Assembly: GCA_944989445.1 (NCBI GenBank)
Contig: CALYLW010000041.1
Span: forward strand, 3,198,454-3,262,453
Length of the DNA stretch: 64,000 nucleotides
From: Ampullaceana balthica
Taxonomy: Eukaryota > Mollusca > Gastropoda > Lymnaeidae
Direction of reading: 5' to 3'
Part shown: positions 1 through 64,000 of the stretch, piece after piece
Position numbering within the stretch: the first letter of the stretch is position 1
Layout of the letters: each line of letters starts with the position of its first letter
Translations under genes and position numbers: made by a program
The notes under the pieces: generated by a model
What the model was told of the DNA's origin: nothing
The model's database searches: none
Seen by the model: the letters and a program-made list of their open reading frames with translations, nothing else

Positions 1-289
1 TCTTGGAAATTCACGAGGCATATAAACGATATAGTGGCAATACCCTGAACAAGTGAACACGCGGAAATGATTTATAAGAGATTTTTTTTTAATGGAAAAT
101 TCCAATAAATTTGTTTACAAATGTTAAAAGTCCTACACTTTTTTAAACATGAATTAGAATTTCATTGCAATGTTCTTGCAGACTTCACAATAAGAAGTAA
201 CATAATCTAGTTTACTTTTTACTAGTCTTATATTAGCTTGCTTTGTAAGTTTAATCGGAACCGTCCGTCCAACTATTTGTTTATAATTT

Positions 290-458
290 TTTCACGTGCC
301 CACTTCACGCGTTGACGCCGACCGTCACTGTTCACACCCCCTACCGTCCCTGCGCCAAGGGGAGATAAAAACCAGGGGAGATAATTCTGTTTCAGTCTGT
401 AAATGTCGCGTAAAAATATAAATATTACTTTTAGTTATGTCTCATATATAAGGGATTT
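290..458 (+). repeat. R2-type repeat, right end
   Basis: Ctgtaaatgtcgcg, then ttttagttatgtctcatata and taagggatttatagtcaaaa match 34065-34140, including the preceding aggggagataa-type sequence. The left end is missing. Confidence 0.6.
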
Positions 459-1185
459 ATAGTCAAAAGGTAAGCTGGCTTTGCACTTACTGTAAAATGC
501 GTAGACTAAAAAGTAGAAAAATTAGTGCATTTTTAATATAAGACTAGTTTTTAAAAAGTGTTTTTAAGGTTAATTATTTAGAAACTCAACTCTTTCCATG
601 CATCTGCATAACCCAAGGGAACAACAATCTGTGTGGATACAGTTGCCGGAATAATTGTTATGTTAATGTATAACAGCTTACGTGACTTCTGTTACGAAAG
701 TTTTAATTCAGAGTTCTCCTTGTCTTTGAAGAGTTACCGTCCAAAGTTTTTGCATCTTTAACAGCACGGGTGCTGGTTATTTTTCATGCTTGCATAGGGT
801 AAATTAATGCTTCATTTCACAAGCTTTTGACTCCTGTTGTTTAGACCACTTGCCCTGAAAGCAGAATTTTGTTATAAAAAATATCGTTATTTGTACATAT
901 TTGCAGATTATAAAGGAGTAGTCGTCTTGGTGAAATTTAGTATAGGAATTTTCACCTTACAAAATTGATTGGCAAATTTAATAATATAAAAAAGAAGTAT
1001 TGAATATTTTTTTCAAAATTCAGTTTATCGCTTTAAATAATTAAATCAAAAGACAGAGAAATAAAATGTATCTCTTGCATTTGCTTACCTCAACGTTTTT
1101 GTGAATATATATTTTTCAATGTAATTTCTCCTGACATTTGAATCAAATAAATCTTTTTGCCTAAACCTTCACTCTCTCCCATGGG

Positions 1186-1486
1186 CGTAGGGAAGGGGGG
1201 GCAAGGGGGGGCATTTGCCCCCCCCCCTACATTTGAGGAAAAAAATTAATTTATTAAATGCATTAATAAATGTTGTATTTTAACTATTACAGCACTAATT
1301 TGTAAGTCTTATTAATTTCTAAGGCTTTTTTCAACCCTTATTTTATACTGAACTTGAATTTAATTGAAAATTGTACCTGTATGGCATTGCCAGTTAAAAT
1401 ATAAAAAAGTGGGATTTTTTTGCCCCCCCCTGGAATTTTTTTGCCCCCCCCCCTGGAAAAATTCCTAGCGACGCCCATGCTCTCTC
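1186..1486. mobile_element. Short element with inverted ends and poly-C/G tracts
   Basis: ATGGGCGTAGGGA at the left pairs with TCCTAGCGACGCCCAT at the right. Runs of seven to ten G and C (ggggggg, ccccccccc) lie just inside both ends. Non-autonomous, family not assigned. Confidence 0.5.
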
Positions 1487-2479
1487 CCTCTAAAAATTAT
1501 TGTTCTTCTTTAGCGTAACTATGGCATCATTTTATCCACTTGTATCTCCGCGACAACGATAATAGTTCAACAGAAAATACCTTGACAGAAATCAACTAAA
1601 TAGAATATTCATCAAAAGAAAACAAGTTTTAAAAAAAATGATTCCAATAATAATAATAATAATAAAAATAACTCAAAAGAAAACAAATTTAACAGCTTAA
1701 AGAGAAAACATATCTAACAAGGTTACTGAACTGAAAAAGAGAAACAGAAAAGAAGTCAATTAAAGCTATCATCTCTCAAGAGAAAAGGGGGCTTACCCTC
1801 ATCAGAAACTATCTATCCTTCTTTCAAACGCCATTGATCTCAACAACAACAACAAAAAACAACAACAAAAACATACAAACAACTTCACTAACAGCTGTTT
1901 AGTATGAATGAACATAAAGATGTTATTATTGGGAGTTATTTTATTTTATTTAAAAACCTTTGACACATTTTATGCCACATTTCATCCAAGTTTAAAAAAA
2001 AAGATGTAATTGCAGTATATGGTTTTGTTATACGATGACGTATGCTATACTGCGATAAATCTTAAGTGATCGTGCTTTGGTCAGTGGTCAGTGGTCCTGC
2101 TTTTGTTGACACCAAAATATTTCTGATATTGGGTGGATCGGCGGTTTGTTTATCAATATCAATTTTATGAATAACATTCACATGGCGTTTTATCGCGTTG
2201 GGTTGCCACCCTTCACAGACAATTTAATTACAATGGTTGCATTTTGCCGTGTCGCTGTCAACTTGATTGGCCTGATTCCACACGACGTCTAACCCATCTT
2301 GTTAACCTTGGGTGTATTATTAATATCAATTTTTGGGCTAGGCAAACACGTGTCAATGAACACAAGAAACACAAGCGACCCTATAGAGTTTGTCATTTTT
2401 GACAATAAGCAAATAAATGAAAGAAATAAAAGGAAATAAAATAAAAGGAAATATAATTCATTTCGCTACCATGTAAGTA

Positions 2480-2561
2480 CAGGGAAAATAGTGCACCGGT
2501 TCCAGATGCAATGGAAAACATTCCTGCCGGTCAGCAATACAAAAAATTTTGAGAATCACTG
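2480..2561 (-). mobile_element. Fragment of the hAT MITE family
   Basis: Reverse complement begins CAGTGATTCTCAAAATTTT and shares gaccggcaggaat and accggtgcactattttccct with 28865-28950. Only one end is recognisable. Confidence 0.65.
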
Positions 2562-3035
2562 GGTTATAGGAGGGAAGAGAGGAGAGTGGGGGTAGAAAAA
2601 ACACCATTAGATAGATAGTATCAATCGGTGACCCACTGTCGGCTATTTCAAAGCAAAGTTAGTTCCAAAGCAAGGGTGTTTGAATGAACAAAAAACAAAC
2701 ACGGCATCTTTCATCTCTGTGCAGTCCATCCTCACAGCCGACGTCTGCCCATCCTACACTGTTAGTAACTATTCAATTTATTAAATTTAAATACTGACGA
2801 CCTTGTACGAATTATTAGCATAAGTTTTTCTAGGTCACCACCTGTTAATGAACACAAGAAGTAAGGCGGATGTAAGGGGTGTGGGTTATAGGAGTGAAGG
2901 GAGGAGAGGGGGTAAATAAACAATATTAGCTAGTATCAATCGGCGTATTTCAAAGCAAAGTTAGTCAAAGCAAGAGTGTTTTTTTTTATTAACAAACACA
3001 GCGTCTTTCATCTCTAAGCAGTCCATCATTTTATT
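2561..3035. repeat. Direct repeat, about 320-base spacing
   Basis: Ggttataggagggaagagag at 2562 recurs at 2883, and both are followed by tagtatcaatcgg, tttcaaagcaaagttagt, caaacac and tctttcatctct..gcagtccatc. The second copy has an extended T run. Confidence 0.75.
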
Positions 3036-3343
3036 TTTTTTTGGCAGAGGACTTTTGTTTTCGTTATACGATTCTTTTAAAGAACCATTTTTTTTTAGTG
3101 TGTTGTGCAATTTCTGTTTCAGGTTGAGAGAAAAAAAAGATATATCAAAATACATTGTATTTATTGGGACCATATTTTATTTCCCGTTGACAGATATTTC
3201 TCCTTAGAAGTACTTCACAGCATATATTTGAAACAAAAATTTTCATTTGATAAATTGTTTCGCAAGCCACAATCACAATGTAAACACAAAAAGCCGCATG
3301 GGAGCCGAAGTTTGGCCTACGGTTAAATAGACATAGAAGCCAC

Positions 3344-3437
3344 ATTTTCACGGGTACCCGGGCGGAATTTTACTACCCGGGTAATCACACGGCAACGGGT
3401 ACCCGGGTCTCGGGTACCCGTTGACAGGCCTAGTGCT
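3344..3437. repeat. CGGGTACCCG palindrome cluster, probable hAT end
   Basis: CGGGTACCCG or close variants occur several times, next to an outward end whose reverse complement starts CTAGGCCTGTCAACGGG, a hAT-like terminus. The other end was not found. Confidence 0.45.
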
Positions 3438-3519
3438 AAATGCACCGATTTCTTGTGTAAGGGATTCATTTTTTTTTCTCTAAAATTAAATAGTATGTAT
3501 TATATCAAAGCAATATATG

Positions 3520-3668
3520 TTTAAAGTATATGTCAATTATAAAATTATTTATATATATATATATTTAAGTATATGTCAATGATTTATATATATATATTTA
3601 AGTATATGTCAATGATGTATATATATATTAAAGTATATGTCAATGATTTATATATATATATTTACTTC
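3520..3668. repeat. AT-rich tandem repeat, about 4 units
   Basis: Unit of roughly 35 bases, tatatatatttaagtatatg followed by tcaatgat, repeated with small changes. Confidence 0.85.
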
Positions 3669-4414
3669 TGAATGGAGTTCTAACAAAATACAAATTACGG
3701 TTATTTGTCATTTGATATACAGGTAATTGAATGAAAACAATGAGCTGATATTTTATTACTGTTATCAAGTAAGATCTCTCTGAGTTATTACCATAATAAT
3801 GCGTGCGAATGTTAAGATTAAAAGTAATAAATAGTACAAAAATTAAAATTTTCCTTAAACAATTTTCATATAACGAATTCTATTGGTGTTTGGTAAGCAA
3901 TCACACATATACTAATTATGTTGATGTATTCACCAATTGAAAAACCAAATTTGGGAGATTCATCAGATTTGTTATAGTGATGCATTCCGCCTGAAATGTA
4001 ACAGTCTACCTTAAATACGATAGTCTAGCTAGACTTTAAAAGTACTTGAAGGATATAAATTAAATCTTATGTTTAAAAAAGAAGGAAAAATTAGATTTAA
4101 AAAATGAAACTTTAAAACTACTTGTAAGTCTAGTTCAACAAGTGTTGCTAATTAGGATATTTGAACACATTATTCCCACATGGACTATTGATAGCGAAAA
4201 ATCTCAATGTGTCGTTAATAAACCAAGGGCGTAAATCATATTTACAAACAAAATGATAAGACCGTTCTAAACAACTATGTTGTTTTAAAGGGTATACAAT
4301 AAAAATGGCAAGAAAATTCATAAATTTTATCTTAATGGATAAAAAACAACAACTGCATTTTAAAGTTAACAATTCGTAAACACTTAATACGTACATTATA
4401 ATGATTTTACTTAC

Positions 4415-4540
4415 AGTTTACTATTAATTCAGTTTTTTTAAAAGATTTGTTTGAATTAAACGTGTTATTAACAGAACACCAGTATTGCCCTGCATTATGC
4501 ATCTTGCCGTAAGTGAATAACTTGTAAAATATTTGTTTTT
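4415..4540 (-). pseudogene. Gene C exon D6b: second half of I-set-like domain, one base short
   Basis: Acceptor ttgtctcag/AAAAAC, donor AAACT/GTAAGT, 126 bases where 127 is needed for phase 0 to 1. The frame that fits the donor reads KQIFYKLFTYGKMH, then NAGQYWCSVNNTFNSNKS and TELIVN. One more A in the opening AAAAA run restores the match to gene B; alternatively a poor internal acceptor (ttacaag/TTATTC) could be used. Confidence 0.7.
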
Positions 4541-4835
4541 CTGAGACAAATAAGAGAAGTAAAATATGATGGAGTGTCTCCTCTAGGTGCAGCGCACGTT
4601 GTCGTATTCTACGCTATCTAATTTAAATGTGAGCACGTTCAAAGTCGTGTTTAATAAAGCTCACTGTTATTTCAGATTTAAAATGATGATTGGCCGGTTT
4701 GATATGATTTTATTTTCGCATAAGTCATTTCAAACTATGGTTGTCTGAAGTGTGTTCATTAGGGTTTTGCCACTGATTGAGCTAGTTGTTTTGAATAACT
4801 TTTACCATGTTGTGCAAGTGATCTATAACACTTAC

Positions 4836-5029
4836 ATCATCAATAATATCGTGGGACGAATGATTTAATGCGTTGCCTTCCTCCTTATAAAATAGATCAA
4901 TCCGAGGCTTTGGGTATCCAGTGACGTTGCACCACATAGTTAACTGTGAGCCGGGGATGTACTCATTGGTCGTGTTATCAGGAAGTGGATGAAACTGGAA
5001 ACTTTTAATGACTTGCAGAGCGTTTGGAA
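4836..5029 (-). CDS. Gene C exon D6a: first half of I-set-like domain
   Basis: Acceptor agttttag/TTCCAAA, donor GATGAT/GTAAGT, 194 bases, phase 1 to 0, open. It reads PNALQVIKSFQFHPLPD, then PGSQLTMWCNVTGYPKPRID, a textbook I-set strand B/C region with W-C and proline turn. It is homologous to 45284-45459 of gene B. Confidence 0.82.
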
Positions 5030-5717
5030 CTAAAACTAAAAAATAACCAAAGTGTAAACACTTGATATTTTGCTAATGAAAAGAAGTGATTAAACGAACT
5101 ATTGACAATAACCGGTCACTTTAAGTAAACAAATAACCAAAAACTTTTTCGTACACTAGATTGAAAAATTTAATCTGGAGATACTAGCTGTGAAAGAAAA
5201 TTACAAAGGTAAACCCAAAGCTAAAGGAAGCAGACACGCTCGAAATACAGACAAAGTTTTAAAGAGTATTTTCAGCAAATCTCGTTTCTAACATTTCAAA
5301 AAGATATCACGTAACTTATAACGCCGCAACACATTCAACAAACTTCCTAATCTTCTAATTTTTAAATAATAGCACGTTGACCTCTACAGCGTGTATTTGG
5401 AAATCTTTTTCGCCAACATTTTGGTGAGTTTAATTCATACACCCATAGAATTAGGATTTTAAAAAATGATGTCAAAATATATTCTCAAAAATATTTAATA
5501 ATGTAACGCCTGAAGCTTCCACAGCACTTTTATAGTGTACGCGGATTAAAAACATAATCTCAAGATGTTTTTAAAAAAATAATAATATACATAGCTGCAC
5601 GTATAAATAAAAAATAAATAAATCTCAACTATTTGTTTTGATTTTTCGAATTTAAATAACTTACTTTGCATTTGTAAATTCCAGATACTTTCAACTACAG
5701 AAGTTCTCAAAATTTAC

Positions 5718-5864
5718 CTAAAACTGAGATAACCATGTACAACATTCTTGTCGAATACAGGCATTGCAACACATAATATTAAGTGGATCATACATGAAAT
5801 CAGCAATTGTTGTGTATCTTTTGCGTAGGAAAAACATGTCACTGGTATTCACAGTGACAATTTT
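5718..5864 (-). pseudogene. Gene C degraded A-type first half
   Basis: The frame reads FMYDPLNIMCCNACIRQECC followed by TWLSQF and TAG. It matches the A-type first half (F....VNI.C.......C.W), but the leading cysteine is lost, the stop falls directly before the GTAAAT donor, and no acceptor in the right phase is visible. A further relic of the second half may lie at about 5375-5460 (QIHAVEVNVLLF in a frame broken by stops). Confidence 0.5.
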
Positions 5865-5960
5865 CTCACCCGAAAAAATACATAGATATATAAAAACAAA
5901 TTTAGCATACACGAAATAAAAAAAAGACCGGAAATACGCTTTAATATTTTTTTTACTTAC

Positions 5961-6252
5961 TTTGAACATCAAGGAAAAAGTGAGATTTTAAGTTATACTT
6001 TTCTGTTACGTGTTGGGCGGAACATGTACATTCACTTCGATGCATGTCTTTATGTACATTAATAGGGATGTTGGAAGATTTCCATTATGTGTATACTTTA
6101 TTCCATTGCAGTAAATTGAGTCCTCATCACGATAGGTTTTCCTCCATTCACCAAACATTTTACAGTGATATTATCATTGTCTTTTACAATCAGCTCTTTA
6201 TCAATATCAGTTCCATTTAACATGGTGAATCTGGGTGGCTTACATGGAGGCT
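5961..6252 (-). pseudogene. Gene C exon D2: B-type Ig-like domain with two frameshifts
   Basis: Acceptor aatgtag/AGCCTCC, donor CAAA/GTAAGT, 292 bases where phase 1 to 1 needs a multiple of three. Frame one reads EPPCKPPRFTM and NITVKCLVNGGKP; frame two reads YRDEDSIYCNGIKY; frame three reads NIPINVHKDMHRSECTCSAQ and HVTEKYN. All three pieces fit the B-type pattern (C, GG-x-P, extra C, C-x-C-S-A-x-H). The breaks lie at an AAAA run and a CTTCC, each explained by loss of one base. Confidence 0.75.
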
Positions 6253-6492
6253 CTACATTTTTTTAAATGTCAAAAGCAATAAATGAAATAATGATATATA
6301 GTAATGAAGAATAAGAATCGACCCGTTTAAGTTAATTAGTACCTTTATCTTTTTGTTTGTTATTAAAATGCCATGATTAAGTAAAATGAACTTTAAAAAT
6401 TACATTTTAAAAGTATTAACGATCGAAAACACATTCTAAAACGAAATGATTAAAATGTGTGTAAGATCAATTACTGTGAATCCCCAACTCAC

Positions 6493-6679
6493 CAAAGGTT
6501 ACATTAACTCGAGAAGATATCATGTATTCAGTTTGGTATGTGTTGTAGTTACTAACATACGGATTCATCTCAACATCGACACCATACTGAGACTCATTTT
6601 TCAGCACAAAACTTGCAAAACATTTCGTTGCAAAGTAACCAGGCTCCGAGGCTTCTTGGTCTTGCGGTGTGTGAGAGAT
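6493..6679 (-). CDS. Gene C exon D1b: second half of an A-type domain
   Basis: Donor CTTTG/GTGAGT; proposed acceptor aaaaaag/ATCTCTC with a poor pyrimidine tract. It has 187 bases, phase 0 to 1, open. It reads SHTPQDQEASEPGYFATKCF, SFVLKNESQYGVDVEMNP and ISSRVNVTF. It aligns with D5b and D1b of gene B around the single cysteine and the NxS sequon. Confidence 0.75.
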
Positions 6680-7204
6680 CTTTTTTTAATTGGAATTCAA
6701 TTAAAAAAAATTAGGGCATTTAAAAAAAGCTAAGTATTGAAAATAAAAATCAATTACATATTTAATGAATTAAATAAATATATAAGAGACATTCTTGTCA
6801 TTAAATTCAAATTATATATTAAATATTCTAAATTTGAAATGTACAAATACAGCAACGGAAATTTATTTCAAGAAAAAAAAGGCCCAATAAAAAAACAACA
6901 ATGAAAAAACATTTTTTATATCACCTTTTCAGAAGATGCATAAAAAACTGCTGTTATTTGTGACACCGTTTAAAAAAACAACTTACCCGCGTATGATAAT
7001 TACAAAATACTAGACGCCCCGCGGCGTAACATACGCCGTAGACTTGCTCATGGAGAGTTCTTTTACCCCTTTAATTACATATTTTAAGGCGCCTAGGGCG
7101 CCGATAATTTTTCAAATGTACTCAATATTAGCAATTTCCAAGAATGGATAATATATTTATAAAGTCTCGAAAATCGCGATAGTATTGTGCCAATTTTGTC
7201 CACA

Positions 7205-7870
7205 CAAAATATAACTCTTACAAATTATATGTAAACTAGCGTACACACGTCAAAAATGACGGAAGTTTTCAGCTGAAATCCATTTATTTTATACAAAATG
7301 CACTATTTTTAGGGCGCCTACGACGCCGACCTTTTTCAAAAGCCCAACTAACTTGTCCTTGTTTGATATATACGAAATATTAAACTTTCTGAAATGTACA
7401 CAAAGTATTATATAATAGGTGTTGCAGGTGTTATTTTTTTATTTTATAATTAATCACCATCTAATTCTCTTTTTACAATGTTCCCTTTGCCAAAATTAAA
7501 ATGTGAGCAAAAACAATGACGTCATATAATATTTTTTTTACAGCGCATATTTAATTTACACACCTTTTGATGCTTTGGTGCAGTAATTTGGTTTTCCCTG
7601 CTTTCTAAAATTAGTAGCGTCAGGACTGACTGACAGACACTACTTGCGTGACAATTGCAAATTATATTGTTAAACTAGCGTATCACCCGTCAAAAATGAG
7701 GGAAGTTTTTAGCTGAAATATATTTATTTTATAAAAAATGCACTTCTTTTAGGGCGCCTCCGGCGCGACCTTTTTCAAAAGCCCAACTAACTTGTCCTTG
7801 TTTGATAAATACGAAATATTAAACTTTCTGAAATGTACACAAAGTATTTTATAATAGGGGTTGCAGGGCA
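7205..7870 (+). repeat. R3 repeat, two tandem units
   Basis: Units at about 7228-7440 and 7668-7870 share aaactagcgta, cgtcaaaaatga, ttttagggcgcctacgacg and aaaagcccaactaacttgtc. Period about 440 bases. It lies in the D1a-D1b intron of gene C; an inverted copy is at 58380-58650. Confidence 0.75.
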
Positions 7871-7929
7871 CCTAAATCACCCCATTTCTTTTTTGATTTT
7901 ATAATTAACCATCATCAAATCCTCTTTTT

Positions 7930-8538
7930 AAATCCTTTATATTAACTCGTGGTGTCTGCTTGCTTGCATCCTTGAACCCTTGCAAACTTGCTTGTCACCA
8001 AAACTTTGGATCAATTTTTAACCCACTTCCTCGTACGCTAGCGAGCTGAAATTTTGCATGCAGTTTCGTTCCGATGATAATATTAACTCGTGGCGTCTGG
8101 TTGCTTGCTTGCACCCTTGCACATTTGCTTGTCGCCAAAACTTTGGATAAACTTTTAACCCACTTCCTGGTAAGCTAGCGAGCTGGAAATTATGCAGGCA
8201 ATTTCTTACTGATAATAAAAACAATGTATCAAAATTTCAGATTGATCACATGTACCGTAATTGAATTATTGATTTTTTTAGATTATTTTATTTATTCCTG
8301 TGTATCATGTTATGTTTTGAGATAGAGTGTAAGGGTGCGCATTATATTGAACAACCTTTCTGTCGCGCAATAAGGTGCGTATTTTATTGACAACACTTTT
8401 TTATAAACATATTCCTGATCGATGCGCATTATATTAAACATGTTTTATGACACAACTGCAATTTTGTATTTTTGGATGGTCTTTCGCTGCGTATTATAAT
8501 GAACATTCTTTTAGTTTTGTCTCGTACATAAAGGATTT
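7930..8538 (+). repeat. R2 repeat with duplicated left part
   Basis: It starts aaatcctttatattaactcg and ends cgtacataaaggattt, so AAATCC/GGATTT form a short inverted pair. It is about 85% similar by eye to 26599-27059, but the left 130 bases (ttaactcgtgg.gtctg ... gctagcgagctg) occur twice. Confidence 0.75.
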
Positions 8539-9074
8539 ATATTCAAAAACTTGGTTTTTTACGTTTTTTTTAATACACTTATAATAAAAACTCATTACCA
8601 TCCACTTCTGACGTCAACACATTGATATCCCTTGTATCCATCTAAGTCGGATTGAGGCGTGGCTCATTGACGCGAGTGATAATATTTTATATTGACAAAA
8701 ACTAAAAACTAAAAATGCATTAATTTAATTATGCTACATTCGATCGATCTGAAATTTTGAAACAATGCATTGTCATCCAAGATCTATCTGTGTTAAAATG
8801 TTGAGATCTCAATTATCTTCAGAAAAGGTTTAATTTCACGTTACAAGATTTGAAGGATATAACATACAACATACAAACAGTGTGTTTGTAATAAAATAAA
8901 AGCGTGTAATAATAAAAAGACAAAAATCCAAATTTGTTAACACGCAAGATAGAGCTTTAAATATATAAAACAGCTACTCAAATACTAGTTCGAACTTTAA
9001 ACAAAACGTAGAAGATCTCACTTTTTAAAATACTATAATTTCTAAGCAGATCATTTTTAATCATTATAGTTTAC

Positions 9075-9199
9075 CCTATTCCACGAGGTCTGATGAATCC
9101 ACGTACATTTTGATCCCGGATCTGATTTGTTTACAGGACAAAGTATGTTAACATGACTCTCAACGAATTTGTATTCACAAGGAATTTTCTCCGAAAGCG
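9075..9199 (-). CDS. Gene C exon D1a: first half of an A-type domain
   Basis: Acceptor tgtttcag/CGCTTTC, donor AATAGG/GTAAAC, 125 bases, phase 1 to 0, open. It reads LSEKIPCEYKFVESHVNILC and then SKCTWIHQTSW: the clearest A-type signature in the window. Its partner half is 2.4 kb away, beyond a block of repeats (7200-8540). Confidence 0.8.
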
Positions 9200-10047
9200 C
9201 TGAAACAAAAACAGTTTTAATTACTTTTTTTAGAGAGTTTCTCCATGAATAGTCAATGAATTTTTTTATTGAAATCAACCATATCAATAAAAAATCGTGT
9301 TATATCTATTCCCGAATGTGACACATTGAAATAGAAAGAAAGGATACTAGTTCTGACGTTTTATTATCTTGACTTGATACTATGCTGTAAAGCTAATAAT
9401 AAAAAAAATGATGATCTGAATTACTTAAATACCTTTGTAACCGAAGAAATCCAAGAAACACACAACTACGATACGTGGGCTGTGAATCAATGGAACAAAT
9501 TCTGGCTTTTTCCAGTTTCTCCAGATTGTTTTGAACTTTTCTTTAAAAAAATAACACTGTCCAGAAAAGAAAAAGAAACATACTCTTGAAAACTTAAGAA
9601 AATTAAAACTTCTAAAAAAAAATTTGTAAATAAATTCTAATTTAAATATTACATTAATTTATTATTGTGACATCGTCTTGAAGAATGAGAAATAAAATTA
9701 ATTTTTAAACAAGTTATTTTGAAATTTGTAGTTACATTGATGAAAACCGGGATATTTTAAACATTTTGATTTTAAAAAAGTATTCCAGTTAATTTGTCAA
9801 CAAAATAATGTGTATGTTTACAATTTCTTCCACCAAATGATAACTAACAATTTACATTTAGTATAGTCTTTCGTTTTATATGTTCTATTGTTCTATAAGA
9901 GCTAACATACTACAAACACGCTCAACGATCTAATGGTTGAAACATTCATCAACACGCACACATATCAAGCGTTCTAGCGAAGGGTTTGATATCATATTTC
10001 ATTCCTTATGCAGCCATCATCATCATACAAAATTGAAATATTCTGAA

Positions 10048-10105
10048 GACTGAGATTAATGAGATTAATGGGATTAATGAGATTATTGAGATTAATGAGA
10101 TTTTA
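10048..10105. repeat. Nonamer tandem repeat (GAGATTAAT)n
   Basis: Six 9-base units, some with one substitution (gggattaat, gagattatt). Confidence 0.9.
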
Positions 10106-10368
10106 ATAACATGGTGAGTCACTCAGCACTTGATTTGGAAACACAATGTGATTTCCCCCCTCTACAAATAAACAGATGTTTGATGGGAAAGGTAAGTGTG
10201 AAGGATTTGAGCCTAAAATACCGACGAAGGTATAGTAATTTAAATAGAAGATAAATGATATTCCTTCATTGCGTTTTAAAGCAATATTGAATTTTTTAAA
10301 CAATAAAATAGAAATAAAATTGATTTTTTAGTATTATTTTACGTCAAGAAACCATTTTAGTGACAATT

Positions 10369-10575
10369 AAGAGAAGCAAGAACAAACACATACAAAAATT
10401 TTTTCTTCCCGTCCGGAATTCGGGCGTGGAATGGGTTGCCTGAAGAAACCAGTAAAGCCAACACTTTATCAACATTTAAATCTCTAATAAAAATGCAGGA
10501 CTAAACACAAACCATAGATAAGCGTAGGACGCAATAATCTTCTGTATAGAAGGAGCCTCTGTAAACAGATAAGAT
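10369..10575 (+). mobile_element. LINE 3' end, copy 1, 5'-truncated
   Basis: It starts at ARTNTYK-like sequence and shares cttcccgtccggaattcggg, the stop, and the gataagcgtaggacgcaata 3' region with copy 2 at 11717-11915, ending aagataagaag. The copies differ by scattered substitutions, so both are separate truncated insertions or parts of a local duplication. Confidence 0.8.
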
Positions 10576-10850
10576 AAGAAGAGACGCAAGCGGGCGTGGT
10601 TCTGTCATGTGCCACGACATATTAGCCTGACAAAAATCATCCATCAAGGCACATTAGAAAGGGGCCAGTGTAGAGGTCGACAACGGAAAAGTTAGCTGGC
10701 AACATAAAAAGATTGGACAGGGCTGCGGCTGAAAGAATTATTGGCCACCGTTCAAGTTAGTTAAGCGAATGTGGAGATCAAAGCCTGTTGGTATGTCTAT
10801 ACCCTCCCCCTATTGAATGCAACGGTCACGGGGCTGGTAATGATGATGAT
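10576..10850 (+). mobile_element. Relic of another non-LTR ORF C-terminus
   Basis: The frame KRRKRAWFCHVPRHI, then GTLERGQCRGRQRKS, stop, and DWTGLRLKELL matches the common LINE end pattern W-F-x-H-V...G-x-x-R-G-R...D-W. It has at least two stops. The end, ggggctggtaatgatgatga, is a short GAT tail. Confidence 0.6.
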
Positions 10851-11579
10851 TCTTCAAACATAAAATCAATATGTTCAGTATCATGCGTCGCAAAAAATTG
10901 AATCAAACATATTGCTAAAACTTTTGTCAATATGAATTTATCTAAAAGACGATTATAATATTGTTTGAAAAATTATCAATATACATTGTTAAAATAAAAG
11001 ATATGTGTGTGAAACTGAGAGTATCAACTTTTCCATAGCAAACGCTCGTAGCAGTTACAACATCAGTTGCTATATGTAACACTAACACAGTTGCCTCAAG
11101 CACAGGTCTTCATTATGTCATGTTCTCACCTCTCTTCCATTTTAGTTCTCCACATCATGAAAGGGGCATTCGGTCTCCAACCTCAAGCACAAGTTAGTAT
11201 TAGAATCACTGATTACACCTCGTCAAAGAAGCGGCTCTAAATCTCCCAATCCTTATACCAACCAACTCTCATTTCGTACAGTCTCCACCTTGTCACGGGC
11301 CGAAACAAACTCTCATAACCATTAAGGCCTCTCATCTTTTATATCAGACTCTTCTTGTGAAAGCACGTCTCAAACTCAGCTCACCCCGACTCCAAATTAT
11401 CTATTTTAGTGTCAGGCATATTTCTAGTAAATTTTACCCGTGCTATTGATTATCATCACTTTATTTTCACATTTAATCACACCCTAAATCGTCCTGCCAT
11501 CGTAAACAACTCGGACAAAGTAGATCGCTTGTGATGTTATCTGCGTCGGTCTCATATCTAAACAATGTAGTGTGAAGAA

Positions 11580-11915
11580 TTGCTCTTGTTCTATCGTTTA
11601 CTAAATAGAATAGTTAATAAAGCAATTAATTCTAATTTAGAAATACAACACAAAGATAACTTAATACAACCCTCAGATAGACATAAGGATAAAAACACCT
11701 TTCTTATTCCGTATGCAAGAACAAACACATACAAGCTTTCCTTCTTCCCGTCCGGAATTCGGGCGTGGAATGGGTTGCCAGCAGAATCCAGGAAAACCAA
11801 CACTTTATCAGCATTTAAATCTCTAATAAAAATGCAGGACTAAACACAAACCATAGATAAGCGTAGGACGCAATAATCTTCTGTATAGAAGGAGCGTCTG
11901 TTAACAGATAAGATA
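11580..11915 (+). mobile_element. LINE 3' end, copy 2, (GATAA)n tail
   Basis: An 87-residue frame ends SFFPSGIRAWNGLPAESRK, TLSAFKSLIKMQD and a stop, the conserved C-terminus of non-LTR reverse transcriptase polyproteins. A 3' untranslated region of about 70 bases ends in agataagataagata. It is almost identical over 200 bases to 10369-10575. Confidence 0.8.
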
Positions 11916-13512
11916 AGATAGAATGGTTTAATGACGTGAACTTAGATCTATACCAGTTACTCGATATCAAGAAATATTCGATAGATTCTAATCATACTTT
12001 ACATTGTGAATTATTCACAGGGGAAGGTTTTTTTTTCTTTTTTTCTTTCTTCCTTTTTTATTTGGCGTCGTATTTTTTACATTGACAAACCAAACATATT
12101 TTCATTTATTTAATGCTACGTGTATTTTAAAATGTTTCGTATTATTCATCTCTCATATTTGTTATTGCAAATAAGCACAATTTTGATTGAGTATACATTT
12201 TAAAGCATATTTAATAAGGGTTTATGAGTTTTCAAGGAAATATAAATTTGAGGAAAATGTATCATTAAAGAAAAGTATTAGTTCTATAAACATTAATTTA
12301 CTACGCTGACAATGTCAAGCTTGCTTTAAACCTTCTTTAAAAAAAAATATATAAAATAAATTTAAAACTTCAGGTGAAAATATCACTGTGAACATTTGGA
12401 CCTTTATGATTCTTACTTCAGTATAAATAAATTTCTTTTGGGGTTTTGTAAAGTTACTAAGAAAAAGTTGCGTATGATTGTGTAAATTTACAATAAAAGT
12501 CTTCTTGCTGTTTAACGCGTATCTGCAATAACATCTTACATCAGCTTAAGGAAAAGATAAGGGTGGAATTCTGTTGCTTGTTGTCAGTATTGTGATAGTT
12601 CTTCTCTCATTAAAAAAATTAAAAAATGATTTTCAAGTAATAAAATAAACGTTGCTGTGATCTGTTGGCGATTGTCTTTATGAAGCGTTGTGTTCAAACA
12701 CTATTGTTGAACTAGTGGTCATCGAATTCATATTGTTTAAAGGGTTTATTGTGCAACTGCTGGTAATATTGATTTCTTAAATTAACAATAGCCAGTTATG
12801 TTTGGGATGTAAGCAATATTATTTTGACGCAAAGTATTACAACTATTTTCCTGCATTGAATATACGTTGCATTGTTCATTATAAATTATGTGTAGAGTTA
12901 ATCAATTTAATTGGGAGAAGATATCTAGAAGACTTTTATGCACAGAACAATCGTAGTGAAAGTTCCCGAAGATGTCAGTAACGCTCGATGTGTTTTTTGA
13001 TTCTCCTTAAAAAACGAAGGTGCTATTCATATAAACTATTGGTATTTTTGATAGTGTACAAAAATTGTATCTTAAATTATTGTATCTAAAAATAGCTTAA
13101 CGAACATAGCTCTAAAGGATACGACTAACGTAAGTGTGGTTTTGAAGGAATGTTTTTCAGAAAAGTTAATATTATATAATGTGTTAAAAATTATTCGTAT
13201 TTTTTATTGCATTTATTTTTACATATTGTCTCCCTTTATATCTACAGTGAATTTACACCTCAATAGAAAGTAACAAACGAGAAAAATAAAAGAAATACAT
13301 AAAAAAATTTAGGGAAATCCAGAATGTCCAAATACACACAAAGAAATATAACAAATCAACACATTAAATATACACATCAATTGATTAATTTAAGTTTCAT
13401 AAACTTTGGGGCTCATTTACATTTTCGACTCATATGTGTTTGTTTTTCTTCATATGCTGACAATTTTATATGATAGAATTCTACGAAAACAATACAATTT
13501 ATATTTTATAAA

Positions 13513-13761
13513 TCAGCCTGCCAATGACTTTATTTGATTCTTGACTCCAGCTGTTGCTACAAAGTCAATCTCAGTGTAGTTTGTTCTCGTGGGCATAGAT
13601 CTTGTTTTAGTCCGGTGCACACCTGGTCTCTTTGTTTCTGGGTCTATGACCACACTGACGTACACTAGTCCACTAGAGCTGACAGTTCGGGTCACTAAGT
13701 CTGGTGTTGGAGGTTTACTTTCATTTCCATCGCTGACGAATTTTGGCCCAGCCTCAAATGA
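13513..13761 (-). CDS. Gene A last exon: ITIM plus ITSM-like motif and stop
   Basis: Acceptor tctttacag/TCATTTG, 249 bases, 82 residues and TGA. Exon residues 32-37 are LVYVSV (ITIM consensus) and 60-65 are TNYTEI (ITSM consensus T-x-Y-x-x-(V/I)). The two tyrosines are 28 apart, exactly as in gene B. Shared framing with gene B includes TVS..GL.YVSVV.D and the FVATA/AMAATA stretch after the second tyrosine. The middle is basic (RTKTRSMPTR). Confidence 0.88.
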   Translation of the reverse strand, partial: SFEAGPKFVSDGNESKPPTPDLVTRTVSSSGLVYVSVVIDPETKRPGVHRTKTRSMPTRTNYTEIDFVATAGVKNQIKSLAG

Positions 13762-16700
13762 CTGTAAAGAGAAGCACACGTTAAATTTGAAATTATAATT
13801 GTTTATATTTTATTAAAAAAACCACATTCATATATTTAATATTGAGCACCAAAAAAAACCAACATATCAATGGGATTCAGTCACAAATGTTTTTATAAAA
13901 TTATAATAGTTTGAAGGGATTATTCCTTATTTTTCGTGTATAGCGAGTTATCATTTTTTACAGAAACGTAAACTATAAATTTTCTCAAAAAAGTTACCAG
14001 AAAAATTTTCTAATACCAAATATGTAATTCAGTTTTAAAAAGTTAACTAAAGGTATGTTTATAGTTAACGACTATTGCTAATTAAGAGTTTATATCTTAA
14101 AATATTCTTTGCTTGACTCCCAAACCTGGCATCCGAAATTAATAACGTTACTTTTATATGTATATACACATACACTACTATTGAATACTTTTAGACAATC
14201 CATTTATAATTAAGAACACGGATTGAAATTAACGGTATATAGGTTCTGAGGATATTAAAATAATGTTATGCTGTTATATACATTAAAAAGATATCAATAT
14301 TTAAAAAAAATTATTACATTTTATATACACTGTGCTACAAATTCCCTCCTTTATTCTTTATGAATTTGATTACTTTCATTAATTGGTTTCTTTTCTTCTA
14401 ATTTTACGACTTAAAGATAAACATGTATCTTACCAACAGACCAACATCGTTATTATAGACATTGTTGCTCTTCAAGTGTTCTTTATGGGCATTTTCTAGC
14501 AAAAGTGAGAAAAACCAATAATGTTTAATTTTTAACAATACAAATAGTTACTAACTATGATTATAAACTAATTACTTATTTTCTTAAAACCAAGCTCTTT
14601 GTAAAACATATTAGGACTTTGTTAAACGTAAAGCAATTCGAATACCATACTTTATCCGTCAAAAAGAAATTTATCCAACATGTAACTATTCAATCATATT
14701 TTGTTTTTTGTAGCTTTGAGTTTAAAAAATAGTTGGATGTTAAAAACTTCGTTTTTTTTCTCGATTTAAGTGTAGCGAATAAAATTTTATGAAAAATATG
14801 AAAAAAGAATTTGTTTAAAAAAATTTAAATTCATAATATTATAGTCATAAATTAACTAAATAATAGACTGACAGAGACATGAACCAAATACATTATTACT
14901 GTTCTTTAAAGTTAATGATTACCTTAAACGGAATTAATTAAAGTTTTATTGTTTTCCCTAGTAAGTGTAGCTAAGCCGACGTTAAAAAAATAACACCTAC
15001 ACATAAGACATTCATCACACAGAACATACAAGTAAGACATTTATGACATAAAACATACAAGTAAAATATTCATATACGAGTAAATGAACACACCGACAGG
15101 TTTCTGAACATTATTATGTCTTCTCCACAGATCTGCCATCGTTACCATCACGAGAATTGCGAGTGAAGATATAGAGATTATGATTGTAACTAGTATCCAT
15201 AGAGTGGAGGATTCTGGTATGAAAATAATTGTAAAACATTGGAATCAATAAATTTGGAATATATTCCAAAACATATTTTTTTATTTTAATTATTACTTAT
15301 CTGAACTTTATTAAATTAATTTTTTTAAAATCAGAAACGTCTTTTAGTAAAAAAAAATAATTGAAATCTCAACTGTAAGAGAAATTATAATTCAGGACAG
15401 CTAAAATTTTGCATGTCACCTGTCATTAATTGCACTTTATGATTCTAATGGACCAATCTAAGATCCCGTTCATGTATAAGCTATCGCTATATTTAGATTT
15501 GTTTATACTGACTGTCTTTTTATTTTTTTAAAGACATCGGCTACACAAATAAATCGAATGTTCCATATCATTGGCGTAACTTTGGTGTGCCATACGCCAA
15601 AAATTTCATGCAAAAGTGTGATGGATGCACCTTTTTTCTAAATAGATCCCTTGACTAAAATGTTAGCGTGATCAAAAATGATATAAAGGTGGCATACTTT
15701 TGTAAAACAAATAAATAATAATAATAAAACGATGCTGTTTCTGTTATGAGACAAGTAAGAACACCAAGTTGTAACCCGTTATAACTGGCGTTAATAGCTG
15801 ATAAAATTAATTTTAATTTAAACAGCCTGAAAAAATTGCAAATACAGGGTTGTGCAATGGAGCCCGTGGGAAAAATGTGGCCCGCCACAGACTTTGTGTG
15901 TGTGTGTGTGTGTGGCCAGCCTAAAATTTCAGATAACTGAGTTTTAATTCATGTCTCAACAAGAAACTTCACTTCCTTCTGATTAAAAGAAGTGTAATAG
16001 GGTGTACTTTTGTAATTAAAATAATTCTATAATTAAATTTGCCAAAAGCTAGAAATCTAGATATTATGGTACAATAAATACATAAATTAAAACTATCTAT
16101 TTGGTTTTATATTTTATTTATTAAATTTAATGATAGCTTTTATATTTTCCTGAAATGAAATGTAACTAATTGTTATAATGATTTTAAACGGTACGGGCCT
16201 CCACTAAATTCCGTAACAAAAAAGTTGCCTCCGAGCTAAAGCAATTGAACACTCCTGGCTTACAACATGAGTGACAACTTTGAAAGAAAGCTAAAAACAA
16301 CAACAACAAAAAATGAAGAAAAAAAAAGATCCGAAACATCTAATTGTTTGTCATAAGAAAATGAACCAACATGTGGAAGAAAATCAGTAGCCCTGAGCCT
16401 AGTGCTCTAAGTGTCCTAAGTAAATACAAATTTCTCTCTGATTAAGCAAGTACAAGCTCTAGAGTATGTTGTTGATTTACCATAGTTTAATTATTGTGTA
16501 ATTTATGAATTTGAAGCTAGGATTCTTACCACAATTTCATTTTTAAAAAAATCGAATTAATCTAATTACAGTAACATTCCGATAATCCGGCACGTTCGGG
16601 ACCGGCTGGGTGCTGGACTATCGGAAATTCAGGTCTATCGGGCGGTGCCCCTTCTTTTTAGTGTACGCTTTGCCGTAAAATATATATACATTGTTTTTTT

Positions 16701-19700
16701 TTAACTACATACACACATAAATCGTAATTATAAGAACAGTTAGGTTAATAATTAAACTACAAATATAGTATGCAAATACAACAAAGTTTATTTCTTTTTG
16801 AGAGTCAGTGTTACGTGTTTTCGTTTCTCTCCTTTGAACTCGAAGGCTTAGGTTTTGAAAACATGGTCACTGTACAGTTAGAACAAAACTCACTTTGTTT
16901 ATAAACAGTTTCAAAAGTTACGTACGTCACTACAGATGTACTGTATTACAGTAGAGAGTACTGAGACACAGTTTACTGCGATGTGAAAGGACACAAAACA
17001 ACTACTCAAAAAATATAGCGAGACGCTTCCCGATTGATTATCTGTGCTGCACTGCACCTGTATTTGTTGTGACAGCTAAGACTAGCCGGCTGCTAATTGT
17101 TTCCGAACAATAGCGAGCGCTTCCCCGAACTACCCCGAAAACTTCCGAATAGCTCTCAAGCGTTTTTATTTGCTTTAAAGACACACTTTTGGAGAAAACC
17201 ACATTTTTTACAATTTTCCGGAGCAATGCCGGACTATCGGGCATTCCGGACTGTTGGATGCCGGATTATCGGACTTTTACTGTACTTGTCTCATAACAGA
17301 GAGGTGGTAAAACTTTGGTATTTCCCTCTGTATATCCGTTGCATGAGATATATTTTTAAATTTTTTTTTACAAACAAAATTGCCGAAATTAGGGCTGAGC
17401 TTGACAGAACGATGTTACCGCCACATAAAGTATCTCCCTCTTTTGCTGAGGTCAAGATTTGACATATTCCAGCCTGCTACGGAAAATGAGGTCAAAGCTG
17501 TTATTCTAAAATCTAAACCAACGTCATGTTTTCTTGATCCAATCTCCATTCCACTATTGGTTGAGTCATTAGATTATCACTCCCAACAATAACATATATA
17601 GTAAATGAGAGTCTAACATCGGGTACTTTTCCAACCTTATGTAAATCTGATGTAATAAAACCCTTGCTGAAAAAAACAAGGGTTGGATCAAAACAATTTA
17701 AACAACTATCGACCTGTGTTCAATATTTCATTTGTATCTAAGGTCATTGAAAAACTTGTCTTAAAACAACGTTTTCTTATTTTAATGACAACTCTCTTCT
17801 AAGTCCCAATCAGTTGGCCTACAGACCTTCTCACTGCACAGAGACCACCCTGTTAAAGGTAACAAATGACCTCCTACTCGCACTAGACAGTGGGAAAATC
17901 TCTATATTTGTCCTCTTAGATCTTCGTGCTGCTTTCGACACCATTGTCCATCAAACATTGCTTAAAACCCTGCAAAATTATTTTGGATTTTCTGGCTCAG
18001 TTCTGGCTTGGTTTCAATCGTACTTATCAAACAGATCACAGGTGATATCAGTAGATGGCTGTATCTCTCACAGATCTGACTTGGTTTATGGTGTGCCTCA
18101 GTGCTCCATTTAGGGTCCCGTACTTTTCGTGCTGTATACAAGGCCACTACTTCTACTGCTCGAAAAGCATTCAGCTAAAAGCCAATCATTTGCAGATTAC
18201 TCAGCTTTACACTCACACTGATCCATCTGATATTGACTTCACTGCCAAATTGATGCAAGAGTGCGTTGGGGAGGTAAAGTCTTGGATGACTTTCAGCAAG
18301 CTCAAACTGAATGATGACAAGACAGAAGCACTCCTATTCTGCAACAATAAATCACGCAGTACTTTGTCTCTTCCGAATTCTATTCAGGTGGCTAGTTCTG
18401 ATATACTGTTCAAAACATCGACTAGGAATCTTGGCTACATTATTTCTGACAATATGTCTACCAACAGCTTCATCAATCACATCTGTCGCTCTGCCTACAT
18501 TGCCATTCGTCAGATCAGCTCAATCCGTCATTACTTAACAGTTAGTGCCACAAAAACTCTAGTCTGTGCTCTTGTACTAGCTCGTATGGATTACTGCAAT
18601 TCTCTTCTGTCAGGTGCGCCAAAACAATGCATTGAAAAACTACAGAAAGTTCAAAATTCAGCTGCCAGATTAGTTCTAAAGGCAAAAAAACATGACCATG
18701 TTATTCCGCTACTTTACTCACTTCATTGGCTACCTATACAAGACCGAATTGATTACAAACTGGCCGTTCTCTGTCACAACTTCTTTTCTGACTCATACCC
18801 TTCCTATCTTACTGAGCTTCTGTCGGTCTACTCACCAAGTCGTCAGCTACGCTCTTCTGCAGACACGCGCATTCTCTGTGTTCCTAAGACACGAACTAAA
18901 ACATTTGGCGAAAGGTCATTCTCTTTTTGTGCAGCCAAACAATTTCGTCCAAAGAAGGTCGGCTTGCGAACGAGAATATACGGTATTTTAATTGTACACC
19001 TTTAACCACCTCTCAAAGCTACCAGTATCAGGATTTTGTAGAGGATCAATGTTAACAAAGCTTTACAATAGCATTTTAGAATATATTTTAGATCCATTAC
19101 GAGTATAAATCAAAACCAAACCTTTGCGCACACCGTATTCCATCAGGTTCTGAAGAGCCATTCGACACTTTACACAGCTGATATTTTCATCTTCAATATC
19201 GTTAATGTTTGTTGTAATATCATAGCAGTACTCTCCGTTGCCTAAAAGGGAATTGAAAACAAAGATTGAAAACGGAACTGATTTTGTTTATATAATACAC
19301 AACAGTTAACTTTTCATATCTGTCAATTATCAAAAATGAGAAAAACAACGCTAGAGGATAATAGGGAAATCTTTATATAACATGCAAAGCTTAAAAAGCA
19401 AACGGTTTAATCTATTAGGATTGTGTAACAGATTTTAAATTGGGATTAGCTTCTGAGAAGTTCAAAGAATTTTTCAATTAGAGTTTGTGTCATAAAACAA
19501 AATGGGTCATGCTAAATTCAACAATTGGCCGAAGAAATATAAATGAACACAAGTTGGTAATGCCTTTATCAGTGGTGAGGTAAAATAAAAACAATTATAT
19601 TAGTTCAGTTAAAATTTTTAAAAATAAATGCTTATGCACACCTACTAATGAACGAATAGAGGAGCATATGAATGGAAATGAAAGTGATACAAACGGAAAG

Positions 19701-22700
19701 GAACTGTTTCATGACAGTCAAGTTGTGTCAGTAATTCGATTTTTAAATTCGTTTACTGGACTTTACTGCGACATCTACATTTTTTTTAAAAAGTTGAAAA
19801 AAATGAAGGCACTAAACAATTCCCAAGTGCCCCGGATCTAAACTTTATCTGTTATTTTTGGGGCGTTTTAAACAGAAAATTAACTAACATGTTAAGTTAA
19901 ATTCTATATCCTGTGTAATCATTTGCTTGTTTAAATAACTAGAAGCTAAACAGATGTAAGTCCCAGTGTAATTCAAGTCTGGCATCTGAGTCTGGTTGAT
20001 TTTATACCGCTGAATCTGAAAAATTTAGAAATACAATTCTCAGAAACGAGTGTGTGTGTGTGTGTTTTTTTTAAAATCTATTGTTAAATAAAGGGACAGG
20101 TATATGATTTAAAATTGAAAGGTAAAAATAATAGAATAGACTGAACGCAATTACTAGCAGAAGGATCAATGTTATTATTGGGTTATCCAACTTTGTTGTA
20201 CCCATAACATTTGACGGCGTAAACAAAGATACATAAAACGTTTAATTATACTTTTTAAGTTTTTCAATCATATATATTTATACGATATACAATTAAGATT
20301 TTTATCTCTTAGATGATGTACGGATTCAAATGTTTTTATCTCACTTTTGATATATTCACTCACTGTTGAATTTTTGTGAAGTTTAAGAGTTTGAGTAGAA
20401 TTGCACCATAGAATTAAACTGTGCTCCACAAGTCTTTTCATTGGCTACAAGAAGGCAGGGAACCTGGTCAAAGTCTACCTTTGGTTGGCCTATTGAAATA
20501 ATATTAAAATGTTATACAACAAACGTAATGTTGTTACTTCGTTGATTCAACATAATTTTTATATTTAATCTTTTCCAAGTTTTTCATGATTCCAGCAATA
20601 AATTGAACAGAAGTTTAATTGAATATTCTTTTGGAGCATAGAGAAGAAAAATTATAATAAATTGATTAAATTGAATTGTAAATGTAAAATTTGTCACCAA
20701 ATTATTTTTTTCCCTTTGCATCATCAATGTTAAGACAACCAGTTATAATTGCATGGCCTGTATTGCCAAACCGCCCCTCCAACACCCATAAAAAAAAATC
20801 AAAATATTTTTATGAACATTGTCTTCAAACCAGCAGCATTAAGTTTGTACAATACGATGCATAGATTCATTAACTCGAGTTTTTAATGCTAGACATGCCT
20901 CCGTCATTGTTATTCAATGATTGATTACCTGTAAGATCCTGGATCGCATCATCACGGTCAGACTGTGTTTGGAACAACTTGTGCTGACCCTCTGTCACCG
21001 AAGAATGGACAATGTTGTAGTGTTCTGTCACATCGACGTGTCCCTCGTCATCCAGTTGTGAATTAGAAACCGTGCTGCGTTGTGCTATCTTTGGTTGCTC
21101 TACGAATGTCATAAAACTGGTTTATTTTATACTCAACAAAATATTTTATGTCTTTTATAATGATTTCTAATAAAAATTATTTTGTCAACATAGAATTTAG
21201 AGCTCACATTATTTTCATTTAATGCATGTAAAATGATGGTATACATAACACAAAAACCCCATGATCGGAATTAAAATGCAACTATGCGCCAGTTCCTTTG
21301 GTAATGTCAGTCTGTGTTCGGGGTTAATATAGTCTTAACAATGAATATAGAAAAGGTGCCGGAAATGCCATCGGTTGTTGAAGTCTAATGTATGAAAGTC
21401 TAGAGTTTCGAAGTGGAACTTAAAATAAACTGTCACGAGAGAAATATGGGGAAAAAATTCAAAAGTAAAATTTGGTGAGTAACCGCCCCATAATGTCTGT
21501 ATATAGCTGGGTTGTCATTCTAAACACATTTTCGAGATTTTAAAATAAATGCTTAGTTAAAAATAATAACATACCTAAGTAGTTTTTGTAATGTTATGAT
21601 GATGATGATGACCCCCTTTCCAGTCCATGACGGACTATGGGGCAAGTGATGTAGCGTTCACAAGTTATAAACTATAGTAATTTAATTCATCATAAAGCTG
21701 GATAATAACGTTTCGAATTTAGTTACGTATGCTTCAAAAAAAATGAGGAAACATTATTAATTAATGGCGATTCTTATGGATGAACACAAACCAACATCAA
21801 AAGACAAACTGGTCGCGTACCTACAGTGAACTGCACACGTCCAGAAAAAGTAAGACTAGGTGAGCTACCAAATCTTTGAATATTTAATTGTATCACGTGA
21901 AACCCTTCTTGTGGATTGTGTATACTTGTATTGCATAGAGATTCTCCCAAATCAGTCTGGGTATTTTGGTGTCAAGTCGTCAGTCATCTAAATTTAAATA
22001 GTTATTTACATTTAAATTAAAATTAATCGAAACAAAGCTCTTTAATAACGCATATACTTCAAAATCGCACTCAATTTCATTTATAAAAGGGAAAAGAGTT
22101 TTACAAGTGTTGATATTCGTGTTTAATCTCAATGAAATATCAAATTATTATAGACATAACGAGCGTGGGTGATGAATCTTACAGTTCAAATAAAATGTAT
22201 ATTTTTTTATATAAGTAAAATTAAAAGATACTCTTCAATGTATAGTACTTAAAACAATAAAGTATTCATATTGAGATTGAAATTTTAATTTTACAATTTG
22301 AGAAAGTAAAAGAACACCCTATAAGATTAGCTTTAATCGGAAGTATTTTAGATTAAGATTTTAAATTCTTACAGTTACAGCAGAATTTTGAAACCAGTGA
22401 CGCCACTCGCATTCTAGTTTATTGATGGATGAGTTTACTGAGCACGCGATGACAACATCGTTATTCATGAACTTGTAAGAGCAGTTAGCCATCGTTGATT
22501 CTGCTGTAATCGATATTATATTATATAAAGTTGCAATCTATAATTTTAAAAATTAATTTATTCATTAATACAGTTATAATGCCTTTTGACCTTGTTGAAT
22601 AAACAAAAATTTCATAGGTGCATGGAATTAATATGTAAAGCATTGGTGCTTGGTTAGCAACTGCTCGTCATTTGATTAATCCAAATATTATATGATTTTT

Positions 22701-23911
22701 GTATTGGAATTAATAATAGCTAACCTCGTTTTCTATCATTAATATTGTTAAATAGAAATTGACGTTTCGTATAATATTAATGAGTTTCTACATGATGTTT
22801 CCTATTTTCTTATAAAAAACCCAACAAAATTAATCATAACAAATGATACGATAAAAACCTTTATTATATGTTTGACCACTTTGCTCTGCTTATTTTGTTT
22901 TTGATATCGAAATTCCAATCGCAAACCATTTTGTTAGCGTTAACCATTGGCCTTCACTAAGATATAAATGCATGATGTTCACACCAAAAAGGGAGATACT
23001 GTGTTTGAATGCAACCATTTCACTAGTGCTATCGTTCAACTAAAACGTCTTTATTTCATTTTTATCTGTCGTTGAAGCTAACTAAATGTTGCAATATACG
23101 CCTACATACCTACTGGAGATAATGTTTAAATATGAATGTTTGTTCACATTAATTACCCATTCGTTGTCCCCTAAGAAATGTATACGTTCATATAGTATGG
23201 GGAGGGGAAAAGGTGAAAATATATTGTAGAAGTGTGATTAATATTTTAAAAATCGAATCCAATTAAAGAATGGGCAGAAATCCCTCTAGCAATGTTTGTT
23301 TAAACTTTTGTTAAAATATAATACATATATTTTATATCCAGTATATCCAGGCGGCTGGATAGCGAAGTCTGTCGTGCGCTCACCTCACAAAGCTGAGGAG
23401 CTATAGATACCAATATTGGGAGTAAAATATTTTTTAAGTCCGCACGATGAGATGGTTACCCATAAATTAATGAACTTTTTTATAATATATATAAGGTTTT
23501 TTTTATTGGAAGAACTACCATTTGATAGTTACTATAGTTTATGTGCCTATAAAACAGTAGGAACTGTTAGCAACGTTAAGGTGTTGAACTAGCTTGTCTA
23601 ATGGCTCCCAATAAAAAATGACCATTCGACCTTACAGAATAACGAGGTACCAAAGTTATGTCTACATTTTGGTATCAACAGACAATCACCTAGGGTCAAC
23701 CTATTTTTAAGCTTTTGTGTATGGAAAAGCGGAATTAACCTTAACCTTATAGTTTTAGGCTATGTTTTCCGACTACTGTTTTAATAGGCACATCAATATA
23801 ATACATTATTATAACCTTAGTATTTGATTTACCGATCACTGAGCTTGACAGCAGTAGAAAGAGAACACGTACTAAAGTGCCACAATGGACTTGGGCAATT
23901 GCTTCCTCCAT
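13513..23911 (-). CDS. Gene A: shorter IgSF transmembrane receptor with ITIM/ITSM-like tail (10 exons)
   Basis: Ten minus-strand exons run from a signal-peptide exon to a stop. Order: signal peptide, A-type split Ig-like domain (22373-22503 and 21821-21956/21987), a cysteine-free exon (20929-21099), I-set-like domain (20364-20489 and 19889-20015), stalk (19122-19241), transmembrane helix (15094-15213), two tail exons. Phases agree with gene B at every homologous border. Two places need one base fewer in an AAAA run to keep frame (near 21964-21967 and 20434-20437). The first can be avoided by a downstream acceptor; the second cannot by any good splice site I see. So this copy is either a young pseudogene or contains consensus errors. 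The tail pairs LVYVSV with TNYTEI, 28 residues apart. Function as an inhibitory receptor is inferred. Confidence 0.7.
14434..14495 (-). CDS. Gene A tail exon, YNN motif
   Basis: Acceptor ttttgctag/AAAATGCC, donor TTG/GTAAGA, 62 bases, phase 1 to 0. It codes ENAHKEHLKSNNVYNNDVGLL. VYNN matches CVYNNL of gene B exon T3, with the same phases, and fits the Y-x-N SH2-binding pattern. Gene A lacks counterparts of gene B exons T1 and T2. Confidence 0.78.
15094..15213 (-). CDS. Gene A exon: transmembrane helix
   Basis: Acceptor cataccag/AATCCTC, donor GTCG/GTGTGT, 120 bases, phase 1 to 1. The helix runs STLWILVTIIISISS, LAILVMVTM, followed by DLWRRHNNVQKPV. The RR and Q-P-V end correspond to RRRLRSQPVSLNV in gene B. 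Failure to splice would add 17 residues and stop at a TAA, giving a tail without tyrosine motifs of ITIM type. Confidence 0.85.
15845..16256. mobile_element. Probable hAT-like element
   Basis: Left end CAGGGTTGTGCAATGGAGCC and reversed right end CAGGAGTGTTCAATTGCTTT match at most of the first 14 bases. No clean target duplication was seen. A (TG)n run follows the left end at 15894-15912. Confidence 0.45.
16369..16420 (+). repeat. R1 repeat stub
   Basis: Acatgtggaagaaaatcagtagccctgagcctagtgctct is the first 40 bases of R1; nothing further matches. Confidence 0.6.
16569..17282. mobile_element. Tigger/pogo-like non-autonomous element
   Basis: The 714-base element has terminal inverted repeats CAGTAACATTCCGATAATCC and, reversed from the other end, CAGTAAAAGTCCGATAATCC, flanked by TA on both sides (16567-16568, 17283-17284). 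TIR and TA duplication are those of the pogo/Tigger branch of Tc1/mariner. No transposase frame is seen. Confidence 0.85.
17345..18975 (+). mobile_element. Dead CR1/L2-type LINE, reverse transcriptase fragment
   Basis: Broken frames give successive reverse-transcriptase blocks: EVKAVILKSKPTSCFLDP, then SPNQLAYRPSHCTETTL, LLDLRAAFDTIVHQTLL, LAWFQSYLSNRSQ, YGVPQCSI with TAG where the family has a leucine, FAD with the second aspartate lost to a small deletion, TQLYTHTDPSD, KLKLNDDKTEALLF, NLGYIISD, ARMDYCNSLLSG, HWLPIQDRIDYKLAVL and PSRQLRSS. These are the palm and thumb of a CR1/L2-superfamily non-LTR element. It is 5'-truncated, with no endonuclease, and lies in the gene A intron next to a Tigger-like element. 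Confidence 0.9.
19122..19241 (-). CDS. Gene A exon: cysteine-bearing membrane-proximal stalk
   Basis: Acceptor ccttttag/GCAACGG, donor AAAG/GTTTGG, 120 bases, phase 1 to 1. It codes CNGEYCYDITTNINDIED, ENISCVKC and LMEYGVRKG, with four cysteines in 40 residues. It stands where gene B has its FN3 domain but shows no FN3 tryptophan or tyrosine. I do not recognise the fold; disulphide dimerisation is possible. Confidence 0.7.
19889..20015 (-). CDS. Gene A exon D2b: second half of I-set-like domain
   Basis: Acceptor tttttcag/ATTCAGC, donor ACAT/GTTAGT, 127 bases, phase 0 to 1, identical in length to D6b of gene B. It reads IQRYKINQTQMPDLN, then YTGTYICLASSYLN with the G-x-Y-x-C motif, ending QDIEFNLT. 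It is intact. Confidence 0.85.
20364..20489 (-). pseudogene. Gene A exon D2a: first half of I-set-like domain, frameshifted
   Basis: Acceptor tttcaatag/GCCAACC and strong donor AACA/GTGAGT give 126 bases, one more than phase 1 to 0 allows. The first frame reads QPKVDFDQVPCLLVANE; the frame agreeing with the donor reads VEHSLILWCNSTQ and LKLHKNST, which matches the strand-B region of gene C (LTMWCNVTG). The switch falls at the AAAA at 20434-20437. The single-base shift means either decay or a homopolymer error in the assembly. Confidence 0.65.
20929..21099 (-). CDS. Gene A cysteine-free acidic exon with a tyrosine motif
   Basis: Acceptor ttcgtag/AGCAACC, donor ACAG/GTAATC, 171 bases, phase 1 to 1, so it can be included or skipped without frame change. 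It codes EQPKIAQRSTVSNSQ, DDEGHVDVTEHYNIVHSS and TQSDRDDAIQDLTG. There is no cysteine, no hydrophobic core and no Ig pattern. The composition looks like a cytoplasmic tail (TEHYNIV, acidic, serine/threonine-rich), yet by position it sits in the ectodomain, ahead of the transmembrane exon. It may be a linker, or an exon moved in from another family member. I recognise no domain. Confidence 0.6.
21595..21650 (-). repeat. Truncated retroelement tail with (ATG/ATC)n end
   Basis: Gatgatgatgatg followed by ccatgacggactatggggca; the reverse complement has the same cacttgcc.cata..ccgtcatgg core as 51309-51366, which ends in (TTA)n. These are two truncated 3' tails of one retroelement family. Confidence 0.55.
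21821..21987 (-). CDS. Gene A exon D1b: second half of A-type domain, start ambiguous or frameshifted
   Basis: Donor GTAG/GTACGC. From the upstream acceptor (tttag/ATGACTG, 21987) the exon is 167 bases, one too many for phase 0 to 1; removing one A from the AAAA at 21964-21967 would restore frame. From a weaker acceptor (tacccag/ACTGATT, 21956) it is 136 bases and open. The clear part reads TDLGESLCNTSIHNP, FHVIQLNIQRF and GRVQFTV. It aligns with D5b of gene B, which is longer before its cysteine and so favours the upstream start. Confidence 0.7.
22373..22503 (-). CDS. Gene A exon D1a: first half of an A-type split Ig-like domain
   Basis: Acceptor gattacag/CAGAATC, donor GTAACT/GTAAGA, 131 bases, phase 1 to 0: the same length and phases as D5a of gene B. 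It codes NCSYKFMNNDVVIACSV and then LECEWRHWF, which carries the A-type C-x-x-x-F, V-x-I-x-C and C-x-W signature. Confidence 0.85.
23345..23435 (+). repeat. Possible SINE-like fragment
   Basis: Ggcggctggatagcgaagtc, then gtgcgctcacctcacaaagc and tgaggagc resemble a tRNA-derived arm pattern, but the B box is not clean. Confidence 0.3.
23833..23911 (-). CDS. Gene A exon 1: start codon and signal peptide
   Basis: The ATG is at 23909-23911, donor GATCG/GTAAAT, 79 bases ending in phase 1. It codes MEEAIAQVHCGTLVR followed by a hydrophobic core VLFLLLSSSVI, a typical secretory signal. Splicing to 22503 gives VIAESTMANC, so cleavage probably falls near the exon border. The context before ATG (tttta) is a weak Kozak; the base after it is G. 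This is the only signal-peptide exon found in the window. Confidence 0.75.
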
Positions 23912-26598
23912 TAAAAACAATCTGTAGATTGCATAAAAATTATGAAATATAATTCAATTAACAACGCTCATTCTGTATTTAAGCATTACATTTAAATCGT
24001 AGAAAATGCATCCTTAGATTACCAGATTTTATGATGCCACAAGGATGTAACCTGACAATTTACATTCCTGTACAGTCATTCAAACAGTTGTTTAGCATGT
24101 GGTGTATAATGTCCTAATGTGTTTTTCATATCCCAGAGTAGAACAAATTGAATTAATATCTGACACGCCGTTACTCTTAGAAAACAAATGCGATCGTATA
24201 TAGTATACAAATGATTAAATTGTACATAGAGTTAATGAACAGACAAATGTAAATTTACTAATCTCAAAGGATTGTGTTGATTATAACGGGCAATGCAAAG
24301 TGAAAGTGTTTGCACCTGTTGCGTGTCTTAAGCATTTCGAAAATTTGTGGCACACGACAATCTAAAACATTCGGAATAAAGTCTTTTTTAAATTTATCTT
24401 TTCTATAATAAAATATATAATCAAAAGACTGACTCTGGAAAGATATTTAAAAAGAAACCAAAACACATTTTAATGGGTAATATTTTTGGTGGGTAATCTC
24501 ATATAACCTTGATATGTTAAGTCCTAAATAATTTTCTTTTAAGAAAATTTTAAAGAAAATTTAACTTTGTTTTGAGTAAAAGAGCATTTGATGCAATAAT
24601 TGTGAAAAATTAAAATTTTAATTGTGAAATTATGCAGTGGAGTATCTGGAGCAAGCAAAGGGTAGTACAGTGTACAAATTAGAATGGTTCAAATTACTTA
24701 ACTGCCAGCCGTGATTCTTCTCGCGCCGTCGACATTGTAATTTTGTGGCTATAACTAAACTCACTAAGCGCCTTTATTTACTTTTTGTGGAAGCGCGCAG
24801 TAACGCCTCTGACTCTATCAAGAGACAAACACTTTGTGCAATACAATATTTATATTTTTCCCGAGAAATAGTAAAAGTTAAAAAAATAATAGTGGTTCCC
24901 TTCAAAAACTGTATGTATATTATATCATGAAATTCTCAAAACTTGTCGGTAATGTAACATTTCAGACAACGCCTTTTATTTCGATCTGTAAAAGCTTGTA
25001 TTTTGCTATTTTTAGTCCTTCAGGGTGGGGAATATCTGGAACCATGTAGCGGCCCGCCCGTGCGCCGAGGGAACACTTGTTAGTTAGTAGTTCTGAGTTT
25101 AATGGGAAAATAGTATTCCCCAGAAATAGACCAAAAACTAAAGAGAGGTATTTCAAACTAGACTGTTAGATATTTCTGTCGTTGAGATTGAAATATTTCA
25201 AAGGCTTTGTTACAAAAGGGGTTTAAATTATTTTTTAAAAACATAAAATAAAGTGTGTTACTGACCTTGTCAGGAAAAACTAAATTTGAATCCAGGTTTA
25301 TAATAAGAGTAAGTTTAACTTCTTTGTTGTAACAGTATTTTTTTGTTGTTGTTAAATATCACTAAAACATACATACACCCAAAGGGGAAGTGATAAGTTA
25401 ATCATTAATGTAATTTTCTAAAAAGAGTAAAAATTCCTGGAAACGATTAATGACAAATGGTTGTTTCTAAGAAAGGTATAGCGTGATTGTGGACAAGTAG
25501 GTCAAAGGGGGGGGGCAATGGGTTTTTCCCTCTCTTCATTAAGAAAAAATATAATATGTACTATACAAAACCGATATCGAAAGCATTTTTCAAGTCCAGA
25601 GTTTACAAATATTCTGAACAACCTATTGTCAAAAAGAGGAAGGAGTAGTTGAAGACACCCCCTAACAAAATGACAAAAAAGTAACAGACTTAATTGTTGT
25701 TTTAAATTTCGGCCATCATGACACATATTATATGCGTGGGCATCTACTTAAGTGTACTGTTAAAGTTGTTGATGAGTACGCTGATAACTTGTGCAAAGTA
25801 AATACTCATAGAAAAATTTTTGAAAAACAAATGCTCTGGGGTCAAGTAAAAAGGGATATAGTGGGAAGGTTGGTGACAAATTTCAAAATGCTCACAGTAG
25901 GGTTTAAGCGAATGTATTCACATTATCAATAAGTTTTAAATTTATTAGGTCAAATTAACTAGATTCAATTACTTTAAAGTATGCTAATTAAAAACACACA
26001 AACAGGTTACTAGTTAAAGCTAATCATATACAGTTTTTAACAATCTATTTATGGTTTCTTAGAGAAAAACACAAAATAAAGAAAAAAACATTGGATTATT
26101 TTGTCACAATTTAAAGAAAGCAATCAGTAATGTCTTAGATGTGTGTAAAATACTTTATATTGAATTAAATAAACAGCTATGTGCGTGAACCACCAGGATT
26201 GTAAGCCCATACGTTGACAAAAGCACGATTATTGAACATGTCTAATATCATTGACACTTTGAAAAGTATATTTACATTGGACTCTGTGAATGACTTCATC
26301 ACATTATATAAGTCCTGTCCGCGTCTCTCATAGTTCTCTTTGTGTTTCATTTGGAGAAAGTTCTCCTTTATTTACTTGGGATATTCTATTGAATTTCTTT
26401 TTTTTTGTACTCCTTAGATGCCACTCAGATATTTTAAAGGTATTACAGCCTAGAAAATCTAATATTAAACTGAGCTCTCCGATATGTCTATAATCATCCT
26501 AATAGAGCACTTCTATTTATATCACATTTCATTTAGGTAATTCTCGCAATATTTAGAAGGATGGATTTTCTTTAAAAAATCAAAGCGCTGCTTTTGTT

Positions 26599-27059
26599 AA
26601 ATCCTTTATATTAACTCGTGGTGTCTGCGGCCGACCGACCGACCGACCGACCTTGTCGCCAAAACTTTTGATCGATTTTTAACCCACTTGCTCGCAAGAT
26701 AGCGAGCTGAAATTATGCAGGCAGTTTTGTACCAATGATAAAAACAATGTTTCAAAATTTCAGATCGATCGCATGTACCGTAATTAAATTATTGATTTTT
26801 TAGATTATTTTATTTATTCCTATGTATCATGCTATTTTTTGAGATAGAGCGTCGCGGTGCGTATTATATTGAACAACCTTTCTGTCGCGCAATAAGGTGC
26901 GTATTTTATTGACAGCTCTTTTTATAAACATATTCCTGATCGGTGCGCATTATATTAAACATGTTTTACGACACAACTGCAATTTTGTATTTCTGGATGG
27001 TCTGGCGCTGCGTATTATAATGAACATTCTTTTAATTACTTCTTGTACATAAAGGATTT
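26599..27059 (+). repeat. R2 repeat
   Basis: Same borders as 7930-8538; contains (ccga)n at 26629-26651, aaggtgcgtattttattgac and ataatgaacattcttttaat. Noncoding, intergenic between genes A and B. Confidence 0.75.
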
Positions 27060-27829
27060 ATAGTAAAAAACTTGGTTTTTTTACGGGTTTTTCTTATTCT
27101 CGAAATAGAACTAGAAGCTTTTGATTAACATTTAGATAGTCTTGAATATTAAATAGTAAATATTTTCAACAACTTTAATAAATATTTTACAATAATAGTG
27201 TTTGTCTTGTTTAAAAATTGAAACTTAAATTGCGACCTTGTCTACTGGTATGTTCGAATAATTTATTGCAATGTTTTTTCAATCTTGGTGAAAACACAAC
27301 CCAATATAAAAAGGTAACTGTTGACTCCATTGACAATGGCTTCATATCTTCTTTTTATATCATGCTCTTAAATATATACAAAATCTAAAAAAGAAGATCT
27401 TTTTTTCGTCTTGCTATAAGAAAATGGTGTCAACATCGTTACTTCCCTTCAGCCTCACTAACCCTCGCTACGCCCTCGTATATATGTTATATGGAGATGC
27501 ATCTCAAAAGCGATCTAAGAGTATTGGGGTTCTCAAAACGATGCAGCTACATCCCGAACTCTTTACGACTTTCTCTGTATGATGCTATAGTCCACGTGGT
27601 TCATCGTGTATTTTTGTATATATGTATGTATATATGATGTTATAATTATGATAGTTTCCTGAGAAGGAAAAGTGAGAAAAAGATGATTGAAAGCGCATGA
27701 CATTATATATGTATCTATTTATTTGTTTATTTTTTATGCACTTATGTATATTTAGCACACCATGTGAAGGCAAGGTCATGTTTTTTTACTGGCTTTTGTC
27801 GGAATAGTTTGAATTGATATGACACATTA

Positions 27830-28165
27830 TATTACGGCGTATGAAACACCCTTTTAAACCCTAAAATATTTTCAAAAGTCCGAGGTTGTCTTATACGCCG
27901 GGCATTTTCTTATCGTACCTGTGTCTGTACGTAAAGTACAACAACAGTACCGTAATACAGTACAGTATACAAATGGCTGACAGTCAAGATCCCATCATGT
28001 CTCCACCAGCATGAAGAAATAAATATGAAGCCAGTTTCAAACTTAAAGTAAGTTGGAAGAGGTGTGGTCTCATACAGGTGAAAATAACTTAAAACCTATT
28101 TTTAAACAAGAAAAGTAGGGTGGTCTTCTTATACGCCCAGGCGTCCAATATGACGGAATGTACCG
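27830..28165. mobile_element. Possible degraded DNA transposon
   Basis: ATTACGGCGTATGAAAC at the left and GACGGAATGTACCGTAAT at the right form a loose inverted pair, and TTATACGCC(G/C)GG motifs in opposite settings lie inside. Too degraded to assign to a family. Confidence 0.35.
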
Positions 28166-28864
28166 TAATCTAATCCTCGTTAATCTAATTCTAATCCATC
28201 ATCTTGGACTCACTTCTCAATCTACTTTGTAGTAAGTTTTGCACAGGTTTCATAAATTTTAAGTCACATGTGATTTGCACCAACTTACTTTAAAGGACAA
28301 AAATCCGATAACACTAAGGCACGTTTAAATTTTAACAGAGAACTCAGGCTGTTTATTCCTTTAAAATACTAACATAAAAATAATAAATGGCCTGCATATT
28401 TTTTAATATAAAATTATCAAGGTAATATATAATTCTCGTATCAAAGCGAGAACCGCTATGTATCTTGTAAGTAAAATCTAGTGCAATTTTAAGAGGATAA
28501 GTATAGCTACTTTAATGAATAAACTGGGTCATGAGTTCATTTAAAATTAGTCAAATGACTTCCTCATTTATCGTTTCAGAGATACTTTTAATTTACTGAC
28601 CATTTTGTCATCCACTATCAATAATCTTTATCCTACTTTCGTTGTTTGGAAATATTCAAAAGTATACCTAAGTTATGGGACACGTCGATAAAGCTTTTGT
28701 CTCCAATATGAGGTAGATGAAAACTACCCATGTCATTGATGTTTGATAAATTGAATATTTAAAAAAAAAGAAATTAGGGTTCATGAATTATTTTTTTATT
28801 TAAGAAGAATTGTTAATCACCCAACCTATTGTTAGTATTTCTTGGTGATTTAAGTCGTCTAATT

Positions 28865-29047
28865 CAGTGCTTCTAAAACTTTTAGTATGGCGGACCGGCA
28901 GGAATTTTTCCATTGCACCAGAAACCGGTGCACTATTTTCCCTGCACTGACATTTTTTTCTGTGCTTTTTTGATAACTTCTGCGGACCGACAGCGGATGG
29001 CCCACGGACCGGCACTGGTCAGCGGACCACCTCTTTGAGAAGCACTG
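28865..29047. mobile_element. hAT MITE with perfect 8-bp target duplication
   Basis: The 183-base element begins CAGTGCTTCTAAAACTT and ends CTTTGAGAAGCACTG, bounded by GTCTAATT at 28857-28864 and 29048-29055. Eight-base duplications and CAGTG ends identify hAT. About 80 bases match the reverse complement of 2480-2561. Confidence 0.92.
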
Positions 29048-29371
29048 GTCTAATTAACTGTTAACATAATATCAGTACATAAAAATGTATTCTTTTTTAT
29101 CTACTTATAACCACCATCAGAGTATGTTGTTTCTAGAAATATGTGATTAAAAATCAAAGTTAATTACCGTTATATGTCAATAACTGTATCCAGTAAAATA
29201 CCATACGTGATCGAAAGGATATGAGCAAAATTATATATAATTTTTTCAAAGGCAAAATTGAAAGAAGTATTAACACTTGTTTTTATTATTTTTTTTTCCT
29301 TTAATAAGAACTAAAATGTATTTATTTAAAAAATGTTATGGAAGCAAATACAAATTATGATTTCACATTCA

Positions 29372-29392
29372 TAATAATAATAATAATAAATT
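29372..29392. repeat. (ATA)n microsatellite at LINE tail
   Basis: About seven units of ATA, forming the 3' tail of the minus-strand LINE. Confidence 0.9.
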
Positions 29393-29815
29393 GATTATTT
29401 ATATAGCGCTGTATCCCTGTAAGGAACTGGGCTCACAGCGCTTTACATGAAAGAAATAATATACCTATAAATATTAAATTAACTTTCATATCATAACAAA
29501 CACAAAAATTACAGTACATTATACATAAGCTACGTTAATCATTTACAAGAAATGTTGTTTCATTAATTTTGAAAATAAATGTTGAAAAGATGTGTCTTAA
29601 GTGCAGTCTTGAAGGACTTGGTTGTTTGAATACTACGTATGTGAAATGGTAGAGAATTCCATTGTTTGGCTGCACAAAAAGAGAACGACCTTTCACCAAA
29701 TGTTTTGGTGCGTGTCTTAGGATTAAAGCACACAAATAAATCTATTAACGTATATATACGACGCAATTTCAATCTAAATATAGATTTTATTTTACTTAAA
29801 ATATAGAAAGCATTC
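29373..29815 (-). mobile_element. 3' end of the same L2-type LINE family with microsatellite tail
   Basis: Minus-strand frame PKTRTKTFGERSFSFCAAKQ, WNSLPFHIR and KTHLFNIYF is nearly identical to the C-terminus at 18880-18945. It is followed by a 3' untranslated part containing GCGCTTTACATG-type and AGCGCTATATAAATAA sequence and a (TTA)n tail at 29373-29391, the standard end of L2-clade elements. Confidence 0.85.
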
Positions 29816-30238
29816 AAATCTCAAACAATTTTAATTATCATTTTTGAGATGACAGTGAAACTCTAAAATCTAAAAGATATTACCGTAACATCAAGATTCA
29901 AGATTTAGCTTTCCTCTTAGTTAAAGTTTTCAGATTCCGAATACATTACGAATTATTAGGGCAAGGAATATATAATAGTTTCATGTCTAATTGCATACAT
30001 AAAAAAAAACATTCGTTTATAAAAAAAATTAAATTCCATCTTTACTGCACATTGAACTATTGCTCCTTTCAGTTAATTTTTAAAAAATGCATACTTTTTC
30101 TTATATAATAAATTGAAGCTGGCGAAAAAGTGCATTTACATGTATATATAGATATATTCTTTTAAAAAATATTTACAAAGAGTTATGAATTAGTAAATGG
30201 AGCTCTAATTTTTTTTAAGGAAAGAAACCTAATCAAAC

Positions 30239-30722
30239 CACATGTGGAAGAAAGTAAGCAGCCCCGAGCCTTGTGCTCTTCATGGGTCTGCCCGGAACCC
30301 CCCAACCCCAGCCACCCTATCCCCTCCGCCAAGGCAACCTAGCAGCTGGGAACCCCCAACCCCCCCCCCGGAAGGTTCGCTTCTGAAGCAGCCACCTGGG
30401 CAGGGTCCAAATGGCTCAAACTAAAAGTGACCTCAAATCTAGGGGCGTAATTTTCCTACTTCGATACAACCTCGGCATTAGAGTCTTTAGGGTTAAGGAC
30501 TGCCGCTGGGGAGGTGGGGGTGGGGGGATCATCAATGGCCTACCTAGGGTGTTACCCCCACTGGAAGGTTTCCTCAGACATGATGCCCGCTAGTTCTTCA
30601 CAGCACCTTTTGCTACTTTGTAATGGCGCTCCTGGTCCTAAGCCAGTACCGCTAACTGTCGTTAGCTACTGAAGGGACGGAAACGTTCGCTTCGGATAAC
30701 GCGACCCTCAGCGGATGCATTG
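30239..30722 (+). repeat. R1 dispersed repeat, copy 1
   Basis: It begins CACATGTGGAAGAAA and carries cctaccta-gggtgt.ac.cccactggaaggtttcctcag and a late gggacggaaacgttcgcttc block. It is shared with 47330-48021 (reverse), 58829-59465 and the stub at 16369. It is GC-rich against an AT-rich background. No terminal inverted repeats or coding frame; class unknown. Confidence 0.75.
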
Positions 30723-31127
30723 AAAGGAAATAAATTGGATGCACTTATAATTTTACTCTTGAAAAAAAATATTTGAATGATTATTTTTATTATATTGCAT
30801 TTTTAATACAATGAAATTAATCAACAAAGTAAGAAAAGGTATAAAACCGATTTCATATATTTGATTGAACATGCATTTATATTGAAAAGAAAAATGCTTA
30901 CATTTTTAATAATCATATTTTAGTTAAAATCGTAAGTTATATGATAATCATATCATTAAAAGCTACGTACGTATGTTTAGAATGATATAAATATAATTTT
31001 GTTCAATTTTTAGCGGCAAATTACACATGCTTTTAATCATAGGTTCTTTTAATTAAAAAAAAATAATTAGAAACCAATTTACAGATTGTGAGAATATATC
31101 GAGTAATACGCAGGCCATGCATGTAGT

Positions 31128-32544
31128 CAGAGGCGTAACTAGGTTTTTGGCGCCCTTGGCTAATTTTTTTTTGGCGCCCTTGATAAATTGACAAGTTTCA
31201 GCTTTGTGATTTTTTAATTTGTTAGAAAAAATAATTGAATTTCTCTTATTTTATTTATGACAATAATTACGTAGTCTGACCGTGACGGTCATAAATATAA
31301 AAAATGCTTAAGACAGGAACAATACTAATTTGCAGTTTATTATTTACTAAATAATACCAAATAAATTGGTGGATAAAAAGGGATATTGTTGCGTTAATAA
31401 AGAATACAGAAAAACTTGAAGTAACGTGTATTATAAATAAAAACAATAATGTCAATGTATCATACTCATTATCTCATACATAACGATAGAAACTCACAAT
31501 TAAAAGTAATTTTAAGTAACACTCCACCGACTACAGCTAAGCACTTCTGTTAGCTAACGTATTGGTGTGTTGCTAATACAGTCCGACCTCTCTAAGTCGA
31601 ACTCAAGGTGGGGAAAAATAGACTTACGGAGTTTTCGAGTTATAGTCACAGATTAATCAAGGACTATTTTGATTTTGAGAGGGGGGGGGGCTGCCATAGC
31701 GGCTAGAAGGCAGGAAAGGAAAGAGAGGCGGTGATGTTTCATATGAAAGGAGCCAAATTGCTTTGACATACCGACACAAGCCCCTGAGAGGAGACACCTT
31801 CCCTCCCCTCCCCCACTTTACTCCCTCAACAATGGGATGGGGATAGCAATATTTTTCTTTTTAAAAGAAAGACTGTAAAATCATATTGACATTTGTATGA
31901 TAAGAAGCCCCGCAAAGGCAACAAACACAAAAAAAAACATTATAAGGTTTTAAAAGAAATATATTTAAATATAATTAATAATTCACTTTTTTGTTATCGA
32001 GGATAAAAGTGAAATACAGTCGGACCTCGCTAAATCGAACTTCCTTAAGTCTAAAACCTCCATATATTTAATTAATTGTTAGGTCCCGGCCAAATTCCAT
32101 AAGACTAATGTATTTTAGATCTCCATAGGTCCGTGATTTTTTGCTTTCAACCTCTCTTAGTCGAATTTTCCAGGGCGTTTGTTTATTATTCTGGAGTGAC
32201 ATTTCATAACACGTGTTCCGTAGAGCCACGTAACTGGGCGTAAAATCTTATCTTAGTGCATTCCACGACGGATTAAGCGACCCTTGCAAGTACAAAAATG
32301 ACAAAGGCAAGAAAAAGGAGTGTTAACTAATTCGCTGTATGCTGCGACTCTCTTTAAAAAGAAAAATATTACTCCCCCCTAACTCAAAAACTCAAAAAAA
32401 ATTTTCGGGTACTTTTGAGTTCGACTTAGAGAAGTCCGGCTGTATTTATTTAAATACAAATTTATAAATTAGAGATTAAGTGGCGCCCTTTTGAGCTGGC
32501 GCCCTTGGCAACTGCCCCGATGCCAACCCGTTGTTACGCCACTG
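31128..32544. mobile_element. Composite: CAGAGGCGTAAC-ended element with nested pogo-like MITEs
   Basis: The outer ends CAGAGGCGTAACTAGG and reversed CAGTGGCGTAACAACGG enclose 1417 bases, with GGCGCCCTTG motifs just inside both. Inside lie the Tigger-like sequences at 31579 and 32017-32442. No target duplication is clear for the outer element. Confidence 0.6.
31579..32442. mobile_element. Tigger/pogo-like MITEs, one inside or abutting another
   Basis: Left ends CAGTCCGACCTCTCTAAGTC at 31579 and CAGTCGGACCTCGCTAAATC at 32017 both follow TA; the shared right end GACTTAGAGAAGTCCGGCTG (reversed CAGCCGGACTTCTCTAAGTC) precedes TA at 32443. Either one 864-base element with a duplicated terminus, or a 426-base MITE in a truncated copy. 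Confidence 0.75.
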
Positions 32545-33413
32545 AGTGTATTTGATAAAAATACAACTTAATAATTTTAAAAAGAAAAGTAATTATTAAA
32601 ATTACAAATTAATCTTAAAAAAAAATAAAACAGCAAATATGAGAAACGATTTTAAATGCCTACAATATAGGAATTATGCCAGATGTGTGAAGAGTGCATA
32701 GAGTCAGATATATACTTCCGGGATTGTCTGAGACAATGCGGCTCAGTTCACAAATAACTAACCTAGATTAACCACTGCGTAAATTTAATGGTTTGTTAAA
32801 ACATTGATACTTTGGATTTGAAGAGCTGAGTTTAATTTCCAGCTAAATATATTAAGACCACAAGGAAAGAGATGAATCTGTGACATTTTTTAAATTGTGT
32901 AGTAGTTATAACAGACAGAGGGTCAAATAGACATTTGTGAATAAGGTTTTATGGGAAATTAACGTATCTAAACACTATACATCGTGTGTTTTATTTATAA
33001 ATGAAGAACATATGTTGTTCTGAACTTTAAAACTATAATCTCTAAAAAATTAAAATTAAAAAAATGTCACATAACCCTGTCTTCCCTGGAGGTCTTCATA
33101 AGGATTCGATTAGAATACACGACACGTTAATTATACGTTGCATTGACACATTAAAAAATATAAAAATCATCTCTTCTGTTAGGTCATTGATAACATTCAG
33201 GTATACTCTTTACACTTGGCGCCATGTAGTAAATAAAGAGTTTAATTTGAAGAGAGAATCTGAAGCAGAATCAAAGTGGGGGTTGCATTTTATGCATTTT
33301 AAATTGAGGAGATGAATAAAAAAAAATAATTTAAATACAAATTAGTGGTTAACCTAACATTGGAGTAAATTAAACAACCCAGTAAAAACAAATTTTTTGA
33401 CATAAATCCCTTG

Positions 33414-34245
33414 TATATGAGACAAAACTAAAATAATTGATTATATTCAAACGCGAAAAAATTGACAGACTGAAACTGACTGATGTCCCCTGGCTTTAAA
33501 ACCGGGGAAGGGGTGTGGAGATCAATTGCTGGCGTGAACGCGCACTCAACTGGCACGTGGAAGACAAACAATAACAAACTGTGAAATTGAATTACATATG
33601 TTATATAGAGATAAACTAAAAATGCATTAATTTAATTACGGTACGTTCGATCGATCTGACATTTTGACATGATGCATGTTAGGTGACAAGAGTCTATGTG
33701 CAAAATTTCAGCTCGATAGCATCACAGTAAGTGTGTCAATTTTTAAATCCCTGATATTAACTTCACCGCCGTCTCTCTCTGTCTGTCGTTCGTCGTTGGG
33801 CGGGCGGAAATACAAAATAAACAAAATGACCCATTTCCCGTAAAGCCATCGAGCTGAAATTTAGCACACAGACCCGAGGCACCTAACAATGTATCGTATC
33901 AAAATTGCAGATCAATCGAACATAAAGTTATTAAATTAATGCATTTTTAGTTTATCTATATAAACTATATGTAGCGGTCGCTATTGCTTACATTTTACGG
34001 GTCACTTGACTTCACGCCAGCCATCGGTGACCACATCTCGTGGAGGAGGAGTTCACTCAGTTTTAGGCTGTAAATGTTTGTCGCGTTGGAACATAATCAA
34101 TACTTTAGTTCTGTCTCACATATAAGGGATTTTTAGACAAAAACTTTGTTTTTACGGGGTTGTTTTATTACTTTTGTTTTTTCCGCCCGACCGACCGACC
34201 GCGAACCCAAGAGAGAGACGGCGGTGAAGTTAATATAAGGGATTT
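33414..34245. repeat. Nested R2-type repeats
   Basis: Four termini occur: right-type at 33414 (aaatcccttgtatatgagac), left-type at 33745 (aaatccctgatattaacttc), right-type at 34132 and left-type at 34245. The simplest reading is an inner plus-orientation unit 33745-34132 inserted in an outer minus-orientation unit 33414-34245. Confidence 0.6.
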
Positions 34246-35165
34246 TAAAAAAAAACTTACACTCTTGTTAGATGTAATGGACTTTTTTATGTATGGCCAA
34301 CAATTTATAGTTTAGACCTTAAAATAATGAGAAAAAAGAATTGAGAGTCAAAGAAACCTAACGCGAGTGACAGAACGAAATAAAGATCGTGATAATTATT
34401 AATGACTGTCACAAACGACATTAAAGAGTCTTGTATGTTAATTGTCACCAGTATTATTGAAAAGTTGTTCAAACTTGCAGATTATGTTTTTTACAAATCT
34501 TGTTTCAATGAGTACACGTTTCAAATGGTATATAAATCAGAGATGTTTTGAAATTCAACATCTATTGTGGTATAAACATAGGACATTCTGGTCAAAAGAA
34601 TTATATAATTTAGCATCTGTTTTAAAACCATCAAAATAAACAATACAATCTTGAGTTTAGTAAACTCTTTTTAAAAATGGTTACTGCTTTCAAATGGTAT
34701 AATATAGATCAGAGAATTAATTTTACTTGAAATACATTGTAATCGTCATGGAATTCTATAGCATGCTTGTTAAAACAATTATTTTAGAACATATTAGTTA
34801 AGACCATAAAATAACTAAGACGATCTTAGTCGTAGTAACATGTATACCAATATTATTGAACATTCTTTCAAACTTGCCGTTCAGTTGTTGTTTTTTTAAA
34901 TTTTGTTTAAAGATTAATCTTTTTAAATGTAATATATTAGAGACTTTTAAAACGTATGACATTCGTTGCCATCGTCCTTGAATCCTCTGACTTTATGGTT
35001 ATAAAATTATATTAGAACTTGTTTTTTACGACAATTGAAATACCTGAGGAAATCGTACAATGTAGAAGGAGACATTCCTTTTTCTCACCATTGTCTGAAA
35101 AAAACACACTGTTTTTTGTTAAAAACTTCAAAATCTTTCTTGTTCTTGTCTCTGCCATCTTTTCT

Positions 35166-35408
35166 TTATTTTTGCCTAGCCGTCGCGGCCATAGCGATGT
35201 CCATGTACTCGACACGAGCGTTTGCCTCGTTCTCTTTCCCCTCATATATCTTACATTTGTTCGACTTGCGATCCACCACGACGCTAACGTAGGTTAATCC
35301 CTCGGGGCTGACTGTGCGACCACTTGGACAAGGGTCGTCTTTACCGCTGGCATTCATTTGCTCTATGGCGGCATTAATGTTGGATGTTTTCACGTCCTTT
35401 TTCGAAAG
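35166..35408 (-). CDS. Gene B last exon: paired ITIM-like motifs and stop
   Basis: Acceptor tttcaacag/CTTTCG, 243 bases, 80 residues and TAA. Tyrosines 855 (GLTYVSVVVD) and 883 (RVEYMDIAMAA) both match the ITIM consensus (I/V/L/S)-x-Y-x-x-(I/V/L) and stand 28 residues apart. KCKIYEGK (Y870) lies between them. The homologous exon of gene A is 13513-13761. An AATAAA polyadenylation signal overlaps the stop codon on the minus strand (35164-35169). The exon is richer in GC than its surroundings. Confidence 0.88.
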   Translation of the reverse strand, partial: LSKKDVKTSNINAAIEQMNASGKDDPCPSGRTVSPEGLTYVSVVVDRKSNKCKIYEGKENEANARVEYMDIAMAATARQK

Positions 35409-35650
35409 CTGTTGAAACAAGTTATTTGGATGAAGTAAATAACAGAAGTTAACCATTATTGGGTTACATAGACAAAGAATGAAATGTAGGCCAGTACGTG
35501 AGATGAAGTTTATTTCATGAACCATCAGTCATCATACAACGCCTGTTTAGCTTAAGTGACGCAAAAGTTAATTGGACTTATATATATATATATGAATGAT
35601 GACTAGCAAAAATTAAAATACTTCATCCCTTTTTTATATCCTATATCATT

Positions 35651-35746
<96 letters not shown>

Positions 35747-38700
35747 TATATTCCTTCTTTTTAAGTTTACGTAATTAGTTTTTCCTTGACATCGAATGTC
35801 TTATTTAATGTAAATATAATTTTAATACTTGTGTAAGTTATTTGTACTCGTGAAGACATTAGCCCAAACGTCTACTTTGGCATTAGTCAATTGATAAAGT
35901 TTTAGTTTATTGTTTTGATTACACAATTTGTGTATCTTGTACTTTATTTAAAAGCTTTTTCGCCGTCCTTTTCTATATGATATATTAAGCATTAAAACGT
36001 GTATGTAAGATAAAAATGATATACTTTTTTTATTGTAAAGAAAAACGAAAAATTCTATACAATGGCTACATTACAGACTTTGTAGCATATTTGATTTATG
36101 AACACTTATATAAATAATCACATGTCTTTTTTTCCTATTCTACTATAAATAGACTTAATAAACTTTTATTATTAAAAACAAACTACACTCACGAGTTGTT
36201 CAGTATGTTTCGATCATAAAAATAGTTTTACGTACCTTTGATGACGTCAAGTTGTTGTAAACACAATCAGTCGGTTTGTTTGTTAGAGCGCCGCCTGAGT
36301 TTCCTTTGAAATATGAAAGTGAACGTTAATTAGTTTTAATTCATGTAATACTAAATTGATTATTTATTGATTTTAAAATAAATTTGATAATATATATATT
36401 TTTTTAATAGAAAGCTAGGAAAGGCATTTCAAATATTAAAACTCAAAAGAAAAATCGCTTGGACTCTAGAGGATTAAAGATTGTTATATGTTTCATAGGG
36501 TTGATTGCTTACTAGTTAAAATAAAAAGGATAGGTTCATTTACTGCTATATACTGGTTTTCATTTATAGGTTTTTGTTAGTAACCATTCTTTTCGTTAAC
36601 ACTCATAGTTCATAAATTCTATCCTAAGCTTCTTATGGTAACATACCAGTTTCAACTTTTACAACATTGGCATATACTTCCCCTTTATCTGCAGACTCAA
36701 TTTTGAAGTGTCGATTTTTTGTGTCTTTCATGCTAAACGCTTTCAAATTACTGTTACCTAAGCAAAGTTTGAGAAAGTCTTCATAAAAACTTGCATTATA
36801 AACATGTAGCAAATGGTATAAACATATACAAATAATAGTTTAGAATGTATTAACTGAATTAATATAACTTAGAACATTCCTTTACTAAGAAATCTTTAAT
36901 TACACCTCAAAAAATGTAATTAGAAATAATATATGATTAAGAAAATTAAATAGAAAGATAAATGCATAACATATGTGTTTTATATATACAAGCAATCACA
37001 TATCTCGGAATATCATTTAGGAAAAAAATCTTTGAGCGTGTAAAAAGTGTATAAATTAAAAGACACCATAAGTAAATTTTCAACTATGTTATTAGAGGAT
37101 ATAAACGTGTAGCCAATACCTTTTCCAATTCAAATACCAGAAGAAAAAAAAAGAAAAACAATATTTAAAGTTAAATTTACGTAATATAAAATCTACCCAC
37201 TTTAAAAAAAAACAGAAAAAAGGATGAAAACACTTCCCTTACATGAACAAAGATTAGAAGAACAGAAAGCTGTGGCTATTTGATGGAAAACTATATTAAA
37301 AACCCATCTCTTAATCCTTAACACATGTTTTTTTTATTAACTTCGATAGTTTTCCTTAAATTATATAAGACTATGCGATGACATAGAAGCTTCAATTATG
37401 GTACAGGGAATAGGTCAAAAACATTGCTACCTTGGGGTATATGCCAACATGCCAAGGCTAAGTTCAAAAGACCAATGGCGAAAATTGAATAGAAAATACC
37501 AGAGTTTTGTTACTCAAATGAAAGGCAAGATACGCAAACGACTTGTGTAATTAAAACAATAAATTAAAGCTTTGTTTATTGACAAATAAAAAAAGTAGAC
37601 GTTTTGGCTAATGCTTTCATCAGTACAAATAACTTTAAGAAGTATTTTAAAACATTTCATCCTATAATACATTCTATATCATGATCACATTATTATTATT
37701 TAGAGAACAGGAGACGGCTACTTTTGAGTTATTCAATTAATGAAGTTAAATTTATTGTTTTGATAATACAATCTGTTATTCTATCATGTATTTTAAAAAA
37801 AATTATGGCAGTCCTATTCTATATGATATATGACTCAAATGGAAACTGAGCAATGCCCTAACAACTCGTATTTCAAAAGGCTATACTAAAACTGGGACTT
37901 GAACTGCCGGCATTGAAGCCTAGCCTTTGTAAAAGTGGTTCGCCTATTGACTTCGTGCCCCCGCGCTGGATATAGCCAGAGAGTTTAGATGGCTAGAGAG
38001 TCCTACGCTCGATGTTGTATGACACTACTCAGTAGCTAGAGCAGGTCGCTAAAATGTTAGCCAAAGATTTAAGATAATAATCTCAAGCTGACATAACATG
38101 AGATTAGATTAGAAGATTCAATAAATGTATGCACGATATTTTCTGAAATCAAAGGAAATCACAAGACAACTATAAATAACTGTACATAAACTAAATATTC
38201 CATTAAGTTTTAGATAGTATTGATGATATCATATTATTCTTGTCTACGTTTATAATATAGAAAGTCCTGGATTATTATAGAGAGCATATACCACTTTATA
38301 CTTATTCATCAATCGGTTTAAGTAGCACATTTTATCACCCAGTATTTGCATAGCTTTCATTTTGGAAAATAAGATTAGGCTCTTAAGTTCTATAATTTAA
38401 TTTTTGACAAAAACAGTTGAGTAGTTTACTGTTTACATATGCAAGTACTGTTCTGAAAGGTGTATAATTTATCTATCAACATATAATGATTGTGTTTACA
38501 TTAGATCACTTAATTAAGCAACTATATTTGAACACCCAGAACTAGATAACAAGAGCTTGCTATAAGTTTAGAGCAGGATTGCGGCACAACTTACTCATTG
38601 CGTTCACATTTAAATCACTGTCTCCGTTGCATTTAGTACTGTCTGTGTATAATGAGTTTTCAACTGTATGCTCTCTTGGTTTGAATTTAATTCCAGAATT

Positions 38701-41700
38701 CCATACTTGAACAAACACAACAAAAAAAAGATAACAATGCTTCTTAGGTTGTACTTTCTTTTCTTACTAGGTAGTAAATTACAGGCAGATTTATGAGTTT
38801 AAAATATAAATCTTTTAAACAATGTTTCGTAGCTTCGAAATAACTAAGGGGCCGTCCATAATGTACGTCACGTTAATTTTGACCGTTTTAACCCCCCCCC
38901 CTCCACCTGTCACAAACTGTGAAATCTCGGACCTTTAAAGTACGTCACACTTTTGATCAAAATGTTGTATTTATTAACAAAATAATTAAAATGTAATATT
39001 TAAAAAACAGTGACGTCACACATGGCTGGACCTCCCCTCCCCCTGTCACAAACTGTCACACTTTCTTACACTTCCTCTCCCCCTCTGGAACGTGACATAC
39101 TTTATGGACGACCCCTAATGTGTTTTTAAAAAAATATAATCAATCAAATAGTCTCGGAATTAATTTCGAGACAGGAACTAAGAACTATTTTAAGAAAGGG
39201 ATGAAATGCATTTTTCAAATATATCATACAGAATATATCTTGATCTAAACTCGTTTTGAACATTATACTCTTCCCGCGATTTTTATACAATTTTCATTTA
39301 AGTTGTCATTTTCTATTAAATATGGGAATGATTTCAAAATAATCAACATATTTTCTCTGAAAAGTTTTTTTCAACCTTCACTTTCACCCTAAATGGTATA
39401 GATAAAAGACACTTTATAGTATTAAGCCATTGAACCAAATATTAAATACTAATTCAAGAAATGTGTTCTTTGATATTTGAGGGCGTGAGATTACTATGTG
39501 CCACAGACACAGTTCTTATAGTCATGGGCCGTTTAACATTAGCCATTTTGAACAAACAACAAAGTCTAAACCGTCACAGTACCGACGTTCAGTGAGACAG
39601 GCTGAGATCGAAGTCTTCTTCTGATGATGATGCCAGCTATGATCCCAAGAGTGAGCAGTGCTAGAACACATGTCACACTCCACGTGATGATATCGATTAG
39701 TGCAGACGATCCGCTAGAAAATCCTTTAAAATGATAGACATAAAAGAAATGTGGTTATAGTCCAGGCCGTTATTAAAATACGATTAACTCCGTCGACACC
39801 TTTCACAGCATGTGAAACGTTGAGCAATATAAGACGAAACTCATTAATTAAATACAAGAAACCTAGACGAGGTCATTGGTTAGATCTCAAATTTAGTTCT
39901 TAAGAAAACGACAGACACATAAAAAGGTAATAAAAAATTGCTTAGAGCATAAAAATAATTGATTTCTAAATCTTAATTAAAGTGTAATAAGCTGAAACTT
40001 TAGAAATGCGGCGATCCGTCTTGACGAAAGGAATCTTCATATGAGTAAATTAGAAATCGAAAAGTTTTTTTTAAACTTAAATGAAATAAGAAAATAAGAT
40101 TACCTTAATTTTGGGAATTTTTAGTTATCAATTTATGTTCAAAAAAGATAAATATATTTCTGAAATCTGAACAGGATTCACCTAAAGATTGTATGAATAT
40201 ACCAACTACCTAATAGCTTTAAAATGTAGCTATGGGTCTTCACTTCCCCCAAAGGAATTCTATTTTAAATGGTAAACGATAATCGAAAACATTACCCAAA
40301 AAAAAACGCCACTTATGGGTGCTCTGAAATAAGATGACTATTAACACAACGAAATTAGACGTTATAAAACTCACCACAAATGCCGTTGGCAACACGTACT
40401 GAACCTTATATAAATCACATCAGCATATTTTTAACTACCCAACAGAGTTAACGACGTAATTCATGCATTAAACCTTTGCTAAATAGGATTTTAAAAAAGG
40501 TTTTAACATTTAAAAAGAAATCCAAACATATCTTGACCTGCATAATTCGTCGTTCCGTTGATGCTCAAATGGGGACATTTTGTTTTTCCCTCCATGTTTT
40601 CCGTCTCAATAGACAAAACGTAGAGAGTTCCTTCAGACAGACCTGTGACGTTGTGCACCATGACGTTATCGGGTGTTTCTTCAACCTGAGAGCTGTTGGT
40701 GACATTGTTTACCAGATCGTGTGAAATGACAGAAAATGTCTGTCTCAATCCGCCATTGAAGCCAGGTCTCCATGAAATTGTCAACATGTTTGTGGTAATG
40801 TTCTGAATAATGACGTCAGTTGGACACCGAGGTGGACCTGAGGAATAGTTAAATAATACTTTTGTTTTTCCTTTAAATTAGAGAGGATGTAAACTTTTTT
40901 TTCTTATAAAAAATCAAGTAGTATATCCATGAGCGTTAATAAGTTTAAGATCGTCTACGTATGAGTTTAATTTTTTTTTAAATACATCAGTTAAGAATGT
41001 AATCTATTTTTATTCGAAAAATTTTTCCGTATTAATTTGACCGGTATAAAGTGGTATTGTAAACTTTTCAAGTTGAAATATTTACTGAAAAATTTACAGG
41101 AAACAGATTCTGATTTAATTCAGGAGTATTTTCTACAGTAGAATGCTACATTAGTTACATCACATTCCATTAACTTATACTGCATCGAAAAACAAAATCT
41201 CATGGATATGTTTCGATTCCATTATGAGGAAGAACAAATGTTGTGGTCCTAAAGACTAATAAAATTGAAATTTTAAGATTAGGAGATTCATTTGTTTCTT
41301 AAAATTATTAAACTTGGAAAAATATGGACTTCTATGTTCGTTACTTTTGTAGACCAAAGTAATCAGGCACAAATTGGTCTCAACCTTAATAAATGAAAAT
41401 GGTTTTAGATCAAACATTTCTAGCTATTTATATATGAACTGTCGATGAAACATGTTACATGTAATACCATTTCAATGTTCAGCAAATGTTCTCTTTTGAG
41501 ACGGGGCTCATTAAATAGTTTATCCCTATTCCAATGAAATTTGGGATTCCAGGATGAATGAATGAAGTACGTTCAGAAACATTGCAGAGAATATTATGTG
41601 TTATCTCTGTTTCTTTAGGACCACGTTTGTGAAATATTTAATAATATCTTTATTTCTTGATGCTGAAGTTTAAGATCAGAAGATATATCTGTTTTTAAAA

Positions 41701-43229
41701 AAAAGGAATAGATGCTTAAAGACAACTAGTGACTAAGTCAAAATGTAATAAAAAGTCAGGCTCGCATTTCCCTCAACTGATTATAATTATAAAACATTAT
41801 ATGACATTCATGCAATGCCTTGTTTATAAAATGCTAAATCTCACTCTGTGGATATAACAGACAGCGTTAATTTTTCGTTGACATATTCATTATTCACTTT
41901 AAACTTTAAGTACTTGTGTAGACCTAATATTGTAGCTTATGATTTTTATTTAATATAGTTGGAATTGCTATTTTCTTTTAAAGTTTTAACATAGAAAGAC
42001 TTAAGAAAATATCTTTTAAAACTATTTAGCTTATAAACAAATCAATTCATTTTATAAATAACCTGCATGTTTAAATATATGCAGGCTTTCTGTGTAATGG
42101 ATAATACGGGATTTTTTTAGTGCGCCCCTTACGGTGAGTCTTTAACAAATGTGTTTACTTATTTTGAAGCTAGCACAGCTATACTGCTAGTCATCCGAGG
42201 ATTTTGAGATACTACAAGTCAAGGCATGTACTATTTACATGCCCGCTCTGACAATGTAGAACAAATGTTCGTGTTTCATTTTGTTTTCATTTAAATTTAT
42301 GGAGTTAAATGTGATGTTTAAAGTTAAATAAGGGCATTGTTATGTAGCATAAGAAGCCAAATAAAATATAAATAATTTTTCAAAAAATTATCATTTATCG
42401 GTATGAAGGGGAAAATAAATTTCCTTCACTTAAAAAAGAAACAAAATTATTCTTGAACTTTAAATATGTCTCTTGCTGTCAAATTATAATATAATGTTGA
42501 AATATTTTTATCCCCTACACTCAGTGAACACATCCCATAGTCCTCTGCGCTCAACAGTTTCATAAAGTGTAATATTGGGTAATACAACAAAAAAGGAATA
42601 AAAAGAACTTTAATTAATTATTTAAGTAAGTGTTTCTCTAATAAATATAAATTATATATATTTTTTTAAAAACTTTTTTTCTGAAAACTGCTCACGCCTT
42701 GGACACACAATAAACATGCATTAAAAATGTTAAAGCTTACATTTCATTTTCACAAAAATGTTTCGAATGACGCTTTCGCTATTAAATCTGTTTTTCACAG
42801 AGCAAGTATAGGTACCAATTGTAGTGCAGGTGAAAGTCATTTCTTTTTGCAATGTAACGTCCTCTTTCTAAAATAAATAAAGTAAACAAGTAAATTACTT
42901 TAATAAAATATTTGTTATTTGGTGAGAATGTTCGTCCCGTATAATTTATAGAAAGAAAAAACGTTGAATACTGCTATAGTTGTTAATTAGCAAACTAATT
43001 TTGAATATAATTAAACAGGTAGCTAGCAAAATGGATTATCTACATGCTGAATTATATTTTTATCCATATGATTATCTCTTTGAGTTTGTTTAATATGCCA
43101 CTCCATATCTTCGTATTTTACACATTTACTTAAATTAAACTTTTAATCAATAACTATAAATAAAACTGTAATATAGGTTATCAATAATTTTAACCATTAA
43201 AATTAATTTAAAAAATACAATAAGAGCAT

Positions 43230-43300
<71 letters not shown>

Positions 43301-44090
43301 GGCTGCGGAAATTAACGATTAATTTCTCAATTAATCGTTAAAAAATTTAACGATTACATTTTTTTAACGATTAATCGACCCACCACTTATAAATGTACTG
43401 GAAGTCGTAAAGCAAAATACTTCTTCGGATAAATTTAAACTAATTTCTGTACGGTAACACGAACATTTTGGTTTGAAACTATTGACTGACGTGAATATTC
43501 AAAATGTTGATAAAGGTTGTTGTGTCCATTGAGAGAAAATGTTTGCCTACAATGCGATGTTCCCTCTAAGTCTAAGCTTTGTTTGTCCGTGTGCAAAGTT
43601 GCAGAAAGTCCATTTTTTGTGCAAAATTTTACAAAATTTGCTGCGCGGTGATTCTAAACTCCTGCATGGCATCGGTCAAATATCTGCGCAGCCACGCTGC
43701 TTAAAGGGAACATTGCTACCATGTTTCTAACACTTTGCTTACATATCTCCTGAACACCAAACATCCACTACAGTATCAGAAACTTCAGCTGAGACAATCT
43801 AAAGCTATGTGAACGACCGTTCAGCTCGGCTGGTTATATTGCCAATAAGACCCACTCATCACTTGAACCAAATTAATAATGTCAATACACTTGTCTGTTT
43901 GCGTTGTTGGTTAAAAAATGTCATATAAAGAATATATTCCAGTGTTATTTGGATTTTGGACAAGTACGTTTAATAAATGTTACTTATGACACCACAAATT
44001 AAAATGTTTGGTTTGAATCGAAATTAACGATTAATTAATCGTTAATTTTTCAAAAGTTAACGATTAAATTTAAATTAATCGTTAACAGCC

Positions 44091-44152
<62 letters not shown>

Positions 44153-47100
44153 TATAAATATATATATTGCCAAAACTGTACGATTCATTTGTTACAGTTA
44201 ATACACCATTACACATAGTACCTCGAGATACGAATGCTTCAAGATATGAAAGATCCAAGATACGAAAGGCGACGAGAAGAATTTTTGTTTTCAAGATGTT
44301 AAAAAAATCCAAAATACGAAAAACGCACAACTAACACTGGAAATAACGTGACGTCGTTAAACGTGCCACTAACTATTCTGCTCTCCTATTGGTCAATTCT
44401 AGTCCCATTGCTTTGTCGAAGCTATGTGCTCGTGCTTGTCATGCCTGCTTTATTTACCGTGTAGTTGGTTTGGTGTTGTTGTTCTAAATTCGTGAATATT
44501 TCCGTGAAATCTTTAAAAAAGTAGTTTAATGGCCATTGCCTCTAAGAAATCAATAATTAATCGCCTCACTCGAAAAGTAAAAGTTCACATTTGTATACAT
44601 AGTATTTTTCATTTATTTCATTGTGTTTTCATTATTTTATTATAACCTATTTATTTGTTTTATAGTATGTACTTTTAAGGACTGGAGAATTCTACTTTGT
44701 TTTTCTATAGTTACCATAATATTTTCCATTTTTAGTGTAGTTTTTGTGTGGCTTACGACGGATTAGGTATTTTACATGTAAAACATTGTTCGAGACACGA
44801 AAGATCCTAGATACGAAAGCCATCAGGAACGGATTAATTTTGTATCTCGAGGTACCAATGTATAAGATGTAACATTTTCTATCCCTTCACTTGATATCAT
44901 GTTTGTTTCAATTTTTAAAAGTTTATAGTCATAATAAATTGTTTTCCAAAAAAGGCTTTTTCTTTAAAAAAAATATTACGTTCAAATAGGAGAAAAATTT
45001 CATTTAAGAAAGCTGTGAACAGAATGATGTTGCGTATTAAATTTCAGCCATTAAAAAAAGTGGTTGTCATGATTGGCTAATTAAATGTTGGATTTGGTGT
45101 AAAAGCGTCAATTGAAAGGAAATGAATTAATCAGAGCCTAAAAAATCAGTACGCCCTCATAAATAGCTGTAATTTAGTGAATAATTGACAAGAATATTTT
45201 TAAAGTAACCAAAAATAGCTGATTCATAAATATTCGTAAATAAGAGAATCCTTATTTTTCAAAGATGTATTTTGTAAACTTGCCTGAGCTAAATCTTTAT
45301 TTTCCCCGTATGTATATGTCGATGTAATCATTATGGAAGGCGGGGGAGATCTAGATGCTTGACATAACAACCTGTAACTTGATCCAGCTGTAACTTCAAC
45401 AGGGTCATATAAAGGTGTTTTATCATCGAGAACTGTGAAACTTGTTATTTGTGCAGGACCTTAAATTAATAGAATTTCTATTATCATTAAATTCACCCGG
45501 CTCGTTTTCTTTAAATTGAAAAAATATATATATTGTACAATGTACACATATATATCCTACAAGAAGAGAGGTTCAAAATTAAATCTACTAAGTAACCACG
45601 TTAGTTACTAAGGGGCCGTCCATAAATGACGTCACCCACCTAGGGGGGTGGGGGTCACACTTTTGTGACGATGAGTAACGAGGGGGAGGGAGAGGGGTTG
45701 ACGAAATGTGACGTCACATCAAAAGGGTAACTTAAAATAAAACTTCCACTGAAACATCACAGAAAGGATACTTGATACAGTCAAGCCATGTGGACTAAGA
45801 TTATTGTCACTCATGTCGATATAAATGAAAGTAGGGTGGATTTAGGTCTCTACGTATAGTGCGTAGGTAAGAAATCTACATAGTAGTCAAATTTTTAAAA
45901 ATGCATTTTCTGGAAGGAACCGGTTCAATAGTGGGCATATGATCGAAGCGTATACGTACAAATTACGGTACTCATGACGTATTTTAATATATCTAGTGGA
46001 TTGAAAATGTTTTTTTTTAAATTTATAATAAAATATTGTTGTTGTTTTTTTTTGTTTGGGGGGAGGTCAAAGCTTTGTGACGTATTTTTGGAGAGGGGGT
46101 CTAACTCCTTGTGACGACGCCTGACGAAGGGGGGAGGGGTGAAAAATCGTCTAAAATCGCGTGACGTCATTTATGGACGGCCCCTAAACCCCACACAAAG
46201 AAAACATTAGTAGGTAACATGAGTAAAATATACCAAATAATTATAAATTGACTACTGGCTACAAATAATTAGTTTGAAAGCTGCAGTGATGTAAGCCCCC
46301 TTCCTTTCACTGAATTTGTTTCTTTCTATTGATGCTTCAAAATCTTGACAAACATTTGTTTGGCCAGAGGGCCTTCATTGACTCAAAGTCTGTTGAATCG
46401 GAGCTTTTAGCGATCAGAGACTACTGACTATACTCAAACTTTAGAATTATTTGCTGAAAAATTGGTAGTTGCTACTTGCTTATTAAAAAAACCTGCCTCG
46501 TATTCATTTAAGTTTTGTTCCCCTTGACTTATTTGATATTTCGTGACAAATCGTATAATCATGACTTTTTAAAATTATTCTCTTATTTGCTCGAGGAATT
46601 ATCTACAGTGATAGCGTGTTGTTACCGTCATAACTTCAAATGTGTTAAATATAAAAATAATAATAATCCTCCTGAACGCTTATAAAAATATATGTATTTA
46701 TAAATAAATCCATTTCATGACCGTTGTATAATTATTTAACCCAGATGAATGACGAATTTACGACATGTATCCATTATATTGTGATGACTTGCACAATATC
46801 CGCACTGCGCAGCTGCGAAGTTGGAATGATGTAGAGATTGAAACCCACGTAGGAACTGTCTTGAACATAGGCCCATAGGTAACATATAGCATTAGAAAAC
46901 TAAATGTGGCGTTTAATATTGGCGTCACACCACCAAAATAGTACGCTCGTTGGTTTTGGCAAGCGCTGACAAGCCCTCCACCAAACGATGGGGCCATCAA
47001 TAAAATAAAAATTAACTTTATGAACTTTTCGACCACTGTGACCGTAAAGGGTAAAATATCAAAATGAAACCTGCTAAACTTTTGGAAATCATGATAAAAA

Positions 47101-50100
47101 TACCAAATAGCTGTTGTTTTTAAAAAAAAATTAAATATAAGCAATCAGCTTCTTTTGAACCAAGTTTGATCAAGAACCATCCATTTTGGGCCCCTAGCCT
47201 AGAACAGGTGGTATTTTAAAAATTGTTTAAGCCGAATAAGTTTTTCAGAAGCACTTTCAATAAGCTTTAAAAGTTTCATTAATATCGGAAGAATAAGTTA
47301 TTGAGTCCGTTGAAAAGGGTTGGCCTCTACGGGGCTCGACGGACGAGTAGGGTCGCGGGTCGCGGACCTGACCGCGTCGCCTGCGACCTGAAACCGACAA
47401 CTCCTGGCAGGCAATGCGAAGTCCGATATGTTAGGTGTTAGGTATAGTTACATATGATTACAGTCACTGTACGGATCTTAGACAAAGCATCTTAAATGCA
47501 TTGTCGATGATGAGAACCAAAGTACCCGTTAAGGGTCGGGTAAATCCGAAGCGACCGTTTCGTCCCCCTCAATTTTACTAGCAACGCCATTTAGCGGTGC
47601 CGGTTTAGGGCCAGGAGCGCCAGTACGGATTAGCAAAAGGAACCGCGAAGAACGCAGCGGACACCAGCTCTGAGGAAACCTTCCAGTGGGGGTTGCACCC
47701 TAGGTAGGTCATTGATGATCCCCCGCATAGCGGCGGTCCTTACCATTGAGACTCGTATGCTTTTCCAGGGTGGCGCCAAAGTGGTAGCGGGTCACAGTAA
47801 GGAAATTCCACCCCTCCTTGTGAGGTCAAACTTAGTGGGAGGCATCCTTGACTTTCTGTCCTGGATGCCCAGGTGGCCGCTTCAGAAGCGACAGCTCACG
47901 GGGGGGGGGTTCCCAGCTGTCACGTCCTTTTCTGGGGGAGGGGACCAGATAGCTGGGAGGGTCTTCCAGGAAGACCCATGAAGAGCGTTAGGCTCGGGGA
48001 TTCTGATTTTCTTCCACATGTAGGATCATGAGTGAGTGAGTGAGGGAGTGAGAGAGGGAGTGACTGAGTGCTTTGCCTTTCATTAGTATAGATTCACTAG
48101 AGCTAGCGAAATTATTTGTAATTTGTTCCATAATTCTTCACATTATACTATATCTATACTAATAAAAGGCAAAGTCCTGACCGACTCACTCAGTGACTGA
48201 CTCATCCCTAATTCTCGAACATCCCTTTTGGTAAAAAGCATGAAACTTTGGGATGTTGTTTTGTACATTCCCACGATGAAAATAGGCGAAAAAATATTTA
48301 TGCTATCACTCACTGGGGGCCGGGGGCCAAAATGTAGTTTTTTCCTATTATGAGCTATAGAAAAATTGGTTTAAAATTTGACTACTGTTTAAGCGGATTG
48401 ATCTTGACCAAACTTGGTATTAAAAAAACTTGATGACCCATATTAAAATTCTATAGAGCAATTAACTCCTAAGGTCCATTCCTTTTCGGCCGGTGGCCCA
48501 ACATTTTTGTTTCCCTAAACTATTAATTCTTTATTCCTCATTCCATTTTACTCGATTTGACCATTGTTTAGAAATATATCCATCATGAACCAGATTTAAA
48601 TCAATATGTGTTTTTAAATTTAAATGTTACAAAAATCGGGCAAAGGGGGCCCTGAATGTCATTTTTTCTTATGTAAGCTGTAAAAATGTGTTTGTATTAT
48701 ACTATTGCCTTAAACCTAACGAACTTGTTTCGTACTTTCCCACAAAAGTTACTGGCATAAAATAAAAATCGAAAATACCACATATTAAGGGCTGGGGGCC
48801 CAAAATCTATTTTTTTTTACATGAGTTATATAAAATGTATTTTAAAAAGTGACTACTGGATCTTGGCCAAACTTAAAACATAAAAATTTGATGGCCCATA
48901 CTAAAATTCTATAGGATACTAAACTCCTAATGTCACAACTTCGGGACCGGGGGCCCCCAAACTTTTTTCATAAACTTTTAAATCGTTATTCAGCATTAAT
49001 TTTTAAAAATAAATCTTAGCAAATATTGACACATATTTCCACCATGTTCAGATTAAAATGTTCAGGACGATGAGCGTTACACCTTGCAACGCTTTTGCCC
49101 AAGCTCCTTAATGTCATTTTATTCTCAATTTAATTTTACACGATTTTGAAAAAGTTTGACAAACAACTTTATCCATCATGATCCGTATTGAAATTAACAG
49201 GTGTTTTAAAATTTAAATGATGCACTAATTTTGCACGGGGAAATATTTATGTCGTTTTTATATAATCTGTATTAATATTATTTATTCACTGATCCCCATA
49301 ACAGTTTAGAAAGTTCTTGAATACACTTTCGCAAAGCTAAAATGGGAATTTCTTAATAAAACTTGGTGCATAAGATTTTGATGACACATATTAGGATAAT
49401 ATGGGGTAAAAGATGTCCAAACATAAAAAGGTATCATTTTGAAATTCCAAGCGTAACGGACTTAATGGTCGACAACATCGTCGACAAAGTTCGCAATGTT
49501 ATAACTTCTCTTTTATGAGCTCAACTTTACGAAATTTGTTAGGTGGCTTCCCCGGTCTAACCGACACCACTGAACGTACTCATTTCATTGGTATGACGTC
49601 AATGTCTTTCGCCATATTGAACAATTCCAACTGTCTTTATCCTTATGGTCCAATCTTTCAGGAATTTGGTACGCGCGTTTTCAACACTAATTGAAATCCT
49701 ACTTTTTCGCTGCAGCACGCAAGTATTTTGATAGTTCGATATAAAATTAGCAATACAATCTGAGATTCAACCGTAGAGATAGTGAACATGTTTCAAAACA
49801 TGTAAATGAAGTGCTAAGGCTGTGTGGCAGTTATCGTTCCAGTTTTCTCATAAACTTCTTCTCTGATATATTACAATTAATCTTGCCGACCTACTTAATG
49901 GTCCGTAATAAGGAATATTTTTTCTTTGTATGTGTTAAACGAGAGCAATCTTAATTGTTATAAAGCCAAAAACATTTCATAAAATATTACCTAAAATAAT
50001 AAATAAAAATATTTTAACCAACTGATTTTAAAAAAATAATCAGTGTACACATTGAGTCACATGTAAACACTGCGTATATTAGAATTAGCATTTAAAAAAC

Positions 50101-53100
50101 GCTGGTGCCTTGATATTGTTAATATATATCGCAATATAACACTAAGTGACATAAATGCACACATTTTTATCCAGGCAGTATTGTTAAGTCTAGTTTTCAA
50201 AATAATTTATAAATCTGAATATAACATTGTTTTTCAACATACCAACATCAAAATATAGTTGTGTACTTTTAGTAACAAAACTCAAGTTCAAATTTGATAT
50301 TTGTAGGTTTGGATACATGTCCACATAAATTGTGAACATTGATGAATTTTCAAGTGCCAGAATGATGGAGCATGTAGTTTCGTAATATTCGTCGTTCCAT
50401 TTATAGTTATATGGATTTTGTCGTATACTCTTTGTGGCTCTTTGTAACTAAACAATAAGAAAATAAATACATATATTAAAAATCACTATAAACTCTGTTT
50501 TAAATGCTCAATATCAGACTAATGTATGTCTTGTTTTCCAAATGGCAGAATAATTATGTCCTAATATATTCACTAAGCTTAACTGGTAAATTGTTCGTAG
50601 AAACCTTTGAACAAAATTAAAAGGCAGAGCCTTTCCTCGAAAACAAATAAAAATTTGCTAAAAGTTTGCCACGCGAAATTATAAAAAAAATATTTGTAAA
50701 ACCAAAAATCATTAATAAATCAATCGAAATAGTCAACCTTAATTACGTCAAGAAAGGCTTGTAGAAGGGGGGCAGACTAAAAAATCATTAGAATGTAATG
50801 TAATGTTTGAATTTCTGAAGTACATTTAGAAATGCCTTTTATAAAGACATTATAACCTCTTTAAAGATCTATATTTCTTGAAGGGATATATACATTTTAA
50901 AAATATTTGTACCAAAAAAGTAGGAAGTTTATAAGGTAATACACAACATGAGACTATTTAACAAATGTAATAACAGGCTGGCAGCATGGTTAGAAGTACA
51001 AATAATTTTAATTAATTAAATAAATCTTTCAACTTATTGTTTGATTTTACAATTTTCCAATTGTTGAATATTTAGGCTCACCAAAAGTAACTTATAATAG
51101 AAATAACAAGCAAAAAGAAATTCCGAGTTGGTAAGGTAACTTCGGTACAATGTTTTAAAGAAAAAAGCTAAATTGTCAGATTTATGGTAGAAAGAGTTGG
51201 TGGGTTAAGTTTTTATGTTAATTCTAGTGAATTTTAATAATATTTTTCCATGGGATATTTTAATTTGTTTTAAAATCATTATGAAGAAAGTAATAATAAT
51301 ACACTACTTCACTTGCCACATAGACCGTCATGGTCTGAAGGGGTATTATTATTATTATTATTATTATTATTTATTAAGAAAGTAGAAACATGAGTCTAAA
51401 ATCACTGCAAAAAATGTGTTTAAATTAATGTTTGGACATTCTTACAAAAGTCAATTATATAAATATAAATTTATTATTTATTATTTAACTTAATTAATAA
51501 TTTACTGGGATCTGAAGTAGGGGTTTTTAGTTTCTTGCCAACGGCTTTGTACTTATAAATTTCAGTATGATTGAGTTCATCCGAACTGTTTTATAAAACA
51601 GACTAGTATCTATTTGGGAAAGTTTCACCGTAATATAAGGATTGAAAAACAAGAATTGTAAGCTTGATTAAAATTTAACAATGATGTGATTATATACATA
51701 GTCAAGATTTGCTATATGATATTCATTGATTCTAAATACGGTGTCCCAAAAATTAAGCGAATGCTATCTTTAAAAACCCGAATATGCATTAAACATATTT
51801 TTAATTAAAAATTCACTTATTAAAACTAAATATTTTGTTTCAAACTTGTCAATATCGCTATAAAACTAGGAATATTCAAAATACAAGGATCAGTCGCATA
51901 GTATTTAAAATTTTAAAAGCCTAAGTTTTGAAACACATGAAGGTACTGTACACATCCTATATAATAAAAGGCTATGTTCTGTGCGGTCATCGATAGCGAT
52001 TGGTCCCTCAAACACATAGGAGTCACTCCTACAGGCAATCATATCGATCCCGTTATGCGGACGTTCAAAACGAGTTGTTTTTGGTGCAGTATTTCTTCAA
52101 AGATTTTATTCTGAGTTATGCGTGTTTGAAATTATTGTAAAAAGTGTATTTTTAAGAGTTTTCTATTTTAACTATAATGAATAGTATTTTTGACGTGATT
52201 CACATGTATGCCTGTCGAGACGGCTGTTGGAGAGGGAATTACAACATGCCACCGAACGGTGGGGGAACGTCCTTGGACGGGCTTTGTTGCTCGTATCTAA
52301 TGACTTACATTCTTTAAGATGGAGATGCAAAATTATGATAAATAGTCTAAATTATTTTACTATTGTTAGGACAACTATAAAAAGACGAAAATAATAATAA
52401 TATATATAGATTTTTCGCTATTCGCAACATATTTTTAAAATACAATTTTTATAAATATAAAATGCATTAATTTAATTTACAATTTTTTGCTAGAGTTTTC
52501 ATTGCATACCTCTAAAGTATAAATTGGGTGAGAAGTCATCCAACTGCAGTTAGCTTGGGGAAAAACCTTAGACGTAGAACAAGTTATGTTGACATGTGTT
52601 GAATTGAAGACATTTTCACAAACTGGATTTTCTGGAGTAACTGATAAAATATCAATTTCCTTTATATGTTAAAGCGTATACATCTTAAAGATTGTCATTT
52701 TTTTAAAAAATGCATGATCTTTTAGACAAATTAAATAAAATCAAATTTGTTCTTCATAAAAACTCAAATTGCTAAAATTAAATAAAAGATTAAGTGCATT
52801 GTTTACAGTTACTCATAAACATCTCGACTCTATATGAGCGGCATGATACAAACATGACTTAAAATAGTACATATTTTCAAACTGACATCAGACCTTTTTT
52901 TAAAGAATAAAATTAAAATTATAATTTGACTGAATGTTCTTCTAAAATAAACATGGCTATTGCGTAAAATGACGAAAATGTATCTGGGAGCTGGCAATGA
53001 TATTACTTCAACTTTGGTCAGAAAATTTATCTGAGAGAGCTGTCAATGATATAGCATCAGCTTTTGTTAAAATCGTTGAAATGATAACTGAATAAGATAA

Positions 53101-56100
53101 GGACATTAAAAAACATTGTAAATTGGAGTGATTCATGTGTATCAAAAAGCATAAATAGCTTAATAACATATGCTCTTCTTCATGTTTTGATCACACATCC
53201 ACACATTTAGTCATTCATGATGAAATTTAGTGTTAAAAATAAATAAATAAAACTTCATTGAAAAGATATATAAAAATATTGTGTGTCTTTTATTAAATAA
53301 AATCCTTTGTTGTAATGTCATTTTGTATTTATACTTCAGTAATGGAGATCTTAATAAAGAATGTGTATTTTTTCTTGAAAGAAACGTTTATAATTATAGC
53401 GTGAAAAGGCATAGAATATTGTTATAATAAATTGAAATTTTATTTTCAGAATTGAAAGATTCTATTAAAGTTGTTTTTTTTAAATTCACAGAAAATCTAA
53501 ATTAACACAAAAAAATAATTAATTCAATGGTAATACCATACATTGATGATACAAACAGAAAACAACAACTTGGATAAAAAAAACATCTTTTGTTGGTCGT
53601 AGCCAAATATCAAATTTTCAAACGTAAATAACTCCGTTCGACTAAAGGTCACATAGAACCTTGTTACTCTAGGTTGCGATTTATAAACAAGTATGTACAA
53701 TTTATTAATTTAACTATTTTAAAAATCAGTTTACACATTTACTTAAGTAAACGTATGTATTTGTTTAATGTTTAAGCTTTGTGAAGGAGTCTGTTAGGAT
53801 GTGAATAGGTCAAGGGAGTTTGGAACATGATGGAAAAATTCGTGAACTTTTAAACTCTTAACTAAATACACATCTTTAAAAATGTGGCATTAAACAATCA
53901 TTGCTAAAATATTTTTAAAAAAACCAAACAAACAAATGCATTTGCTTATATTAATGATACCCACCTGTAACATTTATTATTAAACTAGTTATCAACCTTT
54001 GCTTTAATGAAACGTGGCCAACCGAGCAGATACACTGTTTACCATGATGGGATCTTCCAACACGAAACCCTTTAGTGGCGCGATGCCATGAGATGGATGG
54101 GACATCATTTGGACAGTTTATTTGTATGTCTGTTACTTTAGGCCAACCCCCGATGGAAGAACAACTTAAATAAATCCATTCTTTATCCTTTACTATAAGA
54201 AATAAATCAGTTACAATTCCGTTGTTATAGTCGACATGTAATTTTGGCTGTTGTGGGATTTCTGGAAGAAATTTTGAAAAAAAAATTCTTATTGCAAAAT
54301 AGAATCAAAAATTTATTTTTTAAATGTTTTCTTTCCAATCACTAATTGATAAGGTTAAGGGCTATAGCTAAATCTTTTTGAAAAGATTTTTTAATTTTAT
54401 CGCTTCTCTCCAAACGTTTTATCTCAAACAAGTGTTTTGATATTTTCGTTCCATGTAAATTGTGTAAACATTGTATTTAAGTAGTTTTGCTTTTTATAAT
54501 GAAAGAAACGAGCAAAAAGAAGTTTTAAAAGTTTTTCTATTCCAGATAAAATTATGCGCACTAGATACATGAGAATAATTTTAACATCCTAAAATGCATT
54601 ATTGTTAAAAATAATGTGTATAAATACTTTTTGAAAAAAAAACTATTTTATAAACAATTCAGTTTTGTCTACTTTATAATCTGCTTTGGCCGAAAAGATG
54701 TCTCATTTATATCTTTAAATTGAATGTACAAAATTGTCACCTTTATGAGCATTTTAAAATAAAAATAAATACATACATCTTTTTATATTTGAACAGAAGT
54801 TTTGAACTTTTCAGAAGCCAATAACAGTGTGTGTCAAAATTCAATTAGCTTTTTTTAAAAATATACTAATTATAAAGCTACCCGAACATGCTACGAATAG
54901 GCCCGAACGACTTTGCAGTTTTGTTGTATCAAATTTAAAAAAAAATATGGCAAAACACAGAAACAATAGAACCAGTTGGAGCACAATTAAAAACAAAATT
55001 TACCTAAAACTTTTAAAATGGATTTATTAAACTACCAATTGATGAAAGTAAATTTAATAAATATTGAATATTAGATAAGATTACCACGTTACCGCAGCAT
55101 TTATCCACCTAAAATAGCCTGCCTCCAGTATTAAAACAACGTTGTATCAGCAAGTAGATAATGGTTGATATACAATAAAGAACACCAAATTAACAATTGT
55201 CAAGGCCAGAACTCTGGCATAAAACAATCGCAAAAAAGATGTTTGTAAATAATATATAATAAACCAACGTAACTGACTATCAAAGATTTTATGAAAACTA
55301 AACTTTTAACATGTGAACAAAAACAATCATTTTTCTTGGGATAGATATTGTAGCTGGATGTATCGCTGTAAAATAAGACATATGTTTATTGATATTAAAA
55401 CCCTACTCACATAGCAATAATCATATATTGACGTTAAACTATGTGTATCGCTGTAAAATAACACATTTGTTTATTGATATTATTTATTGATATTAAATGC
55501 TACTCACATAGAAATAATCATATATTGACGGTAAACTCGTAGAATAAAATTTAAAGTAAAATCATTTTCTTATCCCATTATAACCAAGATTTTTACTTAC
55601 CTACTATGTTAATTATTAAAATTTGTTTAATCTCATCTGAAAGGTGTAAAGCTGTGCATATGCATTTTCCTTTATCCATATCCCTTTTGATTTGAATTGA
55701 CAACGTAACAGTCTCTCCCCTAGATGTTTTCCTATGCTGTTTGTTTAAACACTCAAGTGTTATTGATGTAATGCGTGGTATTCCACCTTTGGCATTACAC
55801 GTTAAAACCACTTTGTCGTCATGCTTTACAAACAAATCTGTACCAATAACTTTATCTTTATCATCAATCGATAAGGACACCTCTGGCTTTGCTTAATATA
55901 TAGAAAAAAATGATATTTTTTTTTAAAAATCACTCTTAATTAAGCGTATATGAAATCTAATAATTTCGTATACTTTTAATATCTTTGTTTCATAGTAAAT
56001 GGATCAAGAGTTATACACGTACAAGTTGTAGTAATTAGCAAGAAACATAAATTCGCTCTTTCTTATGCAATAATTTTCTTACATATATTTGTTTTTAAAT

Positions 56101-56885
56101 AATTTGGACAATGTCATATTAATATTTTGAAATAAAAATAATAAACGGTTATTAGGAAAATAATATGTAGTCATTTATGTTTATTTCTTAATAATGAATA
56201 AATTTTACACATCCAAAGAAATAACACGGTTTATTGTTCATTGAAATACATCTACAGTGCACGAGTACTTATGTAGCTAATTTCATTACTAACCCGTGAG
56301 GTAAACTGTCCGGGCTTCAGAAGATATTTCTTCTCCTGAAATATGTTTAGCTGAACATCGGCACATTTTTCTATCCATTGATCTTGAAATAGGAACATTG
56401 AAAGTTTCTTCCTGACAATAACTATTCCTCGACACACCTCCACATTTAAGTGTAATTCTGCTTTCTTTAGGACTCCCACCAAAAGATGAGCACGTTACGG
56501 TTATGTTATGGTCTTCTGTAACAAAGAGCTTGGCTTCTGTTAATACTGCATTTGATACACTCATTGTTAGGTTTTGTGGAATTTCTGTAAAAGAGAATTA
56601 AAAAATAGCATTTAAAGTCATTGATTATTTAATGTTTTTGTTAATAAATATGTTGAAAGATGAGTTAGACCCGAATTAAAAAATAAAGTTTTAAATGTAT
56701 GTTTCTATTGTATAAAGTATAAATGGACAGGATTTTGAATATTCAGTATGTATTCCTATATTATCTCCCCCCCCCCGCCCCACAACCCCAAACCAACCTT
56801 GAACAATAATAACAAATAGTCACAGATCTTGTAAAAAAGTTTGACACATTTAAATACAACCTCACACAATGATAATAACTTTAGC

Positions 56886-56916
<31 letters not shown>

Positions 56917-59884
56917 AAGCACTAATGTTTCTAAATTCTTCTTAAAAATTTATAACACACTAAGTATAGAATTACTTCACCTTTGTCAAAGATATAATTT
57001 CTATAGAACAGTGGCTATAACTAAGGGTAAATTCACCCAATTTGAGACAAAATAAAATAACACAAATTTTGATTTAATGCTATATTTAGTTATCGTTTCA
57101 TTTTAATTAATTTTTTGGATGATTGGCCCGTCACATGGACCTGCTTTGTGGCTAAATGAATCCCCGGCTATAGCGCTTCCGACAAAATACGTCCCGACCT
57201 AATGAACACATAGAAATGAAACATCGAGAGAATGAAAAGGAGGATTTTCGTATGTGTAAAATCTTTTTTGTTGTGTACTTTAGCTATTGCTAATAAATTC
57301 ATGATTATTATCATTATATCATCTGAAATTTTTACTGGTGAACTAACTGGGACTAATATTTTAAGACGACACGATGATTTCGATGCAAAATTGACTTAAT
57401 TTACTATTTCTGTATTTCTGTATTTCTATTATGCCATTTCCGATTAGATTTGAGTCAGCCAGTTTAGAGTGACTCACCCCCAAGTCAAATTAATTTTTAT
57501 AATTTGTGACGGATGGAGAGTGAAGAAATAATTCCTAGACGGTCCTCTTACTTTAGCATTAATGAATGTATTCTTTTACTTGGGGAAATGTTTATTACTG
57601 GTTCCATTGTCGGTGGTTCTTTTGATTTAAAACATTTTTAACAACACATTTTTAAAAGAATATGTTTCATTTGTTGAATTAGTTTCGTGCATTAATTCTC
57701 TTTAGAGTGACGATGCAGCCACGCAATAAGAGTTAATAATACCTATCCAATAAAATGTATTAAGATCAAACCACCTGGCTCTAAATTAAAATTTCTTTTT
57801 TTTTCTGACAAGCATAACGCGGTAGGCCAAAACATTACCGTCACTGTATTCCCACATAATTATTACGACTGTCAATGGTTGCATAAATAAATGGGCGATA
57901 CCAGAGACAAACGACTCTGTCTGTTATGTCGTCGAATTAATGCTTCTCCCCTAACGCCAATAATATGGCCCCGTGGGTATATGGCCCTCGACCAAAAATA
58001 AAGAAACACAATTATAAATACAATATCAATTCATAGACTATTTTCACTCCCTTTTTTAGACATACCATGTACTTTAATTAGGGACGCACAATTTTTGGAA
58101 CTCATCCAGAAATTATTTTAGGATACCACGTCAGTTCATTTTACTAAGTAATGTATTACAAGGGATGAAACCAATCCACACATAAATAATATAAAAGCCC
58201 AAGTCACTCATTTGCTCACTGGATGTGGACCGATATGACGTAATTGTTTGATCTTATATTTTAATTCCAAGTGTGCAATCAAGAGGTGCGCAAAATAATT
58301 GTAAATTACAGATTCTCGCAGAAAAAAATTATATGACGTCGTTGTTTTAGCTTATAATTTAATTTTGGAAAAGGGTACAATGTAAAAATAGGATTTGAGG
58401 ATTGTTAATTATAAAATACTTTCTGTACATTTCAGAAATTTAAATATTTCGTATTTATCAAACAAGGATAATTTACTTGGGCTTTTTACCCCCCAAAAAA
58501 GTGTGCGCCTTAGGCGCCCTACAAACCATATTATAAAATACTTTGTGTACATTTCAGATTAATATTTTGTATTTATCAAACAAGGATAAGTAAGTTGGGC
58601 TTTTGAAAAAAGTGGGCAACGTAGGCACCATGGCACCCCAGCGCAACCTAGTAAAATCATATTTTATAATTAAATTGCCTTAGTACACAGCCGAAAAGTG
58701 TACAGAAACTCCTTCCCACCATTCAATTTCTACATTGTTCGGCTACGGGCGGTCCTAATGATGGATAGCCTTTATGTTCATCGGTAGGGGAGTGCCTATT
58801 TTCGTTCGTCCGATTTACTTTTAGAGCTACTACATGTGGAAGAAAACAGTAGCCCTGAGCCTAGAGCTCTTCATAGGTCTCCCCGGAAAGTGCCTCCAAG
58901 CCACCCTATCCCCAAGGAAACCTAACATCTGAGAGACCCCCCGACCTCGAGGGCATTGTCGAAAATGCCTCCCACTAAGAATGACCTAATAAGTAGGTGT
59001 GGAATTTTCCTACTTTGACTCGCTACAACTTTGGTGCCAATCCGGCTACCTTATCACGGCTGCCGCTTGGAGTGGGGTGGGGGGATCTTCAATGAACTAC
59101 CTAGGGTGTAACGCCTACTGGAAGGTTTCCTCAGAGCTGGCGTCCGCTAAGTTATTCATGGCACCTATTGCTAATTCGTACTGGCACTCCTGCCCCTAAA
59201 CAAGTAAGGCTCCCTGGGATCTGCTAATGTTTGGGGCGAAACGGTCGCTTCGGAAAACTCGACCCTCACGGGTACTTTGGTTTTCATCATCGGCATTGCA
59301 TCTATTACTCTGCCTAAGAACAGTACAGCGACTGTAATCATATATGTCTAGCATACACACCTAACCGGACTTCGGCATTGCCAGCCACGTGCTGTTGATT
59401 TCGGGCTGCAGTCAGTTACGCTACGCTACTCGTGCTCCGAGTAATGTAGAGGCCATCCCTTCTCGGTAAGGAACTACCCTTTCACAAGACCAAAATTTCG
59501 GAATCGTTGTTTGCAATAAATCTGATTTCAGTTTTAGAAATCTTGCGCCCTCTAAATCCCCTTACATGTTAACAAACAAATGAACCTTCCATTTTTAAGC
59601 ATGTGTCATCCTTTATTTGATTACCTATAATTTATGTTTTTATATGTTTTAACTATAGTAATAGTCATGTTTAAATATTAAGCCTTACTTATTTCTAATT
59701 CAACTTCTCTACTTTTGCTAACAAAGTTCACTTTAGGATCACTTTCATTAAACACAGAAGGAAACACTTGCAGGGACACTTTGTGCTTTCCTGGTCTTAT
59801 GTTGTCTAAATATGCGTAACATGTTGTGAAGTAAAAACTTCCATCTCTTGAAAGTTGGTTTGTTTGAAGCCCTTGAATAGTACT
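35166..59884 (-). CDS. Gene B: IgSF/FN3 transmembrane receptor with ITIM-like tail (14 exons, 5'-partial)
   Basis: Fourteen minus-strand exons join in one uninterrupted frame of 895 residues plus stop (2688 coding bases). Visible order: D1b (residues 1-65), Ig-like D2 (66-162), D3 (163-259), D4 (260-358), split D5 (359-470), split I-set-like D6 (471-571), FN3 (572-671), transmembrane helix (about 679-705), tail to 895. Every domain starts and ends in phase 1; the split domains carry an internal phase-0 intron. The tail has tyrosines at 738, 784, 808, 855, 870 and 883; 855 (LTYVSV) and 883 (VEYMDI) fit the ITIM consensus. This implies a type I surface receptor that recruits SH2 proteins when phosphorylated; that role is inferred from motifs. 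The signal peptide and D1a are not visible and should lie beyond 59884. Unlike genes A and C, it shows no frameshift. Confidence 0.85.
35651..35744. repeat. (TG)n then (AG)n microsatellite in last intron of gene B
   Basis: A run of about 12 bases of TG is followed by about 82 bases of uninterrupted AG on the plus strand. In the gene B transcript this reads as about 41 CU repeats, roughly 245 bases upstream of the acceptor of the ITIM exon. Confidence 0.95.
36236..36303 (-). CDS. Gene B tail exon T3
   Basis: Acceptor tttcaaag/GAAACTC, donor TCAAAG/GTACGT, 68 bases, phase 1 to 0. It codes NSGGALTNKPTDCVYNNLTSSK. Tyrosine 808 in VYNNL fits Y-x-N and Y-x-x-L. The gene A counterpart (14434-14495) has SNNVYNNDVGLL at the same place and the same phase 1/0 borders, so the two exons are homologous. 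Confidence 0.8.
36647..36757 (-). CDS. Gene B tail exon T2
   Basis: Acceptor ttgcttag/GTAACAG, donor ACTG/GTATGT, 111 bases, phase 1 to 1, the same length as T1. It ends DKGEVYANVVKVET; tyrosine 784 lies in Y-A-N-V, which fits the Y-x-N pattern bound by GRB2-type SH2 domains and also Y-x-x-V. Binding is inferred from the motif only. Confidence 0.75.
37885..37975 (-). repeat. tRNA-like SINE head
   Basis: On the minus strand, GCACGAAGTCAATAGGCG resembles a degenerate A box and GCAGTTCAAGTCCCAG a near-canonical B box, with about 45 bases between. This is the layout of a tRNA-derived SINE promoter. It lies in the T1-T2 intron of gene B. Confidence 0.5.
38595..38705 (-). CDS. Gene B tail exon T1
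   Basis: Acceptor gttcaag/TATGGAA, donor ATGA/GTAAGT, 111 bases, phase 1 to 1. It codes VWNSGIKFKPREHT and then ENSLYTDST; tyrosine 738 is not in an ITIM context. Being in-frame and symmetric, it could be skipped without shifting the tail. The polypyrimidine tract is weak, so the acceptor is less certain than the donor. Confidence 0.7.
38848..39115. mobile_element. PIF/Harbinger-like MITE, 268 bp
   Basis: Ends are GGGGCCGTCCATAATGTACG and, reversed, GGGGTCGTCCATAAAGTATG, flanked by TAA at 38845-38847 and 39116-39118. The three-base TWA target duplication and GGGGCC ends fit Harbinger. It lies in the TM-T1 intron of gene B. Confidence 0.85.
39583..39723 (-). CDS. Gene B exon: transmembrane helix and stop-transfer
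   Basis: Acceptor ttttaaag/GATTTTC, proposed donor GTCG/GTACTG, 141 bases, phase 1 to 1. It codes GFSSGSSALID, then a hydrophobic stretch (IITWSVTCVLALLTLG, then IIAGIII) and RRRLRS as stop-transfer. If the donor is not used, the frame runs on only five residues to a TAG at 39566-39568, giving a receptor with a tiny tyrosine-free tail. Homologous placement of the donor in gene A (15094) supports the spliced form. Confidence 0.85.
40538..40837 (-). CDS. Gene B exon: fibronectin type III domain
   Basis: Acceptor ttcctcag/GTCCACC, donor GCAG/GTCAAG, 300 bases, phase 1 to 1, coding about 100 residues. FN3 hallmarks are visible: PTDVIIQNI, strand-B MLTISWRPGFNGG with the conserved tryptophan, and the strand-F LYVLSIETEN tyrosine motif. 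Five or more N-x-(S/T) sequons occur (NIT, NVT, NSS, NVT, NGT). It is the membrane-proximal domain. Gene A has no FN3 exon; a short cysteine-bearing stalk takes its place. Confidence 0.88.
42741..42867 (-). CDS. Gene B exon D6b: second half of the I-set-like domain
   Basis: Acceptor ttttag/AAAGAGG, donor AAAT/GTAAGC, 127 bases, phase 0 to 1. It contains IGTYTCSVKNRFNSES, the standard strand-F G-x-Y-x-C motif, and ends NIFVKMK. Gene C (4415-4540, GQYWCSVNNTFNS) and gene A (19889-20015, GTYICLASSYLN) have the same exon. The final T joins GT of the next exon to make a cysteine codon. Confidence 0.85.
43213..44160. repeat. (TA)n microsatellites flanking a hAT element
   Basis: About 85 bases of TA precede and about 60 bases follow the hAT-like insertion; they were probably one tract before insertion. 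Confidence 0.9.
43298..44093. mobile_element. hAT-like element inside an (AT)n microsatellite
   Basis: Ends TAGGGCTG and CAGCCCTA, with many subterminal TTAACGATTAAT motifs in both orientations, flanked on each side by long (TA)n (43213-43297, 44094-44150). The microsatellite hides any eight-base duplication. A second inverted pair, ATGTTCCCTCTAAG and CTTAAAGGGAACAT (about 43557-43718), marks a nested short element. Confidence 0.75.
44212..44860. mobile_element. Mariner/Tigger-like non-autonomous element, 649 bp
   Basis: Ends CACATAGTACCTCGAGATAC and, reversed, CATTGGTACCTCGAGATAC, flanked by TA (44210-44211, 44861-44862). It lies in the D6a-D6b intron of gene B. No transposase frame remains. 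Confidence 0.8.
45284..45459 (-). CDS. Gene B exon D6a: first half of an I-set-like Ig domain, GC donor
   Basis: Acceptor taatttaag/GTCCTGC, 176 bases, phase 1 to 0. It begins PAQITSFTVLDD and carries GSSYRLLCQASRSPPPS, a normal strand-B cysteine followed by a proline-rich turn. The exon ends GCTCAG and the intron begins GCAAGT, the classical non-canonical GC-AG donor; no GT fits the phase. Its partner exon in gene C, 4836-5029, uses an ordinary GTAAGT. Confidence 0.82.
45612..46184. mobile_element. PIF/Harbinger-like MITE, 573 bp
   Basis: Same family as 38848-39115: ends GGGGCCGTCCATAAATGACG are perfectly repeated in inverse at the right, flanked by TAA (45609-45611, 46185-46187). It sits 150 bases upstream of exon D6a of gene B. 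Confidence 0.9.
47330..48021 (-). repeat. R1 dispersed repeat, copy 2
   Basis: Reverse complement of the R1 unit: CCACATGTGG end at 48013-48021, ggtttcctcagagctggtgt near 47670, and the gaagcgaccgtttcgtcccc block near 47550; it extends through a cattgcctgccagg region to about 47330, like copy 3. It lies in the D5b-D6a intron of gene B. Confidence 0.75.
48019..48092 (-). mobile_element. Inverted Helitron-like 5' terminus
   Basis: The reverse complement reads TCTATACTAATGAAAGGC after an A, then a CTCA-rich tract (gagtgagtgagtgag on the plus strand). It is head-to-head with the element starting at 48153, 60 bases apart, and is cut short by the R1 repeat to its left. Confidence 0.5.
48153..49560 (+). 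mobile_element. Probable Helitron-like element, 3' end not defined
   Basis: It starts TCTATACTAATAAAAGGC after an A, the same head as 51955. The body to about 49560 holds repeated blocks such as tgatggcccata/ctaaaattctatagga and several ggccgggggcc motifs (48318, 48950), suggesting internal duplication. No convincing CTRR end was found. Confidence 0.45.
50243..50447 (-). CDS. Gene B exon D5b: second half of an A-type split Ig-like domain
   Basis: Acceptor gtttag/TTACAAAG, donor GTTG/GTATGT, 205 bases, phase 0 to 1. It includes YYETTCSIILALENSS, FTIYVDMYPN and NLSFVTKSTQLYFDV. It is homologous to D1b (59689-59884) and to 6493-6679 of gene C. The single conserved cysteine is the expected partner of a cysteine in D5a. 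Confidence 0.85.
51305..51370 (+). repeat. Truncated retroelement tail with (TTA)n end
   Basis: Cacttgccacatagaccgtcatgg is followed by ggggtattattatta; it matches the reverse complement of 21600-21650. It lies in the D5a-D5b intron of gene B. Confidence 0.55.
51955..52300 (+). mobile_element. Helitron-like non-autonomous element
   Basis: It begins TCCTATATAATAAAAGGC after an A, ends CTAA before a T (A/T insertion point), and has an inverted motif CGTCC-TT-GGACG 18 bases before the end. TC start, CTRR end, 3' hairpin and A/T target fit Helitrons, though the hairpin is short. It lies in the D5a-D5b intron of gene B. Confidence 0.55.
52510..52640 (-). CDS. Gene B exon D5a: first half of an A-type split Ig-like domain
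   Basis: Acceptor tatcag/TTACTCC, donor TTAGAG/GTATGC, 131 bases, phase 1 to 0. Its sequence shows the A-type signature: cysteine in PVCENVF, HVNITC, then ANCSWMTSH. The same spacing is seen at 22373-22503 (gene A) and 9075-9199 (gene C). NST and NIT are possible N-glycosylation sites. The four-residue C-x-x-x-F start and the C-x-W following the strand-B cysteine differ from ordinary V-, I- and C2-set domains. Confidence 0.85.
53965..54261 (-). CDS. Gene B exon D4: B-type Ig-like domain
   Basis: Acceptor cttccag/AAATCCC, donor ACAG/GTGGGT, 297 bases, phase 1 to 1. It begins IPQQPKLHV and carries IYLSCSSIGGWP, IQINCPN and QCICSVGHVS, ending LIINVTG. It has the same cysteine skeleton as D2 and D3, with a tryptophan in the GG-x-P turn and an NVT sequon at the end. 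Splicing to D5a completes a valine codon (G plus TT), which supports the join. Confidence 0.85.
55601..55891 (-). CDS. Gene B exon D3: B-type Ig-like domain
   Basis: The acceptor is ttaag/CAAAGCC; the nearby caaag is out of phase. The donor is GTAG/GTAAGT. It has 291 bases, phase 1 to 1, the same length as D2. It begins KPEVSLSIDD and carries VVLTCNAKGGIP, SITLECLN and GKCICTALHLS. The intron separating it from D2 is only 402 bases, one of the shortest in the gene, consistent with recent tandem duplication of single-exon domains. Confidence 0.85.
56294..56584 (-). CDS. Gene B exon D2: B-type Ig-like domain
   Basis: Acceptor ttttacag/AAATTCC, donor CACGG/GTTAGT, 291 bases, phase 1 to 1. The domain begins IPQNLTMSV and carries VTVTCSSFGGSP, RITLKC and a terminal MCRCSAKHIS. 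This repeats the layout of D3 and D4: a strand-B cysteine, a GG-x-P turn, an extra cysteine, then C-x-C-(S/T)-x-x-H in place of the usual D-x-G-x-Y-x-C. The start IPQ also matches D4 (IPQQPKLHV), which suggests exon duplication. NIT, near residue 37 of the domain, is a possible N-glycosylation site. Confidence 0.85.
56766..56916. repeat. Poly-C tract and (AAT)/(ATT)n
   Basis: A C-rich run (ccccccccccgccccac) at 56767-56783 and an inverted AATAATAATAAT/ATTATTATTATT block at 56886-56916, in the D1b-D2 intron of gene B. Confidence 0.85.
58380..58650 (-). repeat. R3 repeat, inverted copy
   Basis: Tatttatcaaacaaggataa, followed by acttgggctttt, then aggcgccct occurs twice (58455-58525 and 58565-58625), the reverse complement of R3. 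It lies in the D1b-D2 intron of gene B. Confidence 0.7.
58829..59465 (+). repeat. R1 dispersed repeat, copy 3
   Basis: It opens ctacatgtggaagaaaacag, continues with the gtgccccggaa-like and ctggaaggtttcctcagagc blocks, and ends near gtaatgtagaggcca, the counterpart of gcctctac at 47330. It lies in the D1b-D2 intron of gene B. Confidence 0.75.
59689..59884 (-). CDS. Gene B exon D1b: second half of an A-type split Ig-like domain
   Basis: Acceptor ccag/AGTACT, donor ATAA/GTAAGG, 196 bases, phase 0 to 1. It reads STIQGLQTNQ, then FYFTTCYAYLDN, and ends in KSREVELEI. It aligns with the second half of D5 (50243-50447) and with 6493-6679 of gene C. The matching first half, with the C..F..VNI.C..C.W pattern, should lie upstream, but only AT-rich intron-like sequence is seen to about 60240 before the C/A block begins. 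Confidence 0.8.
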
Positions 59885-60284
59885 CTGGCAATGGAAACCA
59901 ACAAAATAGATGTTTTAAAGATGTTTCATAAGTGCAGGTAAATATAATGAAATTTTTATACCAGTTCCTCTAGTTAAAATGTATTAAATGTTTTATATGA
60001 ATCTTGGTGGGTTTTTTTCAAATATCCACCGATGAATGCACATTTACTATCTGATTTGCAAATATAGTTTGACAAAACATGAAAATATTAAGTGTTGTGT
60101 TTTGCATATATTTTTTTTAACATTTGCAATTGTATTTAAAAAAGCTGTAGATAAAATAATGTGACCATTCTTACAGTGTTTATGACTGTTTAGACATAAA
60201 GATATTTTCCTCAATAGGTTAACTATTAAATAATAAATCTCTCTTTTTAAATTTAATGACGTGAGGACTATACAAATAAAAAAA
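59885..60284. other. Intron-like AT-rich sequence
   Basis: Upstream side of the gene B D1b acceptor. No exon pattern was found, so the partner half D1a must lie farther upstream. Confidence 0.6.
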
Positions 60285-61316
60285 ACAAAAAAAAAAATAC
60301 AAAAAAAAAGTAAATATAAAAAGAAAGAAAAAAAAAAAAAAATAAAAAAAATAAAAAAAAAATAACAACAACACCAAAAAACCCAACCCCCCCACCCCCC
60401 CCACCCAACCCCACCCCCCCCACCCCCACCCCCACCCCCCCCCCCCCCCACCAACCCACCAACACCCCACCCCCCCCCCCCCACCCCCACCCCCCCCCCC
60501 AACCCCCACCCCCCCCCACCCACCCCCCCCCCCCCACCACCCACCCCCCCCCCCACCCACCCACCCCCCCCCCACCCCCCCCCCCCCCCCCCCACCCCCC
60601 CCACACCACACCCCCCACCCCCCACCCACAAACCCCACAACCACCCCACACACACACCCCCCCCCCCCCACCCCACCACACCCCCAACCCCACCCCCACC
60701 CCCCCAACCCCCCACCCCCACCCCCCCCCCCCCCCACCCCCCACACACCACACCCCCCCCCCCCCCCAACCCCCACCCCACACCCCACACCACAACACAC
60801 ACAACCCACACCCCCGCCCCCCACCACCCCCCCCACACCCCCACACCCCACCCCACCCCCCCCCACCCCTCCCCCCACCCCCCCACCCCCCCCACCCCCC
60901 ACCCCCCCCACCCCCACCCCCCCACCCCCCCCACACACCCCCACCCCCACCCCCCCCACACCACCCCCCCCCCACACCCCACACCCCCACACCCCACACC
61001 CACCCACCCCACCCACCCCCCCCTCACCCCCACCACACACCCCCACCCCCCCCACCCACCCCACACCCCACACCCCCCCACACCAACCCCCCCACCCACC
61101 CCCCACCCCCTCACACACCCACACACCCACCCCAACACCACACCCACACCCCCCCACCACCCCCCACCCCCACCCCACACCCACACACACAACCCCCCCC
61201 ACCCCCCACCCACACCCCCCACCCACCCCCCCCACCACACACCCCCACACCCCCCAACACCCCCCCACCCACACACACACACCACCCCACCCACCACCCC
61301 ACCCCCCCCCCACACA

Positions 61317-61348
<32 letters not shown>

Positions 61349-63165
61349 ACACCCCCCACCCACCCCCCCACCCCCCTCCCACCGCCCCCCACCCCCCACC
61401 CCCACCCCCCCCCACACACCCCCCACCCACCCCCCCACACACACACCACCCCCCCCCACCCCCCCCCCGCACCCACCCCCCCACCCCCCCACCCCACCCC
61501 TCCCCACCCCCCCACCCACCCACCCCCCACCCCCCCACCCCCCCACCCCTCCCACCCACCCCCCCCCCCCCCACACAACCCCCCCACCCCACACCACCCC
61601 ACCCCCCCCACCCACCCCTCACCCCCACCCCCCCCACCCACCCCACCCCCCCCACCCACCCCCCCCACACACACCCCCACCCCCCCCACCCCCACACCCC
61701 CCACCCCCCACCCCCAACCACACATCCCCCACCCCCCCCACCCACCACACCCCCCCACCCCACCCCCCCACACACCCCCCCACCCCCCAACCCCCCCCAC
61801 ACCCCCACCCCCCACCCCCCCCACACCCCCCCCACCCCACCCCCCCACCCCCCCCCCTCACACACCCCCCCCCCACCACCCCACTCCCCCACCACCCACC
61901 CACCCCCCACCCCCCACACCCCCACCCCCCCACCCCCCACCCCCACCACCCCCCCACCCCCCCCCCACACCCCCCCACCCCCCCACACCCCCACCCCCCA
62001 CCCCCCCCACCCCACCCCCCCACCCCAACCCACCCCACACACACACACACCCCACCCCCCCCCACCCCCCCCCCACACCCCCCCCCACCCCACCCCCCCA
62101 CCACTCCCACCCACCCCACCCCCCCACCCCCACCCACCCCCACCCACCCCCCCACCCCCCACCACCACCACCACCCCCCCACACCACACCCACCCCACCC
62201 CACCCCCACCCCCCACCCCCCACCCCCCCCCCACCCCACCCCCACACCCCCACCACCCACCCCCCCCACCCCCCACCCCCCCCACCCCCCCACCCCACCC
62301 CCCCACCCCCCCCACCCCCCCCCACCCCACCCCCCCACACCCCACCCCCACCCCCCACCACACCCCACCCCCCCAACACCCCACCACACCCACCCCCCAC
62401 CCCCCCCCACACACAACCCCCCCCCACCCCACCCCCCACACCCCCCACCCCCCCCCACCCCCCACCACACCCCCCCCCCACACCCCCCCCCACCACCCCC
62501 ACACCACCCCCCACCCCCCCCACCCCACACCCACCCACACCCCCCCACCCCCACCCCCCCCACCCCACCCCCCCCCACCACCCCCCCCCACCCCCACACC
62601 CCCCCCCCACCCACCCCCCCCCACACACACACCCACACACACCCCCCACACACCCCCCACCCCCCACACCCACCCCCCCCCACACCCCCACCCCCACCCC
62701 CCCACCCACCCCCCACCCCCCCCCACACACCCCACCCCCCACCCCCCCACACCCCCCCCACCCCCCCCACCACCACCCCCCACACACCCACCCCCCCACC
62801 CCACCCCCCACCCCCACCCACCCCACCACCCCCCCCACCCCCACCCACACCCCCCCCAACCCCCACCCCACCCCCCCCCACCCCCACACCCCCACCCCCC
62901 CCCACACCCCCCCCCCACCCCCCCACCCCCCCCACACACACCCCCCCCACACACCCCCCCCCACCCCCACCCCCACCCCCCACCACCCCCACCCCCCACC
63001 CCCTCCCCACCCAACCACCCCCACCCCCCCCCACCCACCCCACCACCCCACCACAACCCCCACCCCCCCCACCACCACACCCCCCCCCCACCACCCCCAC
63101 CCCCACCCCCCACACCCCCACCACCCCCCCCACCCCCACCCCCACACCCACCACCCCACCACCAC
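60285..63165. repeat. Poly-A passing into 2.8 kb of almost pure C/A
   Basis: A-rich sequence (60285-60365) changes within about 30 bases into irregular CCCCA/CCCCCCA-like text with almost no G or T for 2.8 kb. There is no fixed period. The long minus-strand frames here code only glycine, tryptophan, valine and cysteine and are not genes. It could be a degenerate simple satellite, but the drift looks more like low-quality consensus. Confidence 0.8.
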
Positions 63166-64000
63166 CTACCCGAACACGCTAACCCAGCCACTCAAAGCAA
63201 CACTCCAATTCTCTCTCAACGCATCTCCGCACCACACTCCCACCGCCCTCAACACGCGCCTCCAATCGCCTCTATCAACAACTACACACAGCCACTCTCT
63301 CACGATCACCCACACACCACAACCTAAGGCACCACTAGCCACCAAACCGACCAGAAACAAACAACACACTCCCACCCACACCATACACAACTAAACCGCA
63401 CCACAAGACATCTCACGCACATGACAAACCCACCAAACCACTAGCCCGAAACCACAACAAGACCCATCCCCCACTAACACCACATCACACACCCCTCACC
63501 CCGCCACATTCACGCCCACACCAGCCCCTACCACTACTCCGCACAGCCACACCTCCGTACATCCCTCGATCCCGCCCCACAACCACACCTCACACAACCA
63601 CACACACACAACAGTCTAAACAAAACCACGCCACACCCCACCAGACCAACAAATAATCAAAACTCAAAACAATCCACAAAACCTAAACCCCCCTACACCT
63701 CCCCCACCCAACAAAAGCCACATCCACCCCACACTCCACTCCCCAACAACCACAGCCACCACCCGCCACCCTCCCCACCCAACCCCCTCCCCTCACACCC
63801 ACGCTACCCCCCTTTCCCACAACCCAAACACAATTCCATGACAACAATACCAAAAAAAATAAAAAAATAAGATCACCTAAAGAAAACTGTACAACGAAGA
63901 AAGCTAAAAAAAAAAACAACCAATCAAAACAACCACGACCCCACTCACAAAGACCAGCTTAACCAAATCCCCACCCACCACACACCCATCCCCCCCCCAC
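63166..64000. other. C/A-biased sequence with no recognisable content
   Basis: Normal bases return gradually, but C and A remain far more common than G and T, unlike anything before 60285. No exon, repeat family or transposon seen elsewhere in the window recurs here. It is likely the same artefact tailing off. Confidence 0.55.

Follow-up and report, generated by a model that had tools for sequence, protein, structure and literature searches.

Vertebrate receptors of the SIRP, KIR, LILR, Siglec/CD22 and PD-1 type join immunoglobulin (Ig) ectodomains to tails of the ITIM/ITSM type, and several are encoded in tandem arrays; the ITIM follows the consensus (S/I/V/L)xYxx(I/V/L), with ITSM and Grb2-binding (YxN) sites having consensus definitions of their own, and CD22 mixing ITIM with Grb2 sites. 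Among invertebrates, the Botryllus fester co-receptors and Hydractinia Alr proteins are likewise IgSF families, encoded in gene complexes and bearing motifs of the ITIM/ITAM type (PMC12065747; PMC11999971): Botryllus FcoR genes encode ITIM and hemITAM tails, such motifs also occur on Hydractinia candidates (PMC12065747), and the Alr family, cited in a review, numbers 41 genes (PMC11999971). As described in these papers, both serve colonial allorecognition and carry other ectodomains (V-type Ig, sushi). The same review cites the oyster molluscan IgSF receptors IgIT and CgIgIT2, with five Ig domains and a tyrosine-motif tail; its text calls the motif an ITAM, whereas the titles it cites describe an inhibitory function of the receptor in haemocytes, and its passages on these proteins make no mention of fibronectin type III (FN3) domains or of arrays (PMC11999971).

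Among gastropods, the PTC1/PTC2 and other TM1 clusters of Biomphalaria encode hyperdiverse single-pass proteins, some with Ig and FN3 domains; the word ‘tyrosine’ occurs 0 times in the main texts that describe them (PMC7494358; PMC10875847). The snail FREP/CREP (VIgL) families, also gastropod IgSF immune genes, are defined by a fibrinogen or C-type lectin domain accompanied by one or two Ig domains. Clusters of snail Ig/FN3 transmembrane genes are, in other words, already known; the part that appears undescribed is an array with a conserved ITIM-type tail, since the open-access literature (outside which subscription papers mostly lie) yielded no report of one, nor of any gastropod ITIM receptor.

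The locus considered here lies in Ampullaceana balthica (assembly of 1.097 Gb in 3,363 contigs). The window—the whole stretch of DNA that was analysed, C41:3198454-3262453—forms the final 64 kb of a 3,262,453-base contig and carries gene B, gene A and unit C, all on the minus strand (Table 1). We read it, with a probability of about 0.68, as part of a tandemly duplicated gastropod family of type I IgSF receptors whose tails are of the ITIM type, predicted from sequence to act as inhibitory or threshold-setting receptors via SH2 proteins. As judged from the predicted proteins, the features of the family are a signal peptide (in unit E and a Lymnaea homologue, and in unit D by alignment), three or four recurrent Ig types and one transmembrane (TM) helix.

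Table 1. Features of the array in window coordinates; negative values lie to the left of the window.
Unit	Feature	Position	Strand	Remark
B	N-terminal split Ig-like domain, second half (Ig-a type, phase 0-1)	59689..59884	-	first half past usable contig end
B	single-exon Ig-like domain Ig-b 1, phase 1-1	56294..56584	-	
B	single-exon Ig-like domain Ig-b 2	55601..55891	-	Ig_3 E 0.0026
B	single-exon Ig-like domain Ig-b 3	53965..54261	-	supported by family profile and splice sites, without an individual Pfam match
B	Ig-a first half, phase 1-0	52510..52640	-	
B	Ig-a second half, phase 0-1	50243..50447	-	
B	Ig-c first half, I-set type, inferred GC donor	45284..45459	-	Pfam Ig_3/I-set
B	Ig-c second half	42741..42867	-	
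B	FN3 domain	40538..40837	-	PF00041 E 7.8e-08; 34% to P0121
B	transmembrane exon	39583..39723	-	
B	cytoplasmic exon 1	38595..38705	-	open frame, matching phases
B	cytoplasmic exon with EVYANV (YxN type)	36647..36757	-	
B	cytoplasmic exon with CVYNNL (YxN type), phase 1-0	36236..36303	-	
B	last coding exon, LTYVSV and VEYMDI 28 residues apart, stop codon	35166..35408	-	
A	Ig-a first half	22373..22500	-	
A	Ig-a second half	21821..21956	-	
A (region)	coding-like phase 1-1 segment with HYNIV	20929..21099	-	
A	Ig-c second half	19889..20015	-	
A	candidate stalk exon	19122..19241	-	splice sites and codon score only
A	transmembrane exon	15094..15213	-	
A	cytoplasmic exon with NVYNND (YxN type), phase 1-0	14434..14495	-	top-scoring candidate between TM and tail; phases as in B
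A	last exon, LVYVSV (ITIM) and TNYTEI (ITSM-like) 28 residues apart, stop codon	13513..13761	-	
C	Ig-a first half	9075..9199	-	
C	Ig-a second half	6493..6679	-	
C	Ig-b exon with frame changes	5968..6256	-	extent of matches
C	Ig-c first half	4836..5029	-	
C	Ig-c second half, start one base off expected phase	4415..4540	-	
C	Ig-d first half, matches P0121 and D	3875..3990	-	ends inferred from splice sites
D	unit	about -3.2k to -19.7k	-	profile searches
E	unit	-27.1k to -38.7k	-	profile searches
	lone Ig-b	-81.8k	-	profile searches
	two frame-broken FN3 copies	-91 and -92k	-	profile searches
F	unit	-128k to -144.6k	-	profile searches
F	tail	-154.6k (C41:3043838)	-	

Working through the three units of the window, we see that exon phases recur: split Ig domains are built as 1-0 / 0-1, single-exon Ig domains, FN3 and TM exons as 1-1, and the tail exon is entered at phase 0. 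Acceptors are AG at all 25 exons checked, and donors GT at 22 of the 23 internal exons checked, the remaining one being a GC in gene B. The outermost exons named in the original prediction are present at its two ends, an Ig half-exon starting with base 59884 (a CAG acceptor before it) and the second Ig-c half of unit C finishing with base 4415 (a GTAAGT donor next). In tblastn comparisons the Ig-a exon of B matches that of C at 4e-6, the Ig-a of A matches that of C at 3e-5, and the tails of A and B match each other at E ~1e-6; shared phases, domain types and strand across A, B and C, as well as an ITIM-like last exon with paired motifs in both A and B, were all features that the original prediction had put forward and that we recover. 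That the exons of A, B and C might be parts of unrelated genes is ruled out by the exons they share and by the Lymnaea protein introduced below.

Gene B, once re-spliced, encodes 902 aa, close to the 895 residues first proposed, in the order half Ig-a, three Ig-b, Ig-a, Ig-c, FN3, TM, cytoplasmic exons and tail; its product has Pfam matches to Ig_3, I-set and fn3, those to Ig_3 and fn3 lying above the cut-offs. A scan found no signal peptide for gene B, the 5' end of which lies beyond the contig end and is missing because the contig finishes in A/C-rich sequence, and a profile search returned no significant homologue of its cytoplasmic exon 1. The A/C-rich tandem sequence itself occupies 60387-63171 and may be either an assembly end artefact or a satellite; the last 4 kb of the window are 68.7% GC with a GC skew of -0.93.

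Gene A runs Ig-a, half Ig-c, candidate stalk, TM, YNN exon and tail, and its exon model is incomplete: neither an FN3 nor a YAN exon was found, and the signal exon scan gave a weak candidate at 23911-23833. Domain number does vary between units, as anticipated, and the second Ig domain assigned to gene A has no clear first half in the profile search (just 20420-20388, at E 3.1). The nearby HYNIV segment, which we considered as another tail, has no homologue in the array by profile search. An intron of gene A also holds plus-strand fragments of a LINE reverse transcriptase (17751-19005), to which a minus-strand fragment at 29566-29820 is related; a protein search gave 1,168 relatives of this LINE at E <= 0.001 and, among the matches listed (best 120 of 1,168 inspected), the only animal-named one is a Littorina saxatilis protein (58%), with three further organism names being bacterial labels (Gammaproteobacteria, Thiolapillus), so the element is a weak pointer to a gastropod.

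Unit C is probably a pseudogene: TTG stands where the start codon should align, frame changes break the Ig-b exon, and neither the profile search nor tblastn with the Lymnaea protein matched an FN3, a TM or a tail in it; its indels could be assembly errors. No signal peptide was found for it. Its first Ig-d half is 49% identical to residues 518-569 of the Lymnaea protein (tblastn, E 2e-08, over 4039..3869).

The family does not stop at the window. To its left, where 150 kb were examined (214 kb with the window), the array runs on for ~155 kb, with units D, E and F and several remnants on the same strand, the tail of F beyond the examined stretch coming from the genome search with the A tail, so that the expectation of further copies on the neighbouring scaffold is borne out. 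All family-profile matches at E<0.003 are on the minus strand, as are 50/50 matches, some of them mutually overlapping, from tblastn of the Lymnaea protein against the 214 kb at E<0.01, in keeping with the tandem, same-strand arrangement proposed. FN3 is present in B, D, E and F, and TM exons were found in A, B, D and E; the signal exon scan finds that of E and misses that of D, for which the ATG frame comes from alignment to E.

How secure are the domain assignments? Those of Ig-c and FN3 are secure at the sequence level. For Ig-b, Ig_3 scores at E <= 0.5 in 6/9 members, with 1.3e-4 the lowest value, and the profile finds ICAM-1 as its top PDB match (E 0.0018), with SIRP-alpha (2wng) at 0.024 among generic Ig matches; AlphaFold, run on three Ig-b rows, gave no usable model (mean pLDDT 38). 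Ig-a is only marginally recognisable as Ig, the best PDB match of its profile being CD276 at 0.018. Insofar as the suggested likeness to SIRP, KIR or LILR is taken as sequence homology, we see none beyond the generic Ig fold in the Pfam and PDB profile searches.

Independent support comes from another snail. A protein search with the cytoplasmic region of E returned one match at E <= 10 (33 candidates), an annotated but unnamed Ig-like domain-containing protein of Lymnaea stagnalis (hereafter P0121; 990 aa, E 3.5e-17), thereby supplying a molluscan homologue, a search of mollusc proteomes being one of the checks proposed with the original prediction; the corresponding search with residues 360-902 of B gave none at E <= 0.001 among the 7,999 best candidates scored. 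P0121 aligns with spliced E at 45% identity over 426 ectodomain positions and 40% over 346 FN3-TM-tail positions, in the same order, the search models of E and D each being short of one exon that P0121 indicates (E ~-28047 to -28208; D ~-4096 to -4269) and that of D also of its Ig-d exons. P0121 has a signal peptide, the same order of Ig types, Ig-d, FN3, TM, YANV and IYNN motifs and the pair LIYLSV...TEYMTL, 28 apart; it differs from the array in that identity over long stretches is 40-45% and the YNN unit is in four copies. Being annotated independently by others with the same order, it confirms the gene model and shows that our exon chain is not a splicing artefact. In an FN3 tree of five rows P0121 falls together with D and E, apart from B and F (100/99), so that at least two lineages are older than the split of the two snails; a tree of the tails has long branches and no starred branch.

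The tail is well kept. Across the family (A, B, D, E, F and Lymnaea) its exon reads RTVS..GL.Y.SV followed by a second Y..(I/L) motif, and in 6/6 tails the two tyrosines are exactly 28 residues apart across a linker that differs. The first motif fits the strict ITIM consensus in all six (LVYVSV, LTYVSV, LIYLSV); of the forms taken by the second, VEYMDI and VEYMSI are also strict ITIMs, with TNYTEI, TEYMAL and TEYMTL having T at -2 and being ITSM-like. Four tails (A, B, D and E) were each shuffled 100,000 times: two such motifs arose in 0.3-0.6% and a motif pair 28 apart in 0.006-0.013%. Because the genes are related, they do not count as independent trials, and the weight of this result rests on the pair being conserved among paralogues and in a second snail. 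All five tails found in the array (A, B, D, E, F) carry the inhibitory-type pair, none of them being of an activating type. Together with the Lymnaea homologue and the single TM, these five tails uphold the central claim of the original prediction, an invertebrate (here molluscan) IgSF array whose tails bear inhibitory-type tyrosine motifs in pairs.

YxN motifs precede the pair: EVYANV and CVYNNL in B, NVYNND in A, HIYANL and NIYNNV in E, NIYNNQ and VVYANV in F, QIYANV plus four IYNN in Lymnaea, and QIYANF in D, in which the tyrosine of the YNN motif is gone. This part is not strictly kept, given that loss and a D/E dN/dS of 1.58 for the YAN exon (few sites). Against 20,000 shuffles of the cytoplasmic parts of B, E and Lymnaea, to which this comparison was confined, YxN counts gave p values of 0.12, 0.029 and 0.0003 respectively, and YxxI/L/V counts 0.0075, 0.001 and 0.035.

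The DNA of C, D and E aligns in blocks of >100 bases at 68-82%, introns included, and hence points to tandem duplication; between A and B we find one 40-base match and between C and B two (65 and 96 bases), likely repeats. A Nei-Gojobori comparison of D with E over ten exon pairs gives a pooled dN/dS of 0.45 (dS 0.375) for six ectodomain stretches including FN3, which are 64-76% identical, and values of 0.20 for the TM and 0.26 for the tail, the latter 91% identical. Pooled cytoplasmic exons stand at 0.62 (dS 0.155), above the ectodomain, with the YNN exon having a dS of 0. These substitution patterns indicate that D and E are coding genes under overall constraint with a well-kept last exon, the proximal cytoplasmic exons not being clearly constrained.

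Under the preferred reading, ligand binding by a diverging ectodomain would cluster the receptors, a Src-type kinase would phosphorylate the tails, and a tandem-SH2 phosphatase (SHP-2/corkscrew type) would grip the spaced pair, so that haemocyte activation is lowered or retuned; Grb2/Drk-type adaptors may be recruited to the YxN sites nearer the membrane. Duplication and divergence would in this way supply many outer faces to a single inner signalling module. Spacing of this kind suits tandem SH2 domains, and the mixture of ITIM and Grb2 sites recalls CD22; the array is unlike the vertebrate receptors in having FN3 and in that no activating partners are seen. A genome search for Y_phosphatase gave 152 matches, which alone does not single out SHP-2. 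If the tail recruits a phosphatase, this would be inhibitory immunoreceptor logic, with fixed motif spacing, in the form of an expanded snail gene array: another independent case of diverging IgSF ectodomains coupled to a conserved ITIM module, besides the allorecognition loci of cnidarians and tunicates and the NK receptors of vertebrates. It would also provide concrete candidate genes for haemocyte thresholds and parasite compatibility, in a family that the annotated Lymnaea stagnalis homologue opens to testing in a laboratory snail. A bolder form, in which the locus is an NK-receptor-like complex, a birth-and-death ITIM family whose 28-residue pair and YxN sites set haemocyte thresholds and so decide compatibility with self, symbionts and trematodes, we regard as a long shot.

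Other accounts of the same data deserve weight. ITIM-like motifs are also found in non-immune proteins, a point that we count against our reading, and adhesion molecules often combine Ig, FN3 and TM; the PDB sequences that best match the Ig-c/FN3 part are indeed titin, Robo2 and contactins, and those that best match Ig-b are ICAM-1 and roughest. Locally expanded adhesion or neuronal receptors, whose tyrosine tail regulates adhesion in the manner of PECAM or SIRP and which have no immune role, are thus conceivable, but we think them unlikely: tandem duplication, probable pseudogenes and neighbouring ectodomains as similar as those of D and E are more usual in recognition families, and the tail pair is kept at a fixed spacing. 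The same distal pair, with its Y..(I/L/V) core, S/T/I/V/L at -2 in 6/6 tails and constant spacing, makes it improbable that the tyrosines are simply endocytic or adaptor (Grb2) sites in activating or scavenger-like receptors, even though YxxL/I/V also fits AP-2 sorting signals and YxN has multiplied in Lymnaea (the four IYNN units of P0121 having the lowest p in the YxN shuffles).

Lymnaeids host trematodes, and the array might instead be a cluster of polymorphic single-pass transmembrane genes (PTC/TM1 type) that govern resistance to trematodes, its products activating cells or serving in recognition alone rather than inhibiting. The hyperdiverse TM1 clusters of Biomphalaria sudanica encode Ig, FN3, C-type lectin or TMEM154 domains, and a protein linked to PTC2 is annotated with an SHP2-interacting adaptor (SIT) domain (PMC10875847). 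Scanned against Pfam, B (at E <= 5) and P0121 (at E <= 1) gave no C-type lectin or TMEM154 match, and we hold this account to be distinctly doubtful; with no fibrinogen match in those scans either, B and P0121 do not have the domains that define the FREP/CREP families.

Relatives also occur elsewhere in the genome, all counts being lower bounds as only the best candidates were scored. The tail of A has at least seven matches, the five at E<0.05 all on the minus strand of C41 (3043838-3233795; E from 4e-48, for A itself, to 0.012) and weaker ones on contigs C971 (E 2.6) and C3305 (E 7.2); the tail of E finds the same five C41 places plus at least C1283 at E 7.4. P0121 has at least 49 matches, 19 on C41, 14 on C2704 and 16 on other contigs. 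Those on C2704 form a second family cluster (4934-32877, plus strand), which may carry the array on from where C41 stops or may represent a different haplotype; genome searches with the A and E tails gave no tail match for these copies. Of the 16 on other contigs, eight weaker P0121 matches in the FN3 region (29-32% identity) are spread over ~420 kb at C401:472573-893886, perhaps another large receptor array. The distant tail exons at C971:130709-130852 and C3305:2856-2999 carry LIYVSL or LIYLSL, INYSTI and DIYQNI, with a PVYVNT frame nearby; on C971, LIYVSL and INYSTI are 27 apart and DIYQNI follows, and by motif content the two appear to be a further ITIM-like tail family. Finally, C51:98378-139952 has dozens of Ig_3 matches, many equal-scoring and at ~1.37 kb spacing, a pattern indicative of a tandem array of near-identical Ig exons.
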